Shown: positions 1 through 44,843 of the stretch, in pieces
Position numbering within the stretch: position 1 is the first letter of the stretch
Layout: each line of letters starts with the position of its first letter
Assembly: GCA_021739645.1 (NCBI GenBank)
Contig: JAIPBL010000053.1
Coordinates: forward strand, 1 to 44,843
DNA from: Saprospiraceae bacterium
GTDB taxonomy: Bacteria; Bacteroidota; Bacteroidia; Chitinophagales; Saprospiraceae
Reading direction: 5' to 3'
DNA length: 44,843 nt
Notes under the pieces: generated by a model
What the model saw: the letters and a program-made list of their open reading frames with translations, nothing else
What the model was told of the DNA's origin: nothing
The model's database searches: none
Program-made: the position numbers and the translations under genes

Positions 1-1
1 T

Positions 2-40
2 CCAGTTCGGCGGAGTTCCAGCGCCGAACTGGAGTTCGGC
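2..40. repeat. Palindromic REP-like repeat at the left window edge
   Basis: Positions 2-12 pair with 22-32, and 23-40 form a second overlapping stem with the core GCCGAACTGGAGTTCGGC followed by GACACAT. The same palindrome-plus-GATACAT module recurs at 15703-15726 and, with CCAAAG/CTTTGG arms, at 44397-44419. It lies about 60 bases upstream of the first gene's start. It may continue beyond the window edge. Function unknown; mRNA hairpin or mobile REP-type element are both possible. Confidence 0.6.
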
Positions 41-100
41 GACACATTTTTTGCTGCGCAATAGCCGAAAATGTGCAGCTTTGGGCGTCAAAATTCTGCC

Positions 101-3100
101 ATGCAATCCAAACTCACCCACCTCCAACAATCCCTCGAAGGCGAGCTGCACTTCGATTCACTCATGCGGTCGCTCTATGCCACCGATGCTTCCGTTTACA
201 AGGAACTGCCGCTCGCCGTCGCCTATCCACGCACCAGGGAGGACGTAAAAAAGCTCATTGCCTTCGCAACCAAGAACGGAACCAGCCTCATTCCTCGCAC
301 GGCGGGCACCTCCCTCGGCGGGCAATGCGTCGGCACGGGCATCGTCGTGGATGTGTCAAAACACTGGAACAAAATCCTCGAAATCAATGTGGAAGAACGC
401 TGGGTGCGGGTGCAGCCGGGCGTGATTCGGGACGAGCTGAATGTGTTTTTGACAAAGCATGGCCTGTTCTTCGGCCCCGTGACTGCCACGGCCAGTCGGG
501 CGATGATAGGCGGCATGGTCGGCAACAATTCTTGCGGAGCGACCAGTATCGTGCACGGCACCACCCGTGACCATGTGCTGGAAATCGAGGCCATCCTCAG
601 CGATGGGGCAGAGCATGTATTTAAAAGCCTTACCGAAAAGCAGTTCATGGATAGAATAGCAGCCCCTAACTCCCCCCCATGGGGGGGGCTGGGGGGGGCA
701 TTGTATCGCCAGCTTTTCGAAACCCTCCAACTCCCTGAAAATCAAGCGAACATCCGCCGGGAATACCCCAAAGCCAGCATCCACCGCCGCAACACCGGCT
801 ACGCCGTGGACGTGCTGCTCGACCACAAACCCTTCTCGCCCGATGGCCCCGATTTCAATTTTTGCAAACTGCTCACCGGCAGCGAGGGCACGCTGGCTTT
901 CACAACAGCCATAAAGTTAAATGTCGTGCCGCTCCCGCCGCCTGTGCCTGTGGTGTTGTGTGCTCATTTCACCAGTTTGGATGAAAGCATGGAGGCGACA
1001 CTCGTGGCCATGCAGCACCGCCCCGACCAGTGCGAATTGGTGGACAAATTCACCCTCGACTGCACCAAGGACAACCTTGAACAATCGAAAAACCGCTTCT
1101 TCGTGCAGGGCGACCCAGCGGCTGTGCTGATGATTGAATTTCGGAGAACCAACTTGCCGGAAGCCGAAGCTGTTGCGCAAAACCTCATTGAAAACTTCAT
1201 AGCGGCGGGCATGGGCTACGCCTTCCCCGTTGTGACGGGCAAGCATACATCACAAGTTTGGGCGCTCCGCAATGCGGGCCTCGGCGTCATGTCGAACATC
1301 CCCGGCGATGCCAAGCCGTACTCTTTCGTGGAGGACACTGCTGTGGCACTGGCCGACTTGCCCGCCTATATCCGGGAGTTCGAGGCGATGATGGCTGGGT
1401 TTGGGCAGCAGGCGGTTTACTATGCCCATGCCGGGGCGGGAGAGCTGCACACCAAGCCTGTTTTGAACCTTAAAAATGCTGACGACGTGCGGCAGTTTCG
1501 AGAGATAGCTGAGGCTTCAGCCAAGCTGGTGAAAAAGTACAACGGCAGCCTCTCCGGCGAACACGGCGACGGGCGGGTGCGGGCAGAGTTCATCCCGATG
1601 ATGCTCGGCGATGCCAATTACCAACTGTTGCGGAGCATCAAAAAAACCTGGGACCCGCACGGCATTTTCAATCCCGGCAAAATCACGGATGCCCCGCCGA
1701 TGGACGTTTCGCTGCGATACGAGGTTGGTGCAAAACCGCCCGAAATCGAGACGGTGATGGACTTCTCGGATGCTGGCGGCTTCTTGCACATGGCCGAGAA
1801 GTGCAACGGCTCCGGCGATTGCCGCCGACTCGACCTGAGCGGCGGGACGATGTGCCCCAGTTACCGGGCGACGAGGGACGAGAAGGATACGACGAGGGCG
1901 AGGGCGAATGCGCTGCGGGAGTACCTTTCAGTTGGCAGTTCGACAGTTGGCAGTTGGCAGTCGAGTTTGCAGTCAAATAGTCCGCAATCCGCAATCCACA
2001 ATCCGCAACCCGCAATCGGAGAGGAGGAAGTGGAACGGGTGCTCGACCTATGCCTCTCTTGCAAGGGCTGCACCTCCGAGTGCCCCTCTAACGTGGACAT
2101 GGCGACGATGAAGGCGGAGTTCACACATCAGTATTATCAGCAACATGGGGTGCCCTTTCGGGCGAAATTCTTTGGACATATCGGTCGAATGAATGCGGTG
2201 TTGTCGCACTTTCCAAGATTAGCCAATTTCTTCACCAATAACCCCATCACTGGGAGTTTGCTGAAAAAAATCGTGGGCGTTGCGCAGCAAAGAAGCCTGC
2301 CGCCGCTGGCGAAAACCACCTTGCGGAACTGGTACAAGAAGCAACGTCACGAGTTGCAACCGAATGGGGTGGGGAAGGGCAAGGTCTTTTTTTTCTGCGA
2401 CGAGTTCACCGATTATTACGATGCCGAAATTGGGATAAAAGCACTGGAACTGCTCACTCGGCTCGGCTACGAAGTGGAGATGCCGGAACATCCGCAGAGC
2501 GGTCGGGCGCAGCTCTCAAAAGGGCTTTTGCCGGAGGCGCAAAAACTGGCGAGGGAGAACGTGCGCATCTTTTCGAAGCTGGTTTCTTCGGAAACCCCGC
2601 TCGTCGGCATCGAGCCATCGGCCATCCTCGGTTTTCGGGATGAGTACCCCCGGCTGGTGGAGCGGGCGGACGTTGCGCAAGCGAAAAAACTGGGTAAGAA
2701 TGCGTTGCTGATTGATGAGTTCTTGGCGAAAGAGATTCAGGCTGGGCGCATCTCCGCCGATTTGTTTACCAAAGGAAAAAGAAAAGTGCTGCTTCACGGC
2801 CATTGCCACCAAAAGGCGCTGTCGAGTGTGGACGCTTCGGCGTGGGTCTGCGGCTTGCCGGAGAACTACACGGTGGAGGTCATTCCGTCCGGCTGCTGCG
2901 GTATGGCGGGGTCGTTCGGGTATGAAAAGGAGCATTACGAAGTGAGCATGAAGATTGGGGAGTTGGTGCTGTTTCCGGCGATACGTAACACGGACTGCCA
3001 GTCCGTGGCGCAGGGACTTCCCACCAACGAGGGTCTGCATGTTGGGGAGCGGGAAAGCACGGACGGGCCGTCCGTGTTACTGGCAGCGCCGGGCACGAGT

Positions 3101-3181
3101 TGCCGCCATCAGATTTTGGATGGGACGGGGCGGAAGGCGCTTCATCCGGTGGAGGTGCTGTGGGAAGCGCTGGCGCTATAG
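101..3181 (+). CDS. FAD-binding and Fe-S cluster dehydrogenase (YdiJ / D-2-hydroxyacid dehydrogenase type)
   Basis: A 1026-residue fused flavo-iron-sulfur oxidoreductase of the GlcD/YdiJ type, which oxidises D-2-hydroxyacids such as D-lactate or D-2-hydroxyglutarate and passes electrons on through Fe-S clusters. The N-terminal half is an FAD_binding_4 domain (PRTAGTSLGGQ near residue 65) followed by the FAD-oxidase C-terminal domain with SGEHGDGR. Next come ferredoxin-type cysteines in CNGSGDCRR...CPSY and CLSCKGCTSECPSNVDM, then a CCG-type C-terminus with HGHCHQKA and GCCGMAGSFGYEKEHYE. I chose the ATG at 101 (MQSKLTHLQQ); an upstream in-frame ATG at 71 would add ten unlikely residues. Length is near the usual 970-1020 only because three repeat-derived segments are inserted in frame (657-700, 1929-2018, 2985-3080). 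The exact substrate cannot be read from sequence. It ends two bases before the convergent ORF6N gene. Confidence 0.9.
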   Translation: MQSKLTHLQQSLEGELHFDSLMRSLYATDASVYKELPLAVAYPRTREDVKKLIAFATKNGTSLIPRTAGTSLGGQCVGTGIVVDVSKHWNKILEINVEERWVRVQPGVIRDELNVFLTKHGLFFGPVTATASRAMIGGMVGNNSCGATSIVHGTTRDHVLEIEAILSDGAEHVFKSLTEKQFMDRIAAPNSPPWGGLGGALYRQLFETLQLPENQANIRREYPKASIHRRNTGYAVDVLLDHKPFSPDGPDFNFCKLLTGSEGTLAFTTAIKLNVVPLPPPVPVVLCAHFTSLDESMEATLVAMQHRPDQCELVDKFTLDCTKDNLEQSKNRFFVQGDPAAVLMIEFRRTNLPEAEAVAQNLIENFIAAGMGYAFPVVTGKHTSQVWALRNAGLGVMSNIPGDAKPYSFVEDTAVALADLPAYIREFEAMMAGFGQQAVYYAHAGAGELHTKPVLNLKNADDVRQFREIAEASAKLVKKYNGSLSGEHGDGRVRAEFIPMMLGDANYQLLRSIKKTWDPHGIFNPGKITDAPPMDVSLRYEVGAKPPEIETVMDFSDAGGFLHMAEKCNGSGDCRRLDLSGGTMCPSYRATRDEKDTTRARANALREYLSVGSSTVGSWQSSLQSNSPQSAIHNPQPAIGEEEVERVLDLCLSCKGCTSECPSNVDMATMKAEFTHQYYQQHGVPFRAKFFGHIGRMNAVLSHFPRLANFFTNNPITGSLLKKIVGVAQQRSLPPLAKTTLRNWYKKQRHELQPNGVGKGKVFFFCDEFTDYYDAEIGIKALELLTRLGYEVEMPEHPQSGRAQLSKGLLPEAQKLARENVRIFSKLVSSETPLVGIEPSAILGFRDEYPRLVERADVAQAKKLGKNALLIDEFLAKEIQAGRISADLFTKGKRKVLLHGHCHQKALSSVDASAWVCGLPENYTVEVIPSGCCGMAGSFGYEKEHYEVSMKIGELVLFPAIRNTDCQSVAQGLPTNEGLHVGERESTDGPSVLLAAPGTSCRHQILDGTGRKALHPVEVLWEALAL
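657..700. repeat. In-frame G/C-run palindrome inside the FAD/Fe-S gene
   Basis: The stretch contains C7, AT, G8, CT, G8, so 672-687 is a near-perfect palindrome. It encodes the peptide AAPNSPPWGGLGGA between KQFMDRI and the conserved LYRQLFETL region, where homologues as I recall them have a short loop. The two G8 tracts in a reading frame are candidates for replication slippage. Confidence 0.6.
1929..2018. repeat. In-frame period-7 repeat block inside the FAD/Fe-S gene
   Basis: Two adjacent period-7 arrays: CAGTTGG-type units at 1929-1974, then CCGCAAT-type units at 1982-2015. They encode a Ser/Gln/Asn/Pro-rich linker of about 30 residues between the first Fe-S cysteine group and the EEEVERVLDLCLSCKGC motif. 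The same CAGTTGG unit occurs at 21219-21252 and 26469-26489, outside coding sequence or at a gene end. Confidence 0.75.
2985..3080. repeat. In-frame paired-palindrome element (BIME-like) inside the FAD/Fe-S gene
   Basis: Left arm 2985-3007 (GTAACACGGACTGCC...) and right arm 3058-3080 are inverted copies of 23 bases with two mismatches, and each arm is itself palindromic around ACTGCCAGT. The element is 96 bases, exactly 32 codons, and yields NTDCQSVAQGLP...STDGPSVLL between GELVLFPAIR and AAPGTSCRHQI, two conserved segments near the C-terminus. A second copy lies between moaD and moaE at 39603-39692. Confidence 0.8.
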
Positions 3182-3183
3182 AC

Positions 3184-3681
3184 TCATTTCTTGAACCCAA
3201 TCCGTTCCCGTTTTTCCCAATCTATTTCACGTTCCTTGCCTAGCAGCAACTGGTTCAAGACCTCCTGAACATCATCATATTTTGATTCAAGTTCTTGAAT
3301 TTTCTGAGCAAGTTCTTCGTATGTCATGGCATATCGGCGAATCATAACAAATGTTCGCATGATGGCAATGTTCACTAAAGCTGCTTTTTCACTTTTTAAA
3401 ATGCTGGAAAGCATTGCGACTCCTTGTTCAGTAAATGCAAAAGGGATTGCGCCACCGAGATGACTTTTTGAGGGTATCACATTTTGTGATACCACCTCGT
3501 CAATCTCATCCTGTGACAATTCGAACATAAAATCTTTAGGAAATCGAATCAGGTTACGTTTTACGGCTTGCTTCAAGGCTCTTGTTTCTACTTCGTAAAG
3601 TGCAGCTAGGTCAAAATCAAGCATCACCTTTTGGCCTCGAAAAACAAGAATCTTTTGGTGTATGGTTTTCAGTTCCATCAA
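3184..3681 (-). CDS. ORF6N domain-containing DNA-binding protein
   Basis: A 165-residue protein whose first 90 residues match the ORF6N domain of phage and bacterial regulators: KILVFRGQKVMLDFDLAALYEVETRALKQAVKRN, then FPKDFMFELS and GGAIPFAFTEQGVAMLSSIL. This domain is thought to bind DNA and often sits beside KilA-N or Bro-type modules. The C-terminal third is a charged helical tail (EELAQKIQELESKYDDVQEVL) likely to be a coiled coil. Start is uncertain between Met1 and Met2. Its GC content is lower than that of its neighbours, consistent with acquisition. A good -33/-7 promoter lies just upstream (3705-3733). It is convergent with the FAD/Fe-S gene, with two bases between the stops. It is probably a regulator or a phage remnant; targets unknown. 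Confidence 0.85.
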   Translation of the reverse strand: MMELKTIHQKILVFRGQKVMLDFDLAALYEVETRALKQAVKRNLIRFPKDFMFELSQDEIDEVVSQNVIPSKSHLGGAIPFAFTEQGVAMLSSILKSEKAALVNIAIMRTFVMIRRYAMTYEELAQKIQELESKYDDVQEVLNQLLLGKEREIDWEKRERIGFKK

Positions 3682-3704
3682 AGTATGTTTTTGCTTTATT
3701 TTGG

Positions 3705-3733
3705 CAAATCTACAAAATGATGAGATTCCTCAA
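3705..3733 (-). promoter_or_regulatory. Bacteroidota-type promoter for the ORF6N gene
   Basis: Read on the minus strand: TTG (3731-3733), 18 bases, TAGATTTG (3705-3712), about 24 bases before the ATG at 3681. The -33 box overlaps the stop codon of the saccharopine-dehydrogenase-type gene upstream. The match to TTG-N18-TAnnTTTG is exact, but activity is inferred only. Confidence 0.5.
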
Positions 3734-4848
3734 TTCTTCCTGCTGTTTTTCTGGTACACCACCCCTCTTTTTGCCAAATACCCCAACACAAACTCCAACG
3801 CACCATCCACCTCGCCGACATATTCCGGCGGACTAATCCCCTTCCGGTCATATTTCCCATCCAGCACCAAATTGGCAACTGCCGTGCAAGTGAATCCCGT
3901 TGTGCGAGCCATGCTGATAGTATCCGTGGCGGGGTCGTAGCGGTCGAGCAGGTCGTAGGTGATGGTGCCCTCGTCGGTGCCGAGGCTGATGCGCATGATG
4001 GTGAAATCGCCTTCGCCGGGCGCTAATTTCCATTGAGGGAAAAGCAGCCGGGCCGTCAGGTCAACAGGGCGGATTTTCTGGCCCTTCACCTCCACTTCGT
4101 CGAAGCTGAAAAATCCTCCTGCCCGCAACACCCGTAGGTACTCGATACAGCCGGGGTAGCGCAGCGTTTTTTCAATCATGTCCGGCACGTCGGGCATGGT
4201 GTGGATGAGCGAGCGCAGGCCGTCGGTGTTGAAAGCCTCCAGTGTTCCAACGCCCTGAAAATCAATCAGTTCGGGGTCAGAGAGTGCCTCACGGGTCACG
4301 AGCCTGCCGCCCTCCACGTACCTTGCGGGGCGGATGTACTCCTCAATCACGTCAATCGGGGAGAAGACCGCCCGGTACTCCCACGGCCATTGCCGCACCT
4401 GCGGCAACCCACCCACCAAGCAGCGGAAACTGTTGATTTTCAGGTGTTTATGGTAATGGCCAAAGATGATATTGCCCATGCCGGGCGCAACGCCGCAATC
4501 CACGACAGCTGTGACGTTGTGTTGTTTCGCCAGTTCGTCCAAGCCGAAAGCATCTTCCGGGAAGAAGGAAATGTCTACCACGTTTTTGCCCGCTTCGATG
4601 CAGGTTTTGAGTGCACTGTATCCCAGAAAGCCAGGTAGTGCACCGATGACGAGGTCGAAATCCTTGACCAATTCCCTGAGTTTTTCCGGGTTGGAAAGGT
4701 CGGCCTGCACGGTGGGGATGCCATGCGCTGCGGGCTTTTTCAGTGATTCAGCACTGGCATCGGCGCTGGTCACGTCGTGCTGTTTTTTCAGGTCAATGGC
4801 GATGGCGCTGCCGACGAGGCCGGCGCCGAGGACGATTATTTTTTTCAT
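3730..4848 (-). CDS. Saccharopine dehydrogenase family oxidoreductase (lysine 6-dehydrogenase-like)
   Basis: A 372-residue NAD(P)-dependent enzyme. It opens with a Rossmann motif (KKIIVLGAGLVGSAIAIDL) and continues through the saccharopine-dehydrogenase NADP domain, including VVDISFFPEDAFGLDELAKQHNVTAVVDCGVAPGMGN. The C-terminal domain has GLPQVRQWPWEYRAVFSP. Single-domain members of this length include lysine 6-dehydrogenase and saccharopine reductases, so lysine-related amino-acid oxidation is the best guess, though the substrate is not shown by sequence. The start at 4848 places the glycine-rich motif at the N-terminus; a longer frame to 4902 would add 18 residues and swallow the promoter at 4874-4902. 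It is divergent from the multihaem cytochrome gene. Confidence 0.85.
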   Translation of the reverse strand: MKKIIVLGAGLVGSAIAIDLKKQHDVTSADASAESLKKPAAHGIPTVQADLSNPEKLRELVKDFDLVIGALPGFLGYSALKTCIEAGKNVVDISFFPEDAFGLDELAKQHNVTAVVDCGVAPGMGNIIFGHYHKHLKINSFRCLVGGLPQVRQWPWEYRAVFSPIDVIEEYIRPARYVEGGRLVTREALSDPELIDFQGVGTLEAFNTDGLRSLIHTMPDVPDMIEKTLRYPGCIEYLRVLRAGGFFSFDEVEVKGQKIRPVDLTARLLFPQWKLAPGEGDFTIMRISLGTDEGTITYDLLDRYDPATDTISMARTTGFTCTAVANLVLDGKYDRKGISPPEYVGEVDGALEFVLGYLAKRGVVYQKNSRKN

Positions 4849-4873
4849 GTTGCTAGTTGATTTTGCGAAGAGG

Positions 4874-4902
4874 CAAAAGTAATCCAAATGCCCGTTAGAC
4901 AA
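4874..4902 (-). promoter_or_regulatory. Promoter for the saccharopine-dehydrogenase-type gene
   Basis: On the minus strand: TTG (4900-4902), 18 bases, TACTTTTG (4874-4881), 26 bases before the ATG at 4848. This supports the short start. The inverted repeat at 4904-4988 begins directly behind the -33 box. Confidence 0.5.
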
Positions 4903-4903
4903 A

Positions 4904-4988
4904 ATAGCACACGGATTTGACGGGTGTTACGGATTAGAACGGATTGAATCTGCACCAATCCGCAACATCCGTCAAATCTGTGTGCTAT
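4904..4988. repeat. Intergenic inverted repeat between divergent genes
   Basis: Arms 4904-4935 (ATAGCACACGGATTTGACGG...) and 4957-4988 match over 32 bases with three mismatches, around a 21-base centre. The arms resemble the inner arms at 11363-11386 and 11417-11440 (GATAGAACGCAGATT...). It lies between two divergent promoter regions; a TAAATTTG box for the cytochrome gene follows at 5016-5023. Confidence 0.75.
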
Positions 4989-5027
4989 AAACCCAAAAGG
5001 AAAGCCCGATTCGTCTAAATTTGCCCC

Positions 5028-6953
5028 ATGCTTTCCACCAAAAAAATCACCCTGTTTTTCCTCGCCCTGCTTGTGGCATGGTGCTTTTCTTTTTGCAAAA
5101 AAACAAGCGCCACTTCCGCCGATTTCCCTTTCCGAAACGTCCGGGACAGCGTCGCCTACGTGGGCATGGCCACCTGCGCCAGTTGCCACAAAGACATCCA
5201 CGAGACTTTCCAGCACACGGGCATGGGGCGCTCCTTCGACCATGCGACCCTGCAAAAAACCACTGCCAAATTTGGCTCCCACGCCGTCGTTTTTGATTCG
5301 CTCCGCAATTTTTACTACCACCCGTTTTTCAAGGACTCCACCATGTTCGTCCTCGAATACCGCCTCGGGGAAAACGGCGACACCATCCACCGCCGCCTCG
5401 AAAAAATCAGCTACATCGTCGGCTCCGGGCAGCATACCAACTCGCATATTCTCGACATCAACGGCTATATTTATCAGGCGCCCGTCACCTGGTACACGCA
5501 GGAGGAGCGATGGGATTTGGCGCCCGGTTTCAAGGGCAACAACAGCCACTTCGGGCGCTGGCTGACGGAGGAGTGCATCACCTGCCACAACAACTTGCCA
5601 GAACAAGTGCCCGGCTCCATGAACCGCTTCTCGAAAATGCCCACGGGCATCCAGTGCGAACGCTGCCACGGCCCCGGCAAACTGCACGTGGAGGAAAAGT
5701 TGAAGGGCATTTTGGTAGATACTTCCAAGCAGGCCGACTATTCCATCGTGAACCCCCGCCGCCTGCCCCGTGACCTCCAGATGGACCTCTGCCAGCGTTG
5801 CCACCTGCAAGGCGTGGCCGTGCTGAACGAGGGCAAAACCTTCTTCGACTTCAAGCCGGGGATGCGACTGAGCGAGGTACTGAACGTCTATCTGCCCCGC
5901 TACACCGACTCGCACGAGCGCTTCATCATGGCCTCGCAGGCCGACCGGCTGCGCATGAGCGAGTGCTTCAAAAACTCGCCCGACCTCAGTTGCATCACCT
6001 GCCACCAGCCGCACCGCAGTGTGGAAATCACCCCTGCCAGCCAGTACAACAATGCTTGTTTGAAATGTCACGCCTCCACAGCTTGCACGGAGAAGCCGGA
6101 GCTAAGGCACTCAAAATCAGACAATTGCGCAAGCTGCCACATGCCCAAGTCCGTCAGTAAGGACATCCCGCACGTGCGCATCACCGACCACCGCATTGCG
6201 AAGCACAACGAGGCAAAAACGGTGGCCGCTCCGCAAAAAAAGGCGTTCCTCGGCATCCAGAACATGACCCAAGCCCGGCCCTCTCCGCTTGACATGGCAC
6301 GGGGCTACCTCGCCACCCACGACAAGTACATCGCCTCGCCCGTGATGCTGGACAGTGCGGCGTTCTATCTTGCGAAATCAACCGAAAAAGCGGAGCGGCT
6401 GCTGCCGGTGAGGATTCATTTGCTGTTCCTAAAAGAAGACTGGAAGGGCATTCTGGCATCAATCCCCAATTCCTCAATTCCCAAATTCCCAAATTCCCAA
6501 CTCCCAACCGACGGCTGGACGCCCTACCGCATCGGCGAAGCATACTCCAATACAGGCGATGCGGAAACAGCCCTGCGCTACTTCGACCTGGCTTTGCAGA
6601 CCTACCCGCTTCACCTCGATTTTTTGGAAAAAAAAGGCGCTGCCCTGCTGGCCCTGAAGCGAATTGCGGAAGCGAAAAAGGTGTTTGAAAATGTGTTGAA
6701 ACTGAACCCCGACCGCCCCATCGCCCTGCTCAACCTCGGCTACGCCAACGTGCTGACGAACAACCTGCCCCAAGCCGAAAAGCTCTACAACGAAGCCCTC
6801 GCCCTCGACCCCGACTACGAACAGGCGCTGGTGAACAAGGCGGCGCTGCTGATTTTTCAAGGAAAAAAGGCGGAGGCGAAGCGGTTGTTGGAAAGGGCGC
6901 TGGTGGTAAATCCGGAGAGTGTGGGGGCTAGGGAGGGGTTGGGGCGGTTGTGA
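5028..6953 (+). CDS. Multihaem c-type cytochrome with C-terminal TPR repeats
   Basis: A 641-residue exported protein. The N-terminus (KKITLFFLALLVAWCFSFCKK) is a signal peptide, with a possible lipidated Cys at 23. Seven CxxCH haem-binding motifs lie at about residues 50, 183, 210, 255, 322, 344 and 367. From about 400 on the protein is helical, with TPR units (FDLALQTYPLHLDFLEKKGAALLALKRIAEAKKVFENVLKLNPDRP...) to the C-terminus. Proteins with this layout are predicted periplasmic or outer-surface electron-transfer or oxidoreductase components. No catalytic signature identifies a specific reductase. A linker at 6461-6508 (IPNSSIPKFPNSQLP) derives from a simple repeat. The start at 5028 sits five bases after a TAAATTTG box, so the mRNA may be nearly leaderless. 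It stands alone, divergent from the preceding gene. Confidence 0.9.
   Translation: MLSTKKITLFFLALLVAWCFSFCKKTSATSADFPFRNVRDSVAYVGMATCASCHKDIHETFQHTGMGRSFDHATLQKTTAKFGSHAVVFDSLRNFYYHPFFKDSTMFVLEYRLGENGDTIHRRLEKISYIVGSGQHTNSHILDINGYIYQAPVTWYTQEERWDLAPGFKGNNSHFGRWLTEECITCHNNLPEQVPGSMNRFSKMPTGIQCERCHGPGKLHVEEKLKGILVDTSKQADYSIVNPRRLPRDLQMDLCQRCHLQGVAVLNEGKTFFDFKPGMRLSEVLNVYLPRYTDSHERFIMASQADRLRMSECFKNSPDLSCITCHQPHRSVEITPASQYNNACLKCHASTACTEKPELRHSKSDNCASCHMPKSVSKDIPHVRITDHRIAKHNEAKTVAAPQKKAFLGIQNMTQARPSPLDMARGYLATHDKYIASPVMLDSAAFYLAKSTEKAERLLPVRIHLLFLKEDWKGILASIPNSSIPKFPNSQLPTDGWTPYRIGEAYSNTGDAETALRYFDLALQTYPLHLDFLEKKGAALLALKRIAEAKKVFENVLKLNPDRPIALLNLGYANVLTNNLPQAEKLYNEALALDPDYEQALVNKAALLIFQGKKAEAKRLLERALVVNPESVGAREGLGRL
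6461..6508. repeat. Simple repeat (TTCCCAAA units) inside the multihaem cytochrome gene
   Basis: Imperfect units of CAATTCCC/AAATTCCC, period mostly 8, encoding a Pro/Ser/Asn linker between the haem domain and the TPR domain. It resembles the other in-frame simple-repeat linkers of this window in position and composition. Confidence 0.6.
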
Positions 6954-7010
6954 TAGCTGGCGCTCAAGTTTTTCCTAATCTGCTCTCAAAGCAGCAAATC
7001 CGTCTCGTGA

Positions 7011-7045
7011 AAAGCCCACGGTTCCAGCAAGGGGCTGTGGGCTTT
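7011..7045. terminator. Possible terminator hairpin after the cytochrome gene
   Basis: AAAGCCCAC (7011-7019) pairs with GTGGGCTTT (7037-7045) across a 17-base loop that can pair further (CGG/CTG). No T-run follows, so it may be only a stabilising hairpin. It lies between the cytochrome stop at 6953 and the convergent lipoprotein stop at 7116. Confidence 0.35.
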
Positions 7046-7115
7046 GAAATATGAACATTTTCGCCAACGGGACTCTAAAATGCGCCTAAGTCGACGGCCA
7101 TTTATTATTTAATAC

Positions 7116-8420
7116 TTATTGGCAAACAACTGAAATGCCAGTACTACAACCATATGTGGGGTCAGTAAACAATGGTATAATTTCCCATCCATTTACAGGG
7201 ACTTCATTAGAATCCGAATCATTATAGTAGACCGCGCCTATGGTAGTCCCTCCTAACGTGGTTAACCCAAAAACATCGATTTTCCATTTGTCATCAGGTC
7301 CAACTGAGCCAAATATAATTCTTACGGTATTTTCTAAATTGACATAGTAGGGCTTGCCATTTGCCGTTCCAGCATAATTATATTCACTATTCATGTAGCC
7401 TAATAAATTTATATAAGTACAGTTTGCTCCAGATACAGTAAATGTTGGGCAGAATTCTTCTACTTTTTGATATTTTGCACTTATGCAACCTGAATTATCT
7501 CTTACCATTAATAAAATATCTTGACCAGCTACTAAGGACATATTGAAAACATAGTTGCTCTGAAAAATAGGGACCTCGACTGCAAAGGAATACGGTGGGG
7601 TTCCGCCATTTACCATTGTAAATGTAACAGAGCCCATTGGGTCTATTTTTGCTTCAAAAGCTATTGGATTATTAATACATTGGTTAACGAAATTTGTATT
7701 ATTAAATATGCTCTCAACAGAAGAAGCATTTGATGGGTAATTTGAAGGCAATGTATTAGACAGATTATTTTCAGATGCACAAACATCATTAAGAATGATA
7801 GTACTGGTAAATAGACCTATAGCAGCAGCTCCTACCCAAACAGAAGTTCCACCGGTAGGTAAGGCTGTTAATGCAACAACCGCAAAAATTCCAACTGCCG
7901 CAACATTGTACACAATAGAGGGCACTACATTTTCTATTTCGCAATCAGACCGCAAATAAGTAGGCAATCCAACAAGCACTCCATTGTTGTTTCTTACCCA
8001 AGACTCAAATATGAGAGTATTTTCTCCAGTAGCCCAGTTTCTTTCATATAAGGAATATAAGTAGGAGGAATCAGTTTGCAAAGCATAACTCACCTTAATA
8101 AATGCTGGAGCTCTCTCCCCATTAACATCGAAGTAAATATAACTAAGCTGGTTGTTTTCATCAAGCATCATGTGAAGGCTCGTATCTGATTGGGACGGTT
8201 TGTAGCTGACAGTGGAAATATTCTTGATTTCTCCATCGGTATCTAAATCGCCAAAAAAAAAGAGCTGTGTTCCATCTGGCGCATGATAGTCAGCCACTAG
8301 TCTATCTGGATTTGCCGAGTAGTAGGTCAATGGTTTGTCTACAGTCATGACAGGAGCCTCATCATTCGAACAATTGCCAAATGAAAAACAAATTAATAGA
8401 ATGCCAATTAGTCTTTTCAT
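7116..8420 (-). CDS. Orphan lipoprotein with one degenerate SprB-like repeat
   Basis: A 434-residue protein I do not recognise as a whole. The N-terminus MKRLIGILLICFSFGNCSND is a typical Bacteroidota lipoprotein signal with Cys17. The middle holds a hydrophobic, glycine/alanine-rich stretch (VGIFAVVALTALPTGGTSVWVGAAAIGLF, residues about 175-205). After that, NGGTPPYSFAVEV followed by LLMVRDNSGC resembles one SprB-type repeat, a module common in gliding-motility adhesins. Several Cys residues lie in the C-terminal 150 residues. The gene is much more AT-rich than the flanking genes, suggesting recent acquisition or low expression. Probably an outer-membrane or surface protein; function unknown. 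Confidence 0.75.
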   Translation of the reverse strand: MKRLIGILLICFSFGNCSNDEAPVMTVDKPLTYYSANPDRLVADYHAPDGTQLFFFGDLDTDGEIKNISTVSYKPSQSDTSLHMMLDENNQLSYIYFDVNGERAPAFIKVSYALQTDSSYLYSLYERNWATGENTLIFESWVRNNNGVLVGLPTYLRSDCEIENVVPSIVYNVAAVGIFAVVALTALPTGGTSVWVGAAAIGLFTSTIILNDVCASENNLSNTLPSNYPSNASSVESIFNNTNFVNQCINNPIAFEAKIDPMGSVTFTMVNGGTPPYSFAVEVPIFQSNYVFNMSLVAGQDILLMVRDNSGCISAKYQKVEEFCPTFTVSGANCTYINLLGYMNSEYNYAGTANGKPYYVNLENTVRIIFGSVGPDDKWKIDVFGLTTLGGTTIGAVYYNDSDSNEVPVNGWEIIPLFTDPTYGCSTGISVVCQ

Positions 8421-8511
8421 TTTACTAAATTTTAGTAGTTAATGGATGTTTTAATTCAACACAATTTATGTACACACACAATCTCGTACATGGCCGCAAT
8501 TGCATGTATTT

Positions 8512-8817
8512 TCACTTTGTCCATATCCAAACCGCCAAAGCTGTCAAAAGATTAGCTCCCGCATAATTATCCGGTAATACGCTTATTTCAGAAGCAAACT
8601 TGTCCAACTGCTTAACAATAGCCTTCATCCGGTTTTCGATATTGGTGACATTGGCCACCCAAGCTTCCCGCATGGCATCCTGTTCAGCCTCATTCTGGCT
8701 TTCAAAATCTTGATTGAAAGCTACCCAGAAACCAGTTTTCTCCTCGTCAGAACCAAGTTTTGAATACAGCTCGAACTGCTTTTTCAGAATTGGATTTTGT
8801 ATAGCTACCATTTTCAT
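8512..8817 (-). CDS. Small helical protein of unknown function
   Basis: A 101-residue protein, not recognised. It is rich in charged helices (NPILKKQFELYSKLGSDEEKTGFWVAFNQDFESQNEAEQDAMREAWVANV...), has no signal peptide and ends with the hydrophobic segment LLTALAVWIWTK. The start may be Met1 or Met3. It lies 11 bases downstream of the xisI pseudogene on the same strand and upstream of the lipoprotein gene, all within the AT-rich patch. Confidence 0.6.
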   Translation of the reverse strand: MKMVAIQNPILKKQFELYSKLGSDEEKTGFWVAFNQDFESQNEAEQDAMREAWVANVTNIENRMKAIVKQLDKFASEISVLPDNYAGANLLTALAVWIWTK

Positions 8818-8828
8818 TTATTTGTGGT

Positions 8829-9176
8829 TCACACCACTGCATAATCCGTCAAATGCCTTACCGACTCAGGATGAAATCCCAGCACGATGTCCGTTTTAGG
8901 CACTCCTTTTTTCTCCAATTCCTTAGCCACTTGTATCTCTGTGTTATTTGTTTCCACCCAAATTTTGCCATCTGGCTTGAGGTGGAAGTGCATCAGGATG
9001 TCGTTGATATGCCTGCCTTTTTGCTAGCCTTGTGTCAGTAGTTGGTAATGCCCTTGCTCCTTATCCACCAACAGGATGTCTTCGAGGTTTCCCCAAACGT
9101 ATTCCTGGTAGCCTGTTTTGTGCTCGTTGAGCAGTTCGAGCAGTATTTTTTGGTATTTTCTGAGCTTACTTTTCAT
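8829..9176 (-). pseudogene. xisI: xisI-like gene broken by one stop codon
   Basis: Reading the minus strand from the ATG at 9176 gives MKSKLRKYQKILLELLNEHKTG...KEQGHYQLLTQG, then a TAG at codon 51 (9024-9026), then in the same frame QKGRHINDILMHFHLKPDGKIWVE...ELEKKGVPKTDIVLGFHPESVRHLTDYAVV and a TGA at 8829-8831. This is the XisI family, first named as fdxN-element excision controlling factors. The family normally has Trp at the broken position (GW-x-GxR), so one TGG-to-TAG change explains it. Total length, 115 codons, is normal. No XisH partner lies beside it. It could also be a sequencing error or a suppressible stop. Confidence 0.8.
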
Positions 9177-9328
9177 GCCATAAAGCTAATGTATTTCCTC
9201 TCACCAAAACAAGCCCATCGGAGCAGTCTTTTTCCACCTCAACCAAGCCCTTGCAATCTTCCCCTTTTCCACAACATTTCTCCAAAATTGATTCACCTAC
9301 TTTTTACAAAAAATGACACTCACCACTA

Positions 9329-11224
9329 CTACCATCCCACCCGCTTTTCCAACTCCCCCCGTTTCAACGTAATCAAATGCCCAATCGGCTGCCCATTCCG
9401 ATAAGCCTGCACCCGCAGCGTAATCGGCCCTTCGGGCAGCATGACGGGCGCACTGTATTTGGTCGAATGGTCGTCCGGCATGGTATCGTCAATCGAGTAA
9501 AAAAGGTCGAGGCCGGGCATCTCTGACGCCATGACCAGCACCAGCTTGTCGCCGTCTTTTTTGGCAGTCACGATGGGGTCATATACCGACTTCGAGTAGT
9601 TCCTTCCCGCCACGTCCGAGCGCTGGAAATGCGCCTCCATCCGCTTCGCAAAACTGTCCCAGTTCTTGTCCTTTTTCTGTGACCAATACACTTCGGACAG
9701 CGCCCAGGCCCGAGGGTAGGTCATGTATTGCAGGTAGCGATAGGTCGGCGTCTGCTCCGTCCAGAGGTTGCCCTGCCCGCCGAGGATGTACTTGGCGTCC
9801 ACCCCGTCCGGCACCGGCTCGAAGCTGTAGCTTTTCTGGCAGCGGAGGCGGGCATATATCGGCGGGTCAATGGTCGGGTCGCCCTGTGTGTAGTCGAGGT
9901 AGGCGAAAGTAGTCGGCGTCATCACCACTTCATGGCCGAGCTTCGCTGCTTCGATGCCGCCAGCGATGCCCCGCCAGCTCATCACCGTGGCGCCGGGGGA
10001 GATGCCGCCCTCCAGAATCTCGTCCCAGCCGAGCAGTTTTTTGCCCTTGGCGGCCAGCATTTTCTCCAAACGCCCCATGAAATAGCCCTGCAAATCCTCG
10101 ACATGGTGCGTGCCCAGTTTTTTCATCAGCGCCTGACAGCCGGGGTCTTCCTTCCAGTAGCCCTTGTAACATTCGTCGCCGCCGACGTGGATATACGGGT
10201 TCGGGAACAACTGCGCCACCTCGGTCAGCACCTTGTCCATGAACTCGTAAACCTTTTCGTCGGAGGGGTTCAGCGTGTTTTCGACCTTCATCTTGAAAGT
10301 GCCGTTGCCGTACCAATCTGCGAAGTTGGTACCGGGGTCCACGTACACTTTCGCCTGGGTGCAGCTCAGTTCAGGATAAGCAGCGAGGGCCGCCATGCTG
10401 TGCCCCGGCACGTCAATCTCCGGCACGATGGCCACGTTCCGTTCGGCGGCATATTTCACTATTTCCCGGATGTCGTCTTGGGTATAAAAACCACCGACGG
10501 TCGCCTTCTCGTCTGCCCGCACATCGGCACGGTCGCCGAAGTGGCCAGCCCGTTCCACCCGCCAAGCACCCACTTCGGTGAGCTTCGGCAAGCTTTTTAT
10601 CTCGATGCGCCATCCGTTGTCGTCCGTCAGGTGCCAGTGGAAGGTGTTGTATTTGTAGCGCACCATTTCATCAATGTACTGCTTGACTTCATCTTTGGTG
10701 AAAAAATGGCGGCTCACGTCGAGCATGATGCCCCGCCAGCCGAAGCGGGGGTAGTCGGTGATGCGGACGGCGGGGACGCTCCAGCCAGTGGTCCGTATTG
10801 TTGGCGCCAATTTGGTGCTTTCCACTTCCTTCGGTAAAAGTTGCAACAGCGTCTGCATCCCGTAAAAAAGCCCAGCAGGTTGGTTGGCCGTGATGGTGAC
10901 GCCCTTCGTTGTGGCTTCCAGCGTGTAGCCTTCCTTGCCGAGGCGGTCGTTGGGTTCGGCGTTCAAACTGAACATCACGTTGGCGGTTTTTGCCTGCTTC
11001 GCAACGAGCGAGTAGCCCGTTGGTGCGTTCAGTTTTTGCGCCAGCATCTCCGCCACGGGTTTTGCATCCGGCCCGCTGTAGCCGATGGTGGTGGTTTTTG
11101 TGACCATATAAGCCCCGGTAAGTTGCTGTATTTCAACGGGTTGTGGAATGAGGTTGAGCGGTGCGTTTTGCGCCAGCACCATGTTTGCGGTGAGCAACAA
11201 GAGGATTTGCAGCAGTTTTTTCAT
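9329..11224 (-). CDS. Beta-N-acetylhexosaminidase, glycoside hydrolase family 20
   Basis: A 631-residue exported enzyme that removes terminal N-acetylglucosamine or N-acetylgalactosamine residues from glycans such as chitin oligomers. The signal peptide MKKLLQILLLLTANMVLAQ is followed by the GH20 N-terminal domain (LIPQPVEIQQLTGAYMV), then the catalytic barrel starting at RFGWRGIMLDVSRHFF. The catalytic Asp-Glu pair is in HVGGDE at about residues 346-351. W-rich substrate motifs follow (GWDEILEGG, VMSWRG, YLDYTQGD). The C-terminus is a CHB_HEX-type beta domain (DLFYSIDDTMPDDHSTKY). It is monocistronic as far as can be seen and followed by the AT-rich patch. Confidence 0.93.
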   Translation of the reverse strand: MKKLLQILLLLTANMVLAQNAPLNLIPQPVEIQQLTGAYMVTKTTTIGYSGPDAKPVAEMLAQKLNAPTGYSLVAKQAKTANVMFSLNAEPNDRLGKEGYTLEATTKGVTITANQPAGLFYGMQTLLQLLPKEVESTKLAPTIRTTGWSVPAVRITDYPRFGWRGIMLDVSRHFFTKDEVKQYIDEMVRYKYNTFHWHLTDDNGWRIEIKSLPKLTEVGAWRVERAGHFGDRADVRADEKATVGGFYTQDDIREIVKYAAERNVAIVPEIDVPGHSMAALAAYPELSCTQAKVYVDPGTNFADWYGNGTFKMKVENTLNPSDEKVYEFMDKVLTEVAQLFPNPYIHVGGDECYKGYWKEDPGCQALMKKLGTHHVEDLQGYFMGRLEKMLAAKGKKLLGWDEILEGGISPGATVMSWRGIAGGIEAAKLGHEVVMTPTTFAYLDYTQGDPTIDPPIYARLRCQKSYSFEPVPDGVDAKYILGGQGNLWTEQTPTYRYLQYMTYPRAWALSEVYWSQKKDKNWDSFAKRMEAHFQRSDVAGRNYSKSVYDPIVTAKKDGDKLVLVMASEMPGLDLFYSIDDTMPDDHSTKYSAPVMLPEGPITLRVQAYRNGQPIGHLITLKRGELEKRVGW

Positions 11225-11311
11225 GTATCAAATATTATTTTGTTGGAAAATGGCTTGGCTTTGTGCGGCTGCAATGATAGGAATTTGGCGGAATTTGGTG
11301 GGGGTGATTTT

Positions 11312-11515
11312 GTGCCACTGACCGGGTGACGCAGCGTCAAATGTCGTCAACTTAGCGGAATTGATAGAACGCAGATTAAACTGATTTGCACTGATTTTAT
11401 CTGTGTGAATCTGTTTAATCAGTTCAATCTGCGTGCTATCCTCCAAGCTTGAAATCCTTAAGTTGACGACATTTACCGATAGCTATCCGGTATAAGGTCA
11501 CTCGGTCAGTGGCAC
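11312..11515. repeat. Triple-nested inverted-repeat element
   Basis: Three pairs of arms are nested. Outer: 11312-11330 with 11497-11515 (19 bases, one mismatch). Middle: 11339-11354 with 11459-11474 (AAATGTCGTCAACTTA, perfect). Inner: 11363-11386 with 11417-11440 (24 bases, two mismatches). No ORF in it is credible. The right outer arm overlaps the last codons of the restriction-modification gene fragment at 11506-11703. The inner arms resemble those at 4904-4988. Confidence 0.8.
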
Positions 11516-11703
11516 ACCGCATCCACCTCCCGCATCACCCTCTCCGTCTCCGCCAATGCCACGATGATTTTCTGATAATGCAGTATGTCCTCGAAATCCA
11601 AGGTGCGGCCCTTCCGGTCTTTGAGCCACTTTTGGGCGGCCTGGTAGCCGCCGATGTAGAACTCCCACGCCACTTGCGGTACGTTGTCGAAAATCGGGCA
11701 CAA
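11506..11703 (-). pseudogene. C-terminal fragment of a type ISP restriction-modification enzyme
   Basis: The minus strand encodes VAWEFYIGGYQAAQKWLKDRKGRTLDFEDILHYQKIIVALAETERVMREVD and a stop. This matches the C-terminal end of large type ISP (LlaBIII-like) restriction-modification proteins, where an FYIGGYQ...KWLKDRKGR...HYQKI...AL.ET motif is conserved. Only about 60 codons remain; the rest of a normally very long gene is absent upstream, where the sequence to 12002 has no related reading frame. It is a relic, cut at its 5' side, and its 3' end overlaps the inverted repeat at 11312-11515. Confidence 0.7.
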
Positions 11704-12002
11704 CCTGCGAAAGGTTTACTGCGAAAGATCGGGGTGTTGGGCGGCGTACTATGCCCAACGGGCAAGCAAAAGGGCGTCAAAAAGCCGTTTTCATGCCGTT
11801 TTTTAGAAAAAATCCGATTGGGAAGCCCCATGGCGCTTCCCTGCCGGAAAAAGATAACAACAAAATCAAAGGGGTGGGCAAAATGTCCGGGCAAGCCACA
11901 TAAACTGGCTAATGGACTTTTTACACAACCCCTTACTCGGCGCAAGGGCAGGTAAGTTAAGAGGTAACTTCAAGTTACCGCTTATCTGGGGTCACTGCCT
12001 AC
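11704..12002. other. Gene-free stretch with small hairpins
   Basis: No supported gene. It contains short palindromes: GGAAGC/GCTTCC around the CCATGG at 11829-11834, and GGTAACTtcaAGTTACC at 11963-11979. Either could help terminate the minus-strand gene or belong to a decayed insertion. Confidence 0.4.
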
Positions 12003-12545
12003 TCACTCCTTCCCTTTATCCCCCACAAACTGCTGCTCCTTGTACTTGAACAGCACGTTGAAAGTGGTCAAGCTGCCATAAATGCGGGTGATGTACTGCT
12101 GCAAGTCCACCTTCTCCTCGTCGGTTAGTTTGCTGGCGTTGATTTTCTGCTCCATGACCCGGATGCGGTCACGCACCATCACGATTTTGTGAAAAAACTG
12201 CTCGATGGGCACCTCTTTCGGTTTCAGGCTGTCGTCGCCAGGTTTGAGAATCATCGTGCCGCCGTCCCAGCGGTCGCCGAGTTCCACCACCTCGCTGATG
12301 TCCGACCAGTGCTTGAGGACTTTCATCAAGGATTTTTCGGCTTCGCTAAACGAGACCCCAGCTTCGGCGGGAATGGCTTCCACCACCGTCCATTTGTCGT
12401 ATTCCTTGCCGACCATCTTGATGCCGTAGAGCGTGAAGCAGCACTCGTAGGCCGCTGCGTGGAGGCGGATGATGGCCCCGTCGCCATAGGCCGGGTGCTT
12501 TACCCTCGAACCTATGCCGAGGAGGTTTGAAGTTGTATCAGACAT
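12003..12545 (-). CDS. Conserved-looking protein of unknown function with an SH3/tudor-like N-terminus
   Basis: A 180-residue cytosolic protein. The N-terminus has GIGSRVKHPAYGDGAIIRL, the shape seen in small SH3/tudor-type beta barrels such as the C-terminal domain of UvrD-type helicases or CarD, which contact nucleic acid or RNA polymerase. The rest is helical and charged (EAEKSLMKVLKHWSDISEVVELGDRW...KIVMVRDRIRVMEQKINASKLTDEEKVDLQQYITRIYGSLTTFNVLF). I do not recognise a family. It is divergent from the CDP-alcohol transferase gene. Upstream lies a short period-9 repeat (GTTTAGATG-type units, about 12557-12590) that might disturb or supply its promoter. Confidence 0.65.
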   Translation of the reverse strand: MSDTTSNLLGIGSRVKHPAYGDGAIIRLHAAAYECCFTLYGIKMVGKEYDKWTVVEAIPAEAGVSFSEAEKSLMKVLKHWSDISEVVELGDRWDGGTMILKPGDDSLKPKEVPIEQFFHKIVMVRDRIRVMEQKINASKLTDEEKVDLQQYITRIYGSLTTFNVLFKYKEQQFVGDKGKE

Positions 12546-12729
12546 TGTTGGATTGAGTTTAGAAAGTTTAGATGGTTTAGCAGGTTTAGAATTTTGAATC
12601 GTGCAGCGAAAATGGCGTTTTGTTCATTAACCCCAAAGTGACAAACAAATTCAAATTCATTTTTTTCTACGGAAAAACACCTCGAAGGTTTAGCTAAAGC
12701 AAGGGACAAGTTTCCACAAAATCACAAGA

Positions 12730-13902
12730 ATGGAGAACGCTCAATGCTCGGCACTGGTACTTGTACCAGTGGCTGGCTTATACAACGTGCTGGGCTACAC
12801 GCCCATCGAACGGACGCTCATTGCGTTGCAAAAAACTGGCGTCCGCACTGTATGTCTGCTCACTTCAGAGGCTGGGAAATTGCAAAAACATTTGGCCAAA
12901 AACGTGAACGGCTTTGACCTTTGTTTTTTCCATCCTTCAGAAATGGAGGCTGCAAAGCAGTTGTTGCTTGCGCAAAATCCCACATCCATTTTCGTTTTTC
13001 AACAGCCGATGGTCGTTGACATCTCCGTTTTGGAGGATATCCAGAAAATGGCCACGGCTAATCGCACCATCTCTGCAGCGTCCGGCGAAATCACCCTCCT
13101 TCAAGCCATTGATTTTCAACCTGATAACTTCAAAATACCTGTGGTTGAACTGCCGATTGGCCATCGCAGTTGCCACCCCGTCCTCAGCAAAACGGAGCTA
13201 CGGGAGGTGAAAGCCCGCCTGATGCGCAACCTCACCAAACCCGCCGATGGCTGGGTTTCCCGCAACATCAACCGCAGGTTTTCGAAGCCCATCAGCCGGG
13301 TGCTGGCATATACCCCAATCACCCCCAATATTGTCACTGGCTTTACTGGAATTTTGGCTTTCTTGCCCATCTATTTCATGTATCAAGGTGGGTATTGGAA
13401 TTGGCTAATTGGTGCAGGCATTTACCAACTCGCCTCCATCCTCGATGGTGTGGACGGCGAACTTGCCCGCCTGAAAATGAAACACTCGAAGTTCGGGCAA
13501 TGGCTCGATACGCTCTTTGATTTCACGTCCGGCGTGGCGGTTTTGCTCAGTTTGGCGCTCGGCGTGGAGCGTGCAGGTTACGAACCATTTTTCCTGCCAA
13601 TTGCAGGTTACATCGCTGTATTTGCAGGTGTTTTGAGCATCATCAGCTTGTCGTTTTACGTGGTGCGCACGGGCTTTGGCGGCAATTTTAGAATTAACTA
13701 CAGCTTTTATGACCACGAAAGCCGTGGTGCCAGATTGCTCCAAAATTTGAGTTTTCTGGGCAAACGGGATTTCTATATTTTCTTTTTCTTGTTGCTGGCC
13801 GTTGCGGGGTTGTTGCCGTGGGCGCTGGTTTACTTCGCCGTCATGGCCGGGCTGGTTTTTGTGCTATCGCTGCAAACACATTTTTTGGTAAAAACCGCCT
13901 GA
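12730..13902 (+). CDS. CDP-alcohol phosphatidyltransferase with degenerate nucleotidyltransferase-like N-terminus (copy 1)
   Basis: A 390-residue membrane enzyme. The C-terminal half carries the complete CDP-alcohol phosphotransferase motif D239-x2-D242-G-x2-A-R-x8-G-x3-D260-x3-D264 (LDGVDGELAR...FGQWLDTLFD), which moves a phospho-alcohol from its CDP carrier onto a hydroxyl acceptor. It is preceded by LTKPADGWVSRNINRRFS...RVLAYTPITPN, as in bifunctional inositol-phosphate cytidylyltransferase/DIPP synthases. The first 150 residues resemble the matching sugar-nucleotidyltransferase half (TPIERTLIALQKTGVRTV) but lack the glycine-rich GxGxR/K nucleotide-binding loop, so that half is probably not catalytic. 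About five to six TM helices follow the motif. It opens a plus-strand cluster with a paralogue at 17703. Donor and acceptor are unknown. Confidence 0.85.
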   Translation: MENAQCSALVLVPVAGLYNVLGYTPIERTLIALQKTGVRTVCLLTSEAGKLQKHLAKNVNGFDLCFFHPSEMEAAKQLLLAQNPTSIFVFQQPMVVDISVLEDIQKMATANRTISAASGEITLLQAIDFQPDNFKIPVVELPIGHRSCHPVLSKTELREVKARLMRNLTKPADGWVSRNINRRFSKPISRVLAYTPITPNIVTGFTGILAFLPIYFMYQGGYWNWLIGAGIYQLASILDGVDGELARLKMKHSKFGQWLDTLFDFTSGVAVLLSLALGVERAGYEPFFLPIAGYIAVFAGVLSIISLSFYVVRTGFGGNFRINYSFYDHESRGARLLQNLSFLGKRDFYIFFFLLLAVAGLLPWALVYFAVMAGLVFVLSLQTHFLVKTA

Positions 13903-13961
13903 TTTTGCCAAGGGCGACGGAATAAAAGCCCACTTTTGCGGCTTGAAAATAGAGGTATTTT

Positions 13962-14053
13962 AATACGGAGGCACAAAGGCACGGAGATTACACGAGTTTG
14001 ATTTCGAGAATAAATAACTGTGTGAACCTCTGTGTCTCTGTGCCTCCGTGTTT
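13962..14053. repeat. Intergenic inverted repeat upstream of the GMC oxidoreductase gene
   Basis: Left arm 13962-13994 (ACGGAGGCACAAAGGCACGG...) and right arm about 14018-14050 (...CTCTGTGCCTCCGT) are imperfect inverted copies built from period-7 GGCACGG-type units. The element fills most of the gap and ends about 20 bases before the ATG at 14074. Confidence 0.7.
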
Positions 14054-14073
14054 AAAATCCTCCAACCCTCACT

Positions 14074-15603
14074 ATGCAATACGACGCAATCATCATCGGA
14101 AGCGGCTTCGGCGGCGCAATGACCGCCCGCAAACTCGTCCAAGCAGGTATGAAAGTCCTGATGCTGGAACGGGGCGACTGGGTGCAGCGTGGCCCCGAAA
14201 ACTGGGGGCTTCGTGGCTCCCTCGACCTTTCCGTCCACAACGACAAATCCACACCATTGAGCATTGCCGCTGGCGGCAACAAAAAAGTGATGGGGCTTTA
14301 CACCGCCGTCGGTGGGCCGTCGGCGTTTTACGGCGGTGTGTCCTTTCGTTTTCGGGAAGCCGATTTTGAAAAAAACAAGGCAATCGAGGGCAATGATGCA
14401 GCGGGTTGGCCCATCAGCTACCATGAATTGGAGCCATTTTACACGGAAGCCGAGCAGATTTTGCAGATTTCTGGCGAGGCGGGTATAGACCCAACCGAGC
14501 CGCACCGGAGCGGCCCGTTCCCGCAAGGGCCTGCGCCGCTGGCGGATATTTCGAAGCGGGTAAAATCGAGCGCCGAGAAGCTGGGGCTGCACCCTTTCCA
14601 GCTTCCGCTGGCCATTAATTACGAAGACAAAAGCCGCAAAACCTGCATTTCCTGCACGACTTGCGACACGTTTGCTTGCGCAATCAGTGCCAAAAACGAC
14701 CTTTCCACCCTCGTCATTCCCGACCTGATTTCGAAGGGCATGGAGCTAATGCCGAACATGGTCGTCACCCGGTTGGTGGAAGAAAACGGTCAAATCAAAA
14801 GCGTGGAGGCCGTGTCAAAAACGACAGGCGAGCACCATGTTTTCAAAGCAAAATATGTGGTGCTGGCTGCCGGGGCACTCGGTTCGGCGCACCTGCTTTT
14901 GGCTTCCGGTTTGGAAAAACTAAACCCCGGTGGAGCTGTCATTGGCCGCTACCTAATGCGGCACGTGAACGCCATCATCTTCGGTATTTTCCCCGGCGTG
15001 GCGGATAAGGAGGGGCGGTTCCATAAGCAATTGGCCATCCTCGACTACTATTTTGGCAACGAAAAACTGGCACCCAACTTCGGAAAACTTGGCAGCCTTC
15101 AACAAATGCCAACCCCGCCGATGGGCCTCGTGCAGAATGAAGTGCCGGGGCCATTCGGTGTGCTGTTGAGCCAAGGCGTGCGGCTGCTGACGGGTCTGCT
15201 TGCCATCGTCGAAGACCAACCGCAGTTTTCCAACTCGCTGACAATCAATCCGTTGGTGAAGGATGCATTCGGCCTGCCGCAGCCCATCATTTTCCACCAA
15301 TACTCTCAACGTGACGAGGCGGCGCTGAAAATTTTGACGCAGGCAGGCAAAAAAATCATGTACGGCGCTGGTGCCGTTGCCCACTACATTCACCAAATCC
15401 GAACCTTTTCCCACGCTGTCGGCACAGTGCGGATGGGCAGCGACCCTGCCACTTCGGCGCTGGACGAAAACTGCGAATTCCGAGGCGTGAAAAACCTCTA
15501 CGTGACGGACGGCAGCGTGATGCCGACTTCGGCTGCAGTGAACCCGAGCCTGACCATTGCGGCGAATGCGCTGCGGGTGGGGGAGCGGATTTTAGTGGGC
15601 TGA
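14074..15603 (+). CDS. GMC family FAD-dependent oxidoreductase
   Basis: A 509-residue flavoprotein of the glucose-methanol-choline family, which oxidises alcohol groups of sugars, polyols or sterols. The N-terminus YDAIIIGSGFGGAMTARKLVQAG is the FAD-binding Rossmann motif, with LERGD after it. A Cys-rich loop (KTCISCTTCDTFACAISAK, about residues 188-208) is common in bacterial members that lack a known metal cluster. The C-terminal signature HAVGTVRMGSDP...LYVTDGSVMPTSAAVNPSLTIAANALRV contains the usual catalytic His and Asn positions. No signal peptide. It sits between the first CDP-alcohol transferase and a Gfo/Idh/MocA gene, which suggests it oxidises the polyol or sugar part of the cluster's product; that is inference. 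Confidence 0.9.
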   Translation: MQYDAIIIGSGFGGAMTARKLVQAGMKVLMLERGDWVQRGPENWGLRGSLDLSVHNDKSTPLSIAAGGNKKVMGLYTAVGGPSAFYGGVSFRFREADFEKNKAIEGNDAAGWPISYHELEPFYTEAEQILQISGEAGIDPTEPHRSGPFPQGPAPLADISKRVKSSAEKLGLHPFQLPLAINYEDKSRKTCISCTTCDTFACAISAKNDLSTLVIPDLISKGMELMPNMVVTRLVEENGQIKSVEAVSKTTGEHHVFKAKYVVLAAGALGSAHLLLASGLEKLNPGGAVIGRYLMRHVNAIIFGIFPGVADKEGRFHKQLAILDYYFGNEKLAPNFGKLGSLQQMPTPPMGLVQNEVPGPFGVLLSQGVRLLTGLLAIVEDQPQFSNSLTINPLVKDAFGLPQPIIFHQYSQRDEAALKILTQAGKKIMYGAGAVAHYIHQIRTFSHAVGTVRMGSDPATSALDENCEFRGVKNLYVTDGSVMPTSAAVNPSLTIAANALRVGERILVG

Positions 15604-15625
15604 AAAGGGTTGCTTGCTGCCGTAC

Positions 15626-15720
15626 TGCCAAAGTCCACTTTGGCAGCGCAGTCTTTACAAATTGGCAGGCACTAAGTCGCTGCGTTCTTGGAACATAAAA
15701 GCGCCGAAGTGGACTTCGGC
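15626..15720. repeat. Paired inverted palindromes (BIME-like) between GMC and Gfo/Idh genes
   Basis: A palindrome TGCCAAAGTCCACTTTGGCA (15626-15645) and, 57 bases on, GCCGAAGTGGACTTCGGC (15703-15720) face each other. Arm layout and size are like the elements at 2985-3080 and 39603-39692, though the arm sequence differs. The second palindrome plus GATACAT is shared with 23-46 and 44397-44419. It ends 14 bases before the ATG at 15734. Confidence 0.75.
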
Positions 15721-15733
15721 GATACATATAAAA

Positions 15734-16717
15734 ATGACTTTCAAAAAAATACCACCCACCCAGCCCATCCGCCTAGCCTTCCTCGGCTGCGGGAACATCA
15801 CGGCCAAGCACAGCAAGCGCCTGAAAAAATTCAGCGACGTGCAGTGTTTTTATGCCAGCCGCAGTGAGGAGAAGGCGAAGGAGTTTGCCCAAAAATTCAA
15901 TGGCCACGGGCATTTTGGTTCGTACCAAGCGGCCATTGCCTCTCCTGAAATCGACGTGATTTTCATCGCCACACCTCCCGCCGACCACCTCGAATTGGCG
16001 CTGGCAGCCGTGCGGGCAGGCAAGCATGTCATTCTCGAAAAGCCGCCGTTTTTCAAGTCAAGCGACTTTGATTTGGTGGATGCCGAGCGGCAAAAAACGG
16101 GCGTGCAGGTCATGGTCGCTGAGAATTATTTTTACAAGCCATTGCTCCGCAAACTCTGTGAAACGCTGGCCGCCGACCTCATCGGCGACCTGAAATTCCT
16201 GTTTTTCAACGCTACCAAAACGCAAAAAACGGGTGATTGGCGGGATGACAAAGCCATCACTGGCGGCGGTGCGCTGTTCGAGGGCGGCATCCACTGGGTC
16301 AATTTCATGGCCAACTTAGGGCTTGACGTTCAAGCAGTTACGGGCTTTTTACCCAAAATAAAAAATGCCAACTCACTGGAGCGCAGCATGCAATTGGTGG
16401 TGAAATTCAAGGACGGCCCCATCGGTACGCTGCTCTATTCCTGGGAGGTGAACACGCTGCTGAAGGGCCTGCGACTCTGCCGGATTTACGGCTCGGCTGG
16501 TTCGATAACTTTTGAAGCCAACGGGTTGTTTATCTTCGTTCGGGGCAAAAAATGGCGACTGATTTTCCCCGGATTTTCGGACATCATCGGCACCAACGCC
16601 ATGTTCCGGGACTTTTTTGCGGCGCTTCGAAATGGGGAGGAACCCGCTTTCAATTTTGCGCTAGCAAAAAGGGACGTGGCCATGATTGAAGAAGCTTATC
16701 GCACGGCTAATGCTTGA
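15734..16717 (+). CDS. Gfo/Idh/MocA family oxidoreductase
   Basis: A 327-residue NAD(P)-dependent dehydrogenase. The Rossmann fold is at the N-terminus (IRLAFLGCGNITAKHSKRLKKF) and the family signature VRAGKHVILEKPPF supplies the catalytic-site Lys. The second half is the usual alpha/beta domain (GGALFEGGIHWVNFMANLG, with the active-site His). Members act on sugars, inositols or their derivatives. I took the ATG at 15734, because a longer frame from 15614 would read through the palindromic repeat. It is the third gene of the plus-strand CDP-alcohol cluster and probably works with the GMC enzyme on the same sugar or polyol. Confidence 0.88.
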   Translation: MTFKKIPPTQPIRLAFLGCGNITAKHSKRLKKFSDVQCFYASRSEEKAKEFAQKFNGHGHFGSYQAAIASPEIDVIFIATPPADHLELALAAVRAGKHVILEKPPFFKSSDFDLVDAERQKTGVQVMVAENYFYKPLLRKLCETLAADLIGDLKFLFFNATKTQKTGDWRDDKAITGGGALFEGGIHWVNFMANLGLDVQAVTGFLPKIKNANSLERSMQLVVKFKDGPIGTLLYSWEVNTLLKGLRLCRIYGSAGSITFEANGLFIFVRGKKWRLIFPGFSDIIGTNAMFRDFFAALRNGEEPAFNFALAKRDVAMIEEAYRTANA

Positions 16718-16742
16718 TTTACAAGCGACTTGGCTACATTTG
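16714..16742 (+). promoter_or_regulatory. Promoter for the membrane-protein/CDP-transferase operon
   Basis: TTG (16714-16716), 18 bases, TACATTTG (16735-16742): an exact match to the Bacteroidota -33/-7 pattern. It overlaps the end of the Gfo/Idh/MocA gene and lies 120 bases before the ATG at 16863, so the leader would contain the repeat hairpin at 16754-16840. Confidence 0.5.
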
Positions 16743-16753
16743 CGGACATTTTC

Positions 16754-16840
16754 GGTTTCTGGTTTCAAGTTTCTGGTTTCAGGGAGTGCCTGCTAATTTC
16801 CTAGTTCCTCCCTGAAACCAAAAACTAAAAACCTGAAACC
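16754..16840. repeat. Inverted pair of period-7 repeats in the leader of the membrane-protein gene
   Basis: Left arm 16754-16785 is built of GGTTTCT/GGTTTCA units, right arm 16809-16840 of GAAACCA/AAAACCT units, and together they form a hairpin of about 32 base pairs with a 23-base loop. Downstream of the promoter at 16714-16742 it would be transcribed as a strong leader stem, 22 bases before the start codon. Confidence 0.7.
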
Positions 16841-16862
16841 AAACAAAACTGACAAACTGACT

Positions 16863-17693
16863 ATGGAATTTCTCTTGGTTTTTCTGACCGGTCTCACCGC
16901 CGGATTGCACACCTCCACTTGGGGCATGTACAAAGACACGCCCTACGAAGGCTTCACTTGGCAACGGTATTTTCGGAGCACCATCGTGGCTGTTTTGCTG
17001 GCTTTTTTCCTCTGGGATCTCATCGGCCTTGACCTCACCACGGCGGCTGGCGTGTACCTGCTTTGGGGCAGTGTTTACACGGCTGAACGGGCTATCGTCG
17101 AGATTTGGAAGACCTTCCTCCGCACTTCCGACCAGACCAAATTCTTCATCCCGATGCAACTCCACGTCCTCGGTCGCATCGTGGAAAGCAAGCGTGACCG
17201 TTACATCGCCGCCTTTTTCTACGTTGGCGCCATCGTGCTGGTGAGTTGGGGATTGGTTTCACTTTGGCGCTTGCACCAGGCCGGCAATTTGGATTGGAAC
17301 CCATATATTATCTTGATTATTTTGAGCGTCGGCGGTTGGATTTCTGCCTTCGGCGGTGCATGGAAAGATGCGCCTATCGAGGGTTTTGAGTGGTTCAAGT
17401 TCTTCCGCAGTCCTGCCGTAGCTTATTCATGGGGCTGGTTGGCCGCCAATTTGACCGACAATTTCGTAGCGATAGCACTTTGCAGCCTCGGCTTCACCGT
17501 GGCCAGCATCGAGACTTACAAAACCTTCTTTTTTCCGAGCCGACCTCGTGGGAAGTTCCAGGGAATGCCCGTGAAGTTTCCTGAATGGGAAGAAAAACGG
17601 AAGCCTTTTGTCATCGTTTTCATCATCTGCTGGCTGTTTGTGATTGTCGCTGGCGTGTTGGCGTTCATTGGCCCGCATGAGGGACTTGTTTAA
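16863..17693 (+). CDS. Integral membrane protein with internal duplication
   Basis: A 276-residue protein with about seven or eight predicted TM helices; I do not recognise a family. Two halves are related. W20-GMYKDTPYEGFTWQRYFRS is repeated as GGAWKDAPIEGFEWFKFFRS at 164-183, and VYTAERAIVEIWKTFLR (71-87) as FTVASIETYKTFFFP (211-225). The loop motif KDxPxEGFxWxxxFRS is strikingly conserved between halves and may form a substrate or ion site. It starts an operon: the CDP-alcohol transferase begins nine bases after its stop. Its strict linkage to two CDP-alcohol transferase genes suggests a role in making, flipping or exporting their lipid product, but this is inference only. Confidence 0.8.
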   Translation: MEFLLVFLTGLTAGLHTSTWGMYKDTPYEGFTWQRYFRSTIVAVLLAFFLWDLIGLDLTTAAGVYLLWGSVYTAERAIVEIWKTFLRTSDQTKFFIPMQLHVLGRIVESKRDRYIAAFFYVGAIVLVSWGLVSLWRLHQAGNLDWNPYIILIILSVGGWISAFGGAWKDAPIEGFEWFKFFRSPAVAYSWGWLAANLTDNFVAIALCSLGFTVASIETYKTFFFPSRPRGKFQGMPVKFPEWEEKRKPFVIVFIICWLFVIVAGVLAFIGPHEGLV

Positions 17694-17702
17694 ATTTTAT
17701 TC

Positions 17703-18938
17703 ATGGAAAACAAGGTAACAGCCTTTCTTTTCGTACCCGACCCAGCGGCCAGCCAGACCAAAATTTATGGCCTGACTTTGCTGGAACGTAGCCTGCACGC
17801 ACTGGAGCGGGGTGGGGTAGGCCGGGTATTTTTGCCCAAAGCGGTGCAAAACTTCTTGGGTGAAACAACAGATTGGAAGATAGAAATCCAGTTCTCCGAT
17901 GATTTCAAAAAGAAATTGGAAGGGCTACAGGATACAGGAGTGTTGGTTCTGACCGAGCCGCTGGTCATTGACCCCAAATTTGTCCAACAATTGCTTGAAA
18001 AAAGCAGTCAGTCAGATAGCATTTTGATTGGCAAATCTGGTGAAATTGTTTGGTACCCAACCAAAGCAATGAAGGCTGTCGTTAAGGAACGATGGCCAAA
18101 TTTTGACCAAATGACAGCACTCACCCACCAGCATGTATTAGCGACGGAAAAGGTTGATTTTCAAGGGCTTGTCTGTAGCACTGTCCGCAGTGCCATCGAG
18201 AAAAACGCTGTCGAAAAGGAACTTATCCGCAGCTTGACCAAGCCAACCGACGGCTGGGTTTCCCGCAACCTGAACCGCCCAATTTCTACCTTATTTAGCC
18301 GGGTACTGGCGCACACGAGCATCACACCGAACCAGTTCACCATCGTCACCGGCCTCATCGGCCTATCAACTGCTTGGTTTTTAGCGAAAGGGGCAGAAGG
18401 TGGTACATCCGGCTATTGGAACTACCTGATAGGTGGGGCGCTGTTCCATTTCACATCGGTACTGGACGGCGTTGATGGGGAGTTGGCCCGCCTCAAATTC
18501 AAATCGTCGCCCTTTGGGCAATGGCTGGATACCGTGGTGGACAACACTTCGTATTTGGCGGCGCTCGGTGGTATCATCACCGGGCTATATTTGCACGGCG
18601 CTCCGCAATATGTGATATATGCGGGCATATTATCCGTGGTATTTGCGGTGTCAGCATTGGGCAGTTTGTACTTTTATTTATTGAGGTTTAAATCGGGTGG
18701 AACGCTGTTAAATGTGAAATATGGCTTTCAAGATGGGAACAGCACTTTTGATAAAATATTCCAAGTGGCGGCTGCCTTTGGCAAACGTGATTTATTTGCC
18801 CTGATATTTTTCATATTGGGCATATTCGGTAAAATGCAATGGGCATTGGTATATATTGCCATTATGGCGTTCATGGTTTTTGTATTTTCCGTGCAGGCGC
18901 ATTTTTCCGCATCAAAGGCAAAAGGAAATAGCGTATGA
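17703..18938 (+). CDS. CDP-alcohol phosphatidyltransferase with degenerate nucleotidyltransferase-like N-terminus (copy 2)
   Basis: A 411-residue paralogue of the 12730-13902 product, with the same architecture. The N-terminal pseudo-nucleotidyltransferase region has no glycine-rich nucleotide loop (LTLLERSLHALERGGVGRVF). The linker LTKPTDGWVSRNLNRPIS...RVLAHTSITPN follows, then the full catalytic motif D255-x2-D258-G-x2-A-R-x8-G-x3-D276-x3-D280 (LDGVDGELAR...FGQWLDTVVD), with TM helices to the end. Both copies keep every catalytic Asp, so both should be active, perhaps on different acceptors or in successive steps. Its stop overlaps the glycosyltransferase start (ATGA at 18935-18938), indicating translational coupling. 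Substrates unknown. Confidence 0.87.
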   Translation: MENKVTAFLFVPDPAASQTKIYGLTLLERSLHALERGGVGRVFLPKAVQNFLGETTDWKIEIQFSDDFKKKLEGLQDTGVLVLTEPLVIDPKFVQQLLEKSSQSDSILIGKSGEIVWYPTKAMKAVVKERWPNFDQMTALTHQHVLATEKVDFQGLVCSTVRSAIEKNAVEKELIRSLTKPTDGWVSRNLNRPISTLFSRVLAHTSITPNQFTIVTGLIGLSTAWFLAKGAEGGTSGYWNYLIGGALFHFTSVLDGVDGELARLKFKSSPFGQWLDTVVDNTSYLAALGGIITGLYLHGAPQYVIYAGILSVVFAVSALGSLYFYLLRFKSGGTLLNVKYGFQDGNSTFDKIFQVAAAFGKRDLFALIFFILGIFGKMQWALVYIAIMAFMVFVFSVQAHFSASKAKGNSV

Positions 18939-20113
18939 AAAAGCCGTTGCCGACCATCGCCATGATTGCCAGTGAGCGGTTCCCGCACCACAACACGAAC
19001 ACGCAGCAGGTCGTTAAAAACCTGAATGGACTGCATCATATCGGCATGGATGTGGAACTGATTATTCCCGGCAATGCTCAAAGTTTTTTCAACCGAAAAT
19101 ATGACCAAGCGGAAGCCATTGCCGAGTATTACAACGTCTCCAATGAATTGAAAATCAGGGTGTTAAAGACGGTACCGACGAGCAGCTTGAAATTGGAAAA
19201 GTTCTTTCACTCGCTGTTTGCCACCATTTATGCTGTCTTTTTAAAACGGTACGACCTGATTTATTCCCGGAATAAATTCGCCGTGTTGATTGCCTTTTTT
19301 TTGGGTAAAAAAACAATGTTTGAAACCTATCGGCGGCTCGGTGATGAAAGCCCGAAACTCATGAGATGGGCAGGTCGGAAATCAAAAAGTGATAAGTTTA
19401 TAGGCATGGTGTTGCACAGCAACGTGGCTGCCGAATCCATGCTCCGGGCAGGTTTTCCGGAGGAAAAATTATTGGTGTTGCACAATGGCGTGGACAGTTC
19501 AGATATGCTGCCAATATTGTCAAAAATAGAAGCCCGTCAAAAACTAAACCTCGATATAAACGCTAAATATGTCGTTTATGCAGGCAATATGCAAAAGAAC
19601 AAATGCATCGAAAGCCTCGTGGATATCGCCGCATATTTGCCCGATATTACCTTTTTATTGGTGGGTAGTAAACCGGAAGATATAATTCGTTTAACCGCCT
19701 ATTGCAAAGCGAAAAATGTGAAAAACGTGATGCTGGTGGAGCGCCTGCCCATCAACGAAGTGTCGCCCTATTTATACGCTGCCGATGCACTCATTATCCC
19801 ACCCGTTGCGGCGCCGATGGAGAAGTTTGGGCGCACGGTGCTGCCGTTCAAGCTGTTCCCGTACCTTGCTGCTGGCCGTCCCATCGTCGCCCCGAACTTG
19901 GCGGATATGCGGGAGTTGATTCGGCACGAAGAAAATGGCATTTTGGTGAACCCCGACGATGCTGCTCAAAATGCCGAGGCCATTCGTGCACTGTTTTTGG
20001 ATGAGAAAATGAAGGAAAAACTGGCCGCCAATGCCTCGGAAACTTCCCGCTCTCTGACTTGGGAAGCGAGGGCAGAAAAATTCAGGAATTGGTTAGCGGA
20101 TAAAAATAAATAG
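18935..20113 (+). CDS. GT-B fold glycosyltransferase (GT4-like)
   Basis: A 392-residue cytosolic or membrane-associated glycosyltransferase. The N-terminal half has the acceptor-domain pattern (IAMIASERFPHHNTNTQQVVKNLNGLHHIGMDVELI). The C-terminal donor half has VVYAGNMQKNKCIESLVDIAAYLPDITFLLVGSKPED, then RLPINEVSPYLYAADALIIPP and KLFPYLAAGRPIVAPNLADMRELI, which is the GT4 nucleotide-sugar binding region with its E-x7-E-like segment partly altered. It is translationally coupled to the preceding CDP-alcohol transferase, so it probably adds a sugar to that enzyme's product or prepares its acceptor. Confidence 0.88.
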   Translation: MKKPLPTIAMIASERFPHHNTNTQQVVKNLNGLHHIGMDVELIIPGNAQSFFNRKYDQAEAIAEYYNVSNELKIRVLKTVPTSSLKLEKFFHSLFATIYAVFLKRYDLIYSRNKFAVLIAFFLGKKTMFETYRRLGDESPKLMRWAGRKSKSDKFIGMVLHSNVAAESMLRAGFPEEKLLVLHNGVDSSDMLPILSKIEARQKLNLDINAKYVVYAGNMQKNKCIESLVDIAAYLPDITFLLVGSKPEDIIRLTAYCKAKNVKNVMLVERLPINEVSPYLYAADALIIPPVAAPMEKFGRTVLPFKLFPYLAAGRPIVAPNLADMRELIRHEENGILVNPDDAAQNAEAIRALFLDEKMKEKLAANASETSRSLTWEARAEKFRNWLADKNK

Positions 20114-20130
20114 TGAGTAGTCATTGGGCC

Positions 20131-20166
20131 TCTCCAATCACGAGTCACCAATCACCAATCACCAAA
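20131..20166. repeat. Period-7 repeat (CCAATCA units) before the SDR gene
   Basis: Units of CACCAAT/CCAATCA run up to the base before the ATG at 20167. A reading frame from 20113 continues through it (SPITSHQSPITK), so the repeat could be translated if the upstream ATG were used, but the conserved protein starts after it. The repeat replaces any Shine-Dalgarno region. Confidence 0.65.
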
Positions 20167-20865
20167 ATGGAAATTTCAAAAGACAACAAAATAGCCCTCG
20201 TTTTTGGCGCATCCGGCTTGATTGGCGGCAATGTAACGCAGTTTTTGCTGCTGCACCCGGCCTATTCCAAGGTGTTGGTTTTTGTGCGGAAGCCACTGAA
20301 TTTGGAACACCCAAAACTCGTGCAGCATGTTGTGAACTTCGATAAGCCAGAGACTTTCAAGCACCTAGTAAAAGGCGACGACCTATTCTGTTGTCTCGGC
20401 ACGACGATGGCCAAAGCGGGTAGCAAAGCGGCTTTCATCAAAGTGGATTTTACTTATGCCTTCGAAGCCGCCCAGATGGGCAGCATCAACGGTGTAGGCC
20501 AGTATTTACTGGTGTCTTCGGTGGGAGCTGACCCAGCGTCTCGTTTTTTTTACAGTAAAGTGAAAGGGGAATTGGAGGTCGCTGTGCGCAAACTGAATTT
20601 CTGGTCGCTGCATATTTTCCAGCCTTCGGTGCTGCTCGGCGAACGAAACGAGAACCGATTCGGCGAGCAGATTGCCGGTAAAATTGGACGGGTCTTCGAC
20701 CGGCTGACCGGTGGGCTGCTGACCAAGTATCGCCCCATCGAAGCAGATGTGGTGGCTAAGGCGATGGTCAGTGCGGCACAGGGTTTGAAACCTGGCGAAC
20801 ACGTTTATCCGTCACATTGGCTGCAGGGGTTGGCAGCGGAAATCGACCAACAATTATTATCCTAA
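20167..20865 (+). CDS. NAD(P)-binding SDR-type oxidoreductase (HTATIP2-like)
   Basis: A 232-residue extended short-chain-dehydrogenase-like protein. The nucleotide motif IALVFGASGLIGGNVTQFLL is at the N-terminus, with LFCCLGTTMAKAGSKAAFIKVDFTY and then YSKVKGELE, which carries the Tyr-x3-Lys pair. This matches the HTATIP2/NAD(P)H-binding subgroup common in bacteria, whose substrate is rarely known. The start at 20167 follows a period-7 repeat. It is probably co-transcribed with the glycosyltransferase upstream (53-base gap) and with gldC downstream (14-base gap). Confidence 0.85.
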   Translation: MEISKDNKIALVFGASGLIGGNVTQFLLLHPAYSKVLVFVRKPLNLEHPKLVQHVVNFDKPETFKHLVKGDDLFCCLGTTMAKAGSKAAFIKVDFTYAFEAAQMGSINGVGQYLLVSSVGADPASRFFYSKVKGELEVAVRKLNFWSLHIFQPSVLLGERNENRFGEQIAGKIGRVFDRLTGGLLTKYRPIEADVVAKAMVSAAQGLKPGEHVYPSHWLQGLAAEIDQQLLS

Positions 20866-20879
20866 AATATTGATTTTCA

Positions 20880-21230
20880 ATGAGTAATAGCAAGACTTCC
20901 CAAATCAGAATCACCGTCCACCTCGACGAAAAGAACGTACCAACCAGCATTAATTGGGACGCTGACGACCGTACCGACGGCGATAAACCTGTTGAATGCA
21001 AAGGTATGTTGCTTTCGCTTTTTGAGCGGGAAACAATGGATACCATGAAGATTGACCTCTGGGCCAGCGACATGCAGGTGAACGAAATGGACCGTTTTTT
21101 CTTCCAAACGCTTCGGGGTATGGCGGACACCTATTTTAAGGCCACCCAAAACCGGGAACTGGCGGTGGACATGCAGAAGTTCGTGCAGTATTTTGGGGAA
21201 AAAACGGCAATATTGAAAGTTGGCAGTTAG
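20880..21230 (+). CDS. gldC: Gliding motility protein GldC
   Basis: A 116-residue cytosolic protein matching GldC, a conserved Bacteroidota protein associated with gliding motility: IRITVHLDEKNVPTSINWDADD, then MLLSLFERETMDTMKIDLWASDMQVNEMDRFFFQTLRGMADTYFKAT and MQKFVQYFGEKTAILK. Its exact biochemical role is unsettled; GldC homologues also occur in non-gliding members of the phylum. It is the last gene of the plus-strand run and follows the SDR gene by 14 bases. The final three codons (VGS) and the TAG stop are contributed by the CAGTTGG repeat that starts at 21219, so the native C-terminus may have been altered. Confidence 0.9.
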   Translation: MSNSKTSQIRITVHLDEKNVPTSINWDADDRTDGDKPVECKGMLLSLFERETMDTMKIDLWASDMQVNEMDRFFFQTLRGMADTYFKATQNRELAVDMQKFVQYFGEKTAILKVGS

Positions 21231-21252
21231 ACAGTTGGCAGTTTGCAGTCAG
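21219..21252. repeat. CAGTTGG period-7 repeat at the gldC 3' end
   Basis: GTTGGCAGTTAGACAGTTGG and continuing units. The gldC stop TAG lies inside it. It belongs to the same family as 1929-1974 and 26469-26489. Confidence 0.7.
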
Positions 21253-21271
21253 GGGCGTGGTTTTTTGAGAA

Positions 21272-22891
21272 TTAATTTTTCCAATCCACGTGGGGGATTG
21301 CTTCGAGCAACTCCCGGGTGTAATCTGACTTAGGGTTTGAAAACACTTCGTCCGTTGGCCCGATTTCCACGATTTTACCATCCTTCATTACGGCGATTCT
21401 GTCGCTGATTAGCCGCACAACGCTCAGGTCGTGGGAGATGAAAATGTAGGTTAGCCGATGCTTTTTTTGCAGAACTTGCAGTAAATCAAGCACTTGCGCT
21501 TGTACGGTGACGTCCAGGGAGGAAATGGCTTCATCGCAAATGATGATTTTCGGCTGCAATGCCAGTGCCCGTGCGATGCAGATGCGCTGCCGCTGTCCAC
21601 CAGAAAATTCACTGGGGAAGCGCCAAAAATGACTGGCTTCCAGGCCTACTGTTTCCAGCAGTTCCACTGCCTTTTCCCGCCGCTGTTTTTCGTTTGAAAA
21701 AAGGCCATGAACCTGCATCGGTTCGGTGATGGCCGTGCCGATGGGTTGCCGTGGGTTAAGCGAGGAGTAGGGATCCTGGAAAATCACCTGAATGTCTTTT
21801 CGGGTGCTAAACCACTCATTTTCAGTTTGTTGTAAAATGTTTTTGCTCGAAAAAATCACCTCGCCGGAACTTGGATTTATCAGCTTCAAGATGCTCCTGC
21901 CCAGCGTCGTTTTGCCACTTCCCGACTCGCCCACCAGCCCAAGCGTTTCCCCATCAAATACTTCAAAACTGACATTGTCCACGGCCTTGACGTGCTCGAT
22001 TGGTTTGCCAAAAAAGTTGCGCCTGGAAGGAAACCAAGTTCTGAGCTTGGAAATGGAGAGAATCGGCAAATGGTTGACGGTTGACGGTTGACGGTGGGCA
22101 GTGGACAAGGAGGTTCTTTTTTTGAAATTTTCAAGTAAGAGCTGGGTGTAGGGATGCTTTGGGTTTTGAAAAATTTGGGCGACCGAACCATGCTCAACTA
22201 TCTCCCCTTTTTGCATAACCAGCACATTATCAGCCACTTCTGCCACCACGCCGAGGTCGTGGGAAATGAAAATGGTGGAGCCGCCCCACTCGTTTTTCAA
22301 CTCGTTGAAAAGGTCGAGGATAGAGCGTTGTACCGTCACGTCGAGGGCGCTGGTAGGTTCATCGGCGATGAGCAGTGAGGGGTTGCAGGATAGCGTCATC
22401 GCAATCATGACCCGCTGCCGCTGGCCACCGCTGAGCTGGTGCGGGTAGCTGCGCCAAATGCGTTCGGGGTCGGGCAGTTTTACTTTTTCAAAAAGCTGAA
22501 GGGTTTGTTGCTTCGCAATGCCCTTGGTTGTTTTTTGATGGAGCAAAATGGCCTCCGCCACTTGGTCGCCACAGCGGAAAACGGGGTTGAGGGAGGTCAT
22601 CGGCTCTTGGAAAATCATGGCGATTTCACTTCCAATAACGCTGGCTGGGTTTAAAATCCTGCCATCTTTTCCCTCGAATAAAATCTCGCCCGCCTCCAAA
22701 TTTGCCGCAGCGGGCAAAAGCCCCATGATGGCCAGTGCCGTCATGGATTTGCCAGAGCCGCTCTCACCAACGATACCAAGCGTTTCGCCTTTTTTCAACG
22801 AAAAAGAAATACCCCGAAGGGCATCCACTTTGCCGATTTCCGAAGGGAAACTGACCCGTAAATTGTTGATGGTGAGGAGGTTGTCAAGCAT
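21272..22891 (-). CDS. ABC transporter double ATPase (oligopeptide/dipeptide type)
   Basis: A 539-residue protein with two complete ABC ATPase domains, as in GsiA/YejF and DppD-DppF fusions that drive uptake of peptides, glutathione or nickel. Domain 1 has Walker A GESGSGKS, signature LSGGQRQR and Walker B LLIADEPTS; domain 2 has GESGSGKT, FSGGQRQR and IIICDEAIS. Each domain ends with a His switch (ISHDLG, ISHDLS). The inter-domain linker (RTSLSTAHRQPSTVNHLPIL) includes a GTTGACG repeat at 22071-22103. No permease or binding-protein genes are adjacent, so the partners must be elsewhere. The ATG at 22891 is preceded in frame by a TTG at 22900 that overlaps the stop of the upstream small gene. 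Confidence 0.92.
   Translation of the reverse strand: MLDNLLTINNLRVSFPSEIGKVDALRGISFSLKKGETLGIVGESGSGKSMTALAIMGLLPAAANLEAGEILFEGKDGRILNPASVIGSEIAMIFQEPMTSLNPVFRCGDQVAEAILLHQKTTKGIAKQQTLQLFEKVKLPDPERIWRSYPHQLSGGQRQRVMIAMTLSCNPSLLIADEPTSALDVTVQRSILDLFNELKNEWGGSTIFISHDLGVVAEVADNVLVMQKGEIVEHGSVAQIFQNPKHPYTQLLLENFKKRTSLSTAHRQPSTVNHLPILSISKLRTWFPSRRNFFGKPIEHVKAVDNVSFEVFDGETLGLVGESGSGKTTLGRSILKLINPSSGEVIFSSKNILQQTENEWFSTRKDIQVIFQDPYSSLNPRQPIGTAITEPMQVHGLFSNEKQRREKAVELLETVGLEASHFWRFPSEFSGGQRQRICIARALALQPKIIICDEAISSLDVTVQAQVLDLLQVLQKKHRLTYIFISHDLSVVRLISDRIAVMKDGKIVEIGPTDEVFSNPKSDYTRELLEAIPHVDWKN
22071..22103. repeat. Period-7 repeat (GGTTGAC units) inside the ABC ATPase gene
   Basis: Three GGTTGAC units plus degenerate ones, encoding part of the hydrophilic linker between the two ATPase domains. 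Three 7-base units equal 21 bases, so such arrays can expand in steps of three units without breaking the frame. Confidence 0.7.
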
Positions 22892-22896
22892 TTGGT

Positions 22897-23199
22897 TCAA
22901 GCAAAAAGTGGATTCAGTGCAGTTTCCAATGCGTTTGGAGTGATCGGCTTTTCCAGTGCTTTTGGATAAAACCGTTGCATCAATTTTTCAATATAAAATG
23001 CTGGCGGCATCTCTGAAGTGGGGTAAACTGAAAGCATCAAAGTGACCAACTCGTCAAAAAATTTCCGCTTACGGGCTTCGTATTGCTTGGCCATCAGCTT
23101 ATCAGCTGCCCTTTGGTGCATGGCAATGAGTTTGTCGAGTTCATTGATTTCCGTCAATAACGCTTTGATTTTCAATAAGTTAGCTGTTTCTGGTTTCAT
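22897..23199 (-). CDS. Small coiled-coil protein of unknown function
   Basis: A 100-residue protein beginning MKPETANLLKIKALLTEINELDKLIAMHQRAADKLMAKQYEARKRKFFDELVTLML. This is a charged helix likely to form a coiled coil, followed by SVYPTSEMPPAFYIEKLMQRFYPKALEK. I do not recognise a family. I took the ATG at 23199, since a longer frame to 23406 merely reads antisense to the Gfo/Idh/MocA gene. The stop overlaps a possible TTG start of the ABC ATPase gene, so the two are coupled and probably co-expressed. Confidence 0.7.
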   Translation of the reverse strand: MKPETANLLKIKALLTEINELDKLIAMHQRAADKLMAKQYEARKRKFFDELVTLMLSVYPTSEMPPAFYIEKLMQRFYPKALEKPITPNALETALNPLFA

Positions 23200-23230
23200 G
23201 TTGATGTAATAGTGGGTTGGGGTTAGGTTG

Positions 23231-24598
23231 TCAATAATTCGGCAACTTCCACCCATTGTTGTAATTCGCTTTGAGGTATTCATTTGCCCCGGCGTCATTC
23301 TTGAAATTGCCGTTCCCAGCGTCCCAATACAGCTTGCGTCCGGTGCGGAAAGCAACGTTGCCCATGGCGGCGTTGATGGCAGCCACTGCCCCAGTTTCGA
23401 TGCCACATTTCAGGATGGAAGCATCGTTTTTTTGGATAGCCTCGACGAAGTTCTGGGCGTGGAGTTGCAGGTAGTCAGTGCTGCCTTTGGCTTGGTTTGG
23501 CAGAGCCTCTATTTTGTTCACCCGCAGCCCAACTTCGTTGCGCTTGGTCTCTGGGATAATTCGCCAACCGCCCCGGTTCACCATCATCGTGCCGTTGTTG
23601 CCGATGAAGGCGATGCCCTCCGTTTCGCCATAGTTTCCGTTGTCAATGCCGGTGGCGTGTTCCCAAAGCATGTTGAAATTGTCGTACTCGAACACGGCTT
23701 GTAGCGTGTCCGGAGTCTCGGAGGCATCGTCGGGATAGGCGAGCTTTCCGCCGCTGGCCATGATGGACTTGGGTGCAGATGCTCCCATAAAAAACAGGGC
23801 GATGTCTATTTCGTGAACGCCCCAGTCGGTCATCAGGCCGCCAGCATAGTCCCAAAACCAGCGGAAGTTGAAGTGAAAACGATTGGCGTTAAATGGTCGT
23901 TTTGGTGCTGGGCCGAGCCACATTTCGTAGTCCACGCCAACGGGCGGGGCACTGTCGGGCAGCACGGGCACGGGGTTCATCCAGCCCTGGTAAGCCCAGA
24001 CTTTCACGAGGCGGATATTGCCGAGCTTGCCGGATTTGAGGTATTCGTGCGCTTGGGCGTAATGGGTACCGCTACGTTGCCACTGGCCGACTTGCACCAT
24101 TTGTTTATTGTATCGCTTGGCCGCACGGAGCATCACGTTGCATTCTTCGATGCGGGCGGAGATTGGTTTTTCAACATAAACATGCCTGCCAGAAGAGATG
24201 CTGTCCACGAAGGCGAGGCAGTGCCAATGGTCGGGCGTGCCGATGATGACGGCATCCAAGTCCTTCATTTCCAGCATTTTACGATAATCCTTGAAGATTT
24301 TTGGCTTGGTGCCACGCTGGTCCTCCACGTTTTTGGCCCGTTCATCAAGCACACTTTGGTCCACATCGGCAAGGGCGACGCAGTCCACTTCCGGCATTTT
24401 CAGGTGGGCGTTCATGTCGGACCAGCCCATGCCCTTGCAGCCGATGACGCCGAAGCGGAGCTTATCGCTGGGGGCTACCCGTTTTTTGCCGGAGGCTGCG
24501 AAAGTTTCAGTGGGAATTGCGGCTGAAAGGGTGGTAGCTGCAATTGCGGTGGTTGATTGGCGGATGAAATTGCGGCGGGAAGTTGACATGTTGCTCAA
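23231..24598 (-). CDS. Tat-exported Gfo/Idh/MocA family oxidoreductase
   Basis: A 455-residue secreted dehydrogenase-like protein. The N-terminus STSRRNFIRQSTTAIAATTLSAAIPTETFA is a twin-arginine signal peptide. The Rossmann domain follows (KLRFGVIGCKGMGWSDMNAHL), then the family motif SGRHVYVEKPISARIEE, and a long C-terminal domain rich in aromatic residues (YAGGLMTDWGVHEIDIALFFMGA). Such exported members in Bacteroidota act on glycans or sugars in the periplasm, some with tightly bound NAD; the substrate here is unknown. Start is Met1 (24598) or Met4 (24589). It probably heads an operon with the small coiled-coil gene and the ABC ATPase. Confidence 0.9.
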   Translation of the reverse strand: MSNMSTSRRNFIRQSTTAIAATTLSAAIPTETFAASGKKRVAPSDKLRFGVIGCKGMGWSDMNAHLKMPEVDCVALADVDQSVLDERAKNVEDQRGTKPKIFKDYRKMLEMKDLDAVIIGTPDHWHCLAFVDSISSGRHVYVEKPISARIEECNVMLRAAKRYNKQMVQVGQWQRSGTHYAQAHEYLKSGKLGNIRLVKVWAYQGWMNPVPVLPDSAPPVGVDYEMWLGPAPKRPFNANRFHFNFRWFWDYAGGLMTDWGVHEIDIALFFMGASAPKSIMASGGKLAYPDDASETPDTLQAVFEYDNFNMLWEHATGIDNGNYGETEGIAFIGNNGTMMVNRGGWRIIPETKRNEVGLRVNKIEALPNQAKGSTDYLQLHAQNFVEAIQKNDASILKCGIETGAVAAINAAMGNVAFRTGRKLYWDAGNGNFKNDAGANEYLKANYNNGWKLPNY

Positions 24599-24807
24599 GT
24601 TTTGATGTTGAAATAAGGGAGCGGAAAGCTAAATATTTTTGACAAGAATTCCAGCCAGCATCCAGTTTTAGTATTAGTCTATTTTGGTATTGTTTTGCAT
24701 GTGCATTTTACCTAACTATGCACTCTGTTAGCATCCGGTTGAAAATGATTGGCAAATTAAGGACACTCCAATACTTCGAAACCGGTTCACCAATCCAATA
24801 CATTTAA

Positions 24808-25275
24808 ATGAAATCGATTCACATTTTTTCTGCTGCCTTCATTGGCCTCTTTTTCCTTTCTGCCCAACTTACTGCACAGGTTGACATGGTTTGGGAAACA
24901 CATCGCGTTGGCTTCAAAGTACCACGTGGCTTCGTCGTTGACACCAACACAGGAGAGGAGTTTTCGGCGGGAAACGACAATGTTTACTTGACCATTTCTC
25001 CCATTCAGGACGAAAATATCACTACTGATGACCTTGTGGACTTAGTGGATGTCATGGTGAAAGAGATGGACTATGACCTCGTGACGGATGGCGATGCTGT
25101 GAACGTTCAGAATTTTACGGGCTACTACGCCAGAGGTTCAAAAGATGGGGCGAACGCCATCGTGATGGCTTTGCTCGACCCAAGCAGCGCCACGAACTTG
25201 ATTGTTGTGGTCATTTACAGCGGCGACTTTGAAGATGCTGCTTTGGCGACGGTCAACAGTTTTTTTTCGTATTGA
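24808..25275 (+). CDS. Secreted protein of unknown function
   Basis: A 155-residue protein with a clear signal peptide (MKSIHIFSAAFIGLFFLSAQLTAQ, cleavage after about residue 24). The mature part looks like one small alpha/beta domain (VGFKVPRGFVVDTNTGEEFSAGNDNVYLTISPIQDENITTDDLVDLVDVMVKEMDYDLV...GYYARGSKDGANAIVMALLDPSSATNLIVVVIYSG), similar in outline to DUF4252- or PsbP/DUF1795-like folds. I do not assign a family. It is divergent from the Tat-exported oxidoreductase gene and followed by a strong hairpin. Confidence 0.75.
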   Translation: MKSIHIFSAAFIGLFFLSAQLTAQVDMVWETHRVGFKVPRGFVVDTNTGEEFSAGNDNVYLTISPIQDENITTDDLVDLVDVMVKEMDYDLVTDGDAVNVQNFTGYYARGSKDGANAIVMALLDPSSATNLIVVVIYSGDFEDAALATVNSFFSY

Positions 25276-25388
25276 AAAAGCCCTTCCAACCCAACGTTCA
25301 TGGTGGCACAATAAGCTTCGCAAACAGGATTTGGCTATTGGGTCGTCAGCAATTTCTCATGTAAGAATGCACTCATTTAAGTCGCTTT

Positions 25389-25464
25389 TGGCATGGCCGA
25401 AGACCACCTGCGACGTCAAAAAAGGCCGCTGGCGAAACGTCGCAGTTGGTCTTCGACCATGCCA
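25389..25464. repeat. Strong 28-bp hairpin between convergent genes
   Basis: Arms 25389-25416 (TGGCATGGCCGAAGACCACC...) and 25437-25464 pair over 28 bases with two mismatches, around a 20-base loop. It lies between a secreted-protein stop (25275) and the convergent glycosyltransferase stop (25526) and could end transcription from both sides, though no T-run follows. It may also be a mobile repeat like the others. Confidence 0.7.
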
Positions 25465-25525
25465 AGAAAACGAAAGTGTTTTACATAAGAAACTGCTGTT
25501 GGGACACTGACTTTTGGGTTAAAAA

Positions 25526-26461
25526 TCAGTGCACGGTTTCCTCAATCACGTACTGGTTACGGGTGGATGAATTACGTACCAACAGCTCCGCCAAGAATCC
25601 AGTCACGAAGAGTTGGGTACCCACGATGAGCGTCAGGATTCCAAAATAAAACAAGGGCCGGTCGGCGATGCCATATTCTTGGTTGAACAGTTTTTCGATA
25701 CTCAACCAAAGTAGTATTCCCAAGCCGCTTAGAAAAAACAGCACCCCCCAAGTGCCAAAAAAGTGCATCGGGCGCTTGCCGAACTTACCGATGAAGGTGA
25801 TGCTGAGGAGGTCGAGGAAACCGTTCACGAAGCGGTCGAGGCCAAACTTCGAGACCCCAAACTGGCGGGCACGGTGCTCCACCACTTTTTCGCCAATTTT
25901 CCCAAAGCCCGACCATTTGGCCAGTAGCGGCGTGTAGCGGTGCATTTCACCATAAATTTCGATGCTTTTCACCACGTCGAGGCGGTAGGCTTTCAAGCCG
26001 CAGTTGAAATCGTGGAGCGGGATGTGGCTTATCCAGCGGGTGACCCCGTTGAAAAACTTGCTGGGGATGGTCTTCATGATGGGGTCGTACCGCTTCTTTT
26101 TCCAACCAGAAACTAGGTCAAAACCGTCATCAACAATCATGCTGCGGAGACCGGGGATTTCGTCGGGGCTGTCCTGCAAGTCGGCATCCATCGTTATAAC
26201 GACATCGCCCTGTGCTGCCTCAAAACCCACGAAAAGCGCAGCAGACTTGCCGTAATTGCGCCGGAATTTGATGCCACGCATATTTGGATTTTTCTTCGCC
26301 AAATCTTCAATCACTTGCCAAGAACGGTCTTTTGAACCGTCGTCCACCATGATGATTTCGTAGGTAAAACGGTTGGCTTCCATCACACGGCGAATCCAAG
26401 CCTCCAATGCTGGCAGGCTTTCGTCTTCGTTGAAAAGTGGTACAACTATGCTTAAGTCCAT
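25526..26461 (-). CDS. Glycosyltransferase family 2 with two C-terminal TM helices (DPM1/GtrB-like)
   Basis: A 311-residue membrane glycosyltransferase. The GT-A domain starts LSIVVPLFNEDESLPALEAWI, has the donor/metal motif TMDADLQDSPDE and VDDGSKD. Two TM helices near the C-terminus (WGVLFFLSGLGILLWLSI and YFGILTLIVGTQLFVTGFLAELLV) match polyprenyl-phosphate sugar transferases such as GtrB or dolichol-phosphate mannose synthase. The likely reaction is sugar transfer from a nucleotide sugar to polyprenyl phosphate. It is downstream of the two DUF4199 genes, separated by the element at 26469-26735. Confidence 0.9.
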   Translation of the reverse strand: MDLSIVVPLFNEDESLPALEAWIRRVMEANRFTYEIIMVDDGSKDRSWQVIEDLAKKNPNMRGIKFRRNYGKSAALFVGFEAAQGDVVITMDADLQDSPDEIPGLRSMIVDDGFDLVSGWKKKRYDPIMKTIPSKFFNGVTRWISHIPLHDFNCGLKAYRLDVVKSIEIYGEMHRYTPLLAKWSGFGKIGEKVVEHRARQFGVSKFGLDRFVNGFLDLLSITFIGKFGKRPMHFFGTWGVLFFLSGLGILLWLSIEKLFNQEYGIADRPLFYFGILTLIVGTQLFVTGFLAELLVRNSSTRNQYVIEETVH

Positions 26462-26468
26462 TAGTTCG

Positions 26469-26735
26469 ACAGTTGGCAGTTGGCAGTCAGAAGAGTCTAG
26501 GCAACAGTTCTTGATGCGGATAACGGGTTCAACTAGTGTAAAAAATGCCGTTAGGCACGAAATGTTGGTAGTAGAAATGTTGAACCGACGATTTGCGTGC
26601 CGTAGGTACGTTACTTTTCGTGGGCTTGTGGCGTACCTACGGCACGCTAATCTGACATTTCAACCCATTTCTACCGACATTTTGTGCCTAAAGGCACATT
26701 TCAACCCGTTATTCGCATTCTTGACTGCCAACTGC
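26469..26735. repeat. Large nested inverted-repeat element between glycosyltransferase and DUF4199 genes
   Basis: A nested palindrome of about 265 bases with no gene. Outer arms carry CAGTTGGCAGTCA (left about 26477-26489, right near 26724-26735) and ATGCGGATAACGGGTTC/ACCCGTTATTCGCAT. Middle arms are TGCCGTTAGGCACGAAATGT (26546-) against ACATTTTGTGCCTAAAGGCA (26677-26696). Inner arms are GCGTGCCGTAGGTACG (26595-26610) against CGTACCTACGGCACGC (26632-26647), perfect over 16 bases. It fills the intergenic gap and so interrupts the likely operon. Confidence 0.75.
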
Positions 26736-26758
26736 TCAATGACGGAAGGTCAACTGGT

Positions 26759-27208
26759 CTATTTTTTCATAAAACTGGCCACCATGTACGACAGGAAAAA
26801 GCCAGGGATGAGCATGTATGCGTATTGGAACAAAACCTTGCCATAGGTCATCGTAAAGTCCAGTCCCTCAATTTTCCGGCCAGCGTCGAGCATGGCTTTT
26901 TTTTGCAGATCCACCAGTCCGGGGTCAATGAAATTGAACAGGGCAAAAATGAAAATCGTAAAGAAAAGGTAGGCAATCACGTAGGTCAGGAATGCGTGTT
27001 TTAGTGCCTCCCGCTGCGCAATTTTACCGCCATTTTGCTCCCGTTCCCGCTTCACGACCAAGGTCATCCCAACCACTACCACTAAAATTGGACTCCAATA
27101 GACCAATGGGTTCAGTGCCAGTTCCCGGTTGATTTGATGAAAAATAAACAGGTACAGCACGATGGCTGTACCTGTAATTATACCGTATTTTACTGCGGTT
27201 TGTTTCAT
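26759..27208 (-). CDS. DUF4199 domain-containing membrane protein (copy 1)
   Basis: A 149-residue inner-membrane protein with about four TM helices (YGIITGTAIVLYLFIF, NPLVYWSPILVVVVGMTLV, AFLTYVIAYLFFTIFIFALFNFI, YMLIPGFFLSYMVASF). DUF4199 proteins are almost confined to Bacteroidota, and their function is unknown. A paralogue lies 14 bases upstream, and a dihydroorotase-like gene and a GT2 gene flank the pair. A role in membrane or envelope lipid metabolism has not been shown. Confidence 0.85.
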   Translation of the reverse strand: MKQTAVKYGIITGTAIVLYLFIFHQINRELALNPLVYWSPILVVVVGMTLVVKREREQNGGKIAQREALKHAFLTYVIAYLFFTIFIFALFNFIDPGLVDLQKKAMLDAGRKIEGLDFTMTYGKVLFQYAYMLIPGFFLSYMVASFMKK

Positions 27209-27222
27209 AGAAGTTGTTTTCG

Positions 27223-27780
27223 TTAAACGTTGGGGGCTGGGTCTTTTTTCATGATGGCGCCTGCAACCAAGGAGGTTATGAATCCAATGATTACAGTCCC
27301 AACCACAACCATAATTGCGACCATAAATGGGTTGGAGAAAATGCCCACCATTTTTTCGGTCATTTCTTCCTGACCAGGCTGTGCTTTTTCCATGGCAGCA
27401 TCCTTGATTGCATCTGCCATATCAGGGAATATCATGGTCATAAAAACGATTGTCCAAACCGCAGTAATAGCGCCGATGATAAGCGCAGTGGCAGTGCCAA
27501 CACCCATGCTTCTGCCCAAAGTAATGTACCCGCCGAGGTCATTGTCACGGTGAGCTTTTATGGCAAAAACCACCGTGGCCATGATGACGATGTAGTTCAA
27601 ACAATTGATGACCTGTGATGCTGTGCTAGGATTGGCCGGGTCGCTCATACCAGCGAGGTACATCACCAACCCAAGTACAATTAGTGCAAGGGCAACAAGG
27701 CCACCATAGCGCATGGCAATAGGCCAAACGGAAACGGAAGAAGGGTCAACAGTTCGGTTTGCTTCGTTAAAGTCTGTCAT
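27223..27780 (-). CDS. DUF4199 domain-containing membrane protein (copy 2)
   Basis: A 185-residue paralogue of the next gene, with four TM helices: MRYGGLVALALIVLGLVMYLAG, INCLNYIVIMATVVFAIKAH, GTATALIIGAITAVWTIVFMTMIF, and a last segment MVAIMVVVGTVIIGFITSLVAGAIM. The loop HRDNDLGGYITLGRSMGVG is the most conserved-looking family feature. It ends 14 bases before the second DUF4199 gene and is probably co-transcribed with it. No function can be assigned. Confidence 0.85.
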   Translation of the reverse strand: MTDFNEANRTVDPSSVSVWPIAMRYGGLVALALIVLGLVMYLAGMSDPANPSTASQVINCLNYIVIMATVVFAIKAHRDNDLGGYITLGRSMGVGTATALIIGAITAVWTIVFMTMIFPDMADAIKDAAMEKAQPGQEEMTEKMVGIFSNPFMVAIMVVVGTVIIGFITSLVAGAIMKKDPAPNV

Positions 27781-27891
27781 TTTGTTCTGTATTGAAGGTG
27801 AAAGAATGGCGGAAAGATAGCCAAGCGATTTCAGATTAAGTCGCTTTTTCGATTAAATACAGCCACATCTTGATAAACAAAACCTGAAAAC

Positions 27892-29163
27892 TTAGCCTTC
27901 AGCCAGCCAAAACCGCCCCTTGTTCACCACGCCCAACACCTTCCCCTTCAACCGCCAGCCCACGAATGGCGTGTTTTTCGATTTGGAAAAAATGTCTTTT
28001 TTTGAAAAAGACCATTCTATGCTTGGGTCAAAAATGGTCAGGTTAGCAGCAATACCAGGCCCTAATTTTGCCACAGGCAGGCCCAAAACACTTCGAGGCA
28101 AAATAGCAAGTCTTTCCACCAACTGACTGACGGTCAATGAATCGGACAGGTGCATCCAGCTTAGTCCAAAGGCGGTCTCCAACCCAATTGCGCCAAAATC
28201 AGCGAACGGGAACTCCAGGTTTTTAGTCTCCGGATCGAGCGGGGTGTGGTTGGAAGTGATGCAGTCAATCGTGCCGTCTGCTAGGCCCGCCCGCAGCGCC
28301 TCCATGTCCGCCAGTTCCCGGATGGGCGGCATTACCTTGAAATTAGGGTCAAACTCACTGAGCAGATGGTCATCGCAAACGAGGTTCATGGCGGCAACGG
28401 AGGCGGTCACTTGTAGCCCCCGGGCTTTGGCATCCCGCACCATTTCCACCGAGCCAGCCGTGGAGATGTTTAGGGCATGGAGATGGGAACCTGTGTATTC
28501 AGCAAGGTAAATGTCCCGGCGTAACATCAGCTCCTCTGCCAGTGCCGGGATACCTTTCATGCCGAGCGAGGTACTCATAACCCCTTCGTGGAGTTGGCCG
28601 CTGGGGGCCATCGTGCGGTCGTGTGGGTGATTGAGCACCGCTCCACCGAAAGGCTTCACGTACTGCAAAGCCCGAAGCATGAGGCCACTGTCCTGCACCG
28701 ATTTTTTGCCGTCGGAAAAAGCCACTGCCCCTGCCGCCTGCATGTCGTACATTTCGGTGATGTCCTTGCCGCCACAGTCGTGCGACACGGCGCCGATGGG
28801 CAAAAAATCAACGAGACTGGCTTCAGAACGGCTGCGAACGTATTGTACCTCTGACTTGGAATGAATGGCCGGAGCGGTGTTCGGCAAACAAGCGATGGCG
28901 GTGTAGCCCCCTGCTTTTGCTGCTTTTTCCACGGAAGCAAAGTCCTCCCGATGTTCAAAACCGGGATCCCCCACGAGGGTGCCAATGTCGAGCCAGCCCG
29001 GCGAAACACATGCGCCATTCGCATCGAAAACCGTGGCTCCTGCTAGTGTCAGTCCTTTACCAACTTCCTGGATTTTGCCTTCAACAATGGATATATCCGC
29101 CACCGTTCCGTCGTGTTTGGAATCGGGAAGTACCAATGTGGCGTTTTTGATGAGTAGTTGCAT
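27892..29163 (-). CDS. Dihydroorotase-like amidohydrolase lacking metal-site residues
   Basis: A 423-residue member of the dihydroorotase family (LLIKNATLVLPDSKHDGTVADISIVEGKIQEVG; SEMYDMQAAGAVAFSDGKK-type middle; GMKGIPALAEELMLRRDIYLAEYTGSHLHALNIST). Active class I enzymes have a DxHxHxRDPG metal motif. Here residues 58-68 read LDIGTLVGDPG, so both His are gone, and the late TDHAP motif reads SNHTP, so the metal-binding Asp is Asn. It is annotated as pyrC in many Bacteroidota, but it may be a structural or inactive relative like the pseudo-dihydroorotases that partner aspartate transcarbamoylase. Start chosen at the ATG 29163. It heads a conserved-looking group with DUF4199 genes and GT2. 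Confidence 0.85.
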   Translation of the reverse strand: MQLLIKNATLVLPDSKHDGTVADISIVEGKIQEVGKGLTLAGATVFDANGACVSPGWLDIGTLVGDPGFEHREDFASVEKAAKAGGYTAIACLPNTAPAIHSKSEVQYVRSRSEASLVDFLPIGAVSHDCGGKDITEMYDMQAAGAVAFSDGKKSVQDSGLMLRALQYVKPFGGAVLNHPHDRTMAPSGQLHEGVMSTSLGMKGIPALAEELMLRRDIYLAEYTGSHLHALNISTAGSVEMVRDAKARGLQVTASVAAMNLVCDDHLLSEFDPNFKVMPPIRELADMEALRAGLADGTIDCITSNHTPLDPETKNLEFPFADFGAIGLETAFGLSWMHLSDSLTVSQLVERLAILPRSVLGLPVAKLGPGIAANLTIFDPSIEWSFSKKDIFSKSKNTPFVGWRLKGKVLGVVNKGRFWLAEG

Positions 29164-29216
29164 GGACAAGATTTGGATGTAAAAATAGGGGCGCAAGCTC
29201 AAAACATTGAGAAATC

Positions 29217-29513
29217 TTAAGGTTGCTCCTCCGCCTGTTCTTCCTCAATGGTACTGTGCTGCAAAATTCGCTGGTAAAATTTTGCCGACTTTTCGCTCAA
29301 TACACCAGCATCAAAATCCACGTTCTGTAAAATGTCGAGCAAGGTGTTGATACGGGCATCGGTTTCGAAGAACTTGTTGATTATCACAATATTGCGGTCT
29401 TCGACGATGCAATAACCGGAGTTAAAATTGCCCTTTTCATAGCGGATAACATAGCCAAGTTCCTGGAAGAGAACTTCGAGTTTTTGGAGGGAATGCTTGG
29501 TAAGACTTATCAT
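29217..29513 (-). CDS. Small conserved Bacteroidota protein
   Basis: A 98-residue cytosolic protein: MISLTKHSLQKLEVLFQELGYVIRYEKGNFNSGYCIVEDRNIVIINKFFETDARINTLLDIL, then an acidic tail (EEEQAEEQP). Short proteins with this LGYVVRYEKGNF...VVNKFF pattern are, to my knowledge, widespread in Bacteroidota without a known function. It lies 53 bases upstream of the dihydroorotase-like gene on the same strand. Confidence 0.75.
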   Translation of the reverse strand: MISLTKHSLQKLEVLFQELGYVIRYEKGNFNSGYCIVEDRNIVIINKFFETDARINTLLDILQNVDFDAGVLSEKSAKFYQRILQHSTIEEEQAEEQP

Positions 29514-29676
29514 AAAATTACAAAAATTTCAGGCCGCAAATATGAGAAAAAGCGGAGGAAGGAGGCTTGGTTTTAACCTTAGATTTTAAATGCGAAATTA
29601 AACAAAGGCCTTTTAGTCAATTATGCACATCAAATTTGGCAAAAATAAAAATACTCAATATTTATCATCAAATAAT

Positions 29677-29707
29677 TTGACAATCGTTGATATAAAACGT
29701 ATATTAG
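29677..29707 (+). promoter_or_regulatory. Possible promoter for the ArsC-like gene
   Basis: TTG (29677-29679), 20 bases, TATATTAG (29700-29707), 40 bases before the ATG at 29747, in an AT-rich region. The -7 box matches TAnnTTTG only in part. Confidence 0.35.
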
Positions 29708-29746
29708 CCCCGTTCCAAATTCTCTCATCTCAAAAATAGCAGCAGC

Positions 29747-30130
29747 ATGAAGACACATCGCAGGGAAATTCTGATTTATTACAATCCAGAATCCAGTAAC
29801 GACCGCAAGACGATAGCCCATGCCCAAAGTCTTGCGCCCTACATCCGCACATTTGCTTTCGAGCAGGCACCATCAACAGGTACCAGTTGGCAGCAGATCA
29901 TCAGCGCACTCAATTTGCGGCCCAAAGACTTGATGGACAAATCCCATCCCTACTACCAAGCTAACATTCGTGGACGAAAATTCAACGAAGAAGACTGGCT
30001 CAATGTAATCATGCATAACCCTTCCCTCCTGAGAGCCCCCATCGCTATGCGGGGCAACAAGGCCGTGCTGTGCAGCAGCGCCACCGATATCTATAAATTA
30101 ACCACCGGCGAAGCTGTCACCTTTTTTTAA
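29747..30130 (+). CDS. ArsC/Spx-fold protein lacking the catalytic cysteine
   Basis: A 127-residue thioredoxin-fold protein of the ArsC family. ArsC-type enzymes begin IYHNPxCS..R; here it reads ILIYYNPESSNDRKT, with Ser where arsenate reductases have the catalytic Cys. The C-terminal part is a clear match to the ArsC lid (WLNVIMHNPSLLRAPIAMRGNKAVLCSSATDIYKL). Arsenate reduction therefore looks impossible by the usual mechanism; a regulatory or adapter role like that of Spx is an option. The only Cys is in the AVLCSS segment near the C-terminus. It is followed by a good terminator hairpin. Confidence 0.75.
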   Translation: MKTHRREILIYYNPESSNDRKTIAHAQSLAPYIRTFAFEQAPSTGTSWQQIISALNLRPKDLMDKSHPYYQANIRGRKFNEEDWLNVIMHNPSLLRAPIAMRGNKAVLCSSATDIYKLTTGEAVTFF

Positions 30131-30189
30131 AAAACCGCCACCGGCCTTAGTTCCAATCGCCAGAGTTTCACTAATTTTGATGGCGAAAT

Positions 30190-30221
30190 GAAAGACGGAT
30201 ATTTCCGTCTTTCGTTTTTTT
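30190..30221 (+). terminator. Intrinsic-type terminator after the ArsC-like gene
   Basis: GAAAGACGGA (30190-30199) pairs perfectly with TCCGTCTTTC (30204-30213) around a four-base loop, followed by G and seven T (30215-30221). It lies 60 bases after the ArsC-like stop and 50 bases before the DUF3127 start. Confidence 0.7.
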
Positions 30222-30270
30222 AGCCCAAATTCGGCTTTAATTCACTGTTAATCAAACACTTATTCCAACC

Positions 30271-30636
30271 ATGCCCAGCTTTGAAATTGAGGGGAAGCTC
30301 CTCCGCAAATACGACACCGAGAACAAATCACAATCCTTTCAGGCCCGTGAATTCGTGCTGGAAATCCCCGATGGCAATTATCCGCAGTACATCAAATTCC
30401 AACTGACCCAAGATCGCTGCGGCGCCATTGACGCCCACGGTGAGGGCGAGCAAATCAAAGTACATTTTGACCTGCGAGGCCGGGAATGGCAGGGAAAGTA
30501 TTTTACCAACCTCAATGCCTGGCGCATCGAGAAGGCCGCCGCCGCCGAAGCTGCTCCACCGCCGCCGAATGCCGATTACGACTTCCCTACCGCCAGCGAT
30601 GAGCCAGCGGTTTTGAACGAGGATTTACCGTTTTAA
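30271..30636 (+). CDS. DUF3127 protein with SSB-like C-terminal tip
   Basis: A 121-residue protein. Residues 1-87 are the DUF3127 domain (FEIEGKLLRKYDTENKSQSFQAREFVLEI...YIKFQLTQDRCGAIDAHGEGEQIKVHFDLRGREWQGKYFTNLNAWRIEK), a beta-rich fold that looks like an OB fold. A low-complexity Ala/Pro linker (EAAPPPPNADYDFP) leads to an acidic C-terminus ending NEDLPF. That ending closely resembles the DDDIPF tip of single-stranded DNA-binding protein, which recruits replication and repair proteins. DUF3127 itself has no assigned function. It is probably monocistronic, between a terminator and a convergent gene. Confidence 0.85.
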   Translation: MPSFEIEGKLLRKYDTENKSQSFQAREFVLEIPDGNYPQYIKFQLTQDRCGAIDAHGEGEQIKVHFDLRGREWQGKYFTNLNAWRIEKAAAAEAAPPPPNADYDFPTASDEPAVLNEDLPF

Positions 30637-30638
30637 CA

Positions 30639-30693
30639 TTTACGATTTACGACTGACGATTTACGATTTCTCGTAACTCGCCAGTCGTAAATC
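30639..30693. repeat. ACGATTT period-7 repeat and hairpin between convergent genes
   Basis: Units of ACGATTT occupy the gap exactly between the DUF3127 stop (30636) and the GH2 stop (30696). 30644-30659 (GATTTACGACTGACGA) pairs with 30678-30693 with one mismatch, so it can act as a two-way terminator-like hairpin. The same unit occurs at 33686-33720 and 42156-42330. Confidence 0.7.
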
Positions 30694-30695
30694 CA

Positions 30696-33134
30696 CTAAT
30701 GCCCTAGCTTCGCTTCCACCTTCTTCCCAAACTCATCTTCGAGCCAAAACTCCAGTCCTACGCCACCTTTTTTCTGAAAAAACTCCACCCGTAGTGGGTG
30801 TTTTCCAGCTTTCAGTGCCACACTGGCAGGCTTGTCTTTCATGCCATGAATGCCGTCGTTGTCGATCAAAAGTTGCCCGTCGAGGAAGAGCCGAGAACCA
30901 TCATCGGTAGGCATGTGAAGGGTGTAAACGCCAGTAATCGGTGCTTCCATCCAGCCCTCCAACAGTAACCCAAAGTCTTCCTTGGCTTCTACCTGCTTCA
31001 AGCCTATTTCATTGAAAACCAGCTCTTTAGCTGGGGCCAATTTTGAAAAATCGGGCAGTTTGTCCCAACTTCCTTCGTAAAATTTTACCGCCAATCCAGC
31101 TTTTTTGCCTGTTTTCCCTTTTGGCTTCATGGCCTTGGTCTTGGTGAAAACATACCGCTGCTCGTGGCTTTTCAGGCTATCAGGCCAGGCAGCTCGGGTG
31201 ACGATGGAAGTCGTGTTTTTTATGGCAATTGGAGCGGTGAAACGCTGCCATTTCAATGGCGCCTTATCTGTTTCAATAGCATACTCAATGACGGCATTTG
31301 GCTTTACGGTCTCAAAGGAGACGTTGGTGTTTTTGATAAAAATATTGACGTTGGTGGTCGGCTTCGGCGGCATTTGTCCACGATGTGCAAGCCTTAGCAT
31401 TTCCGGATCCATTTTCAGCACTTTGCGGTCATAGGTCATCAGGCCATTGCTTTCGGTTTCCACATCGCTGACTTGAGTATAAACAGCAGCGGCCAACCCC
31501 TCAGAATCCACCAACGGAAGCAGCTCCCGATACAATTCCTCGTACCGCACTAGCAGCGCCTCCGGCGTCTCGATTTGCTGGTAGCCCCAGCCTTTGTCAG
31601 CCCATTGGTGGCCAGGAATGTTGAGGCCAAGGCCGCCAAACTCGCCCAACACAGCAGCGCGGCCATCCACTACTTTCGGCGAAGAAGGGCCTGGGTAATC
31701 GTGGATGTCGAGGACATCGCCAACTCCGGCATCAGTCCAGCCGCTGGCGTTGTTGACAAGACGGGTCGGGTCCCATTCCCGCAATCTCTCCACATAAAAA
31801 GCTGTCTCGTGCTGTCCCCAACCCTCGTTGAACGGCACCCACATCACGATGCTTGGATGGTTGAAAAGGTTGTCCACCATCGCCTTCATTTCCCATTTGA
31901 ACTGCGTTCGGTCTTCCTCGTTTCTGGGATTTGCGTTCGGCATGTCCTGCCAGACGAGGATGCCCAACTGGTCGCAGAGGTAGTACCAACGCGCTGGCTC
32001 CACCTTCACGTGTTTTCGTATCATGTTGAAACCCAATGATTTAAGTGTTTCAATATCGTATTTCATGGCCTCTTCGTTGGGTGCGGTGTAGAGGCCATCT
32101 GGCCAAAATCCCTGGTCGAGGGGGCCAAGTTGGAAGATAGGCTTGTTGTTGAGCATCAAGCGGGTAACGCCATTTTCGTCGGGGCCTACACTGGTTTTGC
32201 GCAGCCCAAAATAACCCCTCACCATGTCCACATCTTTGCCGTTGCTGCCTTCAATCGTGATTTCAAGGTCGTAGAGGAAGGGGTCTTCGAGGGTCCAGAG
32301 ATGGCCATCTTTTACGAAAATCAAGAGCGGCGCACCTGCCTTGCCACTGGCAGTGGACACCGGGCGGCCATTTTGGAGGACACTGGCGGTCACTTTTTGC
32401 CCAGCCAAATAGCCCTCAGTTTCTACCCGAACCACTGCACGATTCTTGTCTGCATCTGGCTCCACCCGATAGGAGCGGATATAAGAGGTTGGCACTGGCT
32501 CCATCCAAACCGTTTGCCAAATGCCGCTTGTCGGCGTGTAGTAAATGCCGCCCGGCGTCAGGGTCTGCTTTCCCACGGCTTGCCCGCCAGCGTTGGTCGG
32601 GTCAATGGTGTGGACAGAGATGACGGCCTCTTCCCCAAGTTTTACGGCATCGGTGATGTCAAAGAAAAAAGGGTCGTAGCCCCCTTTGTGGTCTCCCACT
32701 TTTTTACCGTTCACAAAAACGGAAGCCTGCCAGTCCACCGCTCCGAAATGTAGCAGCACCCGCTTTCCGTTCCAGCGGCTCGGCATGAAGAATTTTCGGG
32801 TATAAATCATCACATGGGTTGGCTCTACCCGCCAGCCGCAGCCCGAAAGCGCCGACTCGACAGGGTATGGCACCAAAATTTGCCCCTGCTTTTCGGTTAC
32901 CCCAGTTTTATCATCCAACAAACTCAGGTTCCAAAGCCCGTTCAAGTTGACCCAGTCAGGGCGGGTCATGGTGGGGCGTGGGTAATTGGGAAATGGGTTT
33001 TCTGGGTTCACCTTTTCCGTCCAGGGCGTGGTCAGACCACCTTGTACGGGTTGCCATTTTTGCTGCGCAATGGATGTAATTTGTTGAAAGACAAAGATTA
33101 AGGTGAAGAGAAAAGGTAGGTTGCGAAGTTTCAT
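30696..33134 (-). CDS. Glycoside hydrolase family 2 enzyme with C-terminal PA14 domain
   Basis: An 812-residue exported enzyme (signal peptide MKLRNLPFLFTLIFVFQQITSIAQQ). The GH2 sugar-binding domain (RPDWVNLNGLWNLSLLD...GCGWRVEPTHVMIYTRKF) and the immunoglobulin-like domain precede the barrel (GFNMIRKHVKVEPARWYYLCDQLGILVWQDMPN). The acid/base Glu is in VPFNEGWGQ (about residue 433) and the nucleophile Glu in VLGEFGG (about 495). The last 130 residues form a PA14-type carbohydrate-binding domain (VKFYEGSWDKLPDF...GVYTLHMPTDDGSRLFLDGQLLIDND). Family members hydrolyse beta-galactosides, beta-glucuronides or beta-mannosides; specificity is not readable here. It is divergent from the GT39/83-type gene. 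Confidence 0.92.
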   Translation of the reverse strand: MKLRNLPFLFTLIFVFQQITSIAQQKWQPVQGGLTTPWTEKVNPENPFPNYPRPTMTRPDWVNLNGLWNLSLLDDKTGVTEKQGQILVPYPVESALSGCGWRVEPTHVMIYTRKFFMPSRWNGKRVLLHFGAVDWQASVFVNGKKVGDHKGGYDPFFFDITDAVKLGEEAVISVHTIDPTNAGGQAVGKQTLTPGGIYYTPTSGIWQTVWMEPVPTSYIRSYRVEPDADKNRAVVRVETEGYLAGQKVTASVLQNGRPVSTASGKAGAPLLIFVKDGHLWTLEDPFLYDLEITIEGSNGKDVDMVRGYFGLRKTSVGPDENGVTRLMLNNKPIFQLGPLDQGFWPDGLYTAPNEEAMKYDIETLKSLGFNMIRKHVKVEPARWYYLCDQLGILVWQDMPNANPRNEEDRTQFKWEMKAMVDNLFNHPSIVMWVPFNEGWGQHETAFYVERLREWDPTRLVNNASGWTDAGVGDVLDIHDYPGPSSPKVVDGRAAVLGEFGGLGLNIPGHQWADKGWGYQQIETPEALLVRYEELYRELLPLVDSEGLAAAVYTQVSDVETESNGLMTYDRKVLKMDPEMLRLAHRGQMPPKPTTNVNIFIKNTNVSFETVKPNAVIEYAIETDKAPLKWQRFTAPIAIKNTTSIVTRAAWPDSLKSHEQRYVFTKTKAMKPKGKTGKKAGLAVKFYEGSWDKLPDFSKLAPAKELVFNEIGLKQVEAKEDFGLLLEGWMEAPITGVYTLHMPTDDGSRLFLDGQLLIDNDGIHGMKDKPASVALKAGKHPLRVEFFQKKGGVGLEFWLEDEFGKKVEAKLGH

Positions 33135-33162
33135 GCTGAGAAATTAATGATGAATAGTCGGG

Positions 33163-33193
33163 CGAAGGTATGTAGTTTTGCCGACCTGCTCAA
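33163..33193 (-). promoter_or_regulatory. Possible promoter for the GH2 gene
   Basis: On the minus strand: TTG (33191-33193), 20 bases, TACCTTCG (33163-33170), 28 bases before the ATG at 33134. One mismatch to TAnnTTTG. Confidence 0.4.
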
Positions 33194-33311
33194 CGGCATT
33201 TGGCGCCGCAGGTTGCCAACGAACACCCCGCTCAGCATGAAAGAAAAAACCGTCGTTATTTTCTGTCGAACAGTAGTACTCGAATTTAAAGCCTATTTTT
33301 TTTGACTCAAT

Positions 33312-34757
33312 TTGACCTGTTTGAATCGTTTCACAAAATACCTCACCGACGCCCGCTGGCTCATCCTGGCTTTCTTCCTCATGCGGCTTTACGGCATCAC
33401 CAACCCGCCGCTGGAGGTCAACCACAATTGGCGTCAAGTCACCACAAACATGTACGCCCGGAACTTTCTGGAGGTGGACAACAACCCGCTGTACAGCCGG
33501 GTGGACATGGCTGGCGACCTCACAGGCATCACCGCCAAGGAGTTCCCGCTGTTCAATTACCTGATTTACCTCGCCGCCGATGCGTTCGGCTGGCAACACT
33601 GGTACGGGCGGCTCATTAGCCTCGTGGTGTCCAGTTTCGGCATTTGGTTTTTCTATTTGTTGGTAAAAAAATACCTCGACGCCCCCCAATCGTCAATCGT
33701 AAATCGTCCATCAAAAATCGCCTACCCTGCCACCGTTATTCTGCTCAGTTCCATTTGGTTTGGGCACAGCCGCATCATCATGCCGGACACGTTCAGTGTG
33801 TCGCTGGTGCTGATGGGGCTGTGGTTCGGACTGGAATGGCTGTACCGTGGCGGAGGTTGGCGGCTCGTGCTTTTTGGGTTGCTCGGAACTTTGGGGGCGT
33901 TGAGCAAACTGCCTTCGGGGTTTCTGTTGGCGGCGCTGGCCTTTCCGTTTTTTGACCAAACCGTTTTGCCGAAAAGAAAAATTGGATTGGCGGCAGTGGG
34001 CATCATACTGCTTGCCTGCTGTGGTTGGTGGTACTTCCAATGGTTACCGCAGGTGATACAAACCTATGGTTTCGAGCAATACCCGATGCGAATGGTGCGT
34101 GTGGGGATGCAGGAAATTCTGCATGGTTTGCCAAAGGTTTTCGAGCGGTTTTACCGCAGCGCACTGAAAAGTTACGTTGGCTTCGGGCTTTACCTGGTTG
34201 GTCTTGGGTGGGCAGTCTGGCGAAAAGAATGGCGGCTGTTAGGGCTGTTCGGGCTGCTGTCGGTGGTGTTTATTGGGTACATTTTCAAGTCGGGGGCCAG
34301 TTTTTACCACCACAATTACTACATTATTCCCTTCGTGCCAGTGATGGCCGTGATGGTGGGCTTTTCGCTTGCGCAAATACGGAAGCCGTGGTTGTGCAAC
34401 CTGCTGCTGCTGGCCGTGGTGGTGGAGGGTGTCGCCAACCAACAGGATGCGTTCCGAGTGAAAAATAGCGAACTTCCCAAACTGCAACTCGAATCCATCG
34501 CCGATTCGCTCAGCCAACGCAACGACCTCGTGGCGTTTTACTCACCAGATACCAACCCGCAAGAAATGTACTTCGCCCACCGAAAGGGCTGGTTGGTCGA
34601 TGCTACGGAAATTGGCGATTCCAGCCACCTCGCCGACATTGCGAAGCTAGGCTGCAAACTGTTTTTTGCCGACAAAAAACAACTGGATAAAGCGCAGTGG
34701 CCAATTCTGAAAATCGCTTTCGAAGATGAAAACTATGTTGTTTTCAAAATGGAATAA
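33312..34757 (+). CDS. Polytopic glycosyltransferase of the GT39/GT83 (PMT/ArnT) type
   Basis: A 481-residue membrane protein with about ten TM helices. The N-terminal DARWLILAFFLMRLYGITNPPLEVNHNWRQVTTNMYARNF resembles the first loop of ArnT/PMT-type enzymes, which use polyprenyl-phosphate sugars outside the inner membrane; the usual acidic pair in that loop is not obvious (E-VNHN). AKEFPLFNYLIYLAADAFG and the C-terminal soluble tail also fit. The start is a TTG at 33312, because the first ATG (33381) lies inside TM helix 1. A repeat-derived segment (APQSSIVNRPSK, 33686-33720) lies in a cytosolic loop. It may use the product of a GT2 enzyme like that at 25526. Confidence 0.8.
   Translation: MTCLNRFTKYLTDARWLILAFFLMRLYGITNPPLEVNHNWRQVTTNMYARNFLEVDNNPLYSRVDMAGDLTGITAKEFPLFNYLIYLAADAFGWQHWYGRLISLVVSSFGIWFFYLLVKKYLDAPQSSIVNRPSKIAYPATVILLSSIWFGHSRIIMPDTFSVSLVLMGLWFGLEWLYRGGGWRLVLFGLLGTLGALSKLPSGFLLAALAFPFFDQTVLPKRKIGLAAVGIILLACCGWWYFQWLPQVIQTYGFEQYPMRMVRVGMQEILHGLPKVFERFYRSALKSYVGFGLYLVGLGWAVWRKEWRLLGLFGLLSVVFIGYIFKSGASFYHHNYYIIPFVPVMAVMVGFSLAQIRKPWLCNLLLLAVVVEGVANQQDAFRVKNSELPKLQLESIADSLSQRNDLVAFYSPDTNPQEMYFAHRKGWLVDATEIGDSSHLADIAKLGCKLFFADKKQLDKAQWPILKIAFEDENYVVFKME
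33686..33720. repeat. ATCGTNAA period-7 repeat inside the GT39/83-type gene
   Basis: CAATCGT/CAATCGT/AAATCGT/CCATCAA/AAATCG units in frame, encoding SSIVNRPSK in a loop after a TM helix. It is the reverse-complement sense of the ACGATTT unit at 30639-30693 and 42156-42191. Confidence 0.7.
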
Positions 34758-34773
34758 AAATTCGCCCCACCGT

Positions 34774-34801
34774 TTGGCTTTGGACAGCTTTTTTACCTTT
34801 G
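34774..34801 (+). promoter_or_regulatory. Promoter for the amidohydrolase-like gene
   Basis: TTG (34774-34776), 17 bases, TACCTTTG (34794-34801), 27 bases before the ATG at 34829. It supports that start rather than the TTG at 34799. Confidence 0.45.
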
Positions 34802-34828
34802 CTTATCGTCTTTCAAAAAAAACAGTTG

Positions 34829-36121
34829 ATGAAATTCAAATCCAGCCTTTTACTGGCAATTTTCGCCGCCATTTTCAATTTGGAAACTACCGCACAAAAC
34901 GTGCCCGTGCCTGCTCCCGCTCAAACGCAGCCCATCCTCATCACCAATGCCACGGCTCACCTCGGCAACGGACAGGTCATCGAGAATAGCTACATTGCTT
35001 TCGACCACGGCAAAATAACTTTTGTGGGAAACATGGCCGTCGGTCAGGGTTTCCCTGGTCATCAAATCATTGACGCAGGCGGCAAGCACCTCTATCCGGG
35101 CTTCATAGCCCCGGATTCTGAGTTGGGGTTGCAAGAAATAGAAGCAGTGCGAGCTACCACTGATTCACGGGAAATTGGGTCATTGAACCCTAACATTCGC
35201 TCCATCATCGCCTACAATACGGACTCGGAAGTGACACCGACCGTTCGGTCGATGGGAGTATTGATGGCTGAAATCACGCCTTCGGGCGGACGAATCCCCG
35301 GCCAATCGAGCATCGTTCAACTCGATGCGTGGAACTGGGAGGATGCTGCCTATTCCACTGATTTTGCCATGCACTTGTCCTGGCCAAGTGCTTCCCGTTT
35401 TAACTGGCGGGAGGGCCGCATTGAGAAGAATGAAAACTTTGCCAACGACCTGAGAGAGTTGGACGACTTCTTCCAGCAAGCCAAAGCCTATGGCGAAAAC
35501 CAGACACCCACGGAACCAAACCTTCGCTTCGAGGCGATGCAGGGTCTTTTTGATGGTTCAAAAAAACTGTTCATTCACACCAATTCGGCGACGGGGATGC
35601 AAGAGTCCGTCCTGTTTGCGGAGCGACTGCAGCTAAAACCCACCATCGTGGGCGGCAAGGACGCTTGGATGGTGACGGGATTTTTGAAGGAGCATGATGT
35701 GCCCGTCATCTTTGCCACCACGCAGCAACTTCCCAGCCGGGAGGACGACGATATTGACCAGCCTTTTAAAACACCGGCCATGCTCCAAGCTGCTGGGCTT
35801 CGCTGGTGCTTCGCACATGACGGCTTTTGGAAACAGCGCAACTTGGCCTACCAAGCCGGACAAGCTGTTGGCTTTGGACTGGCTTACGAAGATGCCGTGC
35901 GGGCGCTCACGAGCAGCACTGCCGAGATTTTGGGCATTGGGAAAACAGTAGGAACGATTGAAGTGGGGAAAGATGCAACGCTGTTCATTAGCGAAGGCGA
36001 TGCACTGGATATGCGAACCAGCAAGGTGGAAAGGGCTTTTATCCAAGGCCGGGATATTGATTTAGACAACAAACAGGAGATGTTGTACAGGCGTTTTCAG
36101 CAAAAATACAAATCAAGGTAA
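34829..36121 (+). CDS. Secreted amidohydrolase-like protein with altered metal site
   Basis: A 430-residue exported protein (signal peptide MKFKSSLLLAIFAAIFNLETTAQ). The fold is that of imidazolonepropionase-type amidohydrolases: ILITNATAHLGNGQVIENSYIAFDHGKITFVG at the N-terminus and STAEILGIGKTVGTIEVGKDATLFI at the C-terminus. Active members have a GLID.H.H motif; here it is YPGFIAPDSELGLQEIEAVRATTD, so the first metal His pair is missing. The region NPNIRSIIAYNTDSEVTPTVRSMGVLMAEITPSGGRIPGQSS is typical of a Bacteroidota subgroup. Catalysis is therefore doubtful or uses other ligands. Start set by the signal peptide and promoter. It is convergent with the histidine kinase. Confidence 0.85.
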   Translation: MKFKSSLLLAIFAAIFNLETTAQNVPVPAPAQTQPILITNATAHLGNGQVIENSYIAFDHGKITFVGNMAVGQGFPGHQIIDAGGKHLYPGFIAPDSELGLQEIEAVRATTDSREIGSLNPNIRSIIAYNTDSEVTPTVRSMGVLMAEITPSGGRIPGQSSIVQLDAWNWEDAAYSTDFAMHLSWPSASRFNWREGRIEKNENFANDLRELDDFFQQAKAYGENQTPTEPNLRFEAMQGLFDGSKKLFIHTNSATGMQESVLFAERLQLKPTIVGGKDAWMVTGFLKEHDVPVIFATTQQLPSREDDDIDQPFKTPAMLQAAGLRWCFAHDGFWKQRNLAYQAGQAVGFGLAYEDAVRALTSSTAEILGIGKTVGTIEVGKDATLFISEGDALDMRTSKVERAFIQGRDIDLDNKQEMLYRRFQQKYKSR

Positions 36122-36138
36122 GCATTACCAATTGCTTT

Positions 36139-38319
36139 TTATTTGGGCAAAACGAGCGAAAAAGTTGCGCCCTCTCCTGGCTCCGATTTCACGGTGATGA
36201 TTCCACCAAGCCGCTTGGCAATTTTTTGGCAAATAGCAAGTCCGATGCCAGTGCCTTCGTACTCGCTTTGGTGGTGAAGGCGCTTAAAGATTTCAAATAT
36301 CTTGGCCTGGTTTGCCTTTGATATCCCGATTCCATTATCAGTTACATTCACTATGTGTGCCTCAGCAGTCTCTTCTGCCGCCACTCGGATATGCGGTATT
36401 GTGCCGGGTTTCACGAATTTTATCGCATTGCTCATCAAATTCTGGAAGAGCTGTACATAAAGCTGTTGGGTGCCTTTCAGTACAGGCAATTGGCCCCGTT
36501 CAATAATTGCGCTGGTTTCGACAATGCGAATCTTCAGATTGGCCATGCTCAAAGTAAATACCTCATTAAGAGACACATCCGTTAGCTCTTCTTGAACCTG
36601 ACTGACAGTAGAGTACCGCAAAAGACCATCCAACAGGTTGTTCATTCTATTGACACCTTCGTTGACGTAGCGAAAATAATCAAGGTCTTCTCCGGTGACA
36701 TGGGGTTTTGCCAATTTTTCAATCACCTGCGTGAATGACCCAATCATTCGCAGGGGTTCCTTTAGGTCGTGGCTGGCGATGTATGCGAACTGTCGGAGGT
36801 CATCGTTCACCCGCAACAATTCCTCGTTTTGGCGGGCAATCTGCTTGCTTTTTTCAATCAATTTGGACTGGTATTCGTTTTCCTTTACCAGTAGCTCAAT
36901 TTCCTTTTGCTTTTCCCGAATAGCATGACGGATTTCCATGTCCAGGTGATGCCGACTGCGCTGCACCTTGGCGAATTCCTCCTGTATTTTGGTGTAACGC
37001 TCCTGGTACTCAAACGCTTTTTCAAATTCCCCCTTGCATTTATAAATCATCGCCAACAACTTATTGGCTTTGATTTCTGCGGTGTCATCCTTGATTTGTT
37101 GAGCCAATTCGATGGCTTGAATAGCCATGGTGTAGGCATCTGAGAGCCTTTTTTCCTCAAATGCAATTCGACCCAGGTTCAGCAGGTTGATTTGTTTGCC
37201 ATTGACCAACCCCAGGTCATCGAACATTTGCTGTGCAATTGCAGCATCCGTTGCCGCCTCTTCGAAGCGGCTCAGTGCGATTTTCGTTCGGCTCAACTGC
37301 GCCAGCGAATAGGCCATTAAGTCATCGAATTCGTTTTCTTTGGACAGTTGGTTGGCTTTTTCAAAATAACCAATTGCCGTTTCTGGCTGCTCGGAGGTCA
37401 GGTAAATATTGCCGAGGTTGTTGTAAACTACAGCTTGAGTCTTGGCGTCGATAATATCGAAATGCTTTTTGATCACGTTTTCATAGCGCCGAATTGCTTC
37501 TTCGTAATTATAAAGATGGGCGTACAACGTGCCGATGTTGATTTGAATCTGCACAATCATGTCCCTGTAGCCAATTGCCTCGCATTTGTCGAGGGCCTCC
37601 AGGAAATACTGCATCCCAATTTTGTAATTGGACTTCACGCCACAAACGACGGCAATGTTTCTCAGTGCCACTACTTCCTTTTCCGCATCACCCAACTTCC
37701 GACTGAGTTGAAGCAGCTCTTGGCTCATCTCCAATGACTTTGAATAGTCTTGTTTCAGGATATATGCCTGTGAAAACAACTGGAACATCTCGGCTTTTAC
37801 TTGCTCTAGCGCATCGTTCCTTAATTCGTGCAGCCAGCCCTGAATCTTAGTAGCCATTTCCAAACTACCGTTTAGGTCATTCAGGGCGAGGGCGAGATGG
37901 CCAAGACCAATATAGGATTTGACCAGCTGGGTATATTGTTTTTGTTGTTTCGTTAGGCGTTTCGCTTCTTCAAAATATTTTTTCGAAAGTTCATGATTTT
38001 TATTGTTGAGGTGAATTCTTGCTTCAACAATTAATAGTTCAGCAGTGGTTTCAGGTGATGGCTTTAGCTGATTACAAGATTTTGCCGCTTCGAGGTAATA
38101 ATTTGCTTTAGTAAAGAAAGAAGGTTCGTTCTGGTATTTACCGTTGGTATTGTAAATACTTGCAAGCAACAGGTAGGCAAAGGAAAGGTCTGTGTCCTCT
38201 ATGGACCCGTTTTGCCCAAATTCAAGCGCAATCTGGGCTGTATTCAAAGCTTTTTTTAGTTGTCTCCCTTGGTAAAACCGAAGGGAGTCGTCCAAGAGCA
38301 AATTCAATTGCTTGTGCAT
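36139..38319 (-). CDS. Cytosolic TPR-linked sensor histidine kinase
   Basis: A 726-residue kinase with no TM segment or signal peptide once the ATG at 38319 is used (MHKQLNLLLDDSLRFYQGRQ). Residues to about 450 are TPR repeats (for example AVVYNNLGNIYLTSEQPETAIGYFEKANQLSKEN). A coiled coil follows (HAIREKQKEIELLVKENEYQSKLIEKSKQIARQNEELLRVND), then the HisKA domain with the phospho-acceptor His in ASHDLKEPLRM (about residue 515). A HATPase domain closes the protein with N-box MSNAIKF, G1 DNGIG, and GTGIGLAICQKI. No response regulator is adjacent, so its partner is elsewhere. Inputs are probably protein contacts through the TPRs. Confidence 0.92.
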   Translation of the reverse strand: MHKQLNLLLDDSLRFYQGRQLKKALNTAQIALEFGQNGSIEDTDLSFAYLLLASIYNTNGKYQNEPSFFTKANYYLEAAKSCNQLKPSPETTAELLIVEARIHLNNKNHELSKKYFEEAKRLTKQQKQYTQLVKSYIGLGHLALALNDLNGSLEMATKIQGWLHELRNDALEQVKAEMFQLFSQAYILKQDYSKSLEMSQELLQLSRKLGDAEKEVVALRNIAVVCGVKSNYKIGMQYFLEALDKCEAIGYRDMIVQIQINIGTLYAHLYNYEEAIRRYENVIKKHFDIIDAKTQAVVYNNLGNIYLTSEQPETAIGYFEKANQLSKENEFDDLMAYSLAQLSRTKIALSRFEEAATDAAIAQQMFDDLGLVNGKQINLLNLGRIAFEEKRLSDAYTMAIQAIELAQQIKDDTAEIKANKLLAMIYKCKGEFEKAFEYQERYTKIQEEFAKVQRSRHHLDMEIRHAIREKQKEIELLVKENEYQSKLIEKSKQIARQNEELLRVNDDLRQFAYIASHDLKEPLRMIGSFTQVIEKLAKPHVTGEDLDYFRYVNEGVNRMNNLLDGLLRYSTVSQVQEELTDVSLNEVFTLSMANLKIRIVETSAIIERGQLPVLKGTQQLYVQLFQNLMSNAIKFVKPGTIPHIRVAAEETAEAHIVNVTDNGIGISKANQAKIFEIFKRLHHQSEYEGTGIGLAICQKIAKRLGGIITVKSEPGEGATFSLVLPK

Positions 38320-38538
38320 TGACTTAGTTTTTAGAGAAGAGCAAATTACTGGAGAAATTGAAACTTTGGCAAGGCGGGTAAGCAAATTCGCTTGGAGATG
38401 CTGCCAAATGTTTGTTTAACCGGTACCCACAAAACCAAATAACTTGCCAACTACGGTTTTCTAATTCACATAATTAAAAACAAATGGTACTTTCATAGCT
38501 ACCATGCAAGCGGTTAAAAAAATGACTCAAGAGGGTAG

Positions 38539-38567
38539 TTGGTTATTCCTTCCTTCCCCTAACTTGC
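38539..38567 (+). promoter_or_regulatory. Possible promoter of the TauE/SafE gene
   Basis: TTG (38539-38541), 18 bases, TAACTTGC (38560-38567), five bases before the ATG at 38572, so the mRNA would be nearly leaderless. One mismatch in the -7 box. Confidence 0.35.
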
Positions 38568-38571
38568 AGCC

Positions 38572-39324
38572 ATGAACTGGGAAATCTACTTGATATTTTT
38601 CTTTATTGCAGCCCTGTACGCTTCCGTTGGATTTGGTGGCGGCTCCAGCTATATCGCCGTGCTTGCAATATTTGGCGTCAATTTCTTGCTCATGCGCTCT
38701 TCGGCGTTGCTCTGCAACATTGTTGTGGTCAGTTTCGGCACCTACATTTTTCATAAAAACGGTTTTCTGGACTTGCGAAAAGCACTCCCACTCACACTAG
38801 CCAGTGTCCCCGTGGCCTTCCTCGGTGGCTATTTACCAATCCAAGAACGAACATTTTTCATACTCTTGAGCAGCACCCTGTTGCTTGCCGCACTGCTCAC
38901 TTGGTGGCGCCCCAAGTCCAGACCAAAACCCGAAAACCAAGCCGATAAAAACACGAGCAGCCAGCTTTTCAACCTCTCCGTTGGTAGTGGCATTGGGTTC
39001 TTGTCGGGCATGGTAGGCATTGGTGGCGGCATTTTTCTGGCCCCCGTGCTGTACCTGACCCGTTGGGCAGAGGCCAAAACCATCGCTGCCACAGCCAGTT
39101 TGTTCATCCTCGTCAATTCCATTTCGGGCATTTTGGGGCAAATGGCCAAACCAGACTTTCAAATTGACTGGAAATTTTCTATCCCACTGATGATTGCCGT
39201 ATTTTTGGGCGGCCAATTGGGCTCCCGGTTAGGCGCCGTAAAACTGCCCGCCATCTGGGTTCGCCGAGCGACGGCACTGCTCATTTTCTACATCGGTATT
39301 CAGCTTTTGCTTAAAAACCTTTGA
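38572..39324 (+). CDS. TauE/SafE family anion transporter (DUF81)
   Basis: A 250-residue inner-membrane protein with about eight TM helices. The two halves each carry the family's glycine-rich signature: ALYASVGFGGGSSYIAVLAIFG near the N-terminus and GFLSGMVGIGGGIFLAPVLYL in the middle. This family exports sulfite, sulfoacetate or related sulfur anions, or moves other small anions. It lies 40 bases upstream of moaD, possibly co-transcribed; a link to sulfur or molybdenum metabolism is plausible but not shown. Confidence 0.9.
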   Translation: MNWEIYLIFFFIAALYASVGFGGGSSYIAVLAIFGVNFLLMRSSALLCNIVVVSFGTYIFHKNGFLDLRKALPLTLASVPVAFLGGYLPIQERTFFILLSSTLLLAALLTWWRPKSRPKPENQADKNTSSQLFNLSVGSGIGFLSGMVGIGGGIFLAPVLYLTRWAEAKTIAATASLFILVNSISGILGQMAKPDFQIDWKFSIPLMIAVFLGGQLGSRLGAVKLPAIWVRRATALLIFYIGIQLLLKNL

Positions 39325-39363
39325 GTGCATGGTGTAAAATGCTGGTAAAAAAATTCGACGCTG

Positions 39364-39606
39364 ATGAAAATCACTATTCTTTCCTTCGGAATTGCAAAAG
39401 ACATCACCGGACAACGGTTCTTGGAGTGGGAACTGCCCCAAGCTGTTTCCGTTGGTGAACTGCGCAAATCGCTCGTACAGCGTTTTCCAAGATTAGCGGA
39501 ATTGGCCACAGTGCGCCTCGCCGTGAACAACGAGTATGCTTCCGAGGAATTGGTCTTAGGGGAAAACGACGAGGTGGCGCTGATACCGCCCGTCAGTGGT
39601 GGGTAA
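39364..39606 (+). CDS. moaD: MoaD, molybdopterin synthase sulfur-carrier subunit
   Basis: An 80-residue ubiquitin-fold sulfur carrier. The defining C-terminal Gly-Gly is present (NDEVALIPPVSGG), and the N-terminus MKITILSFGIAKDITGQRFLEWEL fits the first strands. The C-terminal glycine is thiocarboxylated and donates sulfur to precursor Z within the MoaD/MoaE complex. moaE follows 94 bases later. The stop TAA is supplied by the first bases of the palindromic element at 39603-39692, directly behind the Gly-Gly codons, so the essential C-terminus is intact despite the insertion. Confidence 0.92.
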   Translation: MKITILSFGIAKDITGQRFLEWELPQAVSVGELRKSLVQRFPRLAELATVRLAVNNEYASEELVLGENDEVALIPPVSGG

Positions 39607-39692
39607 CACGGACTGCCAGTCCGTGACCAGGCTCCAACACCAAGCAACTGCTTTTTTAAAACAGAAAAGCACGGACTGGCAGTCCGTGTTAC
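39603..39692. repeat. Paired-palindrome element (BIME-like) between moaD and moaE
   Basis: Arms 39603-39625 and 39670-39692 are perfect 23-base inverted copies (GTAACACGGACTGCC...), each internally palindromic, separated by 44 bases. It supplies the moaD stop codon and ends eight bases before the moaE ATG. The arms match those of the in-frame copy at 2985-3080, while the centres are unrelated. Confidence 0.85.
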
Positions 39693-39700
39693 ATTGAACC

Positions 39701-40117
39701 ATGCTAGAAATCAAACTGACCGAGACACTGCTGGATGTAAATGCCTGCATCAACTTCGTTTCATCGGACGATGCAGGCGGCATTGATGTTTTTATCGGAA
39801 CGGTCCGCAACGCCACCAAAGGCAAACCCGTGCTCCGCCTCGAATTTGAAGCCTACGAACCCATGGCCATCGCCGAGATGCAAAAAATTGCGGAGCAGGC
39901 AAAAGCAAAATTTGGGGCAAAAAAAATAGCACTGCACCACCGTTCCGGCATCCTCCAAATTGGCGAAGCTGCTGTCGTTATCGCCGTGAGTGCCCCACAT
40001 CGAGCGGCTGCTTTTGACGCCTGCCGTTATTGCATTGACACTTTGAAGGAAACCGTCCCCATTTGGAAAAAAGAAATTTTTGAAGACGGTGAAGTTTGGG
40101 TGGCAGCACATCCATAA
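39701..40117 (+). CDS. moaE: MoaE, molybdopterin synthase catalytic subunit
   Basis: A 138-residue protein matching MoaE, which inserts sulfur from MoaD into precursor Z to make molybdopterin. Visible family motifs: GGIDVFIGTVRNATKGKPVLRLEFEAYEPMA near the start, ALHHRSGILQIGEAAVVIAVSAPHRAAAF in the middle, and VPIWKKEIFEDGEVWV with the catalytic Lys at the end. It forms a pair with moaD upstream, interrupted only by the palindromic element. Confidence 0.93.
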   Translation: MLEIKLTETLLDVNACINFVSSDDAGGIDVFIGTVRNATKGKPVLRLEFEAYEPMAIAEMQKIAEQAKAKFGAKKIALHHRSGILQIGEAAVVIAVSAPHRAAAFDACRYCIDTLKETVPIWKKEIFEDGEVWVAAHP

Positions 40118-40120
40118 AAA

Positions 40121-40156
40121 ATTATGAGTTGCGAGTTTTGAGTTTTGAGTTGGTGG
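40121..40156. repeat. GAGTTTT period-7 repeat between convergent genes
   Basis: Three GAGTTTT-type units fill the gap between the moaE stop (40117) and the acetyltransferase stop (40166). Confidence 0.55.
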
Positions 40157-40165
40157 AAGCCGAGT

Positions 40166-40804
40166 TCACAAGTCAACAAATTCAAGCTGTTCCTGAAAGA
40201 ACTGGAAATACTTTCCCACATGCAGCCCGTCCATCAGCGCATGGTTGGCTTCCACGGAAACGGGCATTTTCTTTCCGCCGTTTTCTTCTAAAATTTTACC
40301 AAAAACAATTTTGGGCACACTGTCCTCCCGACCAAAACGGCGAGCGTGCTTTATCCCTGTGAACGACACCCAAGGCATGATGGAATAATGCAGTTTGTCA
40401 TGTTCGTCGTCGCCGGGTTCGAGGTGTCGGGTGCGGAGTTGTTCTTCAATTTTTCCACGGCCATCTGCCACAAAACGGCGAAGGTCAGGCTGCATGTCAA
40501 GGTAGCAAAAGCTGAAAGTTTCGTCGTCGTGGAGGACGGTGAGGCTGGGGTGAACGATGTCGTAGGTGCGCACCTCACCGCCCACGAGGCGCATCCGAAA
40601 TTCCTCAACGGCATTGGCGGCCAAGGTGGAGCAGTGCAAACTGGCAAGCGAAAACGACAACTTGTTTTTTTTGCAAAAATCAAAAAGCAGGGCCACATCC
40701 ACGTTGGCAGTGATGTTGAAAAACGGGTCGTCGAACTTGCGGAAGAAATGGAAAACCTCGCGGCGTTTCCAGGTAGTGGTGTCTAGTGTTTTGTACATAA
40801 TCAC
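40166..40804 (-). CDS. Chloramphenicol-acetyltransferase-like O-acetyltransferase
   Basis: A 212-residue protein of the CAT family. The catalytic His is in NHALMDGLHVGKYFQ (about residue 188, the HxxxDG motif), and the N-terminal segment KRREVFHFFRKFDDPFFNITANVDVALLFDFCKKNKLSFSLASLH is typical. CAT enzymes acetylate chloramphenicol in resistant strains, but many chromosomal relatives have unknown acceptors, so this is not evidence of resistance by itself. Its ATG overlaps the MFS transporter stop (ATGA at 40804-40801), so the two are translationally coupled. A start two codons later (40798) is possible. Confidence 0.85.
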   Translation of the reverse strand: MIMYKTLDTTTWKRREVFHFFRKFDDPFFNITANVDVALLFDFCKKNKLSFSLASLHCSTLAANAVEEFRMRLVGGEVRTYDIVHPSLTVLHDDETFSFCYLDMQPDLRRFVADGRGKIEEQLRTRHLEPGDDEHDKLHYSIMPWVSFTGIKHARRFGREDSVPKIVFGKILEENGGKKMPVSVEANHALMDGLHVGKYFQFFQEQLEFVDL

Positions 40805-42126
40805 ACTGTTACTTCCGCCCTTGTATGCGGTATTTTCACTTTTATCAAAACCAACAAACCTATCAAAAAGAACACCGCCAGTGCCATCACGCTGACCCGC
40901 ATCCCGCCCGAAAGCTGACCGGTGAAGGCGAAGCTGAACGAACCGAGGGCAGTAGCCCCTTTTTCAAGCACATCGTAAAAACTAAAGTAAGAAGTGGTAT
41001 CTTTCACGCCCTCCGGCAGCAGCTTGGAATAGGTGGCACGGGATTGCGACTGCACCCCGCCCATGACCAGCCCCACGGCAGCAGCCATGATGTAAAACTG
41101 CATTTTGCCGTCCACAAAATAGCCGCCCACGCAGACCACCGTCCACAAAATGAGCATGACCATCAAGCCGGATTTGTTGCCGATGTGGTCGGAGACTTTG
41201 GCGAAAAACCAAGCTCCCACGAGTGCGAGCACTTGGAGCAACAAGATGACGACGATAAGTTCATTGGATTCCATTTCCATTTCCACGCTGGCAAAAAGCG
41301 AGGCGAGCGCAAGCACCGTCTGCACCCCAGCACTGTAAAAAAAGAAAGAAATCAAGAAGCGTTTAAGGTCCGGCAACTGTTTGGCCTGCCGCCAAACTTT
41401 GTTGAATTCCTGATAGCCCTTTGACAAAATCTTGAGGTCGAAGGGTTTGTCGCCGTCCTTTGGAAGGCGGGCAAATGCATACTGCGCAAAGCCCAGCCAC
41501 CACAATCCAACCGTGAGGAATGAGATGCGCACGGCGAGTGTCCCCGCTTCTGGGAGTCCAAACCAATGTGGGAAAGTGATAACTACGAGGTTGACAATCA
41601 ATAAAATAACACTACCGACATAGCCGAGCATAAAGCCTTTTGCGCTCACCCGGTTGTAGTGTTCTTCGGTTACAATATCAGGAAGATAGGAATTGTAAAA
41701 AACGATGGAACCTGCAAAGCCAGCCGTTCCAATCAAAAAACCAAGTACACCAAGCATCAGCATTGGACCAGAACCAATGTTTTCCCCATCGAAAAAAAAC
41801 AGTGACATACAAGCCAATGAGCCAACCGTGGTAAAAAACCGCATGAAAGCCATGCGACGACCACTGCTATCGGCAATGCCAGACAAGATGGGCGAAATGG
41901 CAGCGATGACCAAGTACGCCACAGCCACGGTCAGCGAAAACAACGTGGTGTTTAACATGGCAACGCCAAACGGGCTGACTTCGTGTGCCGTGATTCCCTC
42001 AAAATAGGCTGGGAAAATGGCAACTGCAATGGTGAGCGCAAAGGCAGAATTGGCCCAATCGAACATGGCCCAGCCGTTGATAATCTTGGGGTCGTTGAGT
42101 TGAAAGTCGGGTTTTGCTATGGTCAT
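40801..42126 (-). CDS. MFS transporter of the UMF1/Atg22-like type
   Basis: A 441-residue membrane protein with about twelve TM helices. The N-terminal NGWAMFDWANSAFALTIAVAIFPAYF and FLIGTAGFAGSIVFYNSYLPDI, with the motif GGVQSQSRATYSKLLPEG, identify the UMF1-type major facilitator group related to yeast Atg22, an amino-acid effluxer. The substrate is unknown. Coupled to the CAT-like gene by a four-base overlap, so transporter and acetyltransferase probably act on the same or related compounds. It is divergent from rimK across an inverted repeat. Confidence 0.88.
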   Translation of the reverse strand: MTIAKPDFQLNDPKIINGWAMFDWANSAFALTIAVAIFPAYFEGITAHEVSPFGVAMLNTTLFSLTVAVAYLVIAAISPILSGIADSSGRRMAFMRFFTTVGSLACMSLFFFDGENIGSGPMLMLGVLGFLIGTAGFAGSIVFYNSYLPDIVTEEHYNRVSAKGFMLGYVGSVILLIVNLVVITFPHWFGLPEAGTLAVRISFLTVGLWWLGFAQYAFARLPKDGDKPFDLKILSKGYQEFNKVWRQAKQLPDLKRFLISFFFYSAGVQTVLALASLFASVEMEMESNELIVVILLLQVLALVGAWFFAKVSDHIGNKSGLMVMLILWTVVCVGGYFVDGKMQFYIMAAAVGLVMGGVQSQSRATYSKLLPEGVKDTTSYFSFYDVLEKGATALGSFSFAFTGQLSGGMRVSVMALAVFFLIGLLVLIKVKIPHTRAEVTV

Positions 42127-42155
42127 TCGATTCTATTTTGGCGAAAGATAACTCG

Positions 42156-42330
42156 ATTTACGATTTACGATTTAGCAATTTACGATTGGGGAGCTGCTGA
42201 AACGTTTAGTTTTCGTTTTTTTCAAATACTTTGTGGCCGTAAAATCAGTCCTTGGTCAATAAGTTCATTCAATCACCTTTGCCAGATACGATAACCCCAA
42301 TCGTAAATAACTAAATCGTAAATCGTAAAT
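42156..42330. repeat. Inverted pair of ACGATTT repeats between divergent genes
   Basis: Left arm 42156-42191 and right arm 42295-42330 are inverted copies of 36 bases with only two mismatches, both built of ACGATTT units, about 103 bases apart. The left arm begins 29 bases from the MFS start, and the right arm includes the first two bases of the RimK ATG (42329). The whole control region of both genes lies inside or between the arms. Confidence 0.8.
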
Positions 42331-43234
42331 GCTCAATATCGCCCTTCTTTCAAGAGGTCCTGGCCTTTACTCAACCCAAAGTTTATTTCGAGCAGCACGT
42401 AAACGTGGGCATTATGTCCGGGTGGTTGACCACGGGCAGTGCAGCCTAATCATCGAACAAGGCCAACCACAGGTGATGTACGAGGGAAGTAAGCTCATCG
42501 GCATGGATGCACTCATCCCCCGAATCGGCGCATCGGTGACCGACTATGGGGCAGCGGTCATCCGGCAGTTCGAGCTAATGGGCGTTTATACCGCCACCCG
42601 CTCTGAGGCACTTAAAATGGCACGGGACAAACTCAAATGCCTGCAAATACTGAGCGCCAATGGCATAGCCGTCCCCCGAACTTTCATCGCTGGAATGACC
42701 GAGGCCATGCCCCGTTTAATGGACTTTTTGCAAGGGCCGCCATTTGTGGTGAAAACGCTGGAAAGCACCCATGGTGCCGGCGTTATGCTGGCAGAAAGTC
42801 GCAATTCCGCCGTGTCGATGATGGAAGCTTTTGAAAAACTTGGGAAACCCGTTATCATTCAGGAATTCATTGAAGAATCAGCAGGCAGCGACATCAGGGC
42901 CTTTGTTGTTGGAAATCAAGTGGTGGCCGCTATGTTGCGAAAAGCGCAAGTTGGAGAATTTCGTTCCAATATGCACTTGGGCGCCTCGGCCAGTATAGTA
43001 GAATTGACATCCATCGAAGAAAAAATCGTATTGGAATCTGCCCGCCTGATGAACCTCGATGTGGCTGGCGTGGACATCTTGCGCTCCAAGCGTGGCCCGC
43101 TGGTAATAGAAGTAAACGCCTCGCCTGGTTTGGAAGGTATTGAGACTACAACCAAGGTAGATATTGCGGGAGCGATAATTGAAAATTTGGAACGCGGCGT
43201 GGAGCGTTTTGTAAGCAAGCGGAAACAGCAATAA
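42329..43234 (+). CDS. RimK-type ATP-grasp alpha-L-glutamate ligase
   Basis: A 301-residue protein of E. coli RimK size. The N-terminal domain begins MLNIALLSRGPGLYSTQSLFRAARKRGH, and the ATP-grasp core has FVVKTLESTHGAGVMLAES, IIQEFIEESAGSDIRAFVVG and LRSKRGPLVIEVNASPGLEGIE (Mg and ATP ligands). RimK adds glutamates to the C-terminus of ribosomal protein S6; relatives ligate amino acids to other acceptors such as F420 or peptides. An aspartoacylase-like gene follows 15 bases downstream and might reverse or process the product. The start codon overlaps the right arm of the repeat element. I leave the symbol blank because the acceptor is unknown. Confidence 0.88.
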   Translation: MLNIALLSRGPGLYSTQSLFRAARKRGHYVRVVDHGQCSLIIEQGQPQVMYEGSKLIGMDALIPRIGASVTDYGAAVIRQFELMGVYTATRSEALKMARDKLKCLQILSANGIAVPRTFIAGMTEAMPRLMDFLQGPPFVVKTLESTHGAGVMLAESRNSAVSMMEAFEKLGKPVIIQEFIEESAGSDIRAFVVGNQVVAAMLRKAQVGEFRSNMHLGASASIVELTSIEEKIVLESARLMNLDVAGVDILRSKRGPLVIEVNASPGLEGIETTTKVDIAGAIIENLERGVERFVSKRKQQ

Positions 43235-43249
43235 ACCAAAATCTCAATC

Positions 43250-44182
43250 ATGATTATCCAAAACAACACCATCGAACCCGGCCAGAACGCCGTCCTCCGC
43301 CTCAGCGTTGGCCGCCTGCCTTCCGATACGAAGATTTACCTCAACGTCCACGTCTTCCGAAGCACAGCGCCGGGGCCAGCGGTGCTCATCATGGCTGGGG
43401 TTCACGGCGATGAAATCAACAGCGTGGAAATCGTGCGGCGAACGCTGGCGCAGCGTTGGTTCGAGGGGCTGCAACGGGGCAGCGTCGTGGTCATTCCACT
43501 TTTGAACGTGTACGGCTTCAACAATTTCAGTCGGGAAGTACCGGACGGCAAGGACGTGAACCGCAGTTTCCCCGGCTCCGCCAATGGCTCGATGGCCGCA
43601 CGGGTGGCGCATATTTTCACCAAACACATCCTGCCCGTCATCGACTTTGGCGTGGACTTCCACACGGGCGGCAACAACAACTACAACTACCCGCAAATCC
43701 GGTACTCCACGGGCCATGCCCGCAGCCGGGAGTTGGCTGATGCCTTCGCAGCACCCTTCTCTATTTCCTACAAACCCATCGCCAAGTCGCTGCGCAAAAC
43801 GGCGCTCGATGCTGGCAAGCCCATACTGGTGTACGAGGGTGGCGAAAACCTCCGCTTCGACCCGCTGGCCATCGAGCACGGGCTGGCAGGTATCCGTCGG
43901 TTGCTGTACGCTGAAGACATGCTGCCAGAAGTCCCGCCCCCAACTACCCCCAGTATTCAACTCACCAAAATGAACTGGATGCGCACCGACCGTTCCGGCA
44001 TTTTTCATGCCCTGAAAAAATCAGGTGATACGATAAAACCCGGCGAGCGACTGGCCGTGGTGAACGACCCCTACGGCATGGACGAGATTCCGGTGGTGGC
44101 AAAAAAGGCGGGGTACATCATTGGCCACAACAACAACCCGGTGGTGGGGATGGGGGATGCGCTGTTTCATATTGGGGTGTGA
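43250..44182 (+). CDS. Succinylglutamate desuccinylase/aspartoacylase-family zinc hydrolase
   Basis: A 310-residue M14-type zinc deacylase. Zinc ligands: H52 and E55 in GVHGDEINSVE and H138 in DFHTGG; the substrate-binding DVNRSFPG segment is at 102-109. The C-terminal third is a beta domain (RTDRSGIFHALKKSGDTIKPGERLAVVNDPYG) as in this family. Members cleave N-acyl amino acids or C-terminal amino-acid amides. Pairing with RimK suggests it trims a glutamate-tagged product or supplies the ligase substrate. It is probably co-transcribed with the ligase. Confidence 0.88.
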   Translation: MIIQNNTIEPGQNAVLRLSVGRLPSDTKIYLNVHVFRSTAPGPAVLIMAGVHGDEINSVEIVRRTLAQRWFEGLQRGSVVVIPLLNVYGFNNFSREVPDGKDVNRSFPGSANGSMAARVAHIFTKHILPVIDFGVDFHTGGNNNYNYPQIRYSTGHARSRELADAFAAPFSISYKPIAKSLRKTALDAGKPILVYEGGENLRFDPLAIEHGLAGIRRLLYAEDMLPEVPPPTTPSIQLTKMNWMRTDRSGIFHALKKSGDTIKPGERLAVVNDPYGMDEIPVVAKKAGYIIGHNNNPVVGMGDALFHIGV

Positions 44183-44396
44183 GGTTAGTGCTTAAAAATA
44201 TCATTTAAGGCTTTGAGGAACTGGCGGTCCGTCAAAAGTAGTGCTGTGACAAAAAATGAGACAACCGATGCAAAGGCATAATTTTGTTGTTATCAAGCCC
44301 TATAATTATGTAGCTATTTTGCCCATGTTTTTTGGGAGCAGACACCTGCGGACCTTGGGCTGCCGACGCAGCTATGGGTACTTCTATTACCAGAAC

Positions 44397-44414
44397 GCCA
44401 AAGCGGACTTTGGC
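44397..44414. repeat. REP-like palindrome (third copy of the GATACAT module)
   Basis: GCCAAAGCGGACTTTGGC followed by GATACTT; same structure as 23-46 and 15703-15726. Confidence 0.6.
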
Positions 44415-44631
44415 GATACTTTTCACTCAAACCCGATATGAGCTGCCATTTTTTTGATGGCTATCGACACCATGGCAGTGGTTCATCTCCCCGAAAAGGA
44501 AAAGCAGCGGGTTGGGTGAGGCCAGCCGATTGGGCATTTGATAACGTTGAAACGGGGGGAGTTGGAGAAGAGGGTGGGGTGGTAGTGGGTTGGGTTACGC
44601 TGTGTTTATGGGATTTTTTAGATGACCGGTG

Positions 44632-44698
44632 GCACTCACGCACACCGCCGCCTGCGTTGGCTTTGAGCGTTGGGCTTGGCGGCGGTTGGCGGGAGTGC
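44632..44698. repeat. Imperfect inverted repeat near the right edge
   Basis: Left arm 44632-44652 (GCACTCACGCACACCGCCGCC) and right arm 44678-44698 (GGCGGCGGTTGGCGGGAGTGC) pair over 21 bases with three mismatches. It lies about 80 bases upstream of the last gene start. Confidence 0.6.
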
Positions 44699-44781
44699 GT
44701 TGTTCATTCCCATTAAGTTAAGCCGCTCGGCTATACAATAAAAGCGACGAAAAGAGGATATTCGTGAAGATTCAACTAATC

Positions 44782-44843
44782 ATGAACACCTCCCTTCGTG
44801 CTTATATCGATGCCATCCGGCAATTTCCTTTCATGGCGCAATG
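44782..44843 (+). CDS. Start of a gene cut by the window edge
   Basis: Twenty codons from an ATG at 44782 (MNTSLRAYIDAIRQFPFMAQ) stay open to the end of the window. Too short to identify. The preceding 30 bases have an AAGAGGATA segment that may serve as a weak ribosome site. Confidence 0.4.
   Translation, partial: MNTSLRAYIDAIRQFPFMAQ

Follow-up and report, generated by a model that had tools for sequence, protein, structure and literature searches.

Dispersed heptad and octad tandem arrays in the gene gaps of a Saprospiraceae genome and the polarity of their strands

Heptameric repeats in other genomes

Cyanobacteria reportedly contain dispersed heptanucleotide tandem repeats, the STRR sequences described by Mazel in 1990, and the heptad motif of the P6b stem in the cyanobacterial trnL intron is TDNGATT. 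Heptads are the most abundant among long simple sequence repeats (Mrazek 2007, through the available part of PMC4679880), and the degenerate heptanucleotide repeats of the P6b stem make its length vary with copy number (PMC3488679). For Xanthomonas and Nostoc PCC7120, the available part of Rehm et al. (2015, PMC4692102) describes heptameric repeats (GGGAATC and GGGGA(C/T)T, respectively) that are dispersed and mainly intergenic, form convergent inverted pairs (70 in Xcc, 75 in Xac) and have their G-rich strand antisense up to 50 bp before ORFs and sense up to 50 bp after stops. TAACTGA heptamers occur in Beggiatoaceae, cyanobacteria and a few Bacteroidetes and were proposed to be a translational signal; in Flexibacter litoralis one set is reversed after a stop (MacGregor 2015, available part of PMC4679880).

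We analyzed a stretch of 44,843 nucleotides from a Saprospiraceae bacterium (contig JAIPBL010000053.1, called the window here) together with further DNA of the same genome. The feature found is a set of degenerate tandem arrays, scattered over the genome, whose units are heptads (and octads) and which belong to the known kind of heptameric repeats. As far as the excerpted descriptions go, the arrays share with the Xanthomonas and Nostoc repeats the dispersed and mainly intergenic location, the inverted pairs and the orientation (antisense before starts, sense after stops), but their units rarely have GGG runs and are not quadruplex-like, and they differ further in having many unit families per genome, octads, pairs with unrelated arms and a change of unit at orthologous sites. 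The GGGNATC/GGGGAYT type was not matched, as 0 of 39 consensus units contain four consecutive Gs. With the TAACTGA repeats, in the portion of the source considered, they have in common heptads that adjoin start codons and are absent from some relatives with the same gene pair; that system has one fixed unit, whereas the arrays here have many, and none of the 39 consensus units from the 1.245-Mb sample is TAACTGA. A hairpin whose paired arms consist of degenerate heptads is also known from trnL P6b, where it lies inside an intron RNA, and the likeness to STRR sequences and long simple sequence repeats is one of description (dispersed heptanucleotide tandem repeats) and not of compared sequences. 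The cyanobacterial likeness drawn in an earlier note on this DNA thus holds for the kind of repeat (seven bases, dispersed, mostly intergenic, inverted pairs, gene orientation) and fails for the constant period. As far as the literature was searched, G-first pairs, a polarity rule without complementarity, the outward rule for single arrays, paired elements filling the gene gap and persistence of arrays with a change of unit appear to be new.

Arrays in the genome and in the window

It was confirmed that gene gaps across this genome are filled by short 7-base, sometimes 8-base, tandem repeats. The wide sample, consisting of the window and 60 stretches of 20 kb (1,244,843 b), contained 90 lag-7 arrays at a cut-off of 16/21 matches, compared with 0-3 in five first-order Markov resamplings. 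Lag-8 arrays were also enriched (56), lag 16, twice 8, gave 33, and each remaining lag from 4 to 30, excluding multiples of 3 or 7, gave 1-7. The constant period of seven claimed at the outset is therefore rejected. Within 445 kb, 87% of which was called coding, 25 of 31 arrays were intergenic. The window itself contained eight lag-7 runs of at least nine exact matches (mean of 0.23 in 30 dinucleotide shuffles) and seven regions that pass 21/28 lag-7 matches (zero in the ten shuffles checked for that threshold), while its plain lag-7 autocorrelation was not raised (z 0.8) and codon lags dominated. Thus, the predicted excess over shuffles is found in array counts and not in bulk autocorrelation, and sits in local arrays.

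The 90 lag-7 arrays have 39 consensus units, most frequently ATTGCGG, ATTGGTG and ACGATTT. They are not simply different sequences, as had been suggested, since 60 of the 90 share an RRTT core followed by a more variable KNN part. Mismatches amounted to 152/1188 in the RRTT columns and 216/891 in the KNN columns, a contrast drawn from arrays phased by the motif, which may favour it and which left out 30 of the 90 as not phaseable.

Tandem Repeats Finder reports period-7 arrays at all nine places named in the earlier note (33688-33720 as period 14); gene calls are from our own ORF scoring, with some starts wrong. An unmatched pair at 1929-2018 on the plus strand (AGTTGGC-type at 1929-1961, then CGCAATC-type at 1981-2017) sits in frame within the gene of a FAD/4Fe-4S oxidase (start 71 or 101, end 3181). 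It lies inside the Fer4-matched stretch, at a point where the linker of relatives is short and fixed (16 of 80 loci aligned), and most shuffles of 1925-2022 fold better as RNA than the sequence itself (z +2.1). The in-frame position in domain linkers given in the earlier note holds for two other arrays: a C-rich-strand array of period 7/8 (CAATTCC CAAATTCC; 6459-6512, plus strand) separates the cytochrome part of gene 5028-6953 from its TPR part, and a GGTTGAC array (22064-22108, plus strand) lies between the two domains of a double ABC ATPase encoded on the minus strand (21272-22900). The AATCGTA-type array at 33684-33720 (minus strand) is in frame inside the PMT_2 match of gene 33321-34757.

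Between genes, a paired element at 16750-16840 has a GGTTTCT arm followed by a GAAACC arm, lies between a gene end at 16717 and a gene start at 16863, and has an RNA fold z of -9.05. A paired GATTTAC element (30622-30693; RNA fold z -6.31) separates the convergent genes 30271-30636 and 30696-33134. Both had been listed as single arrays, with the inverted second arm unnoticed. A CCAATCA array (20131-20166, minus strand) lies immediately 5' of an ATG near 20167, a degenerate AGTTGGC array (21218-21252, plus strand) at the end of gene 20880-21230, and a GAGTTTT array (40120-40156, plus strand) between two convergent genes, whose ends are at 40117 and 40166. An AGTTGGC array (26466-26493, plus strand) adjoins the start of the minus-strand gene 25526-26461, and congeners have other units at this site; this array, as CAGTTGG, and the one at 6459-6512 were absent from the earlier list. 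What had been taken for one array at 42156-42330 is really two inverted arrays 111 b apart: a GATTTAC arm (42154-42187, plus strand) upstream of a minus-strand Atg22/MFS-like gene (start 42126), and a matching AATCGTA arm (42299-42330, minus strand) that runs into the ATG (42329) of a RimK-like gene, whose start was called at 42422 while the Pfam match and the ORF indicate 42329. An invertible promoter at 42154-42330 was rejected, the inner part having the same orientation in G003 and G013 in a by-eye comparison.

Strand polarity of pairs and single arrays

The G-richer arm leads in 42 of 44 complementary inverted pairs of this genome, and a genome-wide count for one core gave 66 places in this order and 0 in the other. 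Octad pairs are G-first in 17/17, convergent-gap pairs in 9/10 and pairs without clearly complementary arms in 11/11. In the virus collection 140 stretches were G-first and 5 were not, over three cores (63 vs 0, 52 vs 0 and, for AATG cores, 25 vs 5); selected phage loci gave 153 vs 16 for complementary pairs and a weaker 26 vs 13 for non-complementary ones. Same-strand neighbours were dropped before counting (4 unbiased, 1 motif-picked, 1 congener and 88 phage loci), and low-complexity arrays were excluded before pair and orientation counts. Exceptions occurred with the GATT core in G007 (19 vs 13) and G311 (0 vs 7). Pairing, polarity and the change of unit at fixed sites between congeners had been overlooked in the earlier note, whose overall interpretation is partly supported.

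We reject base pairing as what causes the polarity, since pairs without clear complementarity keep it, and also selection against terminator-like hairpins, given the convergent gaps; hence the polarity requires neither hairpins nor start codons. Intrinsic terminators are likewise hairpins in gaps, but the array pairs start G-rich and through that polarity have no terminal T run, whereas generic hairpins lean to A-rich 5' arms (60 vs 25 of 98). They were rejected as an identity: the 44 listed pairs read as AT-rich heptads or octads with the G-richer arm first.

The less mismatched RRTT columns would fit a protein or RNA that reads an RRTTK core every seven bases and leaves the other positions free, as would the fifth base, which is G or T in 403/434 units of the phage elements. 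Such binding-site arrays are nevertheless very doubtful: the 30 arrays not phased are without this core, its contrast is weak in phage loci outside pattern hits, and both octads and AATG cores, which lack RRTT, have the same polarity. The latter also led us to reject RRTT as a general rule.

Orientation to the nearest gene was scored once per array by G minus C, excluding arrays with equal G and C. The G-rich strand pointed away from the gene at codirectional stops (27 vs 9), codirectional starts (31 vs 5) and convergent stops (20 vs 3); the outward bias at divergent starts (13 vs 7) was not significant. Unpaired arrays behaved alike (stops 21 vs 4, starts 18 vs 2). The outward rule emerged only after this change of scoring. 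Initially, G+T content was used, both neighbours were counted in short gaps and pairs and singles were mixed, which gave almost no bias in 445 kb (stops 11 G-type vs 12, starts 8 C-type vs 5) and 29 vs 24 at stops and 23 vs 14 at starts in the motif-picked set. That set overlaps the unbiased one on C1, C2, C80 and C120 and is hence reported separately; its last four stretches were selected for known inverted pairs.

The sequence before starts generally has C over G (332 vs 78 of 436), and G avoidance there can by itself account for the start-side orientation. Selected UTR signals are therefore one way to view the arrays: C/A-rich heptads would keep initiation open, G-rich heptads after stops and the hairpins would protect or separate mRNAs, and polarity would be the sum of two selected rules. 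Paired elements do adjoin start and stop codons, mostly filling the gene gap (median distances to the flanking genes of 7 and 6.5 b), and five out of five complementary ones form strong RNA folds (z -6.3 to -9.7). The background after stops is without skew (169 vs 157 of 360), yet arrays point outward there, by which start-codon context as sole cause is rejected; polarity without clear complementarity, in-frame arrays and several orthologous gaps without arrays also speak against UTR signals, which we regard as unlikely.

Site retention and proposed origin

The window array sites include 21 of the 34 mapped congener array clusters. At orthologous sites the array is often kept with an altered unit, and several orthologous gaps in congeners have no array; one genome per species was used, 65-91% identical among the matches listed for window pieces. 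In relatives, palindromes of other families are found at the same spots (SJ47 within the FAD/Fe-S gene, another in G013 at 30622). This, with dispersal, high copy number and intergenic location, would suit mobile palindromes (REP/REPIN or MITE-like) that move as units with heptads as inner structure. A REP/REPIN-type constant palindrome sequence was not found among the arrays and pairs of the sample; the many consensus units, the missing constant tag or end and the unmatched arms make such mobility improbable.

G-rich strands that stand head to head, unrelated units included, and point outward at starts and stops alike recall telomeres. A dedicated activity might extend exposed 3' ends with G-rich heptads or octads, after which the ends would be rejoined; bacteria and phages would then heal 3' ends much as eukaryotes add telomeric repeats, the arrays being scars, and the gap-facing G-rich strand, the head-to-head unrelated arrays and the varying repeats at fragile sites would be explained. 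We give this healing little chance, as 39 consensus units in one genome are unlike a single template, no enzyme was identified and Ku is absent from the genus (0/14 genomes, against 9/60 overall). Absence of Ku also excludes classical end joining as the route. Loss of SbcD was rejected, as it scored above cut-off in 11/14 genus genomes, G000 included.

We tentatively favour, at a little under an even chance, arrays that originate in repair or replication, lengthen from the 3' end of their G-rich strand and persist wherever they do no harm. Where such an end faces a break or stall, either between genes or at a tolerant position inside one, synthesis would slip by 7 to 8 bases at a time, so that arrays both arise and turn over. 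One-sided growth would leave a single array with its G-rich strand away from the gene, two-sided growth a G-first pair. Copying within the element would often make the arms complementary, so that hairpins result. Sharing of NNN between arms in G000 was 18/33 at mirrored and 30/70 at other positions within elements, compared with 0.131 between elements, and the phage elements gave 48/191 and 119/461; mirrored positions are thus not clearly more alike, and simple fold-back copying is not supported. The arrays may be nearly neutral, selection mainly removing those that damage genes. Counting against 3'-end growth, no array was observed to grow and we know of no enzyme for it. Plain slippage does not predict the conserved RRTT core, which was likewise counted against it.

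Arrays are found at contig ends or no more than 100 b from them (C39, C106, C126, C139, C140 and C145) and lengthen proteins in frame, so that assembly and annotation are affected. Why the unit has seven bases and why such repeats recur in distant phyla is left unexplained in the available parts of PMC4679880 and PMC4692102. The same orientation rule holds for most of the single arrays, hairpins and unmatched pairs in this genome and, for three cores, in the virus collection, and so speaks against a cause that lies entirely in hairpin function or start-codon context. The rule points to strand-directed growth, which can be tested in the laboratory.

Heptad and octad arrays in the host genome

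Period-7 arrays were detected at all nine places named in the earlier note, one of them given as period 14. The host genome comprises 6.16 Mb in 147 contigs, of which the window is contig C50. An unbiased sample of 1,244,843 b, about one fifth of the genome, was assembled from the window and 60 stretches of 20 kb chosen regardless of repeats. With a threshold of 16/21 matches it contained 90 lag-7 arrays, compared to 3, 0, 2, 2 and 2 in five resamplings, showing that the repeats are real and widespread. The excess over randomised sequence that had been proposed is thus found in array counts (90 vs 0-3), but the bulk autocorrelation of the window at lag 7 is not raised. Since 56 lag-8 arrays were detected as well (stricter setting: 41 lag-7, 28 lag-8), the period is 7 and 8 and not constantly 7; lags 5, 10, 11 and 13 gave 4-6 arrays.

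The 90 lag-7 arrays represent 39 distinct consensus units. Oriented by the G/T-richer strand, 60 have a consensus with [GA][GA]TT, and mismatches to the own consensus were rarer in their RRTT columns (152/1188) than in the KNN columns (216/891); the 30 arrays that could not be phased on this motif were left out of the column comparison. The contrast was much weaker in arrays of virus-collection loci lying outside pattern hits. G031, a genome of the same family, has its own unit set (NNKTTRR x4 at 209+254 places, RRTTKNN x4 at 3+5).

Site retention and unit turnover

The array at 1929-2018 lies in the FAD/Fe-S gene, which ends at 3181. Among the best 80 of 587 matches to its protein, the nearest named relatives are the Saprospiraceae metagenome genomes UBA6168 and SJ47 (82% and 79% identity, best segment). 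In an alignment of 16 of the 80 loci, a first spot measures 33 aa in 13 of 14 more distant Bacteroidota and 34 aa in one, compared to 54 in the host, 48 in UBA6168 and 59 in SJ47, where a different palindromic repeat is present. A second spot has 26 aa in all 14, and 50, 33 and 27 aa, respectively, in the host, UBA6168 and SJ47. The same gene contains a C-run/G-run palindrome at 670-699 (TCCCCCCCATGGGGGGGGC) and, close to its end, an in-frame palindromic insert at 2985-3083 (TAACACGGACTG...CCGTGTTA) with related copies throughout the genus; at this spot relatives have other, shorter inserts and the 14 distant Bacteroidota none. Elsewhere, a stretch of about 200 b (26511-26719) with many copies on other host contigs (77-97% identity) is a dispersed repeat of another kind than the heptad arrays, and one of about 150 b (25346-25499) has several further copies in the host (85-90% identity).

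For ten window sites, the counterparts in congener segments, UBA6168 and SJ47 were examined; no two-sided match was obtained for 6463 and 33686. At the remaining sites the array was often kept and its unit changed: CCAATCA at 20131 is AATTGGG or GTCATTG in relatives, AGTTGGC at 21218 is GAGGTAT, GGTTGAC at 22071 is GGTGGAC, and GATTTAC at 42154 is GATTTCG in both arms. The array is lacking at orthologous sites in the congeners G012 (16750, 20131), G003 (22071, 40121) and G013 (40121), and another hairpin replaces it in G008 (22071) and in G013 and G005 (30622). At 30622, the G013 hairpin is a near-perfect long palindrome (L215:6385-6497), and that of G005 (L218) resembles a terminator, with runs of A and T. 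The congener segments contain 35 array clusters, of which 34 were mappable; 21 of these fall within 130 b of an array of the window, in a zone covering 7.5% of the window, although several of the 21 represent one site in different genomes and are therefore not independent. Arrays are carried by 6 of the 29 window gaps of at least 30 b (17% of gap length).

Strand polarity of pairs and single arrays

The unbiased sample contains 44 pairs of opposite-strand arrays with complementary arms. Of these, 27 occupy codirectional, 10 convergent and 5 divergent gaps, and 2 lie within called genes; their median distances to the flanking genes are 7 and 6.5 b, the distribution having a tail of remote elements. 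G outnumbers C in the left arm of 42 of the 44 (25/27 heptad, 17/17 octad pairs), and both remaining pairs are window elements of GATTTAC, a unit with equal G and C. Array-free intergenic hairpins (n=98) were G-rich first in 54, C-rich first in 33 and equal in 11 cases. In the whole host genome GATT..GATT precedes AATC..AATC at 66 places, and the reverse order does not occur. Across the 14 genomes of the genus the ratio is 510 to 24 places (overlapping registers counted); G007 is a weak case (19 vs 13), and GATT-first places are absent in G002 and G004. In a sample of 395 genomes of the phylum, GATT-first places occur in 88 and AATC-first places in 71. GATT-first predominates in all 12 genomes with at least ten such places (66:0, 25:4, 15:0, 15:2, 14:0, 14:2, 14:2, 13:0, 12:0, 11:2, 11:6, 10:1); G311 is the opposite case (0:7).

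Polarity is also found without base pairing. Adjacent opposite-strand arrays of the host without clear arm complementarity were G-first in 11/11 cases (4 unbiased, 6 motif-picked, 1 intermediate motif-picked). By eye, the pair at 1929-2018 belongs here too; its first array was under the cut-off of that count. Of 200 shuffles, 199 fold better than the RNA of this pair, while five complementary elements have fold z values of -6.3 to -9.7.

Each array was given a single orientation score relative to its nearest gene. In the unbiased set the G-rich strand pointed away from rather than toward the gene at codirectional stops (27 vs 9), codirectional starts (31 vs 5) and convergent stops (20 vs 3); divergent starts (13 vs 7) were not significant. 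The motif-picked set gave 25 vs 8, 24 vs 4, 10 vs 1 and 5 vs 0, respectively. Unpaired arrays taken by themselves gave 21 vs 4 at stops and 18 vs 2 at starts. A cruder earlier count, which relied on G+T, assigned arrays in short gaps to both neighbours and mixed pairs with singles, showed almost no bias near gene ends. Unpaired arrays within genes were C-rich on the sense strand in 26 cases and G-rich in 3 (motif-picked set: 12 vs 10). Background sequence before starts has C over G (332 vs 78, n=436) and after stops is balanced (169 vs 157, n=360), so that the start-side bias may reflect G avoidance, but the stop-side bias does not. A single rule, by which the G-rich strand runs 5'->3' into the gap and away from its closest gene, accounts for the majority of single arrays, hairpins and unmatched pairs, at both gene ends. 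Rehm et al. (PMC4692102) describe this orientation to genes for the heptads of Xanthomonas and Nostoc as well. MacGregor (PMC4679880) places TAACTGA before starts and, reversed, once after a stop in Flexibacter litoralis.

In the virus collection (IMG/VR), patterns of three units per arm, counted in stretches of which some share one contig, gave GATT-first 63 vs 0, AGTT-first 52 vs 0 and AATG-first 25 vs 5 reverse; GATT-first at spacing 8 gave 11 and at spacing 6 one. Of ten proteins scanned from eight loci, six had hits to phage families for portal, terminase, capsid or head protease (E 3e-8 for one terminase), one gave a weak tape-measure match and three had no match to a named phage family. 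AT-rich GATT heptad pairs occur close to structural genes in tailed-phage contigs of 42-67% GC (L275, L276, L310, L317 and others), with several such pairs on a contig. The phage loci had been selected with paired patterns, in the case of five stretches with a C-first one; their G-first and C-first pairs numbered 153 vs 16 when complementary, 23 vs 0 when intermediate and 26 vs 13 when non-complementary. The G-first rule is weaker for non-complementary pairs there.

Proposed array growth and possible roles

Among the matches listed in a literature search by title and abstract start, with few subscription journals, there was no paper on Saprospiraceae heptads, and unmatched-pair polarity and unit change at orthologous sites were untreated. 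A 2025 survey (PMC12699852) reports that short tandem repeats are not generally enriched in bacteria, lists Bacteroidota as one of the high-density phyla and does not use the word 'heptanucleotide' in its main text.

An outward G-rich strand would be expected if arrays grow at the 3' end of this strand. Such growth would begin where conserved sequence ends, in the course of repair or replication, and arrays would be tolerated where they are harmless. We infer the growth step, its trigger and the enzyme; Ku is absent from the genus, whose 14 genomes include 11 with SbcD above the cut-off. Part of the arrays may have functional roles as hairpins or in leader regions.
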